From the NCBI GenBank assembly GCA_038093515.1, contig JBBPSI010000106.1:24629-88628 (forward strand): DNA of 64,000 nucleotides. Direction: 5' to 3'. The translations under genes were made by a program, and so were the position numbers. The notes beneath the pieces are model-generated. The model was not told the DNA's origin. It was given only the letters and a program-made list of their open reading frames with translations, and searched no databases. This stretch comes from Butyriboletus loyo. Its lineage: Eukaryota; Basidiomycota; Agaricomycetes; Boletales; Boletaceae. How positions within the stretch are numbered: the stretch's first letter is position 1; each line of letters begins with the position of its first letter. Positions 1 through 64,000 of this stretch are shown here, piece by piece.

Positions 1-2
1 CA

Positions 3-1952
3 CTGCACGGTGGCACCGAGGTCGACGCTACTTTGCTACAGGATTTCCGGTCCCATGTCCCACTGTCGAATTACGATCAGTATAAGCCATTCGTGGATAA
101 ATTCAATGCACAGCCGTGCAAGGAAGAAGAGGTCGTGAATCTGTTTTCCCCCGGACTTCCGGACTTTTTTGCAGTTTCTAGCGGCACATCTGGAACGACT
201 CCAAAGCTTCTGCCGAAATACAATCATAATGCAAGATTAAAGCTCCCGCCTCGCCATATGTTTGATCCGAATGGAAAAGATCCGGTCGCTGGCGTGGTGT
301 GCACACGATATAGTGATGTTAAGGAGATAGAACGTGCACCTGGTGAAATCGTTCAAAGGATCCCTGTTTGCGTCATGACAGGGGGAGCGTTTCGCAGAAG
401 CCTTGGATGCTATACTGATGATGAAAGCCGGCTGTCTCTCACCAGCACGTCTTTCCCGCCTACCCTCGATGACACATACTAATGTCTTGCGTGTTCCAGT
501 GTCAGGCTACGCTGTACCCTGGGCTGCGACCGTTATTGGACACTTTCCCTCTTTCCTGATCATTCACGGTCTCTTTTTCCTCGCACATCGAGATCTGGAC
601 CATTTCGTGGTAACGTTCGCGACGGTGTTCGTTGATCTCATCCGTTACATCGACGAGCAGTGGGATGTACTCGTATCCTGCATCAGGGACGGCACACTGC
701 CTGACCTCGAAGGTATCGATCATGTTCGAGAGTACTTGCAGGCAAGTCGGAGGTCAATGAACCAAACCTCATTACTGAAATGCTACTCAGGCACAATTCC
801 ATGCCAATCCTGAGCGCGCGGCAGAACTACTTGAAATTGGGCCCCCGTTCTCCTTTGAAGGATGGTTGGCCCGGGTTTGGCCAAAAGCGAATAAGCTTAC
901 GATGGGATGTAGTGGCCAATTTGCTACTGTACTTCCGAAGGTGTGTGGTTACATGCTCTCGCACGATTGTAATACGTTGAAACATCTCACCCAGGTGAGG
1001 TCCATTGTGGGACCAAGTGTCTCCGTCCATAATTTTGGATACGGTTCATCAGAGGCCACGATCGGTCTTCCGTACGATGCGAAAAATCTAGATGAATTGG
1101 TTCTGCAGAGCGACGATAATGTCGAGTTCTTGGATATCTCTCAAGATGAAACCCATGAAAACCTCTGTCAAGCAGTCAGTGTCTGACCTTCTACCTTGGA
1201 ACTCTACAAGTTCTCTAACTGTAGCGATGATGCAGTGGGAAGTAGAAGTTGGAAAGCAGTACGAGCCGATCTTGACGACTAGAGATGGCTTGTGGCGATA
1301 TCGACTCGGCGATGTCCTCTGCATCGTCGGGTTTGATACCAACAGGAACTCCCCAGTGTTTCAGTACAAGGGAAGGAGATCGTGAGTATATCGCCATTCA
1401 TGCGCACCGGACATGGCCTCTGATGATTGGTCTGGGATAGGTTGACGATTCGCCTTACATATACGCAGATTACGGATGGTCAGCTCCTAGCAGCTGTCCA
1501 GGCCTTTAGCTCGGAGGATGCAGTTCAAGTGCAGGAATTTACGACTGTGCTTGATGTCCGTGCATCACCACCCACCGTAGGTTTCCTTATCGAACTCGCG
1601 GGACCTCTCGGTGCGTCGGCGCGCTCGCGTGCAGTTTACCTCCAAGCATGATGGATGAACGATCACTTACCAATCCTATTACACGACAGGGTCGAGCGTA
1701 CACGGGGCGCCGCGGAAATTATTTGATGCCCTCGCTGCCACTAGCACCCAGCATGAGCGTGCGCTCGAGGACGGGCAAGTTCGCCTTCCAACGATCCGCA
1801 TAGTGAAAGCGGGCACGTTCGCGGAATATCGTCAATGGAGGAGCGAGGTTGCAAATGTTGCTTCCGGACAGATCAAAGTACCCCTGGTGTTGGTCAATCC
1901 GGCTGTGCAAGAGTGGATCTTGGAGAGGGTTATTCAGGAACTCGGAGGTTGA
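3..1952 (+). CDS. GH3-family acyl-adenylate/amido synthetase-like protein, 5' truncated
   Basis: Relative of plant GH3 auxin/jasmonate amido synthetases, which adenylate a carboxylic acid and join it to an amino acid; the fungal substrate is unknown. The window starts inside the gene, and the frame is open from base 3. Seen: SSGTSGTTPKLLPKY (adenylate-forming P-loop-like motif, bases about 168-225), GYGSSEATIGLPYDA, and TTRDGLWRYRLGDV. The C-terminal part continues to a TGA at 1950-1952. Exons by splice logic: 3-444, 500-741, 791-940, 995-1174, 1236-1381, 1441-1610, 1690-1952. The intron 742-790 has a GC donor (CAG|GCAAGT), and the frame change near 445-499 is only explained by another GC donor (A|GCACGT), so that junction is less certain. 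All other joins restore family-like sequence, so the gene looks functional. Confidence 0.88.
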
Positions 1953-2246
1953 TGTCTCCCGAAAGTAATGATGATGCGTACCGGGGACTCCGATTTGGGA
2001 GGGTAAATTAAATTGAAGGTGGACTGGTTGGATCTGGTATGGAAAACCACCCGGCTTTACTGCTTGTGCCACGCAGTCTAGTTTCCCCGATGGCGTAGGT
2101 CTCCAGTCCGACCGAGTCAAGTGCGTACAGGATGAGGTGGGCCGTGGCAAGCTCCGGCGGCCCTCTAAGCGCTCCATTACCAAGCCGCAGGCCCAATCAG
2201 GCCAAAACGAACCAACGTTTCTCAGCCAGGCGCTAGACTAGCCTGT

Positions 2247-2888
2247 TCAATGCTGAATATGACACTCCACACGCTCCACGCAGCGGCTGGCCTTTCCTGC
2301 AGTGCACTCTCCGAAAGATCCTTGAATCAGCCTTCCAACGAGCCGTTCCTCGGCGGTCTTGGACAAGGAATCCTCTCTTGTCGTGTGAAACCGGATAGTC
2401 ACTCGGTACTGCTTCTGTGGCATGTGTGCAAGTATCTGGCCACGATAGTCCAATGGCGAGCTCGAGATCCGGCTGCCTTGCGCGACACCGGCTAGCGGAG
2501 AGTACGCGCTCGATATGGACATGTAAGCTCCTTGTGGTCAGTGTCATATACAATGAATCCATCCATGTCTTTGGTGTTTGATTAGGTAACTCTGGGAGGT
2601 GACGAGAAAGGACCTTGGAGGTTGGGTGTGCCTCTGCGTTTCCCTGACGTTGGATGCGGGTGCTGGGGATCGATACGCTGGCCAAGCATTGAGGGGCATC
2701 TTTGTCCGCCATGTCCCGGTCAGGTCTACATTCTTGGCATGTGGGCTGTGCACGTCGGGGGACAAGGGACCAATCCGGATCGAGTCACCGCAAGAAACAA
2801 ATAGTTGGTCGAAATAATCATACAGGAAGGCTGCGCTGATTAATGAGGACCGCAGTGATGTCAAGGGGGTCGCCATAGCCATAGTCAC
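2247..2888 (-). CDS. Possible small hypothetical gene, two exons
   Basis: I do not recognise this gene. The minus strand has a 114-codon ORF starting at 2888 and a second open stretch of 91 codons (2247-2522) in another frame. They could be two exons joined across about 2520-2590. The second exon is rich in charged residues (HTTREDSLSKTAEERLVGR) and reads like real protein, with no membrane segment. A plus-strand ORF (2599-2817) overlaps it and looks like a shadow. No homology or splice pair is strong enough to be sure. It could equally be noncoding DNA between the GH3 and metacaspase genes. Confidence 0.22.
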
Positions 2889-3327
2889 TGCCGACCAGTG
2901 AAACCGTTTTATTTAGCGGATGGAACTACTAATCGGTCTACGTGTGCTGGCGGGGCACATAAACAGCACGGTGAAGCTCAGACACGATCAGTGGAGTGAG
3001 TTGTGGATACTGTACCAGCCTATAGGGCTTTGTCCTGATCCGCGGAGTGGCTACACAATGACTCGGGATGGCTGATAAATCCGATTCCCGATCCCGCATC
3101 CGAGTCGGTTCCACGGGGTTACCGCTTCGATTAGCTCAGACACCCTTTTTTGGCGAGTGTCGTGGTTTGACAAGTTGACAGGGGAGGTCAGAGTCAGGGT
3201 CTGCGATCAAATAAAGCCGATGCCGCACTCGCAATGCAGCGCTCTCAGCGCCTCCCTCGTCTCACCACCCTCTACTAGGTTTTGTTGGCTGCCCCGCTTC
3301 TTGTAAAGTCCTCTCTCCATTCCACAC

Positions 3328-3335
3328 TATAAAAG
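3328..3335 (+). promoter_or_regulatory. TATA box of the metacaspase gene
   Basis: TATAAAAG lies 114 bases upstream of the proposed first ATG at 3442, inside a CT-rich stretch (about 3240-3320) typical of fungal core promoters. The region 2889-3327 shows no coding potential and is taken as upstream promoter. Confidence 0.5.
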
Positions 3336-3441
3336 GCTCACGACATGGTCGATTCCTCCGCCCCATGATTCCATCATGCCGTGGTGTCCTATCCTTTCTT
3401 GCTTTCCCCGCTATAAAGCGTACACACAGATCAACACGACG

Positions 3442-5808
3442 ATGTGGGATATGCGGGACAATTATGCTGCCCAGGAATCGATGTCTTCGCGTCCACGATT
3501 CCCGGTGCCGTCAAAGTATGTTCACCGGAACTAGAATCCAAAGTCACCTGCTGATAAGTTTGAAATAGCCCTGCAGTTCCACTACAGAGGTGAGCGCATA
3601 TTGCGTTATTCTCCTTGGCTCGATGCCAATCGCATCCCGTCGACAGGCAAGTAGTGCCGACATACTCAGCACCATTCAACCCTCTCGGTTTACCAGCTGT
3701 GCCTCCACCCAGGAGATCTGCTCCAAAGTGATTCGCTCCTTTTTCGTTACTATAGAACCACATCGCTAAATGTCGTATCTCACAGTACCCAGTAAGTGGG
3801 GCCTTTGACTGAAAACGGTATGATCTTTATTTCCCGCCTTTCAGTGGGTCCTACCATACTTTTCCGCGTCATACCATCGTTCCCGCAGTTACTACGGGCA
3901 TTTCTCATCCCCGCGGCGCCCTGGGACCACCACCTCGAATGGCAGCCCCGAAACCCGTTCCAGTCCACACTCAGCCACATCATCATTCGAGCCACCATCA
4001 TAATCCCCACAGGCACACCCGACATCATTCACACAGTGTATCAGCGGCAACATCTCGTCATGTTCACTATGCAGATCAGATACCCCAACCTCGGTCACGA
4101 CAAATATCCACTCGGAATCCGAATATATATATACCCGGTCCAGTCCCAGTAGTTCCTGTCGCTACAACTTCTCGCCATTTGCAAACGACTGTTTCTCAGA
4201 AACCACCACAGGGACATCGCCGCAGAGCAAACTCTACTGGAACTGCCACTGCACCCGTGCTTATCAATTTCACACCATCCCAGTCGCAACAACAAGTTCG
4301 TGCAAACAGTGGTCATCAATACTCGAGATGTACGGGTCGGAAGAAGGCGCTGTGTGTGAGTGAATAATGTTGTCGACAGGATGTGCTGGGACGATCGTTC
4401 GATCGGGTTGCTATCCAGATCGGCATCAACTACACAGGTCAGAAGCGTGAGCTTCGCGGTTGTGTCAATGATATCCTGAACGTCAAGCGATTTCTTAACC
4501 GTAGGTCCTTTGTCGTCATATCCATACTGCGTTGATCTGTCGCTCCCTTAGGCCAATGGGGTTTCAAAGATGGGGATATCGTCATGTTGATGGATCAGAC
4601 TACGAATCCTCGACAGATGCCTACAAAGAAGAATATGATCGACGCTATGCGATGGCTTGTAAAGGACGCCAAACCTCACGATTCACTATTCTTCCATTGT
4701 AAGGATAATTTGCCAGCGTGATCGTTCGTGGCTGCAATTTGGTTTTCATTTAGATTCAGGCCACGGAGGCCGAATACCCGATGTCCACGGTGACGAGATG
4801 GATGGATTTGATGAGGGTGGGTTAATATTTCTGCTGGTGTGAAGGTTGTCGGCTGAAGTAGTTTTTTTTAGTGATATACCCAGTCGATTACAAGACAGCT
4901 GGGATTATCATAGACGACGTGAGTCGGGATATCGTATAATCACGTTTACGATAATAACCAATGGACAGGAGCTACACCAACTGATGGTTTGCAAGATTTT
5001 TCTTGACCTGAAGGGCTGCTGACTAATTTCACATAACAAAGGTAAAGCCACTTCCGCCTGGGTGCCGCCTAACGGTGAGATTCTACACATTTTCCGGGGT
5101 CAGTTTCATCATTAAATGTTCCCAACGTAGGCTATTTTCGACGTAAGATTTATTCTCTGAATGGGGGGCCCTTCTTCGTGCTCATAAGCTTTCAGTCATG
5201 CCATTCTGGGACAACGCTTGGTACGTTCATTCCGCCTTGCTTGCAAATTCATGACTGATTGTCCTCGTTTACTAGACTTACCGTTTATGGTGTGTCAGAA
5301 ATATCGTTTTCTCTTGAAAGTGTACGACCTTCGTTTTGGCAGTATCACCACGATGGGCGATTGAAGGAAAATCATATCGCTGAGCGTTCGCGACGGAAGA
5401 GAATGAGTCCAGCAGATGTCATATCATTTGCGGCATGTAGGGATGATCAGACTAGCGCCGACACTGTTCAAGGAGGGGTAGCCGTTGGCGCGATGAGTTA
5501 TGTGAGTGACTCTCAATTCCCTAGTCCGGAGTGTCCCAAATCTAAATAAATATCAGGCTTTCCTGACGTCGTTGAGTAAGTATTGCGCATGTACAAGAGA
5601 TTAATTCTTATCCGTCCGTCACAGCCCAGAAACCAGCGCAGAGTTATTTGGAGTTATTGTTATCTATTCGTGATATTGTGCGGCCGCACTTTCAGCAGAA
5701 AGCGCAGCTGTCGAGCGGACATTACATTGTACGTATTTCCGTAGATGTGTCCGCCGTTTGGAAGTGACAATAATTTTACAGGATACTAACCTTCGATTTA
5801 TCTTATAA
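3442..5808 (+). CDS. MCA1: Type I metacaspase
   Basis: Caspase-fold cysteine protease that cuts after Arg or Lys. The catalytic domain starts at CTGRKKALC + IGINYTGQ and is fully traceable: exons 4419-4500, 4552-4698, 4754-4816, 4872-4918, 4969-4986, 5042-5074, 5131-5142, 5196-5220, 5276-5289, 5343-5501, 5557-5575, 5625-5728, 5782-5808. Catalytic His is in HYSGHGG (exon from 4754) and catalytic Cys in DSCHSGTTLD (exon from 5196), with the Asp of that motif in the preceding 12-nt exon. The C-terminus ends HYIDTNLRFIL at TAA 5806. The N-terminal prodomain is rich in His, Pro and Gln (about 3939-4340), as in fungal type I enzymes. The proposed first exon 3442-3515 ends at a good GTATGT donor. 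The exons between 3516 and 3900 are unresolved, so the start is the weakest part. Confidence 0.9.
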
Positions 5809-6609
5809 ATAATAATCATGAACGGATCTGGGAAGCATTTATTCTTTAAATTGACCTCTAATGCTTAGCTGGCTCGTTTCTTTATTCATCACCCATCCAT
5901 ATACACACTCATTTAATCGGGACCTCGTTGCATACTTTACGAACGATAATGTAATTTTGTAGTTGAAAAAAGACATTCGCTCCAGAGTGGTCCCGTGCTG
6001 TGATTTTGGGTCGCGTTTTGTTTACGCGTTGTTTACACCTGCGCCCACAAGCACAAACAAGTTCAAGTTCGTTCCCGACGCGGACGTTCAAGTTTCTCTT
6101 CCCCGTGCCGTCGCAGTTAACGACGTCCAGAAGAACAAGTGCTTGCTATCGTCGACCTCGCCGTCGCCGCCTTCGCAAGCCTTGTCGTTGGCGACCGTAA
6201 GTTATTGGCTTCGTCGCTCCAGGTCAGTCGTTGGTGTTCGATTGAATGCCAGCTCAGTTACTTAGGGAAGAGCTCACAGAGACTCCATTTTCAATCTGCT
6301 AACACAAGGCATTAACGAGTTATTCCAGCTCACGAGTCACTTTCGACATACAACACGCTAACTTCGTGCTTCCCAACGCTCGCGATCGAGCAAGATTTAT
6401 TCGACTCAACAGTCGAACGCATTCAAGATAACGAACGACAACTGAATCTAACGACTACGCATATTTTCCGTTCCCGCATCTTTCCCCTCTCAATTGGCTA
6501 ATCGCTTTCGAATTTCGAAACTCGCCTTGTTTAATAACGAATCAACGCTCGACACGGTCCTACGGTTTACCGCTGCACATACTTAACGACCTTTTTTTTG
6601 TATTGACTA
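5809..6609. other. Intergenic, promoter of the large disordered-protein gene
   Basis: About 800 bases with no supportable gene. The open frames here are short and pyrimidine-biased. It probably holds the metacaspase terminator and the promoter and 5' UTR of the gene starting at 6610. No clear TATA box seen. Confidence 0.5.
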
Positions 6610-9600
6610 ATGCCCTTGCAACTACTTTCACGACCAACGACGGATACCGCTCGCTCGCAGTCCCCATCCCCATTTGCTACACCCTCATCTAAACCACAGA
6701 TTCCGACTATCTGCTTGACAACTGCTACTCCTTGCCACGCCCACCCAACAGAACACGTTAGCCAAGTCGCGCCATGGGAAGCTTCCGATGCATCACCTGT
6801 TCCGATTGCACCAAAGCCAACAAGAAACGGAGAAACATCACGGAAGCGTCTCGTTCCCAAGAAGTCGAAGCTCAGTCTTCTGGGCTCATCATCCTCGTCG
6901 GCGAAAGCGCGCGAGCAAGATTTTTCTGATGTAGTCAGACGCGTCGCAGGCTCGTCAGTCAAGAATGGAAGCACCGGGTTTGAAATTTATGTCGATCCCG
7001 CCAACGACCCTGACGTTGGCGAGATTTTGATGGTGAAAAAGAAGAAATCGCGACTAGGATTGGATGGCATGCACTGGGGAACGTTGGGAGAAGTGACAAA
7101 TGTTCCAGCTATTACGAAACCTAAGGAGAAAAGTGGGAAGAAGGAAAGCTTGTTGAAAGTGAAGGTGGATGAGAATCAGAAGTGGTGGAGCATTGGGCGC
7201 GGAAGGAAGGATTCCAAGGAGAAGGAAAAGACGAAAGATAAGGATCGCGCGAAATGTGAGTCGCTCGGATTGCATTCACCCAGTCGCCGTACTGAACGAT
7301 TCCTCAGCTCCTCAACCAACTGACAAACCTGCTGACATGCGCACACGATTCAATTCGCTAGACTCGGAGGTTTTGCTCGCGAGTCCGGTTTACACAGAGC
7401 CTCCTACCAAGTCTCCTGTGGAGCACTTGCGTGTCCCCACACCGCCTTCGGCAACGCTTGCGCCATCTGGTACTGCGGCATCAGCGAGCGGCAAGGGCTC
7501 CGTTGCCATCAGAGCCATGCGCTCTGTTCGCTCCCTTGCCCGTATTGGCAGCTGGGCTCAACTCAAGAACACGCCTAACCCCGACGCAGCTGTCGCTGTT
7601 GCACCCGTCAAAGATAAGGAGTCCGACGGGAGGAAAAAGAAGAAAAAGAAGGACAAGGAAAAAGACAAGGACAATGGAAGGGAAACGATCCGCTACTCGG
7701 GTAGCAGCTTTGAAGCTGGAGCGTTGAGCGCGAGCCCCGTTACCTCCAAGAACGCATCTAAATCCCTCGGGAAGAAGAAGGCGAGCATCTTGGGGCTTGG
7801 CCTACCCTCAACGATGCGGTTACCTTCTTCTCGCAGTGGATCGACGGCATCGTCGGTCGTCGCGGCCAACACTGCCAGCCACCGTTTGTCGGCGGACTCT
7901 GCAAGTTTGTTGGGTGGTGGGATTCTTGCCCGGGGACGGTCTGGTTCGACAATGTCTACCGCCTCTTCTCTTCGCCCGAAGTCGGCCAAGTCCTCTGGTT
8001 CTCGCGAGTCGTCAGGTAGTTCGGGAGCGGCCTCCGTAAGATGGGATGAGGTAGGGCTACAGACAGTGAAGGAAATTCGCCGGAAGGACAAGGAGGCGAG
8101 GAGCAAGGAGATGGAGGAGAGCAAGGAGAAGAAGAAGCTCAAGAAATCCAAGAGCGGGAAGGACTCTGCCCGGAAGTCACTGGACAGTCGAAAGAGGACC
8201 CCCCTAGCGGCGATATTTGTATCGGAACGCGAGGAAGATGAGAGGGACCAGCCACGGGTAAGGCCCATCGTCACAATTGAAGAAGCGACCGCGGTCGGGC
8301 ACGAACTTGGACAATATGAAGCCGAAGCGGGGGATTCGACGATGGACACACCTGTGAAGCATGTGTGTCCTCGACCAGTATCAGAGCAACCTCTTGCCCG
8401 GAGTCGACCCAAGCCATTTTACGAAGGGGATGATGGTAAGATCTTATGTTGTCACCATCTGAACTTTAACTGAACTCATCCTAGACAATGCAGTCTTGTC
8501 ACTCTTGGACGCAGCGACGAATGACCTGGCTCAATTAATCAACAGACTCGACCTTGAGGCAACTCCGCGCAGTGTCGAGATGACACCGATGAGCCAGCGC
8601 TCTCAGTTCTTGCAAGAGCCGTTCGCGAATTCGCCGCCCAACAATAGATTGATGGCAGAGAGCCCAGTCAAGAATCTGCGACGCACGAATTCATCCATGA
8701 GTTCTCTCAGGCCCTATGCGCAATCACGCTCGAGGAGCATCGGTGTGCAGCTCGGTCAGAACATCGCTCCGTGGTCCGCACTGAACGCGAGTATTTCTCC
8801 TTCGAAGCCTTCCCCTGGTACGATCAGGATTAAGTCTCAGGACAACATGGCAACCATCCGGACCCACAGGCGAACACTGACACCAGCGCCAGCTGCAGAT
8901 CCATCGCCCGTCTTCAAAGCACTTCGCCCAGCGACTGCTCGTCTCCCAATTTCGAAGACGGTGGCGGGTGCATCTACAGGAATCTCGCCATTCGTTGTAA
9001 ACGCGATCGACAAGTCCCCGTCAAATCTGACGTTCGGCTCGCGTCATTCAAAGACAGATTCTCGAGGCAGTCTCTCTGTTTCGCCAGTGTTCAAGAAGGC
9101 CCAAGGTCACGCTCGGAAGAGATCTTTATTGGTTCCTCAAGCGGCTCTCAATGGCTACAGTCTACCTATCCTTCCCGAGGTTCGCCGCAACCTTGGGCTT
9201 GCGGGTACCATGGGTGGTTCTGTGGGCAGTGTCGCTGAACAGAATTACGATGGGAGTGATCCAGACTCTGACATCCCCGACGAGCTGCAGGTCATCTTGT
9301 CGAATTCAGATCAAGAGGATACCATTTCCTTTGATCGCAGGCCAGCGCACCCTTCGCTTGCTTCTCCAGGTTTACCGCCAGAGATACCTTTACCGGTGCT
9401 CGACAGTCCGTCTCCGAGGAGCTCGCTAGCTGAGATTCCTATCTCCCGAGCGACCGTGATCAATGAGAACGACCACGCTGACGTTGAGGAAGCTGAGACG
9501 TTATCTGAGGACGACACGAAGAGGTCGTTCGACTTCACGGGAGAGTTGCAAAAGCTCAACGAATCTGGTGCATCCGATCGTCACAGCTTCATCGAGCAGC

Positions 9601-12600
9601 TCGAGAACGCGTTCCGCACTCCCGCCCACGTTGATCTCCGCAACGACTTCGATGACCTACCCCCCATTCCCAAACTCAATACACTGCAAGATGAGTTATC
9701 TCGCGCGGGCGAGAGCTCGTTTAACCTCCCAATTGACTACGATTCTCGTCAGCTCTCGCCGAGAGGTTTCCCGATCGATGTCAACGCGGAACCATCTTTA
9801 TTCCCGGGATCGGATAGTTTTGCTGCACCGGCGTCGGACGACGAGCTGCTCGATTTCATCGCACCTGATGTCCTGCGAAATGCCCCGTCTGTTACGTCTC
9901 GACCATCGGACGGGCAGCTCAACCGCGACTTCAAATTTGGCGGAAAGAATTCATCGAGCCAGAAAGACACGCCGCCCCTCACGCTCTCAGATATCATTCC
10001 ACCGCCTGAAATCGCGAGATCCCTCTCCATGGCGTCCCTTGCCGATAATGAAAGCTCGTTTATGAAGTCGATTCTCGCACACGCCATCGAGATCGAGTCC
10101 CCACCTGAGCGTCTTCGGCTCGATTCCGATACCAGCTTTAAGAGCGCGGAATGGGATCCCGCTCGGAATTCCTACATCGTCGCTGGTCATCAGCGCAACG
10201 GTTCCGGGCTGAGTTTCGCAGGATTTGATTCGTTCGCGGAGGTGCGAAGAGGTTTCGAATTTAACAACAGCCGCCCCGGGTTCTATCCGCCTGGCACATC
10301 GTCTGATAAGCGACATCGCAAACACGAATCCTTTTACAGTATCGCTTCGGTCTCATCCTACGGCAAGGTTCTCCATGGCGGTTCCACCGACCCTTTCGAT
10401 TATGGTTCAGTCGTTCCTTTGCCAAGCGTGCGAGAGAGGCCCTCATCAGACAATTTTTCGTTCACAATGTCGACTTCAGTTGACGATACTTTCTCTTTCC
10501 TCCGTCGACAACCGCTTCGTCGTAGAGTTGACAGCGATGTATCAAGCTTCTACCACCGCACATCCCTCCTTCACCCCTATAACCGCACTCACCGACGACA
10601 CGAGTCTGGCATGTCCGTCGGACCTCCCATTAGCCTCTTCAACCGCAACTCCGCCTACCACCGCCGTAACGACTCGAGCACAAGCATGAGCAGCGTTGCG
10701 CACTCACATGCCAATTGTCAGCGCTTTTCTTGGACTCGACACCGATCGAATTCCTCGGTCGACTCCGTGCTCAGTGACTTCTCGGGGACGCATTTTGAAC
10801 GACCCGGACTGGGGGACAAGATGCTCGAATCTGCCCTGGAACGTGGTACACCATTAGTGTCCATATCTGCCTCACCTTCCTCCAGCCTCGCCGGGAGTGT
10901 GTGCGGAGAACAAATTCATTTGGAGTATGACAATCGGATGTCCTACGACTCAATTATGGACACTCGGTACGAGTCTCAAAAGACCGACTCGCTGTTCGAG
11001 AAGACTGGCTATCGAAACTCTGTCTGTTCGTCAGATTCGACATTCTTCGAACAACACTCCGACAATGCTGCCTTGAAGCCTCCGCGTTATCGCCCTATTT
11101 CCAGCATGAGTATCCCGAGCGTCCATAGCCCGCCTAAGGAAGACGACACGATGATCAGTGTAAGGCTTCACTCTTCATTTAATACCCTTATCTGACACAC
11201 GACTAGATGCTGGGCGGTGGTCACGTACGACGCCGTTCCGTGACGTCCATGATCGGTGCTTCGCCATGCATCCAAGCAGAGCGACGCAAGAATATCCTCG
11301 CCAACCCTCCCGAGACGGTCTTCAGCCGTATCACGAAAGGCCATCCGGAGGATCACGAGTCTCCCGAGACCTCGCGCGTTATCGGGACGAAACCGTCGAT
11401 CGCCTCCACCATAGACTCGTTCAAATTTGGCGACGAACGCATGATTCGCGCAAAGCACGGTCTGCTCGAGCGCCAGAGCCTCGAGAACTCGGCATTGATG
11501 GGAGATGGAGAAGATCTCTCAGGATCACGTAAGTACAACGTACGACAGACGGGTATGATGTTCATCGTAAACTGTAGTTCGAATGCCGGTCTTCACTCGG
11601 CCCAACTGCGCCAACCGCTCCCGGTCGAGTACGTCCAGCTCGGGGACAGAAACACCCCCGTTATCCATTTCGGATGGTTATTCTTCATTCTCGGAGGGAT
11701 CATTGTCGAGTATTGATCTGTCACAGCTAAATGTCTTGCTTTCAACTGTCACACAGCCATTATCCAGTGCTACGTTTGATCGCGCCCGTCCTTACGCACG
11801 TGGTCACCGTCGACGTATATCCCAGGCTCGCGCGTCACGAACCTCCGTTTACGAAACAATCGAAGAGGAACTCGCCCCGTCTTTGTCGCACACAGATTCT
11901 CCTGAACACTCGGTCGCGGGCTCCACGTCGAACACGGTCCAGCCCGCTGATGCTGCGATGACAACAATGGATCCACCGCAAGTTTATGTTGTAGATCCCG
12001 AAACATCGTCTTTGGATTCGTATTCGCCGTGGGATGATGAGCAAGGGATCACAGCGCTCAGAAGGTACTATGCTCTCCGGGACGAAGCCGAGGACGTGGT
12101 CACGGAGAGCAAACTTACGTGGATGGACACGGCGTTATCGCTTTTCGCGCTTCAATGTAGGTTGTCTGCGCGCACGTCGTTTTTGGTGCTGACACCTTCG
12201 CTAGCGTTTGACCCTCCACGTCATCCGTCAGGAATGCAAGCGATACTGCAACACTCGCTGCAAACTTATGGTCCGCTTCCGTCTGATCTTCGCCCTCGTC
12301 GCGTGCGATCACGGGTCAATAGTCGACCCTCGCCATACCCTCGAACTGTCAAAACATCATTTACGTCGTCCCCCTGTTCAGAACATCTACGGGCGACGGT
12401 CGCAGCTTCTCTCACCACGTCTATCGACAACGTCGCGCCTCGTCACACTTCCCCGCTTTCTACCGCATTACAACAAATCACAATTAATCCGAATATACCA
12501 TCGACGGTGTCCGCGGGGCCGAAGGAATGCATTATCTCCCCGGACAAGCCTGAACGCATCTTTGGACTTCCATCTCGGCCTTATGCTGGGTCGACGGCAC

Positions 12601-12878
12601 GGCGTGCTGCGTCGGGATGGTCGAAGAAGAGTACAGGTCGGAATGGTGTTGATAATAAGGAGAACAACACGACGATTGGTAACATCAGCATTAGAGCCCC
12701 TACTGCAGCAAATATCTCGCAAGGAACCATGATGACGTGAGTGATGTCTTCCTGCCAGGCGATGGTTCACACTGAAAGATGCTTGAATTCGTACAGGCCT
12801 TCAGATGGTTTGCGACTGAATCGACCGAGGCCGAAAGGGCGCCCGACGCCGGCGTCGATGAGGCCCATCCGTGCTTGA
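6610..12878 (+). CDS. Large low-complexity protein of unknown function (1987 aa)
   Basis: I recognise the pattern as an orphan protein conserved among Agaricomycetes but know no function. Seven exons join cleanly: 6610-7255, 7308-8435, 8485-11159, 11207-11528, 11578-12156, 12205-12736, 12797-12878, with phases that all match and a total length divisible by three. The protein is mostly disordered: Ser/Pro/Thr-rich throughout, with Lys-rich charged tracts at about residues 195-225, 350-365 and 495-540. More conserved islands are LLDAATNDLAQLINRLDLEA (start of exon 3) and the C-terminal part with RHPSGMQAILQHSLQTYGPL, GWSKKSTGRN and LRINRP-like LRLNRPRPKGRPTP. No enzyme motif, signal peptide or membrane segment is visible. 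The many Ser/Arg/Lys motifs suggest a phosphoregulated cytoskeletal, cell-polarity or scaffold protein, which is inference only. Confidence 0.88.
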
Positions 12879-13287
12879 ATGAATGTAATGACGCAAACCC
12901 GCTGTTTTTCGACATACTGCCGTCTCCCCCACCGCTTTTTGTCATCTATGTACTTATGCCTATCGATTCCTTCCTATGCCACACCTCTTTTCTTCAGATC
13001 AATTGTGACGGTGCTCGCGAGATCATTGGGATGAGTCACCTTGTAGTTGGTTATAGACCTCTTTTTGCAGTGACATATATTACGACGAATCTTGTCGTAT
13101 TGAAAGCTCAAATTAAAAAATGTCGCAAACTGGTTTCGCACACAACAATGAGAGCACCTTGACAATACTCCATCGTGGGCGATAACGATGCACATGTTTC
13201 CGACTCAAGTGCCATTCTTTGTTATTCTTATTTACAAAGATTGCGACACCATTCATATTGTACTTATCTTATTGTTGATTTCCTTGG
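12879..13287. other. Short convergent intergenic region
   Basis: 409 bases between the ends of two convergent genes. AT-richer than the flanking exons and without coding signal; it should contain both terminators. Confidence 0.5.
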
Positions 13288-15496
13288 TTATTTCCATTCC
13301 GAGTTGCCGAAATCGTGCGCTTTATACAACGTTGCGGAATCGAGGACGCTTCCGTTTGCGCTCGCGACGAACTCGTGCGTGAGATGCGTCCGGTTGTGGA
13401 ACGTCAGCCGAGACCAACCATAGGCACTGTGTGCGTGAGCGCCATCGTCATCAGCACCCATATACGACCCATCGCAAAAAAAAGGAAAAACGCAAACGAA
13501 GAGTGATATCATGCCAACGAGCCCGGGGCAAGCCAAAAAAAGGGGGGGATGTGCGGAGGAAAACTCACTTGTCAAAAGCCTTGACGGCGTAGTACGGGGT
13601 CGACGTGAACGCGTCGAGACCGTCGTAGTGACCTGCGGCACCGTTGACGATGTTCCAGGGTGCGGTGGGGTTGTCGAGTCCTGCTGGATCGACGGAGTCT
13701 GAGGAAACGAACGATGAGCGAAAGATTTTGGGATGCCAACGCCGCATGTGGGTTTGGTAGCAAGAAAGCTGCATGGGGTACGTACAGTTGGCGATCGGGG
13801 CGTTCCGCTCGTATAGCTATTAGATGGCCAAATCAACGTCATTTTCAAAAGATAAAAGAGGCTGGGCAATAACTGAGGAAGACGACAACTCACGTGGATG
13901 TGTCCTTGCATGTACAGGTCGACGCCGTACTTGATCATCAATGGCTCGAACGCCTGCTGACAAGTCAAGCAGATGTTCGACGAGGTGTTCTTGGAGCCGA
14001 CATACCACGGCCGATGGAGACCGACGATCACCCAAGGCGTCTTGTCGCGGTCGAGAGAGGCGAGATCGTTCTCGAACCAGTCGTACTGCTGGTTCGGGTA
14101 TCCAAACGGACCGCTGTTCGCACCTGCGTCGGAGCCCCCCACTTCGTCTGGCGATTGGAGACCGGTGGGGAGGTCAGTTTCGGTGTCGAGAACGATGAAA
14201 TGGGCGAGGCCATAGTCGAAGGAGTACCATAAATTGCTGAGACCGCCGGATTCTTTAGAGGGCATGCTGAAGTGGTTGACTGTAGAGATGGGAAACGGTA
14301 TTCGTTCACGACGAAACGAGGGTGGGACGCGCGACGGTTGGACTCACTGTATCCGGTAAAGTTTGATTGGCCTGGAACGCAAATGGAAGTGGTATAGGTG
14401 ATGTTGTGGACGGAATCTGTGGTTCCACTACGAGTGCGGTGAGTCCCATCTTGAGTCGTACGCACACGTATGTGAGCCTTACCCATTATCACAGTTGGCC
14501 TGTGGGAATGTACATGGTGAGTATAAGGATGGGCGAGGGGATGAGAAGGGAACACTCGCCTCGTGGTTTCCTACACCAACCATGTAGGCCTTTGAACTAG
14601 TGAGGGGCGTCATCTGGTCATAGAACTGCTCGAGCAAGACGTTGTAGCCATTGACGATACTCGTCATGTTGGGGATAAGGCTGTTGTTGCCAAAGTAGCC
14701 TTCCCAGCTCTCCTTGATAAAGTAATCGGCATAGGCGATGTCGCCGAAGTGAGCGATGAAATTATAAGTACTTGGCAAGGGATGAGCGAGAAGAGTGGCA
14801 GATTAGGTGAAAGAAAGGCATACTCCTTATTCTCGATGAGACTCTGGACTGTGTTGAGGTCAGTGGGTCCGAGTGGGTTCAATGGACCTCCATATGGGCC
14901 GACCTTGGTGCTGAGACCGTCAGCACCCATCAATCCAAGATCGATGACGACCGCCACTGTGAAGGGGCTTTCGTCACCCACTTCACGAGCAGTGGTGAAG
15001 GTGTCGGTGGATCTGTATGCACACCCAGCACAGTTTCTGCAAAAGAGAGTGGTGAGAACCGAAACAAAATGGGGATGAATAAAACACTGAACTGGTAAGA
15101 GGTACGGTACCAGTACTGTGTGTTTGGTTTGAGTCCGGTAAGTTTGACGTGGTTGTCCCATACACGAGAGGTTGGATAGGTGCTCGAGTTTCCGGTGGCG
15201 ACGTTGGTGAGGGCGGTGGGGCACTCACCGTACCAGACCTGCGGAATATCGAGCTGGGCATGCGTGCTCCAGCTGACGGTCATGCCGGTCGGGCTAGCAA
15301 AGGCGAGGTGCTGCTGGAGAGGTTCATAAGGGTTGCAGGGAACGGTGCCAGGAACGTGTACGCCCGTGGACTCTGCGAGACATGAGAGTGGGGTAGAGCT
15401 GTTGGTAAGGTCGATGAACTGGGCATCTACGCCGACGAGGGCGGCTGCAACTGCGAGGAGGGTGAGCTGCAGCATCATGATGATGGGGTGATTCAC
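13288..15496 (-). CDS. Secreted purple acid phosphatase (metallophosphoesterase)
   Basis: Releases phosphate from organic esters outside the cell using a two-metal site. The N-terminus is a signal peptide (MMLQLTLLAVAAALVGVDA), with initiation at 15496 or the in-frame ATG at 15478. A fibronectin-like N-terminal domain (LKPNTQYWYR) is followed by the catalytic domain. Metal ligands are visible in order: VVIDLG, GDIAYAD, VGNHE, GLHRPWY and GHIH + LYER, the last two split by an intron. Seven exons can be joined on the minus strand; the C-terminal exon ends HDFGNSEWK at the stop 13288-13290. The intron within GNHE|ANCDNG has a GC donor (GAG|GCGAGT). Several N-glycosylation sites (NSS, NIT, NFT, NRT) fit secretion. 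All key residues are present. Confidence 0.92.
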
Positions 15497-16771
15497 GACT
15501 CACAGGATCGCTCGCTCAGCGGCGTTTTGACGGGCGGGAATTACCAGTTAGCATGAACCGCAGTGACCGGTGACCAGCGAACGTGCGCTGATACTTGCTA
15601 ACCAGAGGCACTCGTCCGCATGGTTTCATCGTCGTGAACAAGACTCGCACGGAACTCTGAAAAAACTGCCAATGAGTGCACTTTACCCCACCTTCAGCGC
15701 GACGGACAGTCACGCGGACAGTCATCGGTTTCTGTTTTCAATCAACGCCAGGAACAACCGCTGGCCCCGGGCACAACTTACGAATGCTCCTCAGCAACAG
15801 AATGGCCGAAATAAATCGATGAGGACTCCCTAACTCACAAGTTCAACTTGACGGACCAAGAGGCGAAGAAGGCCGCAGAAAGTAGCGAACCACAACATCG
15901 CGAGGACACGTTTGGCAATATACCTCCGTAGCGGAGCCCTATCGATCAGCATCTCCACACTCAAATGCGCTCAAAAGACGAGATATGGGCCAGGCTATGC
16001 AGCGTATCCCCCTGCACACTCAGGCGAGCAAATACAATGATAACGCGCCATCGAACTCTTTTACCAAGCACGTAACGCATCCATCAAAACGATATATTCC
16101 CTGGCTCCCCGGCCCCCACGGGACACATTTACATCTCCATCGCATCACCAGACTCACGCAAATGTCCTCATTGTGAAGATAAAGACGAGACAGTCAAGCA
16201 TTTTTTATATACGCAACCACCTAAATACACTCACGACCGACAAATCCTGAGAAACGCCCTGGGTCAACACACCTCTTCATTCCCTAATTATCACGAACGT
16301 TGACGCATGCGACTACTTGATTCGCTACGTCAACGGGATGGGTCGCCTCAAGGTAATGTACCCTCACCGCGTCTTGAAACGGTCAACGCTACCACGCATC
16401 ACGTCACCACGCTCGTCAAACCGGGAAAGCCAACTAGGGTTAAGTCGGGGGATAGGAAAAGAGGGTGGGGGTTAAAGATCTAGCTGCGATGGCCCTCAAG
16501 ACCCGCCTCACAACTCAAGTCCTCTTGCGGAGCAGTCCGAGAAGACTCAACATCCGACACACTCGCTTCACACACTCCTGCTCTCCGCATTTCCTTATAC
16601 AAGTAGACGATCCGAGTGCTCGTCTACCTACAGCCTACATATGATAGTCTACCCCACACGAGACAGAAATCGGATTTTAAAAAAAGCTCACTTGCCAGTG
16701 TCAGACCTGAGCTGACGCGATGGTTCTACTGCGCTCAGTATCGTTATGTAATCGACAAGTTAGCCTCATAG
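15497..16771. other. Intergenic, divergent promoters
   Basis: About 1.27 kb between the divergently transcribed acid phosphatase and alpha/beta hydrolase genes. No ORF here has family-like sequence on either strand and I see no RNA gene. It likely carries both promoters. Confidence 0.5.
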
Positions 16772-18077
16772 ATGATCTATGAACTACGTGAGCAGCCCTG
16801 GTGTTCCCTTTACTTGGCCTACCAGGTCGTCTCTACCGCACTGTTCAGACTTCCGTATTGGTGTCTTTCTGCTTACCCACAGTCGTGGCGTCCCCGCCCG
16901 AGCTGGTCGATCGCTCGTACTGTCCTCGTACATCTGTTCCGACATCTCTATCAGGTAACTCAAAGGTGCGTTTACCATCCGTCTTGTGTTTTTCACACAA
17001 CCAAGCGCAAGAAATTCATGTTGACGTTTCACGCGATGCGACAGAACCGGCCCCCTCGTCCGTTTCCCGACCCACCACGCTATCGTGTCCGGTCCAGGCG
17101 TCAAAGCCGTCTGGGTTGACCCTGTTCCCCATCTCATCACAGGCACCATCCTTGCCCTCGCCCGCGCCGCTAACGTCACCTGCACTCGCATCCCCGGCTA
17201 CTGGATCGACCGCGATACCACCCTCTCCGCTGGTGCCCCACCCCAACCAGGCGACAAAGTTCTCTACCGTCTCCACGGGGGCAGCTACATCCGACTCTCT
17301 GCCCACCCTGCTGACCCAACCGCTAACATCGCACGGGGGATCTTGGCCCACTCCCCCCGCGTCACGCGGACGTTTGCAATCGAATATCGGTTGTCGAGTG
17401 CGGCACCGTACGACGATGCTAATGCATTCCCAGCGGCATTTCTGGACGCGTTAGCGGGGTACGTTTATCTCGTGGAGCAAGTTGGATTTCGGCCCGAGGA
17501 TGTGATCGTGCAAGGGGATTCTGCAGGTGGAAACCTCGCGTTGGCGATGATGCGGTATTTAAGAGACTATGCGGACTATCATCCTGATTTGAGACTCCCG
17601 CGGATGCCGAGTGGTTTGCTCCTTCTCTCGCCTTGGGTGGACTTGGGCACGTCGCACGACGGCCCATTGAGTTCCATCGCAAGCCCGTTCTCGGTGGATT
17701 ACACAGGCACTGCGGGGCCCGACCGGACGCGCACAGTGAGCTATGGCAAGGTGGCATTTCTGGGCCCATTCGGACTCGGCTTCGCAGAGAAGAGCATGTG
17801 GGTGAGCCCAGCATCGCTACACGCATGCATCGACGCGCGGTTTGATGGGTTCCCGAGGACGCTGGTGTGTGCAGGGGGGGCGGAACCGATGTTGGATTCG
17901 ATTCGGACGTTGTGGTGGAAGATGGCGAGAGATATGGGGGAAGGAGAGGGTAAGGGACAGGCAGCTTATTACGAGGCCAAGGACGCGCTCCATGATCACT
18001 TACTGTTTACGTGGCACGAGCCCGAGGTGGGGGAAACGTTGATGAAGATCGCATCCTGGGTCGACAACGGGGAATAG
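16772..18077 (+). CDS. HSL-type alpha/beta hydrolase (esterase/steryl acetyl hydrolase-like), 408 aa
   Basis: Serine esterase of the hormone-sensitive-lipase type. Exon 1 (16772-16965) encodes an N-terminus with a hydrophobic segment (YQVVSTALFRLPYWCL); intron 16966-17044 joins in phase 2 to exon 2 (17045-18077), giving TQ-R-TGPLVR. The oxyanion motif is HGGSY rather than HGGG. The nucleophile elbow is GDSAGGN, the acid probably the Asp in the MLDSIR region, and the His is in LHDHLLF. A stretch typical of basidiomycete relatives, GVKAVWVDPVP, precedes the core. The gene is intact. A decayed, internally deleted copy lies at 38975-39481. Natural substrate unknown. Confidence 0.88.
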
Positions 18078-18662
18078 GGGTGGCTATGGCTAATGGCGAC
18101 TTCACTTTTTAATCTCGCGCAGCGCTCACAAGAAAACAACAACGCCCACAACAATCGACCAATTCTTTCGTACACTCGGATCCAACTGTAGAAGGCGAGA
18201 AGTTCACAAAGTCAAAAAATTCGGTTGCATTGGCGGGCCGATCGATTCTTCGCATTCGTGCACGGTATATTCAGCTCTCATTTAGTAACGAGCCTCTCAT
18301 GTCGAGCAATCACAAGTCCTTGATATTCTCGGGTCTGAACAGTGTCTCCAGTACCAAGACTTGGCAAATTGATATGCAAAGTCTTTGCAACTCGATCGCT
18401 CTATTAGGGAAGTTGACCAACGACGCGATGGTAGTTCAGAGAAGAGAGCATGCTGAAGATATCTCGCCAGAATACACCCATGTAGGTGATATTTTAGGGT
18501 TCGTTTGGCAAGCGATCTCGGTTTCAGTGGCGAAAGGAGTCACATTGGCTGATGAAACTGCAAGATTTTTCTTCTTCATCCAATTTACGAGACTCATGAT
18601 CAGGATACAGCAATACAACGACATACTCCCTGCCCTCCTTATACCACTTCGAGTCACTTCAT
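18078..18662. other. Convergent intergenic region with one open frame
   Basis: 585 bases between two convergent genes. A 155-codon plus-strand ORF (18230-18697) runs through it and overlaps the 3' end of the next gene. It has no motif I recognise, so I treat it as probably chance or 3' UTR. Confidence 0.4.
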
Positions 18663-19624
18663 TCAGACTATCGTCAAGAAATTCCCAACGATATTGAAGT
18701 AACGATCAGGTTCCTCGAAAAAGGCCATGTGACTGCTTTTTGCGAATGTCACCCAGCGCACTTTTTGGATCTTCGTAAAGAACGGTCCTACACACACATC
18801 TTGCGCTTCGTCATCTATGCCGTGCGTCAGAAGAGTCGGGCAGCCGATAGTATGAATTTGGTCCAAGCAAGACCAATCCTTCAATGTTCCGGAGACGGTG
18901 AATTCTGATGGACCCCACCTATACCACAAGGTCAACGTGCTGCGAGGGAATAGACGCACGGAAGTACTCGCATCGTCGAATAAACGACGGGGTCAGCTTG
19001 CATAGCAGAAAAGGAGGCATTTAGTTCTTCCGGCCATGGAGTGAGCTGGCAAACGTGTTTTGCGTAAAAGATGTCCATCCCCTTCTGATACTCCGGGTCG
19101 TCCGTCGACCCCTCCCTCTCGTGCTTCTCTATTGTCTCTCTCAGCTCCTTTGGCAGCTTCTGCATAAGTTGACGCGTGCTCTCCACCCAGAGATGCATGG
19201 ATGGCGCCCCGCTCGCAAGGACCAAGTGTCTTAGTCCAGGTGGGTGTCTGTGGCTGACATAGTGCGCCGCCAGCATTGCACCCCACGAGTGACCTGCCAG
19301 ATCAAAGTTGGCGCTGATACCGAGATGATGGATAACGTTGTGGAGCTCGTCCATGAAGAGGTCAACCGTCCAGAACTCTTTGGGGACGTTTTTGGGATGA
19401 GAGGACTCGCCGATACCGATCTGGTCGTAAAAGATGACAGGTATGTTGAAGCGAGCGTGGAGTTGTTTGAAGGGGAGGACATAATGATGAGAGAGACCGG
19501 GACCGCCGTGGAGCACTATCAGCGGTCGAACGCCCGAGCGGAGGTCACCGAAGATCCTGTACCATGTCTGGTACGTCTCGTCTCCGACACGAAAATCGAT
19601 CTTCCCTGTGGTTTCCTGAGACAT
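18663..19624 (-). CDS. Proline iminopeptidase-like alpha/beta hydrolase (peptidase family S33), 306 aa
   Basis: Cleaves N-terminal proline or acts as a related L-amino-acid amidase; basidiomycete genomes carry many members. Exons 19624-18960 and 18918-18663 join in phase 2 across a 41-nt intron (donor GTGCGT, acceptor TATAG) to restore WGPSEFTVSG. Seen: oxyanion motif LHGGPG, DQIGIGESSHP, nucleophile elbow GHSWGAM, likely acid in HGIDDEAQD, and catalytic His in KSSHMAFFE. Length fits the family (about 300 aa). No signal peptide, so probably cytosolic. A broken copy with its promoter lies at 52467-52975. Confidence 0.9.
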
Positions 19625-19699
19625 CGCTGTTGCAGTGAGCGGTCGCTCGAGGGGTCATAGCCGCCGAACTTTCATATGTAGTTGGTTTATACATCAAGT

Positions 19700-19830
19700 T
19701 CTCGACCAACTTCCTCTCTCGGAGTCCCTTCCACTGTTTTTTTTTCTTTCTGTTTCCGGATACATAACATGTACACGCACAAGCAGTGCCATCAGGTTCG
19801 CATGAAAATATCAAGTGATTCTGAGTTCGC
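19700..19830. repeat. Promoter segment of the S33 gene, shared with three other places
   Basis: The stretch with CTTCCTCTCTCGGAGTC followed by TTTCTGTTTCCGGATAC lies just upstream of the S33 hydrolase ATG. Related copies occur at about 21096-21160, 22803-22930 and 52915-52975. The last one is the promoter of the S33 pseudogene; the other two have no gene attached and are promoter-only fragments. Confidence 0.6.
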
Positions 19831-19979
19831 GAAGTCACTTATGAACTGCGGACCATCAATGGAAGCCAAGCAGAAGGTTCCAACTCTCTCAAAACTGGAA
19901 AAGCCACGTATGTAATTCTGATGGATCATTTCTCTATATTCACACGTGCACAGCTATCTTCACTAATGAAGTTCTCATC

Positions 19980-20300
19980 ATTGAGTCATGATCAAGTCAC
20001 GGAAATTGGACTGATACTCAGGATACCCTGGGGTGGATGCTTCTGATGGGGATGGGCTAGTGTTTTCTTCATGTTGCAACTCGATCAGAAAGTACTGCCC
20101 ACATCGTGGATAGAGGTTCAGCTCCGCAACGTTCGAAGCCGTCGCCGTCCCCCTTCTCGTTGCGAATCTGCGGTGGTCCTTTGGGAAACGGTTCACACCT
20201 GTGCCACCGGAAGAAACTAGAAGAAAGGTCAGCACTTTCCGCGGGTACATAACAACTCGCTGAGCTGGGTGGCATTCGGCAATCTCTCGTCAGAAATAGA
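19980..20300 (-). repeat. Remnant of the peptide/UstYa intergenic region (inverted copy)
   Basis: On the minus strand this matches the intergenic segment upstream of the intact UstYa-like gene at 30827-31080 (shared stretches around CGAGTTGTTATG and GGTGTGA-CCGTTTCC-AA). The UstYa coding part that should follow is gone. The matching peptide gene is retained at 20661. Confidence 0.55.
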
Positions 20301-20660
20301 TCGATCGATTATCAATGCAATAGCCCTTCGCATGATCATTCAAGTTGGCCCGTTCTCCAGTGGCGTATCCCGTAATAATACATAATCTGGCCTACTGGAA
20401 ATTTGGGTAGGCCTCGCAGCGCGTTCTGATCTTTGTACAGCAAGTTTGTTTTCTTTGTGAACTTGCCCCACGCACTTTGATGGCCGGGCTCCCTCCGAAT
20501 GCCCCACGGAAACAGATAAAATGGCTAGCGGTGAGTTTCTTCGTCCCAGTACGGCAGCTACTTTCTTCCCTTCTCGCTTTTTGAAAGTAATTGGTGGGTA
20601 GCGATCCTCGGGCGAGCCATACGGACAGCAATGCCTGACCGTTGTTGTACCACAGACAGA

Positions 20661-20786
20661 ATGCATCTCGCGCGACCCTTTCTCGTCATTTTTTGGCTTT
20701 GCGCACTCGCCCTCGCTGCGCCAGAAGACGCAGGGTCTAATGATCAAGACAGTTCTGATGGTCCTGTCGGTGAGGCACCGGTTTGA
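20661..20786 (+). CDS. Small secreted peptide, copy P1 (41 aa)
   Basis: Short ORF that belongs to a family repeated about eleven times in this window. It starts at the ATG in ACAGAATGCAT, a context shared by most copies. Residues 1-21 form a signal peptide (FLVIFWLCALALAAP core). The predicted mature part is short, acidic and Ser/Asp-rich (SNDQDSSDGPVGEAPV). P1 stops earlier than its relatives, which continue to a PLECLMIAL-like tail; the corresponding bases remain in the DNA downstream. Its UstYa partner is lost. The role is unknown; a ribosomal-peptide precursor or small effector are both possible. Confidence 0.5.
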   Translation: MHLARPFLVIFWLCALALAAPEDAGSNDQDSSDGPVGEAPV

Positions 20787-21082
20787 CTCGCACGTTTGAC
20801 AATCTCCTTCTGACGTGACTTGTTTGTCTTGTGGGGATCAGAATTCTGGGGCGCCTAGTGACGTAGTCAGCACTTTTGACAAACGGCTGCTGGTCATTTT
20901 GAGCGTGTTGTCGACTTGGGCCTAAGTTACTCGGAGTTAATTTATTCCCGTTAATCACAAAGCCAGCCTTTGTTCCGAGTTCATTACGGAGTGACGCCAG
21001 CAAAATCAAAGTTGGCTCTGAAGTGATGCCACGTTGTCGAGGTCGTCGTTGAACAAGTCAAGTCAGAGGGTTTCTGAGTTTA

Positions 21083-21160
21083 CGTGTCTCTCCTTGAACT
21101 TCCTCTCTCGGAGTCGTTCCAACCTTTTCCTTATCCGGGTACTTCTGCGGTAAATGAAGA
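21083..21160 (+). repeat. Promoter-only copy of the S33 upstream segment
   Basis: Contains CTTCCTCTCTCGGAGTC and a CCGG-TAC tail like the sequence upstream of the S33 gene at 19.7 kb, but no hydrolase coding sequence follows. Confidence 0.5.
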
Positions 21161-21387
21161 CGCAAAAGCGCATTAGTGACGAGTTCGCACGAAAGATCAA
21201 GTTAGTTTGCGAAGAATTTTGTTCATCGCAATGTTTCAGATCCGTCCGCATCTGCCGGAAGAGATGATGAGTCCGCAATCCGCTGTCATTCTTGTGCATC
21301 GCATTCCTATCCTTGATCTTACCGAGATCAGGCATGCTCAGGAATCTGAAGTTAGGCGATGATCTCTGACTGGATCCTGAGCGACCG

Positions 21388-21465
21388 CATCAGTGAAATG
21401 GTTATTGGTTGGAACTAACGGCTACGGTCGGTTAGCATCGGAAACCAGCAACTGTTTTACTGATG
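21388..21465. mobile_element. Short inverted-repeat element (MITE-like), 78 bp
   Basis: Begins CATCAGTGAAATGGTTATTGG and ends with the reverse complement of CATCAGTAAAACAGTTGCTG, so the ends are imperfect inverted repeats of each other (about 17 of 20). A related 99-bp copy in the opposite orientation lies at 40725-40823. No clear target duplication. Confidence 0.55.
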
Positions 21466-22049
21466 GATCTCTGGCTGATGACTCTCTGACCTGCCCAATT
21501 CTCGTCAGTTCTAATGTTTCATGAAGAGTACACTGCACGTTCGGGCCGCTGACTACCTCAGGTGTATTTTCGATCTGTCCAACCTCAAACAAGTTCGGAT
21601 TATATATGTATACCGGGGACACCTTCAAGTTCATCTCGGACGAACCATGACGTTTCAAATTTTCTCCAGCTCCCTGGCGGCATGTTTCGTAATACCACGT
21701 CAACCCGGCCCCACCGAGGAAATGGGTAAGCTTCAAACCACATTCTAATACTTATTTGGGCTGCATGTTCTCCCGTGAGCTCGCGTCAATCGGGAGTCGG
21801 CGCTTTGATGCTCTGGTAACGTTCGGCGGTCGCATCAGAGTCAGAGCACCGGCTTTCCACGTTCGCTTCAATAGTCCTCCCGAGTAGGAGTAGACCATTC
21901 CAGACTATGCGTAACGGTCCCATCATACACTTGAAGTGACCGGTAGTCGCTCGAGTCTTGACGATGTCATAGTCTAAGCGTCGAAAAAAAATACAATCCT
22001 CACTAGAAATAAGTCATATCATATCAGAGGGCCATCGTCATCGACAGGG

Positions 22050-22158
22050 CCATTGTAAATGATATGTCTCCGTCAGTACACCCTACGTGTGCTGGCGCAA
22101 CAAGAGCTAGTGCACAAGGCCACAAAAAACCAGAAAGGGCGCACGATATGCATGTCAT
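22050..22158 (-). pseudogene. Decayed small secreted peptide, copy P2
   Basis: Minus-strand ATG at 22158 begins a recognisable MHIVRPFWFF start, but a small indel in the signal peptide shifts the frame and brings a stop after 26 codons. The roughly 500-bp intergenic region is deleted, so the peptide start lies directly against the UstYa pseudogene exon 1. Confidence 0.6.
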
Positions 22159-22738
22159 TCTCAATATCTTGGAGATGCGTCAATAAATGGACCTCAGTCG
22201 CAACCAGCAGCTCGTGGGTCACTCCACATTGTACTAAGTCATTCACAGTAGGCCATTGACTCACCTTCGTCACGCAAATCCCTGAGTATAGCTCGCGGCG
22301 CCGACTACCACTACCCCATTGAGCTACCTTTCCACGTCTCCGACGGTCCCAAGATGACTTCACGAGTTTGACCATTTCCCGTTCAACGGGACTGGTTTCG
22401 TTGCTCAGATGGAGTGGGACAAGCTCGTTACGGCACCAAACGGGCCAGTCATACGCGACTCGGTCTAGACCACGGGGTCTTTGCAGTGGTATTTTCCACT
22501 GCCTGTAGTCAATCCAGAGAGCGTTGACTGCAATGATAACTACCCTGGATACGATCATCTGCATCATTGTCTCAGTCACCTGTGGCAGACGCTGCAGTGT
22601 TAGGCTGCCGACACGCTTGAACTCCGAAACTTTGTGGAGAGGGATCACGAGAATAATCGTGGAGATACGCTGGTCTGCAGGGACTGGCAACAGGTTTACA
22701 CTGCGTTGGATGAGAATTGTCAGAATTGGTTAGAGTGA
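22157..22738 (+). pseudogene. UstYa-like (DUF3328) pseudogene U1
   Basis: Matches the intact gene at 30160-30826 over most of its length: exon 1 remnant ISWRCVNKWTS, then pieces of the GADY-P-ELPFHVSD stretch, the histidine motif region and the C-terminal GDTLVCRDWQQVYTALDEN. It carries several stops and frameshifts, one TAG replacing the conserved DNA codon in the LGPDHRV stretch, and an early stop after NWLE. Not functional. Confidence 0.75.
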
Positions 22739-22799
22739 CGAGAACCGAACGCAGTACTGCAATGCCGCGCCGCCACCGCCGGGGTCACACGAATTCTCT

Positions 22800-22930
22800 T
22801 ATGGACCAACTTCCTCTCTTGGAGTCGCTTCAACTCTTTCTGTTTCCGGATACTTGTATCGCAGTCAATAAACTCACACCTTGAAGCCCATCAGGAGGTG
22901 CATGCGGTTCTACTCATTCGTGACGAGTTC
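22800..22930 (+). repeat. Promoter-only copy of the S33 upstream segment
   Basis: GGACCAACTTCCTCTCTTGG and TTTCTGTTTCCGGATAC match the region upstream of the S33 gene. It lies just before the UstYa-like gene at 23193 and could have been reused as its promoter. Confidence 0.5.
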
Positions 22931-23192
22931 GCCCTGACACATCAGTTAATTCAAAGCCAGCCGGTGTTTGAATTAGCGGAACCCATCAGAATTGAATGTA
23001 TGTATTTTTGATGCAAAATCATCTCAGGATTCTCATGATATCGATGATAAAGAACTTCCCATACTCAAGTTGCCGGGACTTCTCAGGCCGTGAGGTGATA
23101 CTGCACAGGATAACCTGTTCAAGTTGAGGCTTGAAAGTGGTACCCGCGTACTTCCGTGGATAGAAACTCATCGAACTTGAATCAGATTCACC

Positions 23193-23761
23193 ATGTTCAA
23201 GCTTGCTGCTGCACTCGCACTCGTTCTCTGTATATACTTCTGCCTCGTATCCGCAGATAGCATACGATTGGCCAAAGGTAAAGGGGCGATTGTTCTGCCT
23301 CGACCCACTCTAACCATCGTCCGAACACAGACCTCTCGCTTTCGGTTCCGTTTGGGGACCCAGTAGTGATCCGTGTAGACAAGACCGCTCACTACAGTCT
23401 CGAGTCGGACGAGGGTAAAGCCGAATTCGACGCGCTCATTCCAGATGGAGATCACACGGTCGTCCTCCCCGACCCAAGGAGCGGAAAGCCCGTCACTTAT
23501 ACGGTCACACTTCTCCACCAGCTCAAGTGTCTGGGCATCATCCGTGACAATTACAACTCTCGCGAGCCGCTGTCTCAGCTCACGAAGCATTGCATGAGCT
23601 ATTTACGGCAGTCAGCTTTGTGCAATATCAACACGAGAATAGAACACTCGGTCGAGGCAACAGGAAAGGCTGAGAGAGGGTACGATATGGTTTGTCGGGA
23701 TTGGACAAAGCTGTATGATGAAGTAGAGAGGATCCACAAAGCCGACTTTGGGGCTGAATGA
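23193..23761 (+). CDS. UstYa-like (DUF3328) oxidase, diverged, 171 aa
   Basis: Member of the UstYa family, whose characterised fungal members carry out oxidative cyclisation, hydroxylation or chlorination of peptides. Two exons, 23193-23277 and 23331-23761, join in phase 1. The N-terminus is a hydrophobic signal or anchor (LAAALALVLCIYFCLVSA). The two family histidine motifs (normally HxxHC) appear as HQLKC and LTKHC, each lacking one His; the SYLRQSALC and MVCRDW segments are well kept. It differs clearly from the repeated UstYa copies in the window, so it is a separate, older paralogue. The reading frame is intact. Whether the altered motifs still bind metal is unknown. Confidence 0.8.
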
Positions 23762-24457
23762 TAATGCCGGACTGCTGACTTCCCTGGGGCACTGGAATCG
23801 CTATACCACGTAGCCTCACGCGCCGTTACGATGAAAGGGTTCATAAATACATGGTTTGCAATCGGCGTTCGAGCACAAACTAACTAGTGTATTACCAGCG
23901 ACCGCGCACGAGCGGTGACAGAAGTCCACCTCTACAAAGATGGTCCCCCGGACTTGGCAAGGCCTCATGACATCGCTTCGCAACTCCGGACAATATTAGC
24001 GGCATTGTCAAAGGCATGATCGGGATTCCGCAGTTCCCATCTCGACCAATTGATATGCATTGTTCTGTCACATTCGTTGAGAAATTTCATTGACCGCGCA
24101 CCGCGTGGATAGCCTATCTACAAGACCTTGACAGGTATGTAAAATAATGTTATCCAATTACTTGGAAACTACCACAAGTTACTGAGAGCTGTGCCTGGAG
24201 GACGGTTAGCAAGATGTTCCATCGCGTTCGATGACTCTGAGGTTGACCCTGGGGATCACTGTAACCTGCTCAGAACCTTGGCCAAGTTGCGCAATGAATA
24301 TTGAATCCTCCACTAGTGCGACAAGGCAAGTGACAGACGTCCTACAGATATCCCGACGTTCGGTACACTGTCATTTGTTTGGCGACAGGTTATTAACCAG
24401 GCCATGGTCAAGTCATACACACTTCGCTCACTGAACGCGCCTGCCTGCCTAGTTGAC

Positions 24458-25347
24458 ATGTCGTCCAACTCGAGTTGGGTCCTAGATGAAGACGCTCAGA
24501 GGTGCTGGATTCAAGGTGTCATCATCAGTTCTATCGCATACGGCATTACCGTCGCCCTATACTCCTTGTCCTGCCATCTGCTCGTTCGCGGGAAAAACCG
24601 TATGGAATTCAAGAAACGGTTGCTTCTGCTAATTTATATCACCGTCGCCTTCGTCCTCGGTACTCTCTTCATGATCGCACTCGCAGTATTCACCCAGATG
24701 GCGTTCATCGGCGATCATAATTATCTGGGTGGTCCAAGCGCATTTGAGAACCATATGTTCTCGATCCATGTAAACGATGCGTGCAACGCGGCGTTTGTTC
24801 TATCCAACTGGCTGTCCGACGCTCTAGTGGTCAGTTGGCATCGAATTGGACGGTCTACTGAACGACTTATCAAAAGGTCAGGTGTGGCGCTTCAAAGTCA
24901 TTTATCAGGAATGCGGGGTCCCTATCTGGATCGTGATGCTCTTCCCTTGCCTGGTGCTCGCAGGGTCGGTGGGTCAGTACCTTGAGTCATTATAAACTTG
25001 TGAGAAGGCTTGACACACGCTACAAAAATGCAGCGTTGGGGATAATGTTTCTCATTCAAGCCTCGACCGCAAATCCCTATGTCACGAACAATATCAACTT
25101 TACGCTGCCTTATCTCGGCCTGTCCCTCGCTTTAAACGTCGTCCTTACCATTTCCATCGTCCTCCGTTTGTTGATCATCAGACATCGGATCGTCTCTGTA
25201 CTGGGCCCCAAATACAGGACACAATACACGTCAGTTGTTGCGATGACCATCGAATCCGCTGCGATCTACTCTGGGTTGAGTTGGCCCCGGGGCAGTTTAC
25301 CTCTGCTGGCGCCTCGGTTACGGTGGCAAATGCTGGGAAAATGGTAA
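24458..25347 (+). pseudogene. Seven-helix membrane protein, truncated copy 1
   Basis: First of four copies of a basidiomycete seven-helix membrane protein. It has lost 15 bases near the N-terminus (residues TLFSE in the others) in frame. About 230 bases between helix 6 and the tail are missing, so helix 7 is gone and the tail is read out of frame to a stop at 25345. Splice sites for exons 1-3 match the intact copies. Probably non-functional. Confidence 0.75.
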
Positions 25348-27298
25348 AGAACGTTAGTGGGGATGCAGCGTAGCGTCTGAAGTCCTCTATACCCACTGTC
25401 GGTCCCGAGCAGATTCCCATAGTTTTATTGTATTCATCGGAATAGGGGCGTACTGACGAGTATAGGACTTACTCGTCCATCTATCTAGTTCGTGTTCCCT
25501 CACACTTGTGAACCGACCCGCCTGCCTCGTGTAAAGCACTCATGATCATGGTGATTCCTGGCTTCCAATATTCGCGTGAGGCTCCTAGGACCGTTCGAGC
25601 GTGAACGTTGGTTTGTATTTTGGTAGATCGTGATTGGTGGATCATTCCGGTGGTACCATTGCACTATTACCTATTCAAGGCATTGGAGGTCGCTGCACAA
25701 GTTTGTTGTGGCCAAAAGCGAGTACACTTGAACACCAATGATGGTCTGCAAAATATAACATGTGGTCACGGTGCAAAACCACCAAGCTATGGGGCTATTT
25801 GGTTGTCGGTGGCTTTTGGCCTCAAACACCAAATCAACACGTCGGACTTTGTGATACGCAGCTCCTAGCCATTTCGGCGGGATGCCGGTGGTTGGGAAGA
25901 ATTTACTGTAAAATCAACCCACCCTCAAAGAGATATTTACTGAAAAGTCAACCCCTCCCCCCCTCAACGGATTATTTGTTACCAGCGGTGGAACTACCGA
26001 GCACGAGCACCCTCAGCTGAGTCAATTTGATGACCACAAACTTATCTGCAAGTAGCTGTCTGACACAGATAGCGAGTGGCTTCGATGTCGTGTGTCGACA
26101 TTGCCTGCCGTGCGATTTCGATCTTCTCAAAAGTTTATTGGCTACTATGAGATGCATGACACGTCGAAATGCATATACTTGCAATATTTGATTCTCTCAA
26201 CCCATGACGGCTTATTCAGGTGAATAATACGTAGATTTCATTTTGGTGGATTATCAGCGATTTTTTACAAGGGTTATTCTATTACTCTCGAATTTCGTCA
26301 GCGGAAGGTCGTTCCAATCGGTCGTTTTACGTGTACATGCCGCATATCACCATTCTAACTCCTTACTCATGATGTGTGACCGGGGCACCGCCGAAGTCGA
26401 AACAAATGACGCCGTTAATAACGTACTTCGCGTGTGGCATCAACGTATCCGTGACGAGAAGGTGCCAGTGCCCACAAGCACTAGTAAGTAACTATCGCCC
26501 CCGCAGCAAAATAATCAGTAAATTCCTCCCACAGCCCTCACAACCACACTTATGGGATCGGAAATACACAGACTACTCTATACCTCTACTACAGTAAACT
26601 GCACATTGTTCTGTTTTTTTTTCTGTCTTTTCTGCTGTGAAACAAGAGATGTACCAAAATTTAGGGGCCTATTCGAGTCCAACAAAAGATTCTGTCACGC
26701 TTGGGTTACCCTGAACTGTTTAGACCTTTCTAGAACCGTACTACGACGTTATGCTATTCGGTCCTGTAATTGTCAGATACCCCCCTGGTAGCGTAGTCCA
26801 TGACTTGCAAGTGTCAGATGTAAAAAAGTTCCATATCAGCTTTTGCACATGAACAGTTTTACATTTCATTCGGAACGCAACATTATCTCGATACCCATTT
26901 CTCTTTGGTACATAGTATGAATACACTATCACACAGCTCCTGTAAATTTTGTGGGTCTCTAGAGTGTCGAGAATGAATCGTTTTGTAAGATTTACATTGC
27001 AGTAGACATTTTCACTTAGGTGTGCGGACGATTCTTTGTCGAGAAACCGAAGCTACCGTGGGACCCCACGGATCTGTGAGGTAATAGAAAAATCAACGTT
27101 TCAACTCCAAGGCTAAATCGGGATTCATAACGGAAAAGTGGAACCAAACGAATTCCGCTTCAGGTCCACTAGGGCGATAAAGTAAGTGACAGAGGTCCCC
27201 ATGTTCGGTGCACTGGTTTCAATTCGCAGCAGGTTATCAGCCAGGCCGCACTAAGTCATGCCCTTCCCTCACCGATCTTACTTGCCTGCCTACTCGAC
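25348..27298. other. AT-rich intergenic region with a short repeat
   Basis: No gene supported in nearly 2 kb. Two near-identical tracts (ATTTACTG-AAAA-TCAACCC) sit at about 25907 and 25934. A segment at 26368-26426 resembles 28865-28920 near the membrane-protein pseudogene. Bases 25465-25505 resemble 40828-40868. The last 100 bases match the promoters of the other seven-helix genes. Confidence 0.4.
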
Positions 27299-28501
27299 AT
27301 GTCGTCCAACTCGAGTTGGGTCCCAGACGAAAGCGCTCAGACCCTCTTCTCTGAGAGGGCCTGGCTTCAAGGCGTCATTATCAGCTCCATTGCCTACGGG
27401 ATCACCGTCTCGCTATACTTCTTATCCTTCCATCTACTCGTGCGCGAAAAAAACCGTATGGAATTCAAGAAACGACTACCTCTGCTGATTTATATCACCA
27501 TCTCCTTCATTTTCGGTACTATCTTCATGGTCACACTTGCAGCATTCACCCAGATGGCGTTCATCGACGATCGTAATTATCCGGGCGGTCCAAATGCGTT
27601 CGAGAACAACATGTTCTCGATCCCTATAGACGACGCGGGCAACGCAACGTTTGTTCTGTCCAACTGGTTTTCTGACGCTTTAGTGGTCAGTTAGCATCGA
27701 ATTGGACGGTCAAGTCAACAATTTACCATGATGTCAGGTATGGCGCTTCAAAGTCATTTATCAAAAATGCCGAGTCCCTCTCTGGATCGTGATGCTCTTC
27801 CCTTGCTTGATGCTCACAGGGTCGGTGGGTCAGTAGAGTTCTTTTCTAAGCTTGCGAGGAGGCTTAACAGCCCGAAATACAGCCATGGGAATATTGTTCC
27901 TCATTCAAGTTTCGACCACAAATCCCTATGTCACGAACAATATCAACTATACGCTGCCTTATCTCGGCCTGTCCCTTGCCTTGAACATCATTCTCACCAT
28001 TGCTATCGTTCTCCGCTTAATGCTTTTAAGATATCGCATCGTTTCGGTGCTGGGCCCCAAATACGGGACGCAGTACACGTCAATCGCTGCGATGATCGTT
28101 GAATCTGCCGCACTCTACTCCACCGTTTCTATCGCTTTTCTCATCCTGTTCGGGATCGGAAACGCAGTTTCGCAGGTGTTCCTACAGTCCATGAACCAAA
28201 TCCAGGTTTGGCTTGCTTGGAATGCCTGTCATCTTTTTCTCATCCCTCATTACAGACAATCGCCACTCTATTAATCGTGTTCCGCGTTGCGCAGGGCAAA
28301 GGATGGACCGAGGAGACTGCTGCACGTGTGATGACAGCTCAGAGGTCGTCGCCAAACTTGGAGTTCAACAAGAGGCGGTCTACCTCAGCTGGCGCTTCCC
28401 TTACGCTAGCAAGTTCTGGGGGAACGGTAAAGAGCGATGGTAGGGAATTCCAAGGCAGTCCGCGTTCAAACAACTTTGCCATGATATCGAATCCAGCGTA
28501 G
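27299..28501 (+). CDS. Seven-helix membrane protein, copy 2 (348 aa)
   Basis: Orphan polytopic membrane protein of a type common in Agaricomycetes, with receptor-like topology but no assigned ligand. Exons 27299-27685, 27738-27828, 27883-28205, 28256-28501; all phases agree. Hydrophobic helices are visible in order: GVIISSIAYGITVSLYFLSF, LLIYITISFIFGTIFMVTL, the NATFVLSNWFSDALVV region, the IVMLFPCLMLTG region, LGLSLALNIILTIAIVL, SAALYSTVSIAFLILFG and TIATLLIVFRVA. The loop DDRNYPGGPNAFENNMFSIP is strongly conserved between copies. The Ser/Thr-rich cytosolic tail is the most variable part. Start at 27299 because the ATG and the upstream 100 bases are conserved in all copies. Confidence 0.85.
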
Positions 28502-28868
28502 TATCGGAAGTTCAATGTCTATACCCCCTGAGACCCAATGTCGGTCCTGAGCAGACTTGGCCGTAATCTCATTGCACTTATCGAGTCAGACGACAGTGTA
28601 ACTACATATTAAGTTTGTAAGATCTGAATCATCCCACAGCGCTGGAAAGTACGGGAGAGGGGCGACCGATTGAGTCACCCAGATTATCCAGCTGCGTCGT
28701 GATAAATAATATTCCCAGCCTACGTTACTTAGTATCAATCAGGCACTTCGTAAATGATAAATATCCAACTCGAAGCTTATCCCAACTATGAAATTCACGG
28801 CGCGGGCTGTGACCATGCCCCAGGTTTGGTTTATTTATGGCATCTGACCATCCTGTCCTCCTGGTCAT

Positions 28869-29690
28869 GATCGTAATGTGACCGGGATTGCCGAAACGGC
28901 GCAAACGACGCCGTTGGTGGTCATCCGAGTCGTGTGCACGCCCCCCTCGACGTTACACTCAGTGTCTTCGGCACTCACCCCGAGTAAAGAGGTGCTTTGG
29001 ACTGACACGCTCATCAAAAGGCAGAGCATCCACCGCCTCCGTCGACAACACCAGTACATCGTGTTTGACGAGATACCGCTGCCTCCCCCTGTTAGTCGTC
29101 AATTGATCACGTACCCAATATTACTCGACTTGGTGGACGCTGCCGCATCCCCGGAGGACAGCGTCTTCGACAATGATGTCTCTGCACGCATGGCCCATAG
29201 CGATACCATCACGCCCGATGATAGGAGAGTGCGCATTACGCCCACCGTGAGTCACGGATCCGGACCTTCAGCGCTTCAGCCTCCGAGTCGGCTTATTTCT
29301 GACGCAAAAAAAAACGGAAAAACGACAACGATCATCCAGTTCCGTGCAATTGACTGGGGAATGGAAAATTACGAGCTCAACATGGATCTGACTTGCCGGA
29401 GTCCTTTGGTCAGGAGGGCCATTCTGGTTCTCTCCCACTGTATCGCGTCCACGACACAACTCCGTTGAATCTTCCTCCTCGCCAAACTTGGAGACGTTCA
29501 ACTTGGGAAGGGTCTTGTGACGTGGCACAGAAACTTTGGCTGTGCAACGGAAGAGGTGCTTTCATTTGAGCTCAGCTGCCTTCCTTGTCGGACTCCGGCG
29601 GTGATTTCAATTGCTTTGCGGAGCGGGTAGAAATCAAAGAACGCAGTATGCACGGGTACCTGGTGAGCACCTAGAACGGGATATCGATGA
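28869..29690 (+). pseudogene. Type II membrane protein, decayed copy
   Basis: Degenerate copy of the intact gene at 58369-59300. The cytosolic start and membrane helix are frameshifted, while the middle part (RQSIHRLRRQHQYIVFDEI, then a DDRRVRITPTV segment) is recognisable. The exon after the intron breaks after IIQFRAIDWGMENYEL. Several indels and stops follow. It lies just downstream of seven-helix copy 2, in the same order as in the intact block. Confidence 0.75.
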
Positions 29691-30159
29691 GATAATTCTT
29701 ATCGACGTTACAGTCATTCATATGGTGCAACTATTCGACCATGTGATGGCAGTAGCGCTCATTTCACGGCAAGCCCCTCGATACGCTCTGCCTCATAATC
29801 TGGGGTCTGGGTACGTGTGACGTCCGCTGATACCATATCAAAACAAATTGAACTTTCCGTCGTCTTCAATGTTGCAGAACATTGTGGCATGCAGAAAATT
29901 AGATGCGGCTTCGTCGGAACGTGTTAACGTGATGACGGACATGCGGAATTTGAATCTGATACCCTCAGTCGAGCATACACGTTTTCCGTAGCCATGACAC
30001 GTAGCCAGTCGATGGTATCTACCTTTCCTGTTCTACGTATTCGAGATCGATTAGCTGAAAGTCGGTGCACGGTGTTGACGCCGTCTCTGGCGAACCGAAC
30101 ACGGTTTGGTACCGTAGTATGTTAACTTTGTAACAACGCGTTGGACAGTATTACCATGC
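29691..30159. other. Intergenic
   Basis: About 470 bases with no supported feature; contains the ends of the preceding pseudogene and of the UstYa-like gene on the other strand. Confidence 0.4.
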
Positions 30160-30826
30160 TCAATTCCACTCTTTTGCCCACTCTAACCAGTTCTGATAAT
30201 TATCATCCAACGCAGTATAAACCTGTTGCCAGTCCCGGCAGACCAACGTATCGCCAACGCGATCGTTCTCGAAATCCTTCTCCATAAAGTCTCCGAGCTC
30301 AAGCGTGTCCGCAGCCTGACAAAGCAGCGTTTGCCGAAGGTAGTTGAAACAATGATGGAGATGACCGTAACCGGCGTAGGTGTCATTGCGGTCATTCAAC
30401 GCCCTTTGAATTGACCATAGGCAGTGGAAATGATGCCAGAATACTAGCGTGAACACCCTATGGTCTGGACCGAGGCGTGTACGACCAGCCTCTTTGGGTG
30501 CCATGACGAGCTCGTCCCACTCCATCTGAGCAATAGGATCAGTCCCGTTGAGCAGGAAATGCACGGTCTCGTGGAGAGTCATGGCGACCGGATCGTCGGT
30601 GATGTGGAAAGGTAGCTCGAGCGGGTAATCGGCGCCTCGATAGCTGTATCTTGCAGGCTCTGAGGGATTTGCTTGACGGAGGCGCGTCAGGGATAGTCCA
30701 GTGTGAATTACTCTTCTGAAGTGACTTACGCGCTGCTGGTTGCGACTCTGAGGTCCATTTATTGAAGCATCTCCAAGTTGTGAGGAGGATATTGAGGACG
30801 GCAAGGATTTTGTAGGTGAGGTTCAT
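30160..30826 (-). CDS. UstYa-like (DUF3328) oxidase, intact, 198 aa
   Basis: The only intact member of the repeated UstYa subgroup in this window. Exons 30826-30730 and 30659-30160 join in phase 1 over a 70-nt intron (donor GTAAGT). Residues about 5-20 form a membrane anchor (YKILAVLNILLTTW). Both family motifs are canonical: HHFHC and HLHHC, followed by FNYLRQTLLC and DTLVCRDWQQVY. Characterised relatives act on ribosomal peptides in ustiloxin-type pathways. It is divergent from a small secreted peptide gene (31437) with about 610 bases between them, an arrangement repeated through the region. Substrate unknown; the neighbouring peptide is the obvious candidate but this is inference. Confidence 0.85.
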
Positions 30827-31436
30827 CTCGGGCGATGACTGTAGAACGCAGGGCAAAGTGGAACTTTGGTATCTCAGGCTCTGCGATGGGGGTTGAGCTT
30901 ATCGTTACTGTTGACTCATTTGTGGAACGACTTCCCTTTCTCGTGGCAAATCTTTGAAAATCCTTTTGGAAACGGTCACACCTGTGCGCATCAGAAGAAA
31001 CTCGTCTCACTGGCGAGTCCATCAATTGTTGCAGAAGAAAGGACAACGCCTTTCCATGGATTCGGATAACAACTCGCCGAGCTGCACTGCACTAATGGGT
31101 GGTTTCACATCAGAAATTGAACGGTACCTGTTGATGGTGACCAATATTAACGTCGGATGTTTGAACCCTTCGTCAGTTTTCCGGTGTCATACTGCGTAAT
31201 CCTACATCAATCCAGACCTTCAGGTCCCACTGCGAAAACGGGTAAGCCCTGAAGGGCATTGTGATGATTGTGCGGGAAGTTCTTCACGCGAGCTTACATT
31301 AATCGGGAGTTAGCACAATTAATGATGTCCGCTCTACATCCCAGGGCGTAATTATACTTTGTATGTACCCTGAATCATGAATGTCCCACGCAGGCTGATA
31401 ATTTGAATCTCCTCCGATGATACGTGCGCATGTGCC
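30827..31436. promoter_or_regulatory. Shared intergenic region between peptide P3 and UstYa-like gene
   Basis: About 610 bases that should drive both divergent genes. Parts are conserved in the other module copies (for example 34560-34830, 36140-36430, 43545-43750 and 61740-62040), including the CGAGTTGTTAT and GATTTCTGACG-type stretches. Conservation here reflects duplication and need not mean regulatory constraint. Confidence 0.5.
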
Positions 31437-31610
31437 ATGAAGGACAAATCGTTACATCGGACAGACAAAACGTATTTCACGCGGCACTTGCTGCTAGTTT
31501 TTTGGTTTTGTGCACTCGCTTTCGCAGCGCCAGCAGACGTTGGGTCTTTGGACGATACTGATGTCAGTGAGAGACCGGTTCTCCACGCATATTTGACGAT
31601 CACCGTCTGA
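31437..31610 (+). CDS. Small secreted peptide, copy P3 (57 aa, changed start)
   Basis: Family peptide next to the intact UstYa-like gene. The ATG used by other copies is ACG here (ACAAAACGTATTTCAC), but an in-frame ATG 33 bases upstream keeps the ORF open, adding 11 residues before the hydrophobic core (LLLVFWFCALAFAAP). The mature part DVGSLDDTDVSERP ends with a tail related to that of other copies. Whether the longer N-terminus still acts as a signal peptide is uncertain, so this copy may be decaying. Confidence 0.4.
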   Translation: MKDKSLHRTDKTYFTRHLLLVFWFCALAFAAPADVGSLDDTDVSERPVLHAYLTITV

Positions 31611-33797
31611 CATTGCTTCTATCTTTTGTGGGAATTAGAACCACCAGGCGCCTAGTTAAGACTAGCAAGCAACTGGACTCGCCAACGTTCCAACTTTGGT
31701 TCACTTGTACTCAACGTTATTTAAATTTAAATTACAGCTGAATCTGACCGTAAAGCGTTGTGCAAACGAGCCACCTTTTTTTTTTGCCACGCCGATCAGA
31801 CTTTTGAACCTTGACCGCCCTCCGCCAGAGGACTCATACGTACGGGACACGATTCATGCATCATGTACGAAAATGCCAAATTGATGTTCAAATACAGCCA
31901 ACCTCGATAGACAAAATAGACTGACAGTCGTTCTGGTCGGCTCGGCAACTGAGGGTAAATGCAATGGAAGCAAGCCAATATGTACGTACATTGAACCTGA
32001 CTAGTCTGGGGCTGAACTCATCGAACATAGCCGGCGGCCGTGACGTGTGGAAAACATGGAATGGTCTCCACGAAACGTCAGAGCTGACGTACATTGAGGT
32101 GGGATTGCGGTGTTAACGCTCACTCTGCGACCTGTCCTGCATTTTCTTATAGTCAGGCTGAAATATCAGGCTAGTACCGCTACACGTTTTGCGTGTGCAT
32201 TTCCGATCGCATATCCGCTTGCAAGTTCCCCGCTTGAAAGTTGGCGCACACAAAGCATATTCTCAGCCACTTTCAACCACTACACACCATCCTGTCTCCC
32301 TCAAGGGCACGAGCCCATTTGCCTATAGCGTGCTCCAACACTCCATCCCAACGATACGACCAATGGTATGACGATTTGAACTTTCCAAGTATATCTCGTT
32401 CGGCTGTGCAACGGCGCGCATGCTCTCGCTTTCGATGTCTATCTCATATTGTCAAGACGTCCTTGACAACTGAACAGAACTTCCCCACGTGCGTCGACAT
32501 GAGTACGCCTTTACCTTTATTATCATATTGTCATGTACTACAAGTGCAGGCCATATTCATCGTTTCGAGCAAGCTGAACGTAACCGTGCCAGTGGACTGT
32601 GCACTGAGTCACCCCGCACCACTTTTAAAAGCGCAGGACAAACAAGTGTCCTTCCTGTTTATCGTCCGGTCTACCGTTGGTCCTATTTGGCCTTGCAAAT
32701 AGATAAGTGGCACTTACGAACGCACATACAACTCTGTTGTAGACTTTTGGTAGTGACTCGAACATCCTGTGAAGTTTGCAGGCACCCCCAAGGAGAGTTG
32801 TAACCCGGGGATGGCGACTTCGACGTTACGGAGTGGATCACGATCCATGTACTGCTTCACAGAGGCTCGAGTCGAGCGAGAATGATGATACATTTACGGT
32901 CTCACTTGGTGTTCGCGAACTGACTGGAGGTGTCAACTTAAGGAGCTGCGTACCCCCGGAACTAGGCATCCCGAGCATACGAGTCCCACGATTGGTGGAT
33001 GTTCACTGCCAACAAGTGAATTCGTTTCTCTTTGAAATTGGTGCGTGACGAGGCCATGTCATGAAATGGGAGAGTATGATCATCACTCATCTGATCGGGC
33101 TGCGATGTTGAGAGCGAGTCAAGGTGGAGGCGACGGATTTGCAAGCAACACAAGCAAGAAGAAGGAAGCACTCACGCTCGAAACGTCGTGCCGCGTCATG
33201 GCCTGAGCTTTGGAGCTCAACTGAAGCGCACACAATCGCGCTTGGGGCGTCTCGTGCACGGGTGAGGGCATGCGTAGTACTACTCACTCCCCTATGCCTA
33301 TTCTTGGCATCCAGTCCACGGCGGGTCGGTGAGCTTGACGTGCCATCAGACTCATGTCGAATGAGGCGCTGCCGCCGTGTTTTCCATGTTATCTGGCACT
33401 CACTTTGCGGCAATGGGTTTAATCTGGGTGCACGATGAGGGAACACAAACTATTGATCAGTACGAAACAAGTAATAAGTGTAGAGTATAGCTTACCTCCA
33501 GTCGAGCATGTACGAGACCGGAGGAAAGTGGAGCAAGGCAACGCATCGAGAGAAGAGTACAGTGTCCGAACAAGGATATGTATTAATAATCAATGTAAAA
33601 GTGGTTTAACGGTCTTTGGTTCGCTGTAGACAACTCCGAGTAGAACCAGAGTCGAGCATTCCAGCCCACGCCCAACATTCTATCACGCTCTGGAAGCGGG
33701 AAAGAGTCATCTGAGTCCTATTAACTAAGGCGGACTGAAAATCTAATCACTCACAAGAAGTAGAAACCATGTCATAGACTCATAGGGCGATCGTAGA
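31611..33797. other. Repeat-rich stretch without supported gene
   Basis: Contains a segment at about 32030-32260 (GACGTGTGGAAAAC, GAGGTGGGATTGC) that recurs at about 42060, 46935 and 62690. A second segment at 32935-33290 (ATACGAGTCCCACGATTG, AAACGTCGTGCCGCGTCATG) recurs at 42455-42800. Open frames in the two copies do not correspond well, so I call no gene. The last 160 bases belong to the module copy with peptide P4. Confidence 0.5.
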
Positions 33798-33926
33798 TCA
33801 TTCGAGGGAACGTGGCCCCGCGCCGATAGGGAGAGGGTTCGCTCTAATTTGGGGTACGCCTATTGGTGCAGCGAGAGCTAGTGCACAAAGCCAAAAAACG
33901 ACGAGAAAAGGCCGCGAGAAATGCAT
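33798..33926 (-). CDS. Small secreted peptide, copy P4 (42 aa)
   Basis: Starts at the conserved ATG (ACAGAATGCATTTC on the minus strand). The signal peptide is well kept (FLVVFWLCALALAAP). The mature part is unlike the other copies (IGVPQIRANPLPIGAGPRS) and is Pro/Arg-rich rather than acidic, and it ends before the usual tail. The UstYa partner is missing; only intergenic sequence remains at 34560-34830. Confidence 0.45.
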   Translation of the reverse strand: MHFSRPFLVVFWLCALALAAPIGVPQIRANPLPIGAGPRSLE

Positions 33927-34559
33927 TCTGTCTGTGCAATGTAGGAATAGAATAGTTAATAGTTATGCTTTGTCCTTCACACTCATCATTGAAGGATCAC
34001 CCACCAATTACTTTGAGAGAGTAAGAACGAAAGAAGAAGAAGAAAGAGGTGTGCTGTGGCAAGGAAAGCTGCTGGCGTTGTCGTTTTATCAGTCTCTCTG
34101 GGACTGCATCGGCTGCATCGCCCTGGACAGGTTCGGACGTAGATCAGTCACCAAAGTGCTAGATCCTGGGCGGTGCAAGCTCGCGGGGAGATCTTCCCGC
34201 ACAGATATCAGAATGCGCTTCAAAGCCTGCCTCGAACCTCCAGTAGACTTGATTAGTAGTGTACGGTCAAAATGGGGGATGAAGTTAATTTACACTTGCT
34301 AATTAACCCCTGTAAATTTGCTGACCCACTTTTGTAAATTAGGGTAAATTAGGAGCAACAAAGTGCCAGCACCCCCTAAGTATATAGCAGTGCTAGCCAA
34401 GTACTAGCCAAGTACTACTAGCGCCACACTGATCAGGGGTGACGGCCGGTGACAAGCGTGTGAGGCCGTCGGCTTTATTTTGGTAGAAGCGCTTGGTGCA
34501 GGCAGGGGATCCGTGCAGGCCCTTCTAGTGTATTACGTTAGAATATGAAACCGGAGAAA

Positions 34560-34830
34560 AGATCGAGGTTCAAACATATATCATGATGAGAGCTATTGAA
34601 TTCATAATCAACCGATCCATTTCTGACGAAAACCGAGCTGATACTACTTGTGTGGCTCAGCAAATTATTATCTGTACGCAGAAAGGTGTCCTTTCTTCTG
34701 CGACCATTGATGCGCTCGCCGAAGCGGCGCGTTTCTTCCGACGGCATAGGACGACCTATTGTTTGAAGGACCACTGCCAATTTTCAAAATCATCGCCACG
34801 AGCAGGGAAATTATTCCATAAATAGTCTAG
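34560..34830 (+). repeat. Module intergenic remnant without UstYa gene
   Basis: Shows the conserved series of stretches found upstream of UstYa copies (AATCAACCGATCCATTTCTG, then GTCCTTTCTTCTGCGACC). Nothing resembling UstYa exon 1 follows, so this copy ends here. The bases just before it (34280-34360) hold short TAAATT/AATTTA repeats. Confidence 0.5.
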
Positions 34831-35330
34831 AACGCTGATCGCGAGCTATATAAATGTTTTAGAGATCGTTCATGACGAAAACGACCACCTTCGCCCCGTC
34901 ATCGATTTTGCGGCGTTGACCAGATGTTGGAACAATTCAGAGCTTGTCACTGTATGTGGATAGAATTGGTCGTTGGCACGATTGTATGGTTGTAACTTTA
35001 TCGAAGGAAGGAGGGGGAGCAAGCCGTACGTGATTTTGAAAGGTGATGATTCTGCATTATGCAGGACGACATTGTGGTCGTTATATTTGAACCTCGGATG
35101 TCAATTTAAATGTCCTGGACGGGGACGGTGTGCAGTCATTCGAGCAGAACTACCACAGCGCAGGAACGAATCCATATTTATGCCAGTGGAACAATAGTGT
35201 CACAATGAAACGAGTGTCGCATATTCTGTCACAGAGGCTACTAGGCAACCATGCCACGGCACCGATTTCGATTCAAAAGATTGATGAACGTGGCAGAAAA
35301 GTGGTGTAATGATTTGCGGTGGGCCGGGAA
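34831..35330. other. Intergenic, nothing recognised
   Basis: 500 bases with only short open frames and no match to the repeats I tracked. Confidence 0.4.
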
Positions 35331-35470
35331 TTAATAACTCTGAGTAGAGCCTAAGTCAACCATTGCAGACTACGCGCAACGTTCCGCTGCACGCCTGAAG
35401 CGGCCGCCGTCGCTCAAGCCCTCACTAAGCACCTGCTGCACCTAATCGCCCACAAAAAATAGATGTCATG

Positions 35471-35641
35471 TCAAAGGGCAATCATCAAACATTGGAGGTG
35501 AATCGGTCCCTCACCGAGACTGCTATCCTCCAAAAAAACAGAATTGGCCCCATCAGTAGATCCTATGTTCTCTGGCGCAGCGAGAGCTAGTGCGCAAAGC
35601 CAAAAAACAAAAACCATGAGAACGCCCCGCACGAAATGCAT
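35471..35641 (-). CDS. Small secreted peptide, copy P5 (56 aa)
   Basis: The longest copy with a normal ATG. Signal peptide with a small insertion (VLMVFVFWLCALALAAP). The mature part carries an extra hydrophobic patch (ANSVFLEDSSLGEGP), then the family tail with the conserved Cys (HLQCLMIAL). Two homopolymer runs in the gene leave the frame open. Partner: the UstYa pseudogene at 36430-36880. Confidence 0.5.
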   Translation of the reverse strand: MHFVRGVLMVFVFWLCALALAAPENIGSTDGANSVFLEDSSLGEGPIHLQCLMIAL

Positions 35642-36429
35642 TGTACCTGTGAAAGGTAATAATGATTAGCCTCTGATGCTCACATGGATCATTGGAGAAT
35701 TACCCATCGATTGTTTTGATGGACCAAGGAAAAAACAAGGTAGATGCTGTATATCGGGGCGAGGAGACTCGCCGCTGGCCATTTTATCGGTTTTCGTGTG
35801 ACATTATAATAGGACCGCGGGCGGACCCGAAGATAGACCGAATGTAGAAAAGCTAACTTCCGATCTGCGCGAGGGGGTAGAACTTCCCGCACAAATATCG
35901 GAATGCGCTTCAAAGCCTACCCAGTTCCTCGCCAGGACTTGATCGACGTGTTATAGTAGACTTTCACATAATGCAGTGTCAGGGAGTTGCACTCCAGTCC
36001 TCTCCCAGCCAAAACGCAGCACAAATCTCGTAGTGCATCAACTTTTGTTGCTCCCGACGCTGTGCACTATGAGAGCGTCACCGTATTATGGAGAACTTAG
36101 GCCACCGGAGAACCGAAGACCCGAACATCATGCTGACAAGAGATTGCATTAGTCACCAACGGGTCGATTTCTGACGAAACTACCCAAGCTATGCGGCACG
36201 GCGTGTTGTTGTCTGTCTGTTGAATGGCGCTGACCTTTCCTCTGCAACCGTTGATGAGCTTGCCCAGAGCAGCGAGGTTCTTTTGATGGAACAGGTACGA
36301 CCAACGGACTACCGTGGATTTGTCACGAGCAGTTCCGTAAATGAGTCAACAATGACGATAGGCTCAGGGCTCAGCCTCCCCGCAGAGCCCGAGATATCAA
36401 AGTTCCACTGCGCAGTGCCCTGCGCACAC

Positions 36430-36880
36430 AGACCTCGTCTGAGATAAACCCTCCTTACAAAATTCTTTCCCTGCTCGATCTCCTCGTTACGGTTTGGAGA
36501 CACCTCAATAAATGGACCTCAGAGTCGCAACCAGTAGCTCGTAAGCTACCCCACAGGACTGAAGCATCCACTCACCTCCATCATGCATTCCCTGAAGAGG
36601 CTGGTCGTACGCGTCTTGGTCCAGAATGGCGTTCACGTTGGTATTCCGGCATCATTTCCACTGCCTGTGGTCAATTCAGAGGGCGTTGATACCTACACTG
36701 CTACGATCATCTGCACCATTGTTTCAACTACCTTCAGCAAACGCTGCTGTGTCGGGCTGTGGACACGCCTGAACTCAGAGACTCTATGGAGTGTGATTTC
36801 GAAAATGATCGTGTTGGGGATACGCTGGTCTGCCGGGACTGGTAACATGAGAATTGCCAGTAGTCCGATAGGGTGGGCGG
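36430..36880 (+). pseudogene. UstYa-like pseudogene U2, internally deleted
   Basis: Exon 1 has ATG changed to ATA (GAGATAAACC against GAGATGAACC in the intact gene); LLVTVWRHLNKWTSESQ follows. The middle of the protein, including GADYPLELPFHITDD, is deleted. The HLHHCFNYLQQTLLC and NDRVGDTLVCRDW segments remain in scattered frames with stops. Confidence 0.75.
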
Positions 36881-37189
36881 ATGAGCGGAATTTAAGCCCG
36901 GAATGGTGTACCCGACATACTGTTGGCGAGGACCGTCGCGTCTATCGACGGTTTACCTCATGGATGGATTGATCACCAGTCTAGCTGACAGGATGACTCG
37001 GTACTGTACCAAATTGTGTTCGGTTCGCTGGAGTGAGTACCGTCAGACCTGAGAGGCAGTTTTAGCCGATCGCTGAAACCCTGGGAATTTATGTGTACAC
37101 AACTCAACTGTTCAGCGCCAGCAACTGGGAGGAGACTATCCTCATTACCAGTGAAAGCAACCTGTGCCCACGTTGACCCAGAACTGGCA

Positions 37190-37700
37190 ATCCGAGGTTG
37201 AACCCATCGAACCCATACCTTACCCCTTCTCTCCACGCATCCCACACCTCCTTGAACGCTTCGCGGAGCAACCTCCTGCGGGCCCCGTTCGATGACGGTT
37301 GTCGAGACCCCCAATCTTCCACCACCCGATCCTCCCACCAGAAAAATACGACCGCATTGTTTCGGGAGAAGCACGAGTTCAGACCACAGGAACTTTCCGA
37401 GTGCCTGAGGGCACCACAGACGAATTCCCATTCTACATGCAAAATTCAACAAGCAAGCGACAAGAGCGAAGGGCATCGAGGGCGATCCGCTCTGCGTAGG
37501 TACGGACAACGTGGGCGGGGCAGTGAGCCGTTTGAGAAAATCACCACATGCCCTGGTACAAGCGAAGAAAACACGGGTGACATGGGTCATTCTCAGACGG
37601 GTTCAGTATTGGAAACGGCAGACGGCCATAATCGGCTGGGGTAGGTTTTCTTGAAGTATTCTTCGAAGCTTGACACCTTCCACACCTCCTGTAGTTGTTG
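37190..37700. repeat. Segmental duplication, copy 1 left part
   Basis: About 450 bases nearly identical to 45065-45640, for example ACAAGAGC-AAGGGCATCGAG and GTACGGACAACGTGGGCGGG. The duplicated segment continues rightward through peptide P6 and its promoter, which match P9 at 46.0 kb. Open frames exist on the minus strand but are broken in the other copy, so no gene is called. Confidence 0.65.
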
Positions 37701-37900
37701 CGCTTGAAAAAACCGATGAACATGACAAAAAAGTGCTTTGTTGCTTTCTGGTTTAGCTGTACATGTTTCTGAGTAGAATCCAAATTAACCATTTCAAACT
37801 AAGTCACACAATGCTTCACTGCACGTATCAAGCCCCAGTCGTCGCTGGGGTCCTAACTAGGCGCCCGCGCATCCTAATCCCCCAAGAAATACAAGCCATG

Positions 37901-38065
37901 TCAGAGAAGGATCGTTAAACATTTGAGGGGAACCAGTCCCTCACCGAACGCTGCATCAGGCTTAAAAGTATTAGTATCTGTAATACACCCTGCGCGTGCT
38001 GTCGAAGCGAGAGCTACTGCACAAAGCCAGAACACTACGAGCTTGAAGGTCGGCGTAAAGTACAT
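37901..38065 (-). CDS. Small secreted peptide, copy P6 (54 aa)
   Basis: Starts MYFTPTFKLVVFWLCAVALA; the AAP usually at the cleavage site is replaced by STARAGC. The mature part is longer and less acidic (ITDTNTFKPDAAFGEGLVP), then the tail KCLTILL. It lies in a segmental duplication shared with P9 but differs from it in the mature part. Partner: the strongly decayed UstYa copy at 38580-38832. Confidence 0.48.
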   Translation of the reverse strand: MYFTPTFKLVVFWLCAVALASTARAGCITDTNTFKPDAAFGEGLVPLKCLTILL

Positions 38066-38579
38066 TTCGTCTCTGAGATGATTGCTAATGATGAGATGGT
38101 TAGGCTTTGCCGTTCGCACATATCGTCGGAGGATTGATCGATTACCCACCAACTGCGTTGAAAGAGCAAGGATGGCACAAAGTAGCCGCACTGGAGCAAG
38201 GAGACCCGCCATAGCCATTTTATCAGTCTCCGTGGTTCATTCACGTGGGAATGCGTACGCCCCGAGCACAGTTGGAGTTAGACCGGACATCAAAATGAAA
38301 ACTCCCGAGCGAGCAGCACGAGTTCACGAAGAGCACTTCCTGTGCAAAAATTAAAACGCGTCCTGATTGACGTGTCATCACGGAATATGCAGCCGGAGAA
38401 CCTGAAAGGGTCAAAGATTAATATCTCAATTTCTCGCGAGAAACATTCAGCTGAGCGAGTTGTTATCGATCCGCAGCAAGGCACTGACTGACCTCTCCTC
38501 CGCAAACATCATGATGGGCTTGCCAGAACGACACCTACAAAATTATATTCCTGAGCAAAATATTTGCATTGAACATGAT

Positions 38580-38832
38580 ATTCTTTGCACCGCCTGTGGC
38601 CAGTTCAGAGGGCATTGAATGACCGCAATGATAGTCACGCAGGTTACGATCATACCTGCCACCATTGTTTTAATTACCCGAGGCAGTGCTGCTGTGCCAG
38701 GCTGTGGACACACCTGGGTCCTCTATGGAGAGGGATTTCAAAAATGATTGTGTCAGAGATGCACTGGTCTGACGAGATGTTAATGTTGTCTTGGATGAGA
38801 ATTATCAGAATTGGTCGGAGAGGGTATAGTGT
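38580..38832 (+). pseudogene. UstYa-like pseudogene U3, fragment
   Basis: Only the second half is left: HRLWPVQRALNDRNDSHAGY, CHHCFNYPRQ and remains of the DWQQVYTALDEN region with deletions and frame changes. Exon 1 and the first half are absent. Confidence 0.7.
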
Positions 38833-38974
38833 ATCCAACACATTGTTGTCAAATTAACATGCCGCAGTACTAACGTTCGGTTCGTCAGAGTCAGCACTGT
38901 ACACTAGCCTTCGGGCAATTGGTGTTAAAGGACAGGTCAGTGTCGAGTAGAACGGATTGAATCGATTGACCGGC

Positions 38975-39481
38975 CCTGAGACCACAGCCTTTTCAGCTCG
39001 TGGTAAGCTGCTTGTCCCTTTCCTTGTCCCAACCTTATATCTTTCGTCGTCTTCCACCACCACGTTCGAATCGAATGAAACGAGACTCCCTTACATACCA
39101 ACACCCCGGGAAACCCATCAAATCGCGCGTCGACGTATGTGTGCAGTGACGCTGGACGCATCCACGCAATCCTTTCTGCGAAACAAAGTCAGGACAGACC
39201 TGGAAATGGGCCTCGTATCGTCCCTGTAATCTCCTGACAAGTACATTGAACGGGCTCGGGAATTCAATGGCCCCTTGTACGATGGCCCAAGGCAAGAGAA
39301 GAAATAAACCACTTGGTATCCGTCGCTGTCCCAGATCAGAATCATACGTGGAGACTGTCGAGGAATTTGTCGTCTGCATGGGGTGGGGCGCTAGCGAAGC
39401 AGTTTTACGATCGATCCGGTAGCTGGCGGTGCAGGTGCAAGTGAAGTTGGCGGCACAGGCAAGGAAGATGGTACTCGCCAT
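38975..39481 (-). pseudogene. Pseudogene of the HSL-type hydrolase
   Basis: Decayed copy of the gene at 16772-18077. The minus strand keeps counterparts of the RAANVTCTRIPGYWIDRDTT region (here ANFTCTCTASYRIDRKTA), RRIPSGLFLLLPW, YVDARFDGFPG and RTWWWKTTKDI. About 340 bases are missing between the first two, removing the HGG motif and the GDSAGG nucleophile, and the rest is frameshifted. Not functional. Confidence 0.8.
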
Positions 39482-39719
39482 TTGACAGACGACACAGTGG
39501 ATACCAAAGGAATAGGTAAGCTTTGAAGCGCAATTCCCCTAAACCCACACTAATCGGGAGTCAGGATTCTGGCTCCCCATCTACCTCCGAGCATTCCCAA
39601 GTTGATACACGCCTCTCGAAGGTCTCACGCGGATGAGATAAAATGGTCAATGGGGAGCCCCAGCGAAGCTAGTCGTTTCTTTGTGCTCATCCAGATCAGT
39701 TGGTGGGTAATGTTCCAAC

Positions 39720-39835
39720 GCCACGTGTGGACGACAAATCCTAGTAGTTTTTTTGTCTTTGTGCGCTAGCTCTCGCTGCGCCAACGGATGGTTTTACAAT
39801 CGCCTTCTGACAGGGCCTCCATTTCTTGTGGGAAT
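39720..39835 (+). pseudogene. Small secreted peptide remnant, copy P11
   Basis: Keeps the stretch coding for part of the signal peptide (CTTTGTGCGCTAGCTCTCGC then TGCGCCAACG) and a GGTTTTACAATCGCCTTCTG tail, but lacks the start and most of the mature part. Orientation matches P1 and P3. Confidence 0.55.
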
Positions 39836-39839
39836 TAGC

Positions 39840-41440
39840 ATTCAGTACACGTCAGGACTCAAGCGACGGCCGCGGGCGTGTGGCGGAATGTCGGGGTAAA
39901 ATTGCATTGCGGGATCGCATTGCCGGAATACAATAAGTGAATCATTTTTGGGGATCTGTGACAGTCTGCGTCCTTGGAATAACGACCTTGACGAGCCTTC
40001 TAATCTTCACTGTGTACCCAACAGAAGAGCTCGAAGGTTCCCATTGCAGTGGCGTCCAAGGTTCTGGATGGCTTGGCTTGTCTGGAGCGAAGAAACTTCG
40101 AAGCACGTCACTGAAGTGAGCGGTGCGGCTACCACGACGTCAAGGTTAGCGTCAGAGATATCGCGACAGGGATGGTCGGACAGATCCGAGACTCCTTTGG
40201 CATGTCCCTGTATCTCGTGTGGTATATCCCAGTGCGTCTCTTCGCCGTGTATCCCCATCCCACACCTTCAAATTACTTCGTAGGACAGACACGTCTGTCT
40301 TCTTGGTTACAGCTGTAGGTCGGGGACGTTCCAGCCCGCCGGCCACCCATCACCTCTGTCTGTCTCGTTTCCCAGAATCAACCGCTAGATCCCTGCTTAG
40401 TGTACGCTCGTCGTGAGGACCTCGCACAATCAGAACGTGCGAGTCCTAGACTCCTACGCCCGCGTCTCGCTCGTACCCGTGCGTCCCCGACGACAATGAT
40501 AATGATTCTAAACGAATCCTCGTCCTACCGAGACCTCGCCTCACTCTGCCTCCACGTCCCCCTCTTTGTATCTTCTTTGACCACGTCGACTCCCATCGTC
40601 TCATTGTTGGAGATCATCCAGTGGATAGACTACTCACATTCGTTAAATTTCCTTATTCGGACGCCGCTCTCTTACGACGCGTTGCCTCACCGCTTTCCTC
40701 CCGTCTCGTACGTACTCGACTGGACATCAGTAAAACAGTTGCTGGTTTCCGATGCTAACCGAGTATAGCCGAGTGCTACAGACTGCTAACCGGTGGTTCC
40801 GACCAATAACCGTTTCACTGATGGAGGAGTTACTTGCCCATCTATCTGGTTCGTGTTCCCTCATACTTATCACGTCCTAGGACTACCTCATGGTTCCAAG
40901 GCACACCACCATCCCCACCCACATTCGACCTGAACTCCTCTTCCGACCACAAAGAACGGCGCAAGATTGTCAGTGAGGCTGACCAGGGGCACAGAAAACG
41001 CCATGCTCCCATGACCTTACCGAGTCACATGCAGTATGGGTATCCAAAGTGTACTTTTGGCCCCGGATTGAACGAGCGGAAGTATAGTTGTGGGTTTGAT
41101 TCAGCGGTGCGGGCATGAGATGTTGAGTCGGGTGTGTGTATGGATATGGTCGTACGTCTTTTCATCCTTTCCGTTTTTTTTCAAGTGGTGTGGAAAACCA
41201 ATCTCATACTAGCTCCCATTTCTATTTTCACCTTTGTTGTCTAGGCCATCCCCGAGCGACCGATACTCAATCTAGTTGTTACACCTGAGGGACTCATCAT
41301 CCTCACGTACTGTTGGTACGTGACTAAAGACCTTGCGAATGCTTTCACGCGCTATGTCACCAGCTAATAGGCAACCATACTCCAGTGCTTATTTCGCCCG
41401 AAAACACCAACAAACGTGGCAAAAAATGGGTTAACGCTTG
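39840..41440. other. Region without supported gene
   Basis: Several open frames of 60-120 codons overlap on both strands (39948-40283, 40400-40768) with no recognisable family or splice logic. Contains the inverted-repeat element 40725-40823 and, next to it, 40 bases related to 25465-25505. Confidence 0.4.
40725..40823. mobile_element. Short inverted-repeat element (MITE-like), 99 bp
   Basis: Starts CATCAGTAAAACAGTTGCTG and ends with the complement of CATCAGTGAAACGGTTATTGG. Related to the 78-bp element at 21388-21465 in opposite orientation; the middle differs by a 21-bp insertion or deletion. It supplies the C-terminal codons of a chance ORF there. Confidence 0.55.
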
Positions 41441-41493
41441 CTGCTTATAAGCTGACCATATCTCTGAGTAGAATCCAAATCGACCACTTAAAA

Positions 41494-41697
41494 CTACGTG
41501 CAACGTTTGACCACACGCATGGTCCTAACTTTCGGAGCGATCATCAAACATTCGAGGGTGACCAATTCCTCACCGACAGGGCCATCAGACTCAGAAAAAG
41601 GAGCAATACCTCCATCGGTAGATCCTTCGTCTGCCAGCGCAGCGAGAACTACTGCACAAAGCCAAAAAGCTACCAGCAAGGAGCGCGCAAAGTGCGT
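41494..41697 (-). pseudogene. Small secreted peptide, copy P7, start lost
   Basis: The family ATG is ACG (ACAAAACGCACTTTGCGCG) with no in-frame upstream replacement seen. The frame stays open through LLVAFWLCAVVLAALADEGS and the tail TLECLMIA, and reads past the usual stop because of a change there. Module flanks 41459-41500 match the other copies (CTGAGTAGAATCCAAATCGA). Confidence 0.6.
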
Positions 41698-42059
41698 TTT
41701 GTCTGTGCGACGTAATTATGGTTAGGCTTTACCGTTCGCACGTATCGTCGAAGGACTACCCACCAGCTCCGTCGAAAGAGCAAGGATAGAACAAAGTAGT
41801 CGTACTGGGGCAAGGAAATTCGTTGCTGGCCATTCTATCAGTCTCCGTGGTTCATTCAGGGGGGACGTGTATCGACCCAGGTAGACTTGGAGTTAGCCCG
41901 GACATTAAAGTGATAACTCCCGAGCAGCACAAGTTCAAGATCGGTGTCGAGCAGAAAAGGTCGAACCGATTTTCAAGGTATGAAGCTTACCCAACTTGAA
42001 GCCAGCCCAGCAACTGAGAGCACCACGTTGAACCCGAACCAGCCCGAGATTGAACAGAT

Positions 42060-42800
42060 GGAAACCGGAACGTGTAGCAAATGTGGAATAATCTCTACGA
42101 CACGTCAGAACTGACGTAAATTTCAGAAGAGGTGGGATTACGATGATGAGTACTTACCAACACTGAAGTACTCACCTCGGAACCCGCTACGAGCTGTCAC
42201 CCCACCCCCTGTATGTGGGTTTCTGATCCTCGGTCCATCTACACATCCCACGGAAAAGAGGGCGCCCGCGAAGCATATACTATTGCAATTGGTACTTCGC
42301 GCCATCTGCATCATCTTTCATGATTCTGTCGTCATGATGAGGGACAAATCAAATCGCGCTGGTGGTGTGAGATGGATTTCATTATTATAGTGTGTCCGTG
42401 ATTTTACGACATCTTTCGGTGTTCCAGATCCCATCAGCTCGAGTTACTGCGATGCCCCGGGACCCTAGGCATCCCTAACATACGAGTTCCACGATTGATA
42501 GGGCCATCACTGAAAACGAGGGCGACCATTTCCCTGTCAAATTGGGCGTACGTGACGTGGCCGTTTCGCGAAACGGGAGTGTAATCATCCGTTATCTGAT
42601 CGGGCTACGCCGAGGGCGAATGAAAGGACTCCGCGTGCATGACGAATTCTCAAACGACTCACAAGCAAGAAAGTGGATGCAAACAGTCACTTTCGAAACG
42701 TCGTACCACGTCATGGCTAGAGCTCTGGAGCTCGATTGGAGTGTGCACAGTCACGTTTGGGGTATCTCGCACACGGGTGAGGGCATAGCATACTTAGCAC
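42060..42800. repeat. Unclassified dispersed repeat (copy at 42 kb)
   Basis: The first part (about 42060-42290) recurs at 32030, 46935 and 62690; the second part (42455-42800) recurs at 32935-33290. It contains a 103-codon plus-strand ORF (42542-42853) that is disrupted in the other copy. No known domain. Confidence 0.5.
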
Positions 42801-43071
42801 TGCCCACTCCCTTGACCAAGACGATCCCATCGGAACAGTCTTGGACGGTTTGAGACGGTTCATGGTGTGATTGCTTCTCAGATCTCAACATTGAGCTTTG
42901 ACATCCTGGAAGTCTCATTCTAGACCCTTATCCTGACAGTGCTATACTGCAGTCACATAACTTCAGGTATAACCCGAGTCGACCATTCCAGACCACGCCC
43001 AACATTCCACCACGTTTTGGTAGCGTCCGGCAGTCACTTGAGTTCTGGTACTAAGCGGGCTGAAAATCTAG

Positions 43072-43221
43072 TCACACATAAGAATTGGAGGCTATATCAG
43101 GCGATAGAAGAATTGGTCCCTCACCGATAGAAGCATCAGAATCTGCATCAGTAGACCCAGTAGACCCTACAAGGGCTGCACAAAGCCAAAAAGCTACGAG
43201 CAAGGGCCGCGCAAAACGCAT
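43072..43221 (-). CDS. Small secreted peptide, copy P8 (49 aa)
   Basis: Starts MRFARPLLVAFWLCAALV; the alanine-rich end of the signal peptide is shortened and followed by a small repeat GSTGSTDADSD. The tail differs from the others (GPILLSPDIASNSYV) because of a change in frame near the end. The ORF is otherwise intact. Its UstYa partner is reduced to exon 1 at 43755-43890. Confidence 0.45.
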   Translation of the reverse strand: MRFARPLLVAFWLCAALVGSTGSTDADSDASIGEGPILLSPDIASNSYV

Positions 43222-43754
43222 TCTGTCTGTGCAAGGTAACAGGTAGTTACGATTTATCCTCCACACGTATCGTTGAAGAATCACCCACTAATTGCTTTGA
43301 AAGAGTAAGGGCGGAACAAAGTAGATGCACTGAGGCGAGGAAAGCTGGTAGCCACTTTATCAGTCCCGTGGGACATGTATCGCTTGAGCAGGTTCGGAGG
43401 AAGAACGGACATCAAAGTGCTACCCCCAGCTCGCACATGTATCAGAACGCGGCCCGAAACCTAGCCAAATCCCCAGTAGGACCTGATTGATGTACTATTA
43501 TGAGATATGCCGCTACCGGTGACCTGAAAAAAAGGCTCAAACATCATGCTGAGAGCCACTGCGCTGATAATCAACCGATCTATTTCTGACAGAAAGGAGC
43601 TAATGCTATGCGACTCAGCGAGTTGTTATCAGTCCACCGAAAGGCGCTGACCTTTCTTCCGTAGTCATTGATGCGAATGACGATGGGCTCAACCGCCACG
43701 AAGTCTGAGACATCAAAGTTCCCTTGTGCTGTACGCCTACGTGCCTCGTCTGGG

Positions 43755-43890
43755 GTGGGCCCTCCCTACAGAATTGAATTTCTTGCCCTCCTCAATCTCC
43801 TCGTCACGGCTTTGAGATGGCTCAATAAATGTCAGTGGACCTCAGAGTCGCAACAAGCAGCTCGTCAGTTGCTTCACAGGATTGATTGGG
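43755..43890 (+). pseudogene. UstYa-like pseudogene U4, exon 1 only
   Basis: Resembles exon 1 of the intact gene (LLNLLVTALRWLNK...WTSESQQAARQLL) with the ATG changed and three extra bases. The second exon is missing; sequence after 43890 leads into the mitochondrial uS7 promoter. Confidence 0.65.
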
Positions 43891-44069
43891 GGAGTAGTTC
43901 ATGGTCGTCGTCCACGCACCCACTCAACAGAACGAGGTTGTAGTGTTCCGTCCCACCGAGTATTAGAATAATAGAACAAATTGTCAGCTGGTGATTCCGT
44001 TGAGGACATACCGCACAGCCACATTTTCCTCTGCAAAAATGACACTGCCACCACAGGTTCAGCTCAACG

Positions 44070-44838
44070 ATGTCGATGGGCACGAGCAGAGTAACAGCCG
44101 CGCTCGTCCGACTACCTCTACGTCTCACCCCCACGACCAAATCCGCAGTCGCCTGCATCTTGACACGGCATGCGAGCACTAAACCGTCCAACGACGAGCA
44201 CACCCTCGCAAAGTCGGCTGACATGCTCAACGCGCTCCTGGGCTCGGCGGTCGGCCTCGGTGCGAAATCCACCTCCGCCCCTTCGCCTTTGCGCTTGGCT
44301 CCCGCAGCCCAACAAGCCCAAACCCCAGCCGTGAACGGAAACCCCACCCTGACCGACATGTTCATCCCGCCCGTACACGACCCCCTTCTCGACTACATCG
44401 CCACCGTCATCCAACGAGACGGTCTCCGCGCACGCGCAGCTCGCACCGTCTCTCGCATGCTTCTCCACATCCATACCTTTACGCGTGCACCTCCTACACC
44501 CATCGTCCGCGAGGCCATCATGACCGCCGCCCCTGCCGTCCGCGTCGTCTCGTTCAAATACGGCACCAAGGTGATGATGACGCCACAGCCGTTGACGGAA
44601 AAACAGCGCGTACGCGCAGGACTCAAGGCGATTATTGCGGCGAGCGAGTCGAGGTCGGGAAAGAATTTTGAAGTACGACTAGCGAGAGAGATGATTGCTG
44701 TGGTACAGGGAGAGAGTAGATCGCTAGGGGAAAAAGAACGCCTGCACAAATTGGCGATGGTAAACAGGTCGGTGCTATTCTCTTTCGCATCCGTGTCCTG
44801 TAGACTGAGCTTTTTTTAGGGGGAATTTACGCAGATGA
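44070..44838 (+). CDS. RSM7: Mitochondrial small-subunit ribosomal protein uS7m
   Basis: Binds the 3' domain of the small-subunit rRNA in the mitochondrial ribosome. The N-terminus (about 40 residues, rich in Arg, Ser, Thr, Leu) is a typical import signal. The conserved uS7 core starts near DPLLDYIATVIQRDG and includes MLLHIHTFT, VVSFKYGTKVMMTPQPLTEK, AIIAASESR and VRLAREMIAVVQGES, ending ERLHKLAMVNR. An intron (donor GTCGGTG at 44768) follows the R codon. With the acceptor at 44834 the protein ends at NR (233 aa); with an acceptor at 44819 it would extend about 25 residues. Clean coding sequence between repeats. Confidence 0.9.
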
Positions 44839-45039
44839 ACTGTCTGTGTTTCGCTGGTGTCTGCTCGACGATACGGGAACCCACAAATATATTTTATTTG
44901 CCTTTTAGACAGATCATGTGAATGTGTGGGATCAAACTTGCAAAAAGGAACGCATCGGTGAGGAAGGACGAGCATTAGGATTATTGACCTTCGTCACAGT
45001 AGTACAGCATGTCCTCGGATTTGCTTTCTCGCCGAGAGC

Positions 45040-45700
45040 CTTGATAAGCCCATGGGACCTTCCACCACCTTGCCCCTTGTCTCCATGCATCCCACTCCTC
45101 CTTGAACGCTTCGCGGAGTAACCTCCTGCGGTCCCCGTTCGACGATGACGGTCATCGGGACCCCCACAATCATCCATCACTCGATCTCCCCCACCAGAAA
45201 AACACGACCACATTCATATATGACCCGCACTGATGTGACAAAGTGTCCCGCCAACAATGGCAAGGAGTCCACCAGTGTACGAGGGTTGTCGGGACGAACG
45301 CGTACGGTCCTGTCACGATCACCTCCTGTTTCTAGAAGCGCGAGTTCAGGCCACAGGAACTTTCCGAGCGCCACAGACGAATTCCCGTTCCACATGCAAA
45401 ATTCAACAAGCAAGCGACAAGAGCAAAGGGCATCGAGGGCGATCCGCTCTGCGTAGGTACGGACAACGTGGGCGGGGCAGTGAGCCGTTCGATAAATCAC
45501 CATATGCCCGGGTACAAGCGAAGAAAACACGGTGACATGGGTCATTGTCAGACGGGTTCAGTATTGGGAACGGCAGACAGCCATAAAGGCTGGAGTAGGT
45601 TCCTTGAGGGGTTCTTCGAGGCTTGACACCTTCTACACCTCCTGTGGTTGTTTCGCTTGAAAAGACTGATGAACACGACAAAAAAAGTGCGTTGTTGTTT
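45040..45700. repeat. Segmental duplication, copy 2 left part
   Basis: Partner of 37190-37700; same order of stretches with small indels. Continues into peptide P9 and its promoter. It starts close to the end of the uS7m gene. Confidence 0.65.
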
Positions 45701-45851
45701 CCTGGTTAGCTGTACATGTTTCTGAGTAGAATCCAAATCGACTATTTCAAGCCAAGTGCAATGCTCCACTACGCGCATCAAGCGGTCGGTCGTCGCTTGC
45801 GTCCCAACTAGGCGCCCTCGAAATCTAATCCCCCAAGAGATACAAGCCATG

Positions 45852-46010
45852 TCAGAGAACGATCGTCAAACATTTGAAGGGAACCAGTCCCTCACCGACA
45901 GACACATCAGAACTAGAAATATCCGCATTAGCAGACCGTACGTCTGCTGGCGCAGCGAGAGCTACTGCACAAAGCCAAAACACTACGAGCCAGGGCCGTG
46001 TAAAGTGCAT
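45852..46010 (-). CDS. Small secreted peptide, copy P9 (52 aa)
   Basis: A canonical copy: MHFTRPWLVVFWLCAVALAA signal peptide, P at the presumed cleavage site, mature part DVRSANADISSSDVSVGEG, tail VPFKCLTIVL with the conserved Cys. The reading frame is intact and the ATG context conserved. Its UstYa partner is a short remnant at 46494. Confidence 0.52.
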   Translation of the reverse strand: MHFTRPWLVVFWLCAVALAAPADVRSANADISSSDVSVGEGLVPFKCLTIVL

Positions 46011-46493
46011 TTCGTCTCTGCGATGATTACTATTAATTGATGATACGGTTAGGCTTTGCCGTTCGCAGGTATCGTATCGCCAGAGGATTACCCACCAATT
46101 GCGTCTGCGTTGAAAAAGAACAAGGATGGCACAAAGTAGTTGCACTGGAGCAACGAGACTCGTCGCTAGCCATTTTATCAGTCTCCGTGGTTCATTCACG
46201 TGGGAATGCATATCCCCCCAGGTAAACTTGGAGTTAGACCGGACTCATCGAAATGAAAACTCCCGAGCGGCACGAGTTCACGAAGAACACTTCTCGTACA
46301 AAGATCGGGACGCGCTTCGAAGCATCGCCCAATTCTTCAGATAGAACCCTGATTGATGTATCACTGATCACGGAATACACCACCCGAGAAGGTCAATTGG
46401 GATTAGTTCAATCTTGATTTCTCATGAGAAACCATCCGAATACATACCATGCAGCTTAGCGAGTTGTTATCGATCCGCACTGACCCCGACACC

Positions 46494-46605
46494 TACAAAA
46501 TTCTTGCTGTCCTAAATCTCGTTATCATGACTTGGATATGCATGGAACCTCAATAAATGAACCACGGAGTCGCGGCCAGCAGCTCGCAAGTCACTTGACA
46601 GTGCC
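46494..46605 (+). pseudogene. UstYa-like pseudogene U5, exon 1 remnant
   Basis: Bases code for KILAVLNLVIMTWICM-like sequence, then a stop just before the KWTSES-equivalent. The start region is deleted and exon 2 is not found. Confidence 0.6.
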
Positions 46606-46689
46606 GATTTATTCATTATGAGCCATCGACTCACCTCCATTACGCATTCCTGGGCAATGTAATGTGTCTGAGGCAAAATTGTTGCCATG

Positions 46690-47170
46690 TCGACATGCCG
46701 CGGTACTAGATCGGTTCGCCAGAGTCAGAGTCAGCACTGTATACCAGGCTTTCAGGCAATCGGTCTCGAGGGACAGGTCGGAAAAGCTTGAATCGATTGG
46801 CTGGCTACTACAAGGCGACACGAGCCTTGGGGGATGTGTACCTTGGGAAGTTGGCTCAGCAACTGGGACTGGTCGGAGCGACCTGTGGCCACTCTGATTC
46901 CGCACCCGTTCGTGGAACATATTCAGCAGTCGGAACATGGAGTACATCAGATGTAACGTAAAATTGAAGAGGTGGGATTGCAAAGCTGAGTATCGACGCT
47001 CAAGTGCTCACCCTGGAACCCGTTCCGGATTGTGAATCGGACTTCGTTGGACTCGGATGAGTTGTCGTTTCACGTTTTGCACATGCACTTCCGATCCTCG
47101 GTCCACTTACACTTTTCATGGAATGGCGCCCGCGAAGCATATATTATTAATAGTACCTGGTCTACCGGGT
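46690..47170. repeat. Dispersed repeat segments downstream of the module
   Basis: 46690-46810 matches 38875-38985 and resembles 62440-62550. 46935-47170 (GAGGTGGGATTGC, GGCGCCCGCGAAGCATAT) matches 42060-42290 and parts of 32030-32260. Confidence 0.5.
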
Positions 47171-47199
47171 GCCGCCGATCAGCTTCCATATCGCTGTCA

Positions 47200-48269
47200 T
47201 TGTGTGGGACAAACCTTTGCCTTCAAATCGCGCCGGTGGAGTGAGACATAATTCAATATCCTTGGGAGCTGTGTGTCTGCATCTAGGCATGCCATTGCCC
47301 AGGGTGATTTGAGTTGATGATCATTCTTTGCGCTTTCATAAGCACCAACATCTTCGTCGGAAGCAAGGCGGCCCACCCTGACCACAATAGTCACGAGGAA
47401 GATCCTCGTCGTACAGATCATGCATGAAGAAGATTCGGAAGTGGGAAAGATATGAGTATCCAATACCCGTGATGGGTCGATTAGCTGAAAATTATCCAGC
47501 GCCCAGCTCGAGATGATGGCGTGTTAGGCTCCAGAAATATTACTGATTACACCTCGAACCCGCATTCTGTACCGTCGGATGGTCTCTGTGAGGGCGGGGA
47601 CAGGAATGCAACGCCGAACAATTCAGTGCTTTGAATTGCAGGAACATTTCTTCCAGAGGATATGTGTCCGGAACGTTGTGGTACGGGTCCCAACTCAGAG
47701 TCACTGGGCACCGGTGTGGATTTGTCTAAGACGAGTGGCGACAATTGTTTCCCGGAGGCCTGACTTGCCATCAGCGGTGTTCAATTGCGTACAGGTAACA
47801 GCTGTTTCTTCATTGTCGTCCACATGCGCGCCGCGAGGGAGAAAGCGCACCCTATGGATGCCGTTTCTCCTGCCTGTCACGTTTAGGATGTGGACCGGAG
47901 AGGACGAGAAAGTGGATGCATCCCACGGTTGATCGATGGTTCCGAACCCCAAGCATTTCCTTGCCTTATTTCCACCCGGATGGCAGTTGCACATACTTGT
48001 ACTGCTATGTGGGACACTGACGAGGCTCATACTTCCTGGGACCCATCGAAAGCTGGTATCGATGTCAGCGAGTTGGTGCTAGTAGAGGCATTAGAGTGGG
48101 ACTCGTCAGATTTCATCGTCTCGTACTACTGCTAGATGTTTCGGGGGTGAGAGGTAGATACGCAAGCCTGAGGGTATGGACTGAGCATTACAACGGGTGT
48201 TAGTACTGACGAGCCGGGCCGAGACACCTCCTTATATAATCCAGTCCTCCCGTATTCGCGCGTCTGTCA
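47200..48269. other. Region with possible retroelement scrap, no firm gene
   Basis: Open frames on both strands up to 117 codons without a recognised domain. The minus strand at about 48045-48135 encodes a Ser/Thr-rich start followed by SLTSIPAFDGSQ, reminiscent of the beginning of Copia-type gag proteins, but it ends at once. The last part is the promoter of the E2 gene. Confidence 0.35.
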
Positions 48270-50081
48270 ATGATGATGAGTTTCGTCCCCATTCGAATCC
48301 AACGCGCCCTCGTCCGTGGTCCTCTCCTCCGCACTCACTTCCACACCGCCCATGCACTCCTCGCAGCCAGAAAGGTCATTCACACCTTCAAGCTCGCCGA
48401 CATTGGCGAAGGCATCACCGAATGCGAAGTCATCAAGTGGTCCGTCGACCCCTCTCTCATTGTTCTTTGCACCCTTTAGCTGACCTCGGCCCTACACGGG
48501 ACGGTTTTGCAGGTCTGTCAAGACGCAGTCATCCGTGCAGAGTTTCGACACGCTGTGCGAGGTCCAGAGCGACAAGGCGAGCGTCGAGATCACCTCGCCG
48601 TTCGACGGGGTCGTAAAGCAGCTCTTGGTGCAGGAGGGCGAGATTGCTAAAGTGGGCGCGGGACTGTGTCTTATCGAGGTCGAGCAAGAGGACGATGGTG
48701 GGCATGATCCGCAGGCGAACCAGGACGCGTCGGCAACGCCTGAGCCTATCCCGGAGGGAACCCATGATCCGGCCGTGTCGGTGGAGGGGAGCGAGACGAG
48801 TAGTTGGGAGCGGAGTGAGATGGAGGAAGATGCGGAGGTGAGCGTACCACCTACAGACAACAAGCATCCACTCGATCCGACGAGTACGGGGTCAACTTCG
48901 TCGACGTCGGACCATGCTCTTGCTACGCCTTCCGTGCGCCACTTTGCGCGTCAGCATAGTGTTGATATTGCTGCACTCGCACCGGGCAGTGGACGGGACG
49001 GACGTGTCGAGAAGAAGGACGTCGAAGCGTTCATTGCTAGAGGACGTGTCGTCCTTGGGGTAGAAGCGGAATCGGCAAGCCAGGTTGCTCGGACAGAGAA
49101 CAAGGATGCCGTGGTCGAGTTGGGTCGGACGCGGTATGGAATGTGGAAAGCGATGACACAGGTGCGTCGTTGGGTAGTCTCCCTCCTCGCGAGGCTGACT
49201 ATCCCATCCATACTTCTCCCAGAGCCTCGAGATACCCAAATTCGGGTACGTGTCTTTGTGTGGGCGAGCGATGATGATATATTGACGTCTACTGTAGATA
49301 CTCTACCTCGCTAGATCTCACGCGCTTCCATGGCATGCTACCGCTCTTGAATGCGAACATCCCAGCCCATTACCTACCGACACCATCGGCCCCGGTGCGC
49401 TCGCGTACGTCACATATGATCAATCCATCCGCACTCCACCCAGCACCAGCCCCGCCATCCATCCCAGAGGGCGCTACATTTACCAAACTGACGTATCTCC
49501 CTTTCCTCCTGAAGACGCTCGCTAATGCCATGATGGACTGGCCTCTCTTCCGCGCGTCTATCACGCCCACCTCGGATGCGGACGCGAACAGCAAGCCAAC
49601 GCTCACCATTCGCCCCACAGCCGATGTCACGCTTGCGCTGTCCACCCCGACAGGGCTCTACACGCCCACGATTGGCGCCGCACACATGCTCTCGATTCAC
49701 GGACTCAACTCGCGTGTGGCGCACCTCGCATATCTGGGTCGCCAAGTCCCGTGTGGACTGACGCCGCGCGAGATGCCACGGCGGGGCGGGACGGTCAGCG
49801 TGAGCAACGTCGGTGCGATCGGGCAGGGGGAGCGCGCGAGTCCAGTGCTCGTCCCCGGAGGTGGAGTGGCGATCGTGGCGATTGGACGAGCGCGATGGGT
49901 GTGGGATGTGAGTGAGGGGGTGTGGAATGCGACGGGGGGACATGGGGAACGGCGACTCAAGGTGGACGTGAGTTGGAGTGCGGATCATCGGGTCGTCGAG
50001 GGGGCTGAGTTGGCTGCGTTTGTGGAGACATGGCGGGAGTGGGTGGAGAACCCGGAGAGGCTGATTGCAGAGGGTGTATGA
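48270..50081 (+). CDS. Branched-chain alpha-keto acid dehydrogenase E2 (lipoamide acyltransferase), 541 aa
   Basis: Mitochondrial E2 core enzyme of valine, leucine and isoleucine breakdown. Exons 48270-48439, 48513-49161, 49223-49245, 49298-50081 join in frame. Order: import signal (RTHFHTAHALLAARK), lipoyl domain starting HTFKLADIGEGITECEVIKW with the lipoylated Lys in VQSDKASVEI, an acidic linker, a peripheral-subunit-binding domain (ATPSVRHFARQHSVDIAAL, GRDGRVEKKDVEAF), then the acyltransferase domain (LSTPTGLYTPTI). The active-site motif reads SADHRVVEGAEL: the His is present, but the usual Asp of HxxxDG is Glu. Exon 3 is only 23 nt. Otherwise a normal-length protein. Confidence 0.92.
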
Positions 50082-51139
50082 GTACATCCAATTAACTTGT
50101 TTTCGTAGTCCGCGTACTGGCGTCAATTAAAGTGACCTGGCGTTGGCTCCCACCACCGCGCATTGACGCGGCCTTCGTATTGGTCGTCGGTCCAAGTAGC
50201 GCGACGAGAATCAAACCCTTACCAGTGCAATGTATCAGTCAAACTGCTCGTCTCTCACATTATAGAGATTGGATAATCTGATCAGGCCTCGGGCCTCTAA
50301 GTAGGTACCATCCAACATGGTAGGCGCGGTGCGAAGAATCAAAAGAAAAGGAGCGGACGTCGGAAGCGCGATTCAAGGGGAAGTGGGAGCCGTGTACAGG
50401 GAGAGATATCGGTATCGACTCGTTCCGGGGGTGCCATTCTATCATCCTGGGTGGTGTGGTGTATCACGGAACCCAAATAGAAGAAAAATAGGATGAAGCA
50501 AGTACGATAGAATACGATAAATAATACGTTAACAAGTCAGCCAATACTAGGAGGACCGAGCGGCACACAAAGATATCAAGAAAACTAGAGGCGAGAAAAT
50601 GGGGGTCCAGCGGGTATGGGTATTGGCCAAGAGGTTCTACTTGCCATGTGCTTTGTTGGCGCAGATCCGCGAACAATAGGCACCTTGTCCTCTGACCCTC
50701 GGTTTCCTGCGACAGTACTACACGAAACGCCGGTGAGCCATTCACGTTGTGCGATCGCCCGCGCCCAGATCGAGAGCGAAATCGAGAGCCACTCACCTTG
50801 CACATCGTCGCAGCATTGTGTGCACACGCACGACTACAGTACTTGTTGCGTTGGTGCGTGGGTTTGGCACGACAAAACTAGGAAGACAGAGAAAGAGAGA
50901 GGTGAGTACGAAAAATGACCGCATGGCAAAGCGCACAGACGACCTACCTCACACACCCCGTGCGTCGCACCATGACTACCCGACACTCGTACACGCGGTG
51001 CTTGACGCTTGTTCCTGCTCGTGCGTCCATGGGATCGATGACTCGAAGTCTTCGGAGTCGAAGCCGGCGGCGCCGGTGTTGGAGTACCTGCGCTAGGATC
51101 GTTGCCTGCCTTACCCTTGAGTATCGCACGCCAAACAAG
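50082..51139. other. Intergenic or 3' region of the NADAR gene
   Basis: About 1.06 kb without a recognised gene. On the minus strand a Ser/Pro/Arg-rich frame continues past the NADAR stop (around 50950-51110), and an 80-codon ORF lies at 50585-50827. These could be alternative 3' exons of the NADAR gene but lack domain support. Confidence 0.4.
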
Positions 51140-51970
51140 TCACGAAAAACGATAGAATGCAAACGCACGTAGCTCGCCACGTAATCGCATGAGTGCCTTT
51201 CCCAATTCGTTATTCCCCGTTCCGTCCGCACCGATTCCCCAGAACCAGTCCCGTGGCGAATCCTACAAAAAAAAGGATGGATTCACCCTCCCTGCGATTG
51301 ACTGTAAAGGGTTGACGATATGGACATACCTCGACGAGTTCCGCATCGCCGGTATCGAGGAGCATCTGTTTCAGATCTTTATGCTGTGTAAACTTGAGTT
51401 TCAAGGCCGTTTCCATCTACAATTGTCATAGAGGAGTTAGGTTAGAATTGTGTCAGGACGCGTTGCATTCGGAGGTGGTAATAGAAAGGACGCACCTTGG
51501 AGACATGGACTTGCGACCAGTCCGATCGCACGGCTGTCTTGTGTCGGTGCGCCTCGTCAAACGCAATCATCGGTTTCGGGCCGCATGTTCGTATACGCTC
51601 CGCAATCTGCGGATGTCCATCGAGGAACTGCCCAAACCCCACTGCGTCAGCACCAAGTTGGCATTCACATTTCTAACATGATGTTTACACAAAAAAAGAA
51701 GAAAAGAAAAAGAAAAGAAAGAAAAAGAAAAAGACATACCTTGAATGCCTGAAATAGATGTTCGCTCGTCGGATAGGGTTTTCCCTCATACACCACCTCG
51801 TGCGGTGAAAAATTAGTAAACTCGTAGTACGGCTTGTGTTTGTCGTAAAACAGAATCTTGTGGCGTGCGTGTGCGTCAGCCCAACCTCCGGATGGAGAGA
51901 TGACAATGTGAGTGTCGCCGGCGTCCCAGCATCGTGTGCAGGCAGAAAAGAGAGAGTGAACGAGACCCAT
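51140..51970 (-). CDS. NADAR-domain protein (YbiA-like), 190 aa
   Basis: NADAR proteins are N-glycosidase-like enzymes; bacterial and plant members act on riboflavin-pathway intermediates and some act on ADP-ribose. Exons 51970-51740, 51627-51496, 51416-51330 and 51262-51140 join in phase 0. Family features: ILFYDKHKPYYEFTNFSP, YPTSEHLFQAFK, RSDWSQV, METALKLKFTQHKDLKQMLL and the C-terminal WFWGIGADGTGNNELGKALM. All key motifs are present and the size fits a single-domain protein. The C-terminus could be longer if a further intron starts near the GTGCGT after GELR. No targeting signal is obvious. Confidence 0.88.
51690..51735. repeat. Polypurine tract inside NADAR intron 1
   Basis: 46 bases made almost only of A and G on the plus strand (pyrimidines on the sense strand), immediately after the 5' splice site of intron 1. 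Simple-sequence repeat. Confidence 0.7.
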
Positions 51971-52466
51971 GCGTGGCGGGGGGTGAAAGGATAGGGTTTA
52001 AGTGAAGAGGAGTCGGAAAACGGCGGGAACAGAAAGGGCAGGGAAGTGTGCGGCCATAACTAGAGGCGTTTCTCGTCCTTTCGTTTAATGTGACGAGAAA
52101 TGAGGTCAAGGCATGGCTGAGTTGTCACCATTGACCGTTTTCGTAATTACATACTATCGCTTTACCGCGAATTCTGGGATGAGCAGCTTTTTTCGAAACG
52201 CTATCTAACGGTTTCAATCTCTCACTTTTCTTCGAATGCACTTGAGGTGTTGGTTATATGAAGTTGAACGAGCCCGTTCTATGTGGTTTTCGTCGAAACC
52301 GAAAATCTGGTGTGACACTGCCACGCTGGGCAAAATTGGCACGCCATGCCCGCAGCACCCGAAGCGGAGCCTCCGGTGCGAGACTTGGACCGTGATGAGG
52401 ATCGGGAAAATACGAAATAAATAGCTACACTTTGTGGTAAGCCCTACATTTTTGGACGACCAGGTA

Positions 52467-52865
52467 CTATACTGCCGCGTCGGTTTGCTTATCGACAGAA
52501 CCGGTCACTCTCAGGTTCAAGCAGATTCCGGGTCGTCCGTCGTTCCCTCTCTGACGCTTTTCCAATGTCTCCCACCTCCGTTGACGGCTTCTGTATATGT
52601 CGATGAATGCTCCGGATGGCTTCGCGCCTGCTAGTAATAAGCCGCAGCGCCATAGTCCAGGCTGGCGCACTATGTCACCCCATGAGTGTTCTGCCAGGGC
52701 GTCCTTGGGATGATGAGACTTGCCGATACCAACCAGGCCGTAGCGAGCGTGGAGTTCTTTGACGGGACCACTATCGAACACTAGCAACGGCCGAACGCCC
52801 TGGTTGAGGTCACCGAACACCCTGTACCACGTCTGGTACGTTCCATCTTTGACACAAAATGTATA
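52467..52865 (-). pseudogene. Pseudogene of the S33 iminopeptidase-like gene
   Basis: The minus strand starts with a counterpart of DETYQTWYRIFGDLRSG (here DGTYQTWYRVFGDLNQG) and continues GVRPLLV. The LHGGPG motif is lost (FDSGP), and deletions join KELHARYG to VGIGKSHHPKD and then EHSWGD, removing several segments. Later parts are frameshifted. The promoter repeat at 52915-52975 matches the parent gene's upstream region at 19.7 kb. Confidence 0.8.
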
Positions 52866-52979
52866 TCTTCACCGTACTTTCAGCCATCATCATTGTGGGT
52901 TGTCAATTCTCCCCGACCAACCTACTTTCTCGGAGTGGCGCAAACCTTGTTCTTTCCAGATACTCACGCGGTAACGAAA

Positions 52980-53946
52980 TACGTACCACCCCATCCCGTT
53001 CTATCTGCTATCGGTTCCCATGACAAGCATCAATTCGCAAGTCACAAGTGATGATCACCATTGACCCGAAAACAGTTGGAATGATAACAGACAAGTCTGA
53101 TCGAAAATGCTAGGTGTGAAAATAATTAAATTGGGATGCACAAGTAAAATATCATCACAGGCGGGCCACGCATCATTAAGGAAAACCAGTTGGCGTTCAA
53201 ATTTGCAAAGCCTGTCAGAAACGTATACATTTTTGACTCTGCAGGATCACATCGGAATTTTCGGTCATCCACAGATGATAACCAACAAACCTCCTACCAC
53301 AAGTCGACTGAATTTCTTTTTCCGAGCCTTGCAGCCCATTCCGAACGTAGCGGCCCGGATTTTCTTTCGGCAGACAAGTGGACTTTGGACACCCGTCTCT
53401 CACTGGAACCGCCCGGTTTGATATATGGTTCACCGCAAACCATGTATTCGTTGGGGACAAAAGGCACTAATCAGCGAACAATCAATATCGGCATAAAATT
53501 CCAAGACGACGAGCTTGATGCTTGAGGAGACGGTGCCGCGTGTTGAACGACGAGCCTGGCTGGAGGATCAAATTTTGAACATCTCTAATTTTGGAGGCGA
53601 TACAACGTTGTGAATTCACCGCCGCCTTTACACTTGAAGGGGAGTGGGAGGAGGGTGAGTTGACGTGGGATCCGTAGTACTTGTGAATCCCGCGGCAAAC
53701 AGTGTAACTAGAAATATCTTTGCCGGCCGGTAACTCTTTGGAGATAGTTGCCCAGATTCATAGCGTCCAAGGCGCAACGAATCTCATTTCGGGACCACCG
53801 GCGCGATACGGCAAACGACGCTTGAATGTCCCCGCAACGGTGTCCCGCGGTGCACTGGTTTCACTAGCTGGAAACAGGTTATTAGCCAATCCACCGTCAA
53901 AGCATGCAGACTTCGCTCACTGATCGTACTTACCTGTCTAGCTGAC
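52980..53946. other. Intergenic, promoter of seven-helix copy 3
   Basis: An open frame at 53190-53525 (111 codons) has no recognised motif. The last 180 bases (GATACGGCAA, GGTGCAC-GGT, AACAGGTTATTA) match the region before seven-helix copy 4 and in part copies 1 and 2. Confidence 0.4.
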
Positions 53947-55160
53947 ATGGCGTCCAACTCGAGCTGGGTCCCGAACGAAGACGCTCAGACCCTCTTCTCC
54001 GAGAGATGCTGGCTTCAAGGTGTCATCATCAGCTCCATCGCATACGGCATTACCGTCGTCCTATACGCCCTGTCCTTCCATCTGCTCGTTCGCGAAAAAG
54101 GCCATATCGAATTTAAAAAACGGTTACCTCTGCTGATTTACATCACCGTCGCCTTCATCCTCGGTACTATCTTCATGATCTCACTCGCAGCATTCACCCA
54201 GATGGCGTTTATCGACGATCGTAATTATCCGGGCGGTCCAAACGCGTTCGAAAACAATATGTTCTCGATCCCTATAGACGACGCGGGCAACGCAGCGTTT
54301 GTTTTGTCCAACTGGTTGTGCGATGCCTTGGTGGTCAGTAAGATCGGATTGGATGGTCAACTTGACAACTCATCAGAACGTTAGGTATGGCGTTTCAAAG
54401 TCATCTATCAGGAGTGTCAGCTCCCTATCTGGGTTGTGATGCTCTTCCCTTGCCTGATGCTCGCAGGATCAGTTGGTCAGTACATTTAACCTCGCTACGA
54501 GCTTGTGAGACGGTCTAACAGATTTACGAACCCACAGCTTTGGGGATCATGTTCCTCATTCAAGTTTCGACCACGAATCCCTATGTCACGAACAATGTCA
54601 ACTTTACGCTGCCTTATCTCGGTCTATCCCTCGCTTTGAACATCATCCTTACCATCGCCATCGTTATCCGTTTGTTGACCTTGCGATATCATACTGTCTC
54701 TGTGCTGGGCTCAAAATACGGGACACAATACACCTCAGTTGCTGCGATGACCATCGAATCCGCCGCACTCTACTCTGCCGTTTCTATCGCTTTTCTCGTC
54801 CTGTTCGGGGTCGAAAACGCCGTTTCGCAGGTGTTCTTACAGTCCATGAACCAGATCCAGGTTTGGCTTGTTCGGACATGCTTATTGCCTTTCTCTCACC
54901 TCCAACCACAGATAATCGCCTCGCTGCTAATCGTGTTCCGCCTCGCGCAGGGTAAAGGATGGACTAAGGAGACTGCTACACGTGTGTTTACAACTCGAAA
55001 CCCGGAGTCAGTAGAGTCAAGCAGGATGCGGTTTGCCTCACCTGGCGCTTCGGGTACACTGGCCGATTCTAGTGAAATGGTAAAGACCGTTCGCGGGGGG
55101 TCCCAAGACGATCTGCCTTCAAACAACTATATCATGATGAGGGATGTAGGTATCCGATGA
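53947..55160 (+). CDS. Seven-helix membrane protein, copy 3 (349 aa)
   Basis: Exons 53947-54333, 54385-54475, 54538-54860, 54912-55160, the same lengths as copy 4 (387, 91, 323, 249). All seven hydrophobic stretches are present, as is the strictly conserved loop DDRNYPGGPNAFENNMFSIP. The last intron is 51 nt and a multiple of three, so read-through would keep the frame. The tail (EMVKTVRGGSQDDLPSNNY) is variable and Ser-rich. Function unknown; topology is receptor-like but it lacks sequence features of STE3, STE2 or Git3-type receptors. Confidence 0.85.
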
Positions 55161-56728
55161 AATCCCTAGTGTCGTGTAAAGCAGACTTGCATAAATCCTT
55201 TGTATTTTTCTAGACAGGGGAGAGGGTAACAAAGACTTGCCACTGGTCGCCAAGATCTGAATCCTCTTACGCTGGCTTCTGTGCACCGGGATGTATAGCA
55301 GACATGATTGTCATGATGATAGACAGGCCCACGGACATTCTGCACACCCATCGCTATGTAACATCAAGTCGCCGCTCGTTGGCGCATTAAAACGGCCGGT
55401 GGGGGGAAACCTCACACCGGGGCATTTGCGTAACTGGAGCCGCGGACGGGGGCATAGGAAGCCCCATAGACTAGTACTACCCCATACAGAACATAAATTG
55501 GATTTTTGAAAAGGTATTATTAGTTGTGATATGATTGAGCAACGATTTCGCCATCCTCTCCATTTTCGTCCTTGCCATCAACCTCAACCCCCTCCGAAGG
55601 TAGGATGAGGACCAGTATACCCCTCTAGCTCGTAGATCGTGTAGAGTAAATTGTAATGACGATTGTTCATGTTCGTGTATTGCTGTTCCCTAGTACGGAA
55701 TACTTCCACCCACCTTGCAAGCAAGCCTCTTGTATCCCAACTTCCTCAAAGGCCTTACCGTGTCCATTGTCATAATTCATGCCGTGTCTAGGCTGATGGT
55801 TGCATTGCGATACTACATATATAATAGAATTGCATTAGGACAGCTTTCATCAAAAATGAAAGCTTTCGGGTTATTTAACTATTGGAAACATACCAATGGT
55901 CGAAGACATATATGGGAATGTTTTTGGAATAGCCGCAGTGGCTGCCGCTCCAAGTTGGAAATCGTTAAAGAACGCCTCCTGGCAGAAGCGCTTGGCCGAG
56001 GCGGGGAGCCGAGCAGGCCCTAAGCGATAGCTGATGGGTCTCACGGAGACCCATGGTGCATGAGGTCCCTCGTTCGTGGCACCACCATCATTTCATGGAG
56101 GCCTTCAGGAACCGAAAATATCTGGCCAGAACGATGACCGACAATCTGATCGGGAACGTCAAGTGTGGATTTTTACTCAAGTTCAAGCTGAAAGATGACC
56201 CAAATGCATACCTTGCCACCAGTACCTGTTCCAAGACCAACGACGAGTCGTGCATGGCTTCGACAACCAGGACCAGTCGCGAAATGCCCCCTTGGACTCA
56301 GCGCCTCATGAGCAACCTAAACCAATTGGAGGTATTGTCAATTTGAGGCGTGATTTAAGGTTCCGAGGACCTTTGTGTCATTTCTTTTCTTTGGTGGCTG
56401 CTTATTATAGCAGCAAAGTTAACGTTCACGATGTTCCGCATCGGCTGCCAGTAAACCCCCACTCGCAGCAGCACTGGGACCTGTGAACCCCGGCCTATCA
56501 GCAATGCAATTAGGAATATCCTCTTCAGGGACGGACGCAGTTGCCTGGGTGCGGATTCATAACGGCCAAGATCACGCTTCACGACACCCGCACGATACGG
56601 CAAGCGCGTGAAGGTCTCGATGCTTCCGCGGTGCACCGGTCTCATTTGGAAGCAGGTTATTATGTAGTCAGGCCACGGCCAAGCCATGCGCTTTTCGCTC
56701 ACCGACCGTGCTCGCCTGCCTAACTGAC
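55161..56728. other. Intergenic
   Basis: 1.57 kb with small open frames (55715-56023, 56053-56346) of no known family. The final 150 bases are the conserved promoter of the seven-helix genes. Confidence 0.4.
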
Positions 56729-57943
56729 ATGGCATCCAACTCGAGTTGGGTCCCAAATGAGGACCTTCAAGCCCTCTTCTCCGAGAGGTGCTGGCTTCAA
56801 GGTGTCATCATCAGTTCCATCGCATATGGCATTACCGTCGCCCTATACGCCCTGTCCTTCCATTTGCTTGTTCGCAAAAAAGGCCGTATCGAATTCAAAA
56901 AACGGTTGCCTCTGCTGGTTTACATCACCGTCGCCTTCATCCTCGGTACTATCTTCATGATCTCACTCGCAGCATTCACCCAGATGGCGTTTATCGACGA
57001 TCGTAATTATCCGGGCGGTCCAAACGCGTTCGAGAATAATATGTTCTCGATTCCTATAGACGACGCGGGCAACGTAACGTTTGTTTTGTCTAACTGGTTG
57101 TGCGATGCTTTGGTGGTCAGTAAGCATCGATTTGGATGGTCTACTGAACGACTTATCAGAATGTCAGGTATGGCGTTTCAAAGTCATCTATCAGAGGTGC
57201 CGGCTCCCCATCTGGGTTGTGATGCTCTTCCCTTGCCTGATGCTTGCAGGGTCGGTGGGTCAGTACCTTTAGCTCTACTGCACGCTTGTGAGATGGCCTA
57301 ACAGACGCCACGAAACCACAGTTCTGGGGATCATGTTCCTCATTCAAGTTTCGACCACGAATCCCTATGTCACGAACAATATCAACTTTACGCTGCCTTA
57401 TCTCAGCCTATCCCTCGCCTTGAACATCATCCTCACCGTTGCCATCGTTCTCCGTTTGCTGACCTTCAGATATCGCATCGTTTCTTTGTTGGGCCCAAAA
57501 TACGGTACGCAATACACGTCGGTTTCTGCGATGGTCATCGAGTCTGCCGCACTATACTCTACCGTTTCCATCGCTTTTCTCGTCCTGTTCGGGGTCGGAA
57601 GCGCCGTTTCGCAGGTGTTCATACAATCCATGAATCAAATCCAGGTTTGGCTTATTCAGAACGCTTACTATGCTCTTCTCACTTCCAACTGCAGACAATC
57701 GCTACGCTATTAATCGTATTCCGCGTCGCGCAGGGTAAAGGATGGTCTGAGGAAACTGCTACATGTATGATGACAACTCAGAATCAGGGGTCAGAGCCCA
57801 TAGAGTTGGGCAAGATGCGGTTTGCCTTACCTGGCCCTTCGGTTACCCTGGCCAGTTCCGAGGAGATGGTAAAGGATGTTGGCGATGCGTTCCAAGACGG
57901 TTTTCTTTCAAACGACTACCGCGTGGTCAAAGATGGAATGTAA
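56729..57943 (+). CDS. Seven-helix membrane protein, copy 4 (349 aa)
   Basis: Exons 56729-57115, 57168-57258, 57322-57644, 57695-57943 with matching phases. Very close to copy 3 through exons 1-3; differences concentrate in the first 20 residues, the junction before helix 5 and the tail (EEMVKDVGDAFQDGF). The start ATG at 56729 is within the conserved TGACATGGC context. A tandem neighbour of copy 3, transcribed in the same direction, with the type II membrane protein gene 425 bases downstream. Confidence 0.85.
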
Positions 57944-58368
57944 CGTCGGAGGCTGTCCGTACCTTCTGAAACTCAGGGCAGACTTTTATTGTTATGGTTC
58001 CATCGTATTTATCGAGATACCAAGGGTGTAACAAAGACTCATTTCAAGCTGGTGGGATCTGGATCATTTTGCACTGGCTGCTGTGCGCTGGAACGTATGG
58101 GCGACCCTTCCGTAGGCTATCGTGAGAGCCGATGTTAAGCCAGCCCAAGGATTATTATTCGGACGAGATTGGTTTATTTATGTCGAAAGTCCGTTCTAAC
58201 CCCAAACGACGCTTTGAATGCGTACTTTTCTGTTTTCCGGCAGGCGATCCGAAATGCACTCGCAACGGCAACTTGATATTTCGCACTAGGTACGAAAAAA
58301 ATCAGATTTGTCCCCCTCCATCTTTTTAATGTGATGGACTGACCCTGACGCTTCGTGGAGACCATACC

Positions 58369-59300
58369 ATGTTTTCCACACGCTCCAACCACTATGTCCC
58401 TCTACTGGACGAGAGTCGACTCGGTCATGATGATTGCGAGTCCTCCAAAGACTCCGTCCTACCTACCCCCTCCTCTAAGGAGAAGCAGCGCACGTCCCAA
58501 GCGATTCCATGGACCCTTGTTGTGGTCATCGCATGCACGCTCCTCAACGTCGCCCTCACTGTTCTCCCGACGGTGCTCACCCAGAGTAAACAGGTGCCTC
58601 AGACTGACACACTCATCACAAGGCAGAACATCCACCACCTCCGTCGACCCAACCAGTACATCGGGTTTGACGAGATACCGCGGCCCTCTCCCCCTGTTAG
58701 TCGCCAACTGACCACGTACCCAATCTTACTCAGCTTGGTGGATGCTGTATCCCCGGACATCGTGTTCGACGATGATGTCGCTGCACGCATGGTTCATAGC
58801 GGCACCATCACGCCCGACGATAGGAGAGTGCGCATTACGCCCACCGTGAGTCCCATCCGGATCTTCAGTCTCACAGTCGGGCCCATTTCTGACACGCAAC
58901 AAACGGAAAGATGTCAACGATCATCCAGTTCCGTGCAATCGACTGGGGAATGGAAAATTGCGAGCTCCACATAGATTTGCCAGAGTCCTTTGGTCAGGAG
59001 GGCCATTCTGGTTCTCTCGCATTGTATCGCGTCAATGCCACCATTCCGTTGGACAGCGCCTCCCTCTCTTACAACACCCGTCCTCCTCGCATCGCCAAAG
59101 TTGGAAGTATTCAACTTGGGAACGGTGTTGTGACGTGGCACAGAAAGTTTAGCTGTGCGAGGGAAGAGGTGCTTTCATTCGAGCTCAGCTGCCTTCCATT
59201 GTCGGAATCCGGCGGTGATTCCAATTGCTTTGTGGAGTGGGTACAAATCAAGAACGCACTGCCTGGTGAGCATCCAGACTGGGTTATCGATTTGGGATGA
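58369..59300 (+). CDS. Type II membrane protein with conserved extracellular domain, 288 aa
   Basis: A family I recognise from many Agaricomycetes without known function. Exons 58369-58845 and 58911-59300 join in phase 0. Cytosolic start of about 45 residues, one membrane helix (PWTLVVVIACTLLNVALTV), then an extracellular part with LRRPNQYIGFDEI, the DDRRVRITPTVSTI segment, FRAIDWGMENCELHI and a C-terminal beta-rich domain with paired cysteines (FSCAREEV, LSCLPLSES, SNCFVEW). Anchored facing outside the cell. Intact; a decayed copy lies at 28869-29690 in the same position next to a seven-helix gene. Confidence 0.82.
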
Positions 59301-59725
59301 TTCGTTTGACTCTGATCTGCGTTGCAGCCATTTACGTGGTGCAATATTCGACCGTATGATTGAAGTTACGCTGTTCACGCGCACGAGGGGCCCACAGAAT
59401 CTGTTCCACCTCGAGGCTCATTGGATGCCTTTTCGTAAGGATTTTAGAGGTAGAAGTGTCTGTAAGATGTAAGACGTTAGACGAACAAGTAACGTCATCT
59501 CAAGAAATCTACGAGCTGTGCGCTGGCCTCACAGCACGTAAATTTTGTAAAGGAATTCCTCCAGCCTCACGCTCCGTACAATCAGACAACGTACCTGGCT
59601 CTATGCACCGCCCTTGATTGCATTCCGAGTCCGCAGCGTCAGTTCTTCACAGAGTGATCAGTCATCGCGGCCCCACCCGCGCTGGATTCAGACAAGCACT
59701 CTACAGCCTGTCAGCTATATATGAT

Positions 59726-59865
59726 ATACAGTCGATATGCTCATAATGCATAGGCTCATAATGCATAAACCCTACACTTAGGGTGACCCAAACCTTGACT
59801 AAACCTAGTCTCGCTTAATGGTCATTAGGAACCGTTGTTATGCATTATGAGCATATCGACTGTAT
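59726..59865. mobile_element. MITE, 140 bp, perfect 26-bp inverted repeats
   Basis: Ends 59726-59751 and 59840-59865 are perfect reverse complements (ATACAGTCGATATGCTCATA and six more bases). Flanked on both sides by ATATGAT, a likely 7-bp target duplication. A direct duplication of GCTCATAATGCATA lies inside the left end. No coding capacity. The strong palindrome would form a long hairpin. Confidence 0.75.
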
Positions 59866-61226
59866 ATATGATGTACTGTCCTGGATCAGATTCCGTGGCT
59901 ACATGTGAACAACGTCAATACAGAACCATGCTGCCCTCACCATGGATTTTCATGCCTTGCTTCCAATTTACCAATTGCCCGACATACGAACGCCTGGGAT
60001 TCCTGATACCAGCCCTGAATGGGTCAGCATCGTCGACAAGAAACAAGTACGTACCTCCAACACCCGGAGCAGGATCAACGAAACGAGGAAATACCCAGGC
60101 CCGACAACAAGTTATCAGACGAGGTGCTCTCTTCTTCGGACGTGGCGGTGGACAAGGTCGAGGAAACAAAAGTTTTTACGAGTACGAACTCTGTTGCCCT
60201 TTGCGATTGCTGGCGACAGTAGTCCCCAATGTGACAATGTCTCTGACCCCAACCCCGAATGTGCGGGGCAGGATCAAGGGGACAAGGGAGCAGCCGAGCC
60301 CGGGAACCAGTTACTATAGGACACCTCTTCCTCAGGCTCCTGCAACCCACACAAACTTCGAGAACGAAGGAACGGTTATCACGAGCAGGGAATTTATTTC
60401 GTTACAGTTTGCAAGGCAGGGATCCAGGCAACAGATGTCACTATTCGCCTTGGCCGAATCTCTGCCGGCTTTCACAGTGGTGCATGATGACGGTTGTGAA
60501 TGAAGAACCGAAAATAAGCGTTCGTCAGTGAATAACGATGTCGTGGGATGGGGTGGGCTGATTCCGCTGTGAGGCTCTTTCCTTTCATTCGCACCAATCC
60601 TAACAGAGTTCGCAGTCCGTCTTGGAATTCCACCCCATGAGGAACAACTACGAAGGCTGACAGTTACGGTGCAACTACTAGATTGCAGTGCACAAAATGC
60701 TCGTGAGTAGAATGGTGTTTAAGGTGAGCTTTTGAGTATTCATAAGCCTGGGAGTCTATCTTATCCATCTTGTGGAACGGCGTTGTCAAACCAGTCCTGA
60801 ATGCCCTGGCTCAGTTCTCCGTACGTCAGCTTAGGCTCAAGACGACGAAGAGCAGACATACCTTCGGCCACTTGATAACCTCGCGGAGCATCACCACAGT
60901 ACTCTCGAGTTCGCCCAAGACACTGAATGCTTCCGCCCACCATAACAACACCGTGGCACGGAACCTTTCTAGCACACTCAACAGCGCCTCGTTGGAGATC
61001 CCATCATTCGGGAGCTAGGCAATCATACTTTAATCCTTGTTTCGCTTCAAAACATGTCATCGAATATATTGTCGTCAGCTGTAAATAACTCTGCGTATAA
61101 CCCGAGTCAATCCTTCCAAACTGCGCGCATCGTTCCACCACACTCTTGGAGTGGCCAGTAGTCAACTCGAGTCGTACTAACTAGGCGCCTTCAGAAACTA
61201 ATCACGCACAAGGGATAGAGGCCATG
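59866..61226. other. Region without firm gene
   Basis: A 222-codon plus-strand ORF (59835-60503) begins inside the MITE, which argues against a real gene start; it has no recognised domain. On 60761-61018 both strands are open. From 61080 on, the sequence is the 3' flank of the peptide module. Confidence 0.4.
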
Positions 61227-61367
61227 TCAGAGGGCAATCATCAGATATTCGAGGGGAACTGGTCCCTCACTGATAGGGTCATCATCAGTAGACCTTACGT
61301 CTACTGGCGCAGCGAGAACTAATGCACAAAGCGAAAGGAATACGAGCAAAGGCCACGTGAAATGCAT
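61227..61367 (-). CDS. Small secreted peptide, copy P10 (46 aa)
   Basis: Canonical copy: ATG in ACAAAATGCATTTC context, signal peptide MHFTWPLLVFLSLCALVLAA (the usual FW is LS), P at the presumed cleavage site, mature part VDVRSTDDDPISEGP and tail LEYLMIAL in which the conserved Cys is Tyr. The frame is intact. The partner UstYa copy at 62090-62400 has lost its first exon and stop. Confidence 0.5.
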   Translation of the reverse strand: MHFTWPLLVFLSLCALVLAAPVDVRSTDDDPISEGPVPLEYLMIAL

Positions 61368-61739
61368 TTTGTCTGTGCGATGTAAGGCTGGTTAGCGTTT
61401 GTCGTTCGCGTGTATCGTTGGAGGATTACCCACCAACTTAGTCGCTTTAAAAGAGCAAGGAAGGAACCAAGTAGCTGCACTGGGGTAGGGGAGAGTCGCC
61501 GCTGGCCATTTTATGAGGATCTGCGTGAGAGGCGTGTGTCACCTTGGGAAGGCACTAGACTCTGATGTAAGTAGACGGGATATAAGAGTGTTAACCCCCA
61601 AGCGCGAGTTCACGGGGAGAACTTCCCGCACAAATATTGGATTGTGCTCTGAAAGCTTGAAACTCACCATGGAATCAGTATAATAGGACCCGACTCCATT
61701 GTTAAGGAGTATACCAGACGGTCCGGGGAACTAAAGGTT

Positions 61740-62040
61740 AAAACATCACGTGGCGAGCTAGTATACTGCATCGATAAGGAATCGAACAATCCCTGATGAG
61801 AACCAAGTTAGCTATATCATGTCATGCGGCCCAGCGAGTCGTTGTCGATCCGCGGAAAGACGTCGACCTTGCTGCTGTACCCACTAGTGCACCTGCCGAA
61901 GCGGCGAGTTCCTTTCGATGGTGCAGTTGGGACCTGTTTCCCAACGGACCACCTCCGGTTTTCAGGGGATCATTCCCATGGGGAAAGGAAGTTGTTCCAC
62001 GAATGAGTTAACAATGACGGATGGCTCAACCTGCCAGGAA
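61740..62040 (+). repeat. Module intergenic remnant
   Basis: Matches the intergenic region upstream of the intact UstYa-like gene in patches (CAGCGAGTCGTTGTCGATCC, then GGGAAAGGAAGTTGTTCCAC, then AACAATGACG). The UstYa exon 1 is missing after it. Confidence 0.5.
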
Positions 62041-62089
62041 GCCTGAGAGTTCCGTTATGTACTGGGACTAGTATAGGCATCGTACTGTG

Positions 62090-62400
62090 GCATTCTGACG
62101 TCATTTCCACTGTCTGTGGTCTATCCAGAAGGCGCCGAATGACCGCAACGATACCTACGATCACCTGCACTATTGTTTCAACTACCTGTGGCGAACGCTG
62201 CTGTGTCAAGCTGCGGATACGCTTGCACTCGGAGACTTCATGGAGGGGAATTTCGAAAATGATCGTGTTGGAGACGCGCTGGTCTGGTTTTCCAAGATTG
62301 GCAACAGGTTTACGCCGCGTTGGATGAGATGAGAATTATCAGAATTGGTTTATGTAGAGTGGGCAGAAGAGTGGAATCGAAGGTTGGAAAGAGCGTAGTG
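62090..62400 (+). pseudogene. UstYa-like pseudogene U6, second exon
   Basis: A long, fairly well kept piece: WHSDVISTVCGLSR-type reading with FWHHFHCLWSIQ-equivalent bases, NDRNDTYDHLHYCFNYLWR, then LCQAADTLALGDFMEGNFEN and DRVGDALV. HLHHC has become HLHYC, an insertion follows GDALV, and the terminal TGA is CGA. The youngest-looking of the decayed copies. Confidence 0.72.
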
Positions 62401-62689
62401 TAATACCCGACGCAGCGCCAGCAGGCTAACATCATACCACGGTACTAACGTTTCGATTCACCAGAGTTGGCGTCAGGGTGCACCGGTTTTCGGTCAATCG
62501 ATCTTTGGACACCTCAGAGATGGAACAGAGAAAGTTGAATGGATTGGTCCACTGACGGTAGTCCCGTGATTCCGAGCCCTGGGCAAAGTTGCGGAGTCGA
62601 GTTAGTAGTTACGACACGTGAGGGCGTTAGAGGGGTGCCTCATGCCAGTGCAATCCTCATCGATTTAACCCATCGAACATAGTCGGCGC

Positions 62690-62812
62690 CCGAGACGTGT
62701 GGAAAACGCAGAATTGTCTCCACGAAACGTCAGACATAACTTAAATTCAGGTGGGATTGCGATGATAATGCTCACTTCACAGTCTCATTATGAGCCTGCT
62801 TTGATGGCTGAC
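62690..62812. repeat. Dispersed repeat and SINE end fragment
   Basis: 62690-62775 (GACGTGTGGAAAACGC, AGGTGGGATTGCGATGAT) belongs to the family at 32030, 42060 and 46935. 62788-62812 is a 25-bp exact match to 63863-63887 (TTATGAGCCTGCTTTGATGG then CTGAC). Confidence 0.55.
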
Positions 62813-63221
62813 AAGACTCAAAAAGTCAATTGAGGCACATGGTATGAGAGAATAGTGAACACTGAAGCGCGAAGTAGGATTTAAATATTGTTATTAACCT
62901 CATCTTTCTCATCGGAAGAAAAGGTGTTCACCCAAACTACAGGCATGCTGAAAAGGAGAAGTAGAAGAATAGATCGTAATCTTTCCTACACTTTCCCTCA
63001 AATGGAGTGTGGTCTGCTGTAATGAAAAAGAGTGAATAAAATCAAAAGAAGGGAACGAATACCTATCCAGCATCAAAACACAAAGGTTTCCCAATAAAAT
63101 GAAGTTGTCCGTATGAAATCTGATGCGTCCGATGCGCCGCGAAAATGCAGCGCTCGAGCGGTGTCCATATACGGAAAGTCGCGGCTCGGCTAATCTGTGC
63201 TCGTCCTTTCTCTGCGCGCGG

Positions 63222-63774
63222 TCACCATCGATCGACTCCAGCACCGTCAGCATCGCATATCGCGCCTCGGGATCGCAACCAGACCATCTGTGGATCATAT
63301 GCAACATACCCGGAAAATCCGATTCGCCCGATTCGGCTTCGACACGGCCGTATAACGTGGCGAGTCCATTTTCTCGTATTGACGCGGTTCATGTTTCTAG
63401 ATTGCGACTTGAGCTTGCCACGTCGGCGCGGCGGGTTCACGGGTAAGGCAGGTCGTCTTGGACACCTGCTAGGTGCTGTGGATGGTCCAGGTATGTTGCG
63501 CTTTGTGCGCTCGACAGCTGCTGCCATAGAGCCCACAAAGGGTTCCCCAGCATAGAGATGGTGTGAGCGCCAAGCACACCTTGAAGGGAGTCATCTTCGC
63601 CGCATGGAAAACAAACTTTGTAAAGAGCGAGCTCATTCGCGTCTAGATCGCGAAATGTTGCTGGATTCTCATTCTTGATACCTTTTTGAGGGAGTGGACA
63701 GTCTTGTTACTCGAAATTTCGACGGGGAAGATGTTACTAATCGTGTCACCGCGCACCCAGCAATTAATGGTCAT
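63222..63774 (-). pseudogene. Crinkler (CRN)-type N-terminal domain gene, frameshifted
   Basis: From the ATG at 63774 the minus strand encodes MTINCWVRGDTISNIFPVEI and SSNKTVHSLKK, the start of the ubiquitin-like Crinkler N-terminal domain known from oomycetes and fungi. After KK the frame breaks at about 63694; in the next frame the domain continues (NENPATFRDLDANELALYKV, then GEDDSLQGVLGAHTISMLG). One missing base explains it. Farther down, frames run on to about 62909 without a recognised effector domain. Either a pseudogene or a sequencing error at that base. The ATG 78 bases upstream (63852) is less likely as the start. Confidence 0.7.
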
Positions 63775-63862
63775 GTCTGGGAGAATGACAGTGGGTTCAA
63801 CTGAATGTGAATCTGAGAAGTAAAGTTTGACATCAGAAGGATAACAGAACATGATGATCAGG

Positions 63863-63965
63863 TTATGAGCCTGCTTTGATGGCTGACCCTAGGGAATTTG
63901 AACCATAGATCTTGACCGAAAACTAACCCAATTAGGAAATAGGGTTCCCTACATGGAAACACTGC
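63863..63965 (-). mobile_element. tRNA-derived SINE-like sequence
   Basis: On the minus strand CCTAATTGGGTTAG resembles a tRNA D-arm/A box and GGTTCAAATTCC a B box, spaced as in Pol III promoters. The flanks cannot fold into a full acceptor stem, so it is not a tRNA gene. The 3' part (GGTCAGCCATCAAAGCAGGC) has a second copy at 62788-62812. Confidence 0.45.
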
Positions 63966-64000
63966 TCTGAATATGAATATTATCATTGGTATATACTAGG

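What the first reader, a model, noticed from the sequence alone, without database searches (positions are those of the whole stretch)
20661..62400. Repeated divergent pair: small secreted peptide plus UstYa-like oxidase
About eleven copies of a tiny signal-peptide-bearing ORF occur here, most with a UstYa-like (DUF3328) gene or its remains on the opposite strand across a shared intergenic region. Characterised UstYa proteins modify ribosomal peptides. The layout therefore suggests an uncharacterised basidiomycete ribosomal-peptide system, amplified locally. Seen: the ORFs, the motifs HHFHC and HLHHC, the divergent order. Inference: that the peptide is the substrate. Against: flanking noncoding DNA is duplicated too, and the peptides lack Kex2-type core repeats.
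Basis: partly seen in the sequence, partly recalled or inferred. Interest (0 to 1): 0.87.

Follow-up and report, generated by a model that had tools for sequence, protein, structure and literature searches.

The report
Peptide, oxidase and receptor-like gene module
A bolete-type mushroom genome carries an array of tiny secreted-peptide genes, often back to back with a peptide-modifying oxidase gene or its remains and near genes for a membrane protein whose predicted shape resembles a yeast peptide-pheromone receptor, which suggests a form of peptide signalling in mushrooms that can now be tested.

The parts
30660..30826 (-). UstYa oxidase gene, exon 1 (30826-30730) and predicted intron (30729-30660)
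   Evidence: spliced protein of 198 aa has the same length as the Boletus homologues P0001 and P0002
30160..30659 (-). UstYa exon 2 with HHFHC and HLHHC motifs; the one intact copy of this subfamily found
   Evidence: Pfam PF11807, 40 bits against cut-off 25
20661..20858 (+). peptide gene: exon 1 20661-20769, intron 20770-20841, exon 2 20842-20858; predicted C-terminus EFWGA
31470..31655 (+). peptide gene beside the intact UstYa; ACG at the conserved start (upstream in-frame ATG at 31437); exon 1 to 31566, intron 31567-31638, exon 2 31639-31655; C-terminus KPPGA
35425..35641 (-). peptide gene: exon 1 35641-35515, intron 35514-35442, exon 2 35441-35425; C-terminus GAAGA
37857..38065 (-). peptide gene: exon 1 38065-37945, intron 37944-37874, exon 2 37873-37857; C-terminus GCAGA
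43051..43221 (-). peptide gene: exon 1 43221-43125, intron 43124-43068, exon 2 43067-43051; C-terminus DFQPA
45808..46010 (-). peptide gene: exon 1 46010-45896, intron 45895-45825, exon 2 45824-45808; C-terminus DFEGA
61181..61367 (-). peptide gene: exon 1 61367-61271, intron 61270-61198, exon 2 61197-61181; C-terminus ISEGA
33717..33926 (-). peptide copy with GC in place of the donor GT and a shifted stop; probably defective
41520..41697 (-). peptide copy, ACG at the start position, acceptor and exon 2 deleted
21998..22155 (-). degraded peptide copy
39739..39842 (+). remnant peptide copy
22167..22737 (+). broken UstYa copy
36444..36847 (+). broken UstYa copy
38584..38824 (+). UstYa remnant
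43767..43887 (+). UstYa exon-1 remnant
46490..46608 (+). UstYa exon-1 remnant with a stop
62072..62377 (+). broken UstYa copy
27299..28492 (+). 7TM gene, exons open
53947..55160 (+). 7TM gene, exons open; spliced model 349 aa
56729..57934 (+). 7TM gene, exons open
24458..25281 (+). 7TM copy, truncated (no match to about the last 107 of 349 residues)
58369..59300 (+). membrane-anchored protein with weak But2 domain match; second copy with a stop at about 28896-29638
   Evidence: (23.4 bits, below the cut-off of 24.2)
23193..23761 (+). second, distant UstYa gene (intron not resolved), about 0.7 kb before the 7TM copy at 24458

Best explanation
The locus is a duplicated peptide-signalling-type module. 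A short precursor enters the secretory pathway by its signal peptide; the mature part is an acidic stretch of roughly 15-30 residues ending in a variable tripeptide plus [G/P/C]-Ala. A UstYa-type membrane oxidase encoded back to back oxidises the peptide in the ER or Golgi (one intact enzyme could serve all copies in trans). The secreted peptide is perceived by the neighbouring seven-helix protein, whose predicted fold resembles Ste2 (class D GPCR). Shown by sequence: gene structures (splicing predicted), linkage, decay of UstYa, constraint on the 7TM, variability of the mature peptide, fold similarity of a homologue's model. Inferred: expression, secretion, oxidation, ligand-receptor pairing, G-protein coupling.
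Against: No expression data; splicing is predicted. Foldseek alone gave no match at E <= 0.001, with Ste2 at rank 19; no sequence match to STE2 or to a solved GPCR. 7TM relatives also lie on contigs without a UstYa match, so the 7TM may have another role. The variability of exon 2 is not unique: the first 8-9 nt after its stop are 0.40-0.41 identical ungapped, though mostly 0.43-0.78 once gaps are allowed. In the youngest pair the mature region is raised at synonymous as well as nonsynonymous sites (pS 0.47, pN 0.40), which points to exchange of the segment or misalignment rather than plain positive selection. One UstYa is intact and its own peptide partner lacks the conserved ATG. No peptide homologue was found at the C102 UstYa locus, and none could be looked for beside UstYa in named species.
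Confidence: 0.4

Rival explanations
1. A RiPP (dikaritin-like) metabolite cluster: the peptide is a precursor with a short C-terminal core oxidised by UstYa; the 7TM is a regulator, exporter or self-protection protein.
For: UstYa neighbour and secretory signal; conserved leader with variable C-terminal part; UstYa proteins of ascomycetes act on ribosomal peptides (PMC9233826 and PMC12048977, passages); Pleurotus UstYa-like genes are called 'probably involved in dikaritin production' in PMC8893723 (passage).
Against: No dibasic Kex2-type sites or repeats in the 9 spliced precursors (by inspection); 4 of 9 variable tripeptides hold an aromatic residue; UstYa is broken at C53 and C105, where the 7TM and one peptide copy each (the C105 one with GTG at the start) remain open.
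Confidence: 0.25
2. Small secreted effector or antimicrobial peptide family that diversifies locally; UstYa and 7TM are carried along by segmental duplication.
For: Signal peptide plus variable mature part; large shared segments are duplicated, e.g. about 1 kb at 83.6%.
Against: UstYa-7TM linkage recurs in other orders; 7TM copies are under strong purifying selection.
Confidence: 0.15
3. Neutral or decaying array: peptide ORFs are no longer, or never were, functional, and the duplications are passive.
For: 5 of 14 copies broken and two more lack ATG at the conserved place; 8 UstYa copies broken or fragments; mature region pN/pS about 1.08.
Against: Phase and splice sites kept in 9 of 13 alignable copies despite length changes; signal-peptide part pN/pS 0.64; divergence of the mature part above that of non-coding flanks in the one pair tested; three database relatives not from this window, P0042, P0045 and P0046, keep the signal peptide and a pattern consistent with the same donor position.
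Confidence: 0.15
4. A transposable unit carrying the pair.
For: Flanking non-coding DNA is duplicated too.
Against: No long terminal inverted repeats on the one unit examined, 29700-32200; 14 copies found on 3 of 420 contigs, a lower bound; matching pieces mostly 65-84% alike. Target-site duplications were not looked for.
Confidence: 0.03

Closest known systems
UstYa (DUF3328, PF11807) oxidases of dikaritin clusters
   Same: Pfam match above cut-off, two HxxHC motifs, N-terminal hydrophobic stretch, gene next to a secreted-peptide gene
   Different: basidiomycete subfamily with HHFHC/HLHHC, neighbour of a 7TM gene; peptide without Kex2 repeats
Ste2 alpha-factor receptor (class D GPCR)
   Same: best structural alignment of the predicted 7TM model; near genes for a peptide that should enter the secretory pathway
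   Different: no sequence match to STE2; STE2 is described as confined to Ascomycota (PMC12842992 and PMC13308352, passages); G-protein coupling untested
Basidiomycete pheromone/STE3 mating locus
   Same: peptide genes near 7TM genes, multi-copy, variable peptides
   Different: no STE3 match here, peptide has a signal peptide and no CaaX end, STE3 matches lie on other contigs (C6, C308)
DUF6534 seven-helix proteins proposed as new Agaricomycotina GPCRs (PMC12842992, passages)
   Same: uncharacterised Agaricomycete 7TM group
   Different: the present 7TM has no Pfam match over cut-off; linkage to UstYa and peptide is not mentioned in the passages seen
KEX2-processed repeat proteins (KEPs) of fungi (PMC6339444, passages; PMC9769878, abstract)
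   Same: secreted peptides; cognate GPCRs were speculated on in PMC6339444
   Different: no repeats and no KR sites here

Membership tests
UstYa family (PF11807) | profile match over curated cut-off | tested here: met
   40 bits against 25
UstYa family (PF11807) | two HxxHC motifs | tested here: met
   HHFHC and HLHHC at 30421-30435 and 30349-30363; H, H and C of both motifs invariant in 30 aligned homologues
UstYa family (PF11807) | oxidises a peptide | not testable with these tools
   no assay
Dikaritin / ust-RiPS precursor | signal peptide | tested here: met
   crude hydrophobic-segment rule picks 6 of the 11 window copies and the stretch is conserved; no SignalP available
Dikaritin / ust-RiPS precursor | repeated cores flanked by Kex2 sites | tested here: not met
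   no dibasic sites or repeats in the 9 spliced sequences (by inspection)
Dikaritin / ust-RiPS precursor | UstYa gene next to the precursor gene | tested here: met
   at most loci the neighbour is broken
Class D GPCR (Ste2) | STE2 sequence profile | tested here: not met
   spliced 7TM has no PF02116 match in a scan listing E up to 10 (filters drop most above 0.1); genome has no STE2 match over cut-off
Class D GPCR (Ste2) | seven-helix fold aligning best with Ste2 | tested here: met
Class D GPCR (Ste2) | couples to a G protein, binds a peptide | not testable with these tools
   no assay
Basidiomycete P/R mating locus | STE3 receptor | tested here: not met
   no STE3 match listed on C106, C53 or C105; STE3 matches on C6 and C308; none in the 7TM
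Basidiomycete P/R mating locus | CaaX C-terminus of the peptide | tested here: not met
   spliced ends EFWGA, KPPGA, GAAGA, GCAGA, DFQPA, DFEGA, ISEGA, GSYCA, GSDCA
Transposon | terminal inverted repeats | tested here: not met
   one unit examined, 29700-32200: one 12-nt imperfect pair (one arm inside UstYa) and one palindrome
Transposon | target-site duplications | not tested
   ends of the unit are not defined

The most novel reading that the evidence does not exclude
Mushroom-forming fungi possess a second, non-STE3 peptide-receptor system: variable secreted peptides, oxidised by a dedicated UstYa enzyme, act on a Ste2-fold GPCR family, with ligand, enzyme and receptor encoded side by side and the ligand diversified by local duplication. 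It would bring alpha-factor-like signalling, described as confined to ascomycetes, to Agaricomycetes and give UstYa a role in signalling.
Probability: 0.3. Interest if true: 0.92.

Novelty: new variant of a known kind. Interest (0 to 1): 0.72.

Why it matters
Most fungal GPCRs are orphans (PMC13308352, abstract as listed and passage), I saw no characterised peptide substrate of a basidiomycete UstYa in the listings and passages, and cognate GPCRs of basidiomycete secreted peptides were only speculated on in PMC6339444 (passage). This locus proposes concrete ligand sequences, a concrete modifying enzyme and a concrete 7TM for one system, and the UstYa-7TM pair recurs in Boletales, Russulales, Polyporales and Agaricales, so it can be tested in other, possibly cultivable, species.

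Tried and rejected
Rejected: the unspliced C-terminal tail as coding (pN/pS 1.10, third codon position most conserved); but the donor-to-branch distance is the same in 8 of 9 copies, which is unexplained, and an intron-retained form is not excluded. Rejected: transposon and mating-type locus. Not claimed: positive selection by dN > dS, because synonymous sites are raised as well. Led nowhere: UstYa structure prediction (mean pLDDT 61); PDB searches by sequence (none; one match, pannexin-1 at E 0.79, taken as chance; none); search for peptide copies near distant 7TM paralogues on C20, C32, C27 and at C102 with an nhmmer profile (none at E <= 2; weak hits at 3.7-9.3 taken as chance); signal-peptide ORF scan of C102 (none by a crude rule). 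Literature: eight searches. I saw listings with the start of abstracts, and for the large result sets only the top 12-20 rows; none of those rows linked UstYa with a 7TM gene. PMC6339444 holds both 'UstYa' and 'GPCR', but its passages do not link the genes. Passages only were seen of PMC8893723, PMC12048977, PMC9233826, PMC6339444, PMC12842992 and PMC13308352; PMC9769878 gave no hit for my terms. No paper was read whole, and the library lacks most subscription papers, so novelty is not proven.

Limits: relatives in named species could be compared as proteins only; 'same contig' rests on equal contig length and near locus tags. The 15 other named species in the UstYa list had no 7TM row in the second list, which proves nothing either way. 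The Phlebopus and Tylopilus UstYa entries are 121- and 119-aa pieces. The donor letters printed are misplaced by a slip in my script; I used only its start-codon, TATA and acceptor columns.
Full report
What was claimed and what is there. The window is C106:24629-88628 of a 30.3-Mb, 420-contig genome; the nearest named UstYa and 7TM relatives are from boletes (Boletus coccyginus, Imleria badia), so the organism is probably a bolete. The small signal-peptide ORF occurs 11 times in the window and 3 more times in the genome: C53:131465+, C53:132452- (with stops) and C105:76081+. Beside 7 of the 11 window copies, and on C53 and C105, a UstYa gene or remnant is recognisable, and there the two genes point away from each other.

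The peptide gene is spliced (prediction). Splicing removes 57-73 nt in phase 1 and exposes an exon 2 of 14 nt plus TAG in 9 of 13 alignable copies. Exon-1 length varies from 97 to 139 nt but is always 1 mod 3 in these nine. The four copies that do not fit are 22153 and C53b (exon 1 damaged), 41697 (exon 2 deleted) and 33926 (GC in place of GT, shifted stop); the fourteenth, 39739, is a remnant. If the tail were coding, third codon positions should vary most; they vary least (column identity 0.60, 0.64, 0.76 for positions 1-3 in 8 copies), and pN/pS is 1.10, against 0.64 for the signal peptide and 1.08 for the rest of exon 1. Of the five database proteins found with the spliced profile, P0043 and P0044 are the window's own; P0042, P0045 and P0046 are not, and keep the signal peptide and a residue pattern consistent with the same donor position. 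Upstream lie a TATA-like box (9 of 13 copies) and, directly before the start codon, an acceptor-like CACAG in most copies, so a 5'-UTR intron is possible. Seven copies have ATG and all splice signals (six in the window, one on C53); 31470 has ACG and C105 GTG at that place.

What varies. The first 8 nt of exon 2 are 36% identical among the 9 copies, the next 9 nt 83%, and intron 8-mers 54-77% in 8 copies. Against a special status of exon 2: the first 8-9 nt after its stop are 40-41% identical without gaps; with gaps allowed the 3' region is mostly 43-78%, one end window 29%. In the youngest pair, 38065 and 46010, the mature exon-1 part differs at 21 of 55 sites, intron plus flanks at 125 of 997 (Fisher p 3e-6). 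Because synonymous sites are raised too (pS 0.47, pN 0.40; 16 codons, alignment uncertain), I read this as local replacement or variability of the mature part, not as proof of positive selection.

UstYa. The gene 30160-30826 has two exons and gives 198 aa, the same length as the two Boletus homologues (84% and 80% identity), and matches PF11807. The other 8 copies of this subfamily found, six in the window and one each on C53 and C105, are broken or fragments. Two further, distant UstYa genes lie on C102 and one at 23193-23761.

The missed partner. Genes at 27299, 53947 and 56729 and a truncated one at 24458 encode a protein (349 aa for the 53947 gene) without Pfam match over cut-off. The six copies at 79-100% identity in the genome are these four plus one each at C105:74167 and C53:136010, next to the other peptide copies; the next paralogue is 41%. 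Five copies are open through at least residue 335 or so, and 10 pairs in two exon blocks give dN/dS 0.10-0.32. So at C53 and C105 the UstYa is broken while 7TM and one peptide copy each (that on C105 with GTG) remain open. A distant 7TM relative lies about 0.5 kb from one of the C102 UstYa genes (E 1e-11), and the distant UstYa at 23193 is followed by the 24458 copy. Each contig with a UstYa match (C102, C106, C53, C105) thus has at least one UstYa within about 2 kb of a 7TM relative, though C106, C53 and C105 share one origin. The reverse does not hold: 7TM relatives also lie on C20, C27, C32, C54, C65, C89 and C208, where no UstYa match was listed.

Across species. The UstYa search returned 41 proteins, 25 with an NCBI name from 23 species; the 7TM search returned 93. 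Locus tags are consecutive in Grifola (A0H81_12741/12740) and Roridomyces (838606/838605), and close in Tylopilus (001282/001278), Gloeopeniophorella (975246/975244) and Phlebopus (1898746/1898759). Orders: Boletales, Russulales, Polyporales, Agaricales (Boletus, Tylopilus and Suillus from general knowledge). The UstYa-7TM pair is therefore old and not a product of the local array.

Reading. A peptide that should enter the secretory pathway, a peptide oxidase and a receptor-like 7TM kept together by descent, with the peptide end variable and the 7TM constrained, fit a ligand-receptor module best. [quoted passage not shown] here the arrangement is similar but neither partner belongs to that system. 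The RiPP reading stays open because UstYa is a marker of such clusters, and the neutral reading because nothing is known of expression.

Noticed in passing
G000 C102:36853-42840 (L019): Two further UstYa genes with a distant 7TM relative about 0.5 kb from one of them and a serine beta-lactamase-like gene between (that name recalled from the sequence, not searched).
   Followed up: partly
G000 C20:87889-103550: Cluster of at least five distant 7TM paralogues (33-39% identity); no UstYa match and no peptide copy found in the stretch fetched.
   Followed up: partly
58369-59300 and about 28896-29638: Protein with weak But2 match, duplicated near the 7TM genes; a fragment also at C53:134711-134824.
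   Followed up: partly
44070-44819 and 49335-50081: Housekeeping-type genes (ribosomal protein S7 family; 2-oxoacid dehydrogenase acyltransferase, by Pfam) lie inside the array.
   Followed up: no
intron of the peptide genes, e.g. 45895-45825: Donor-to-branch distance is the same (45 nt to the end of the motif) in 8 of 9 copies, rigid for an intron.
   Followed up: partly
G000 C6:202039-214805 and C308:5119-6130: STE3 pheromone-receptor matches, several in tandem on C6, presumably the B mating-type region; on other contigs than this locus.
   Followed up: no
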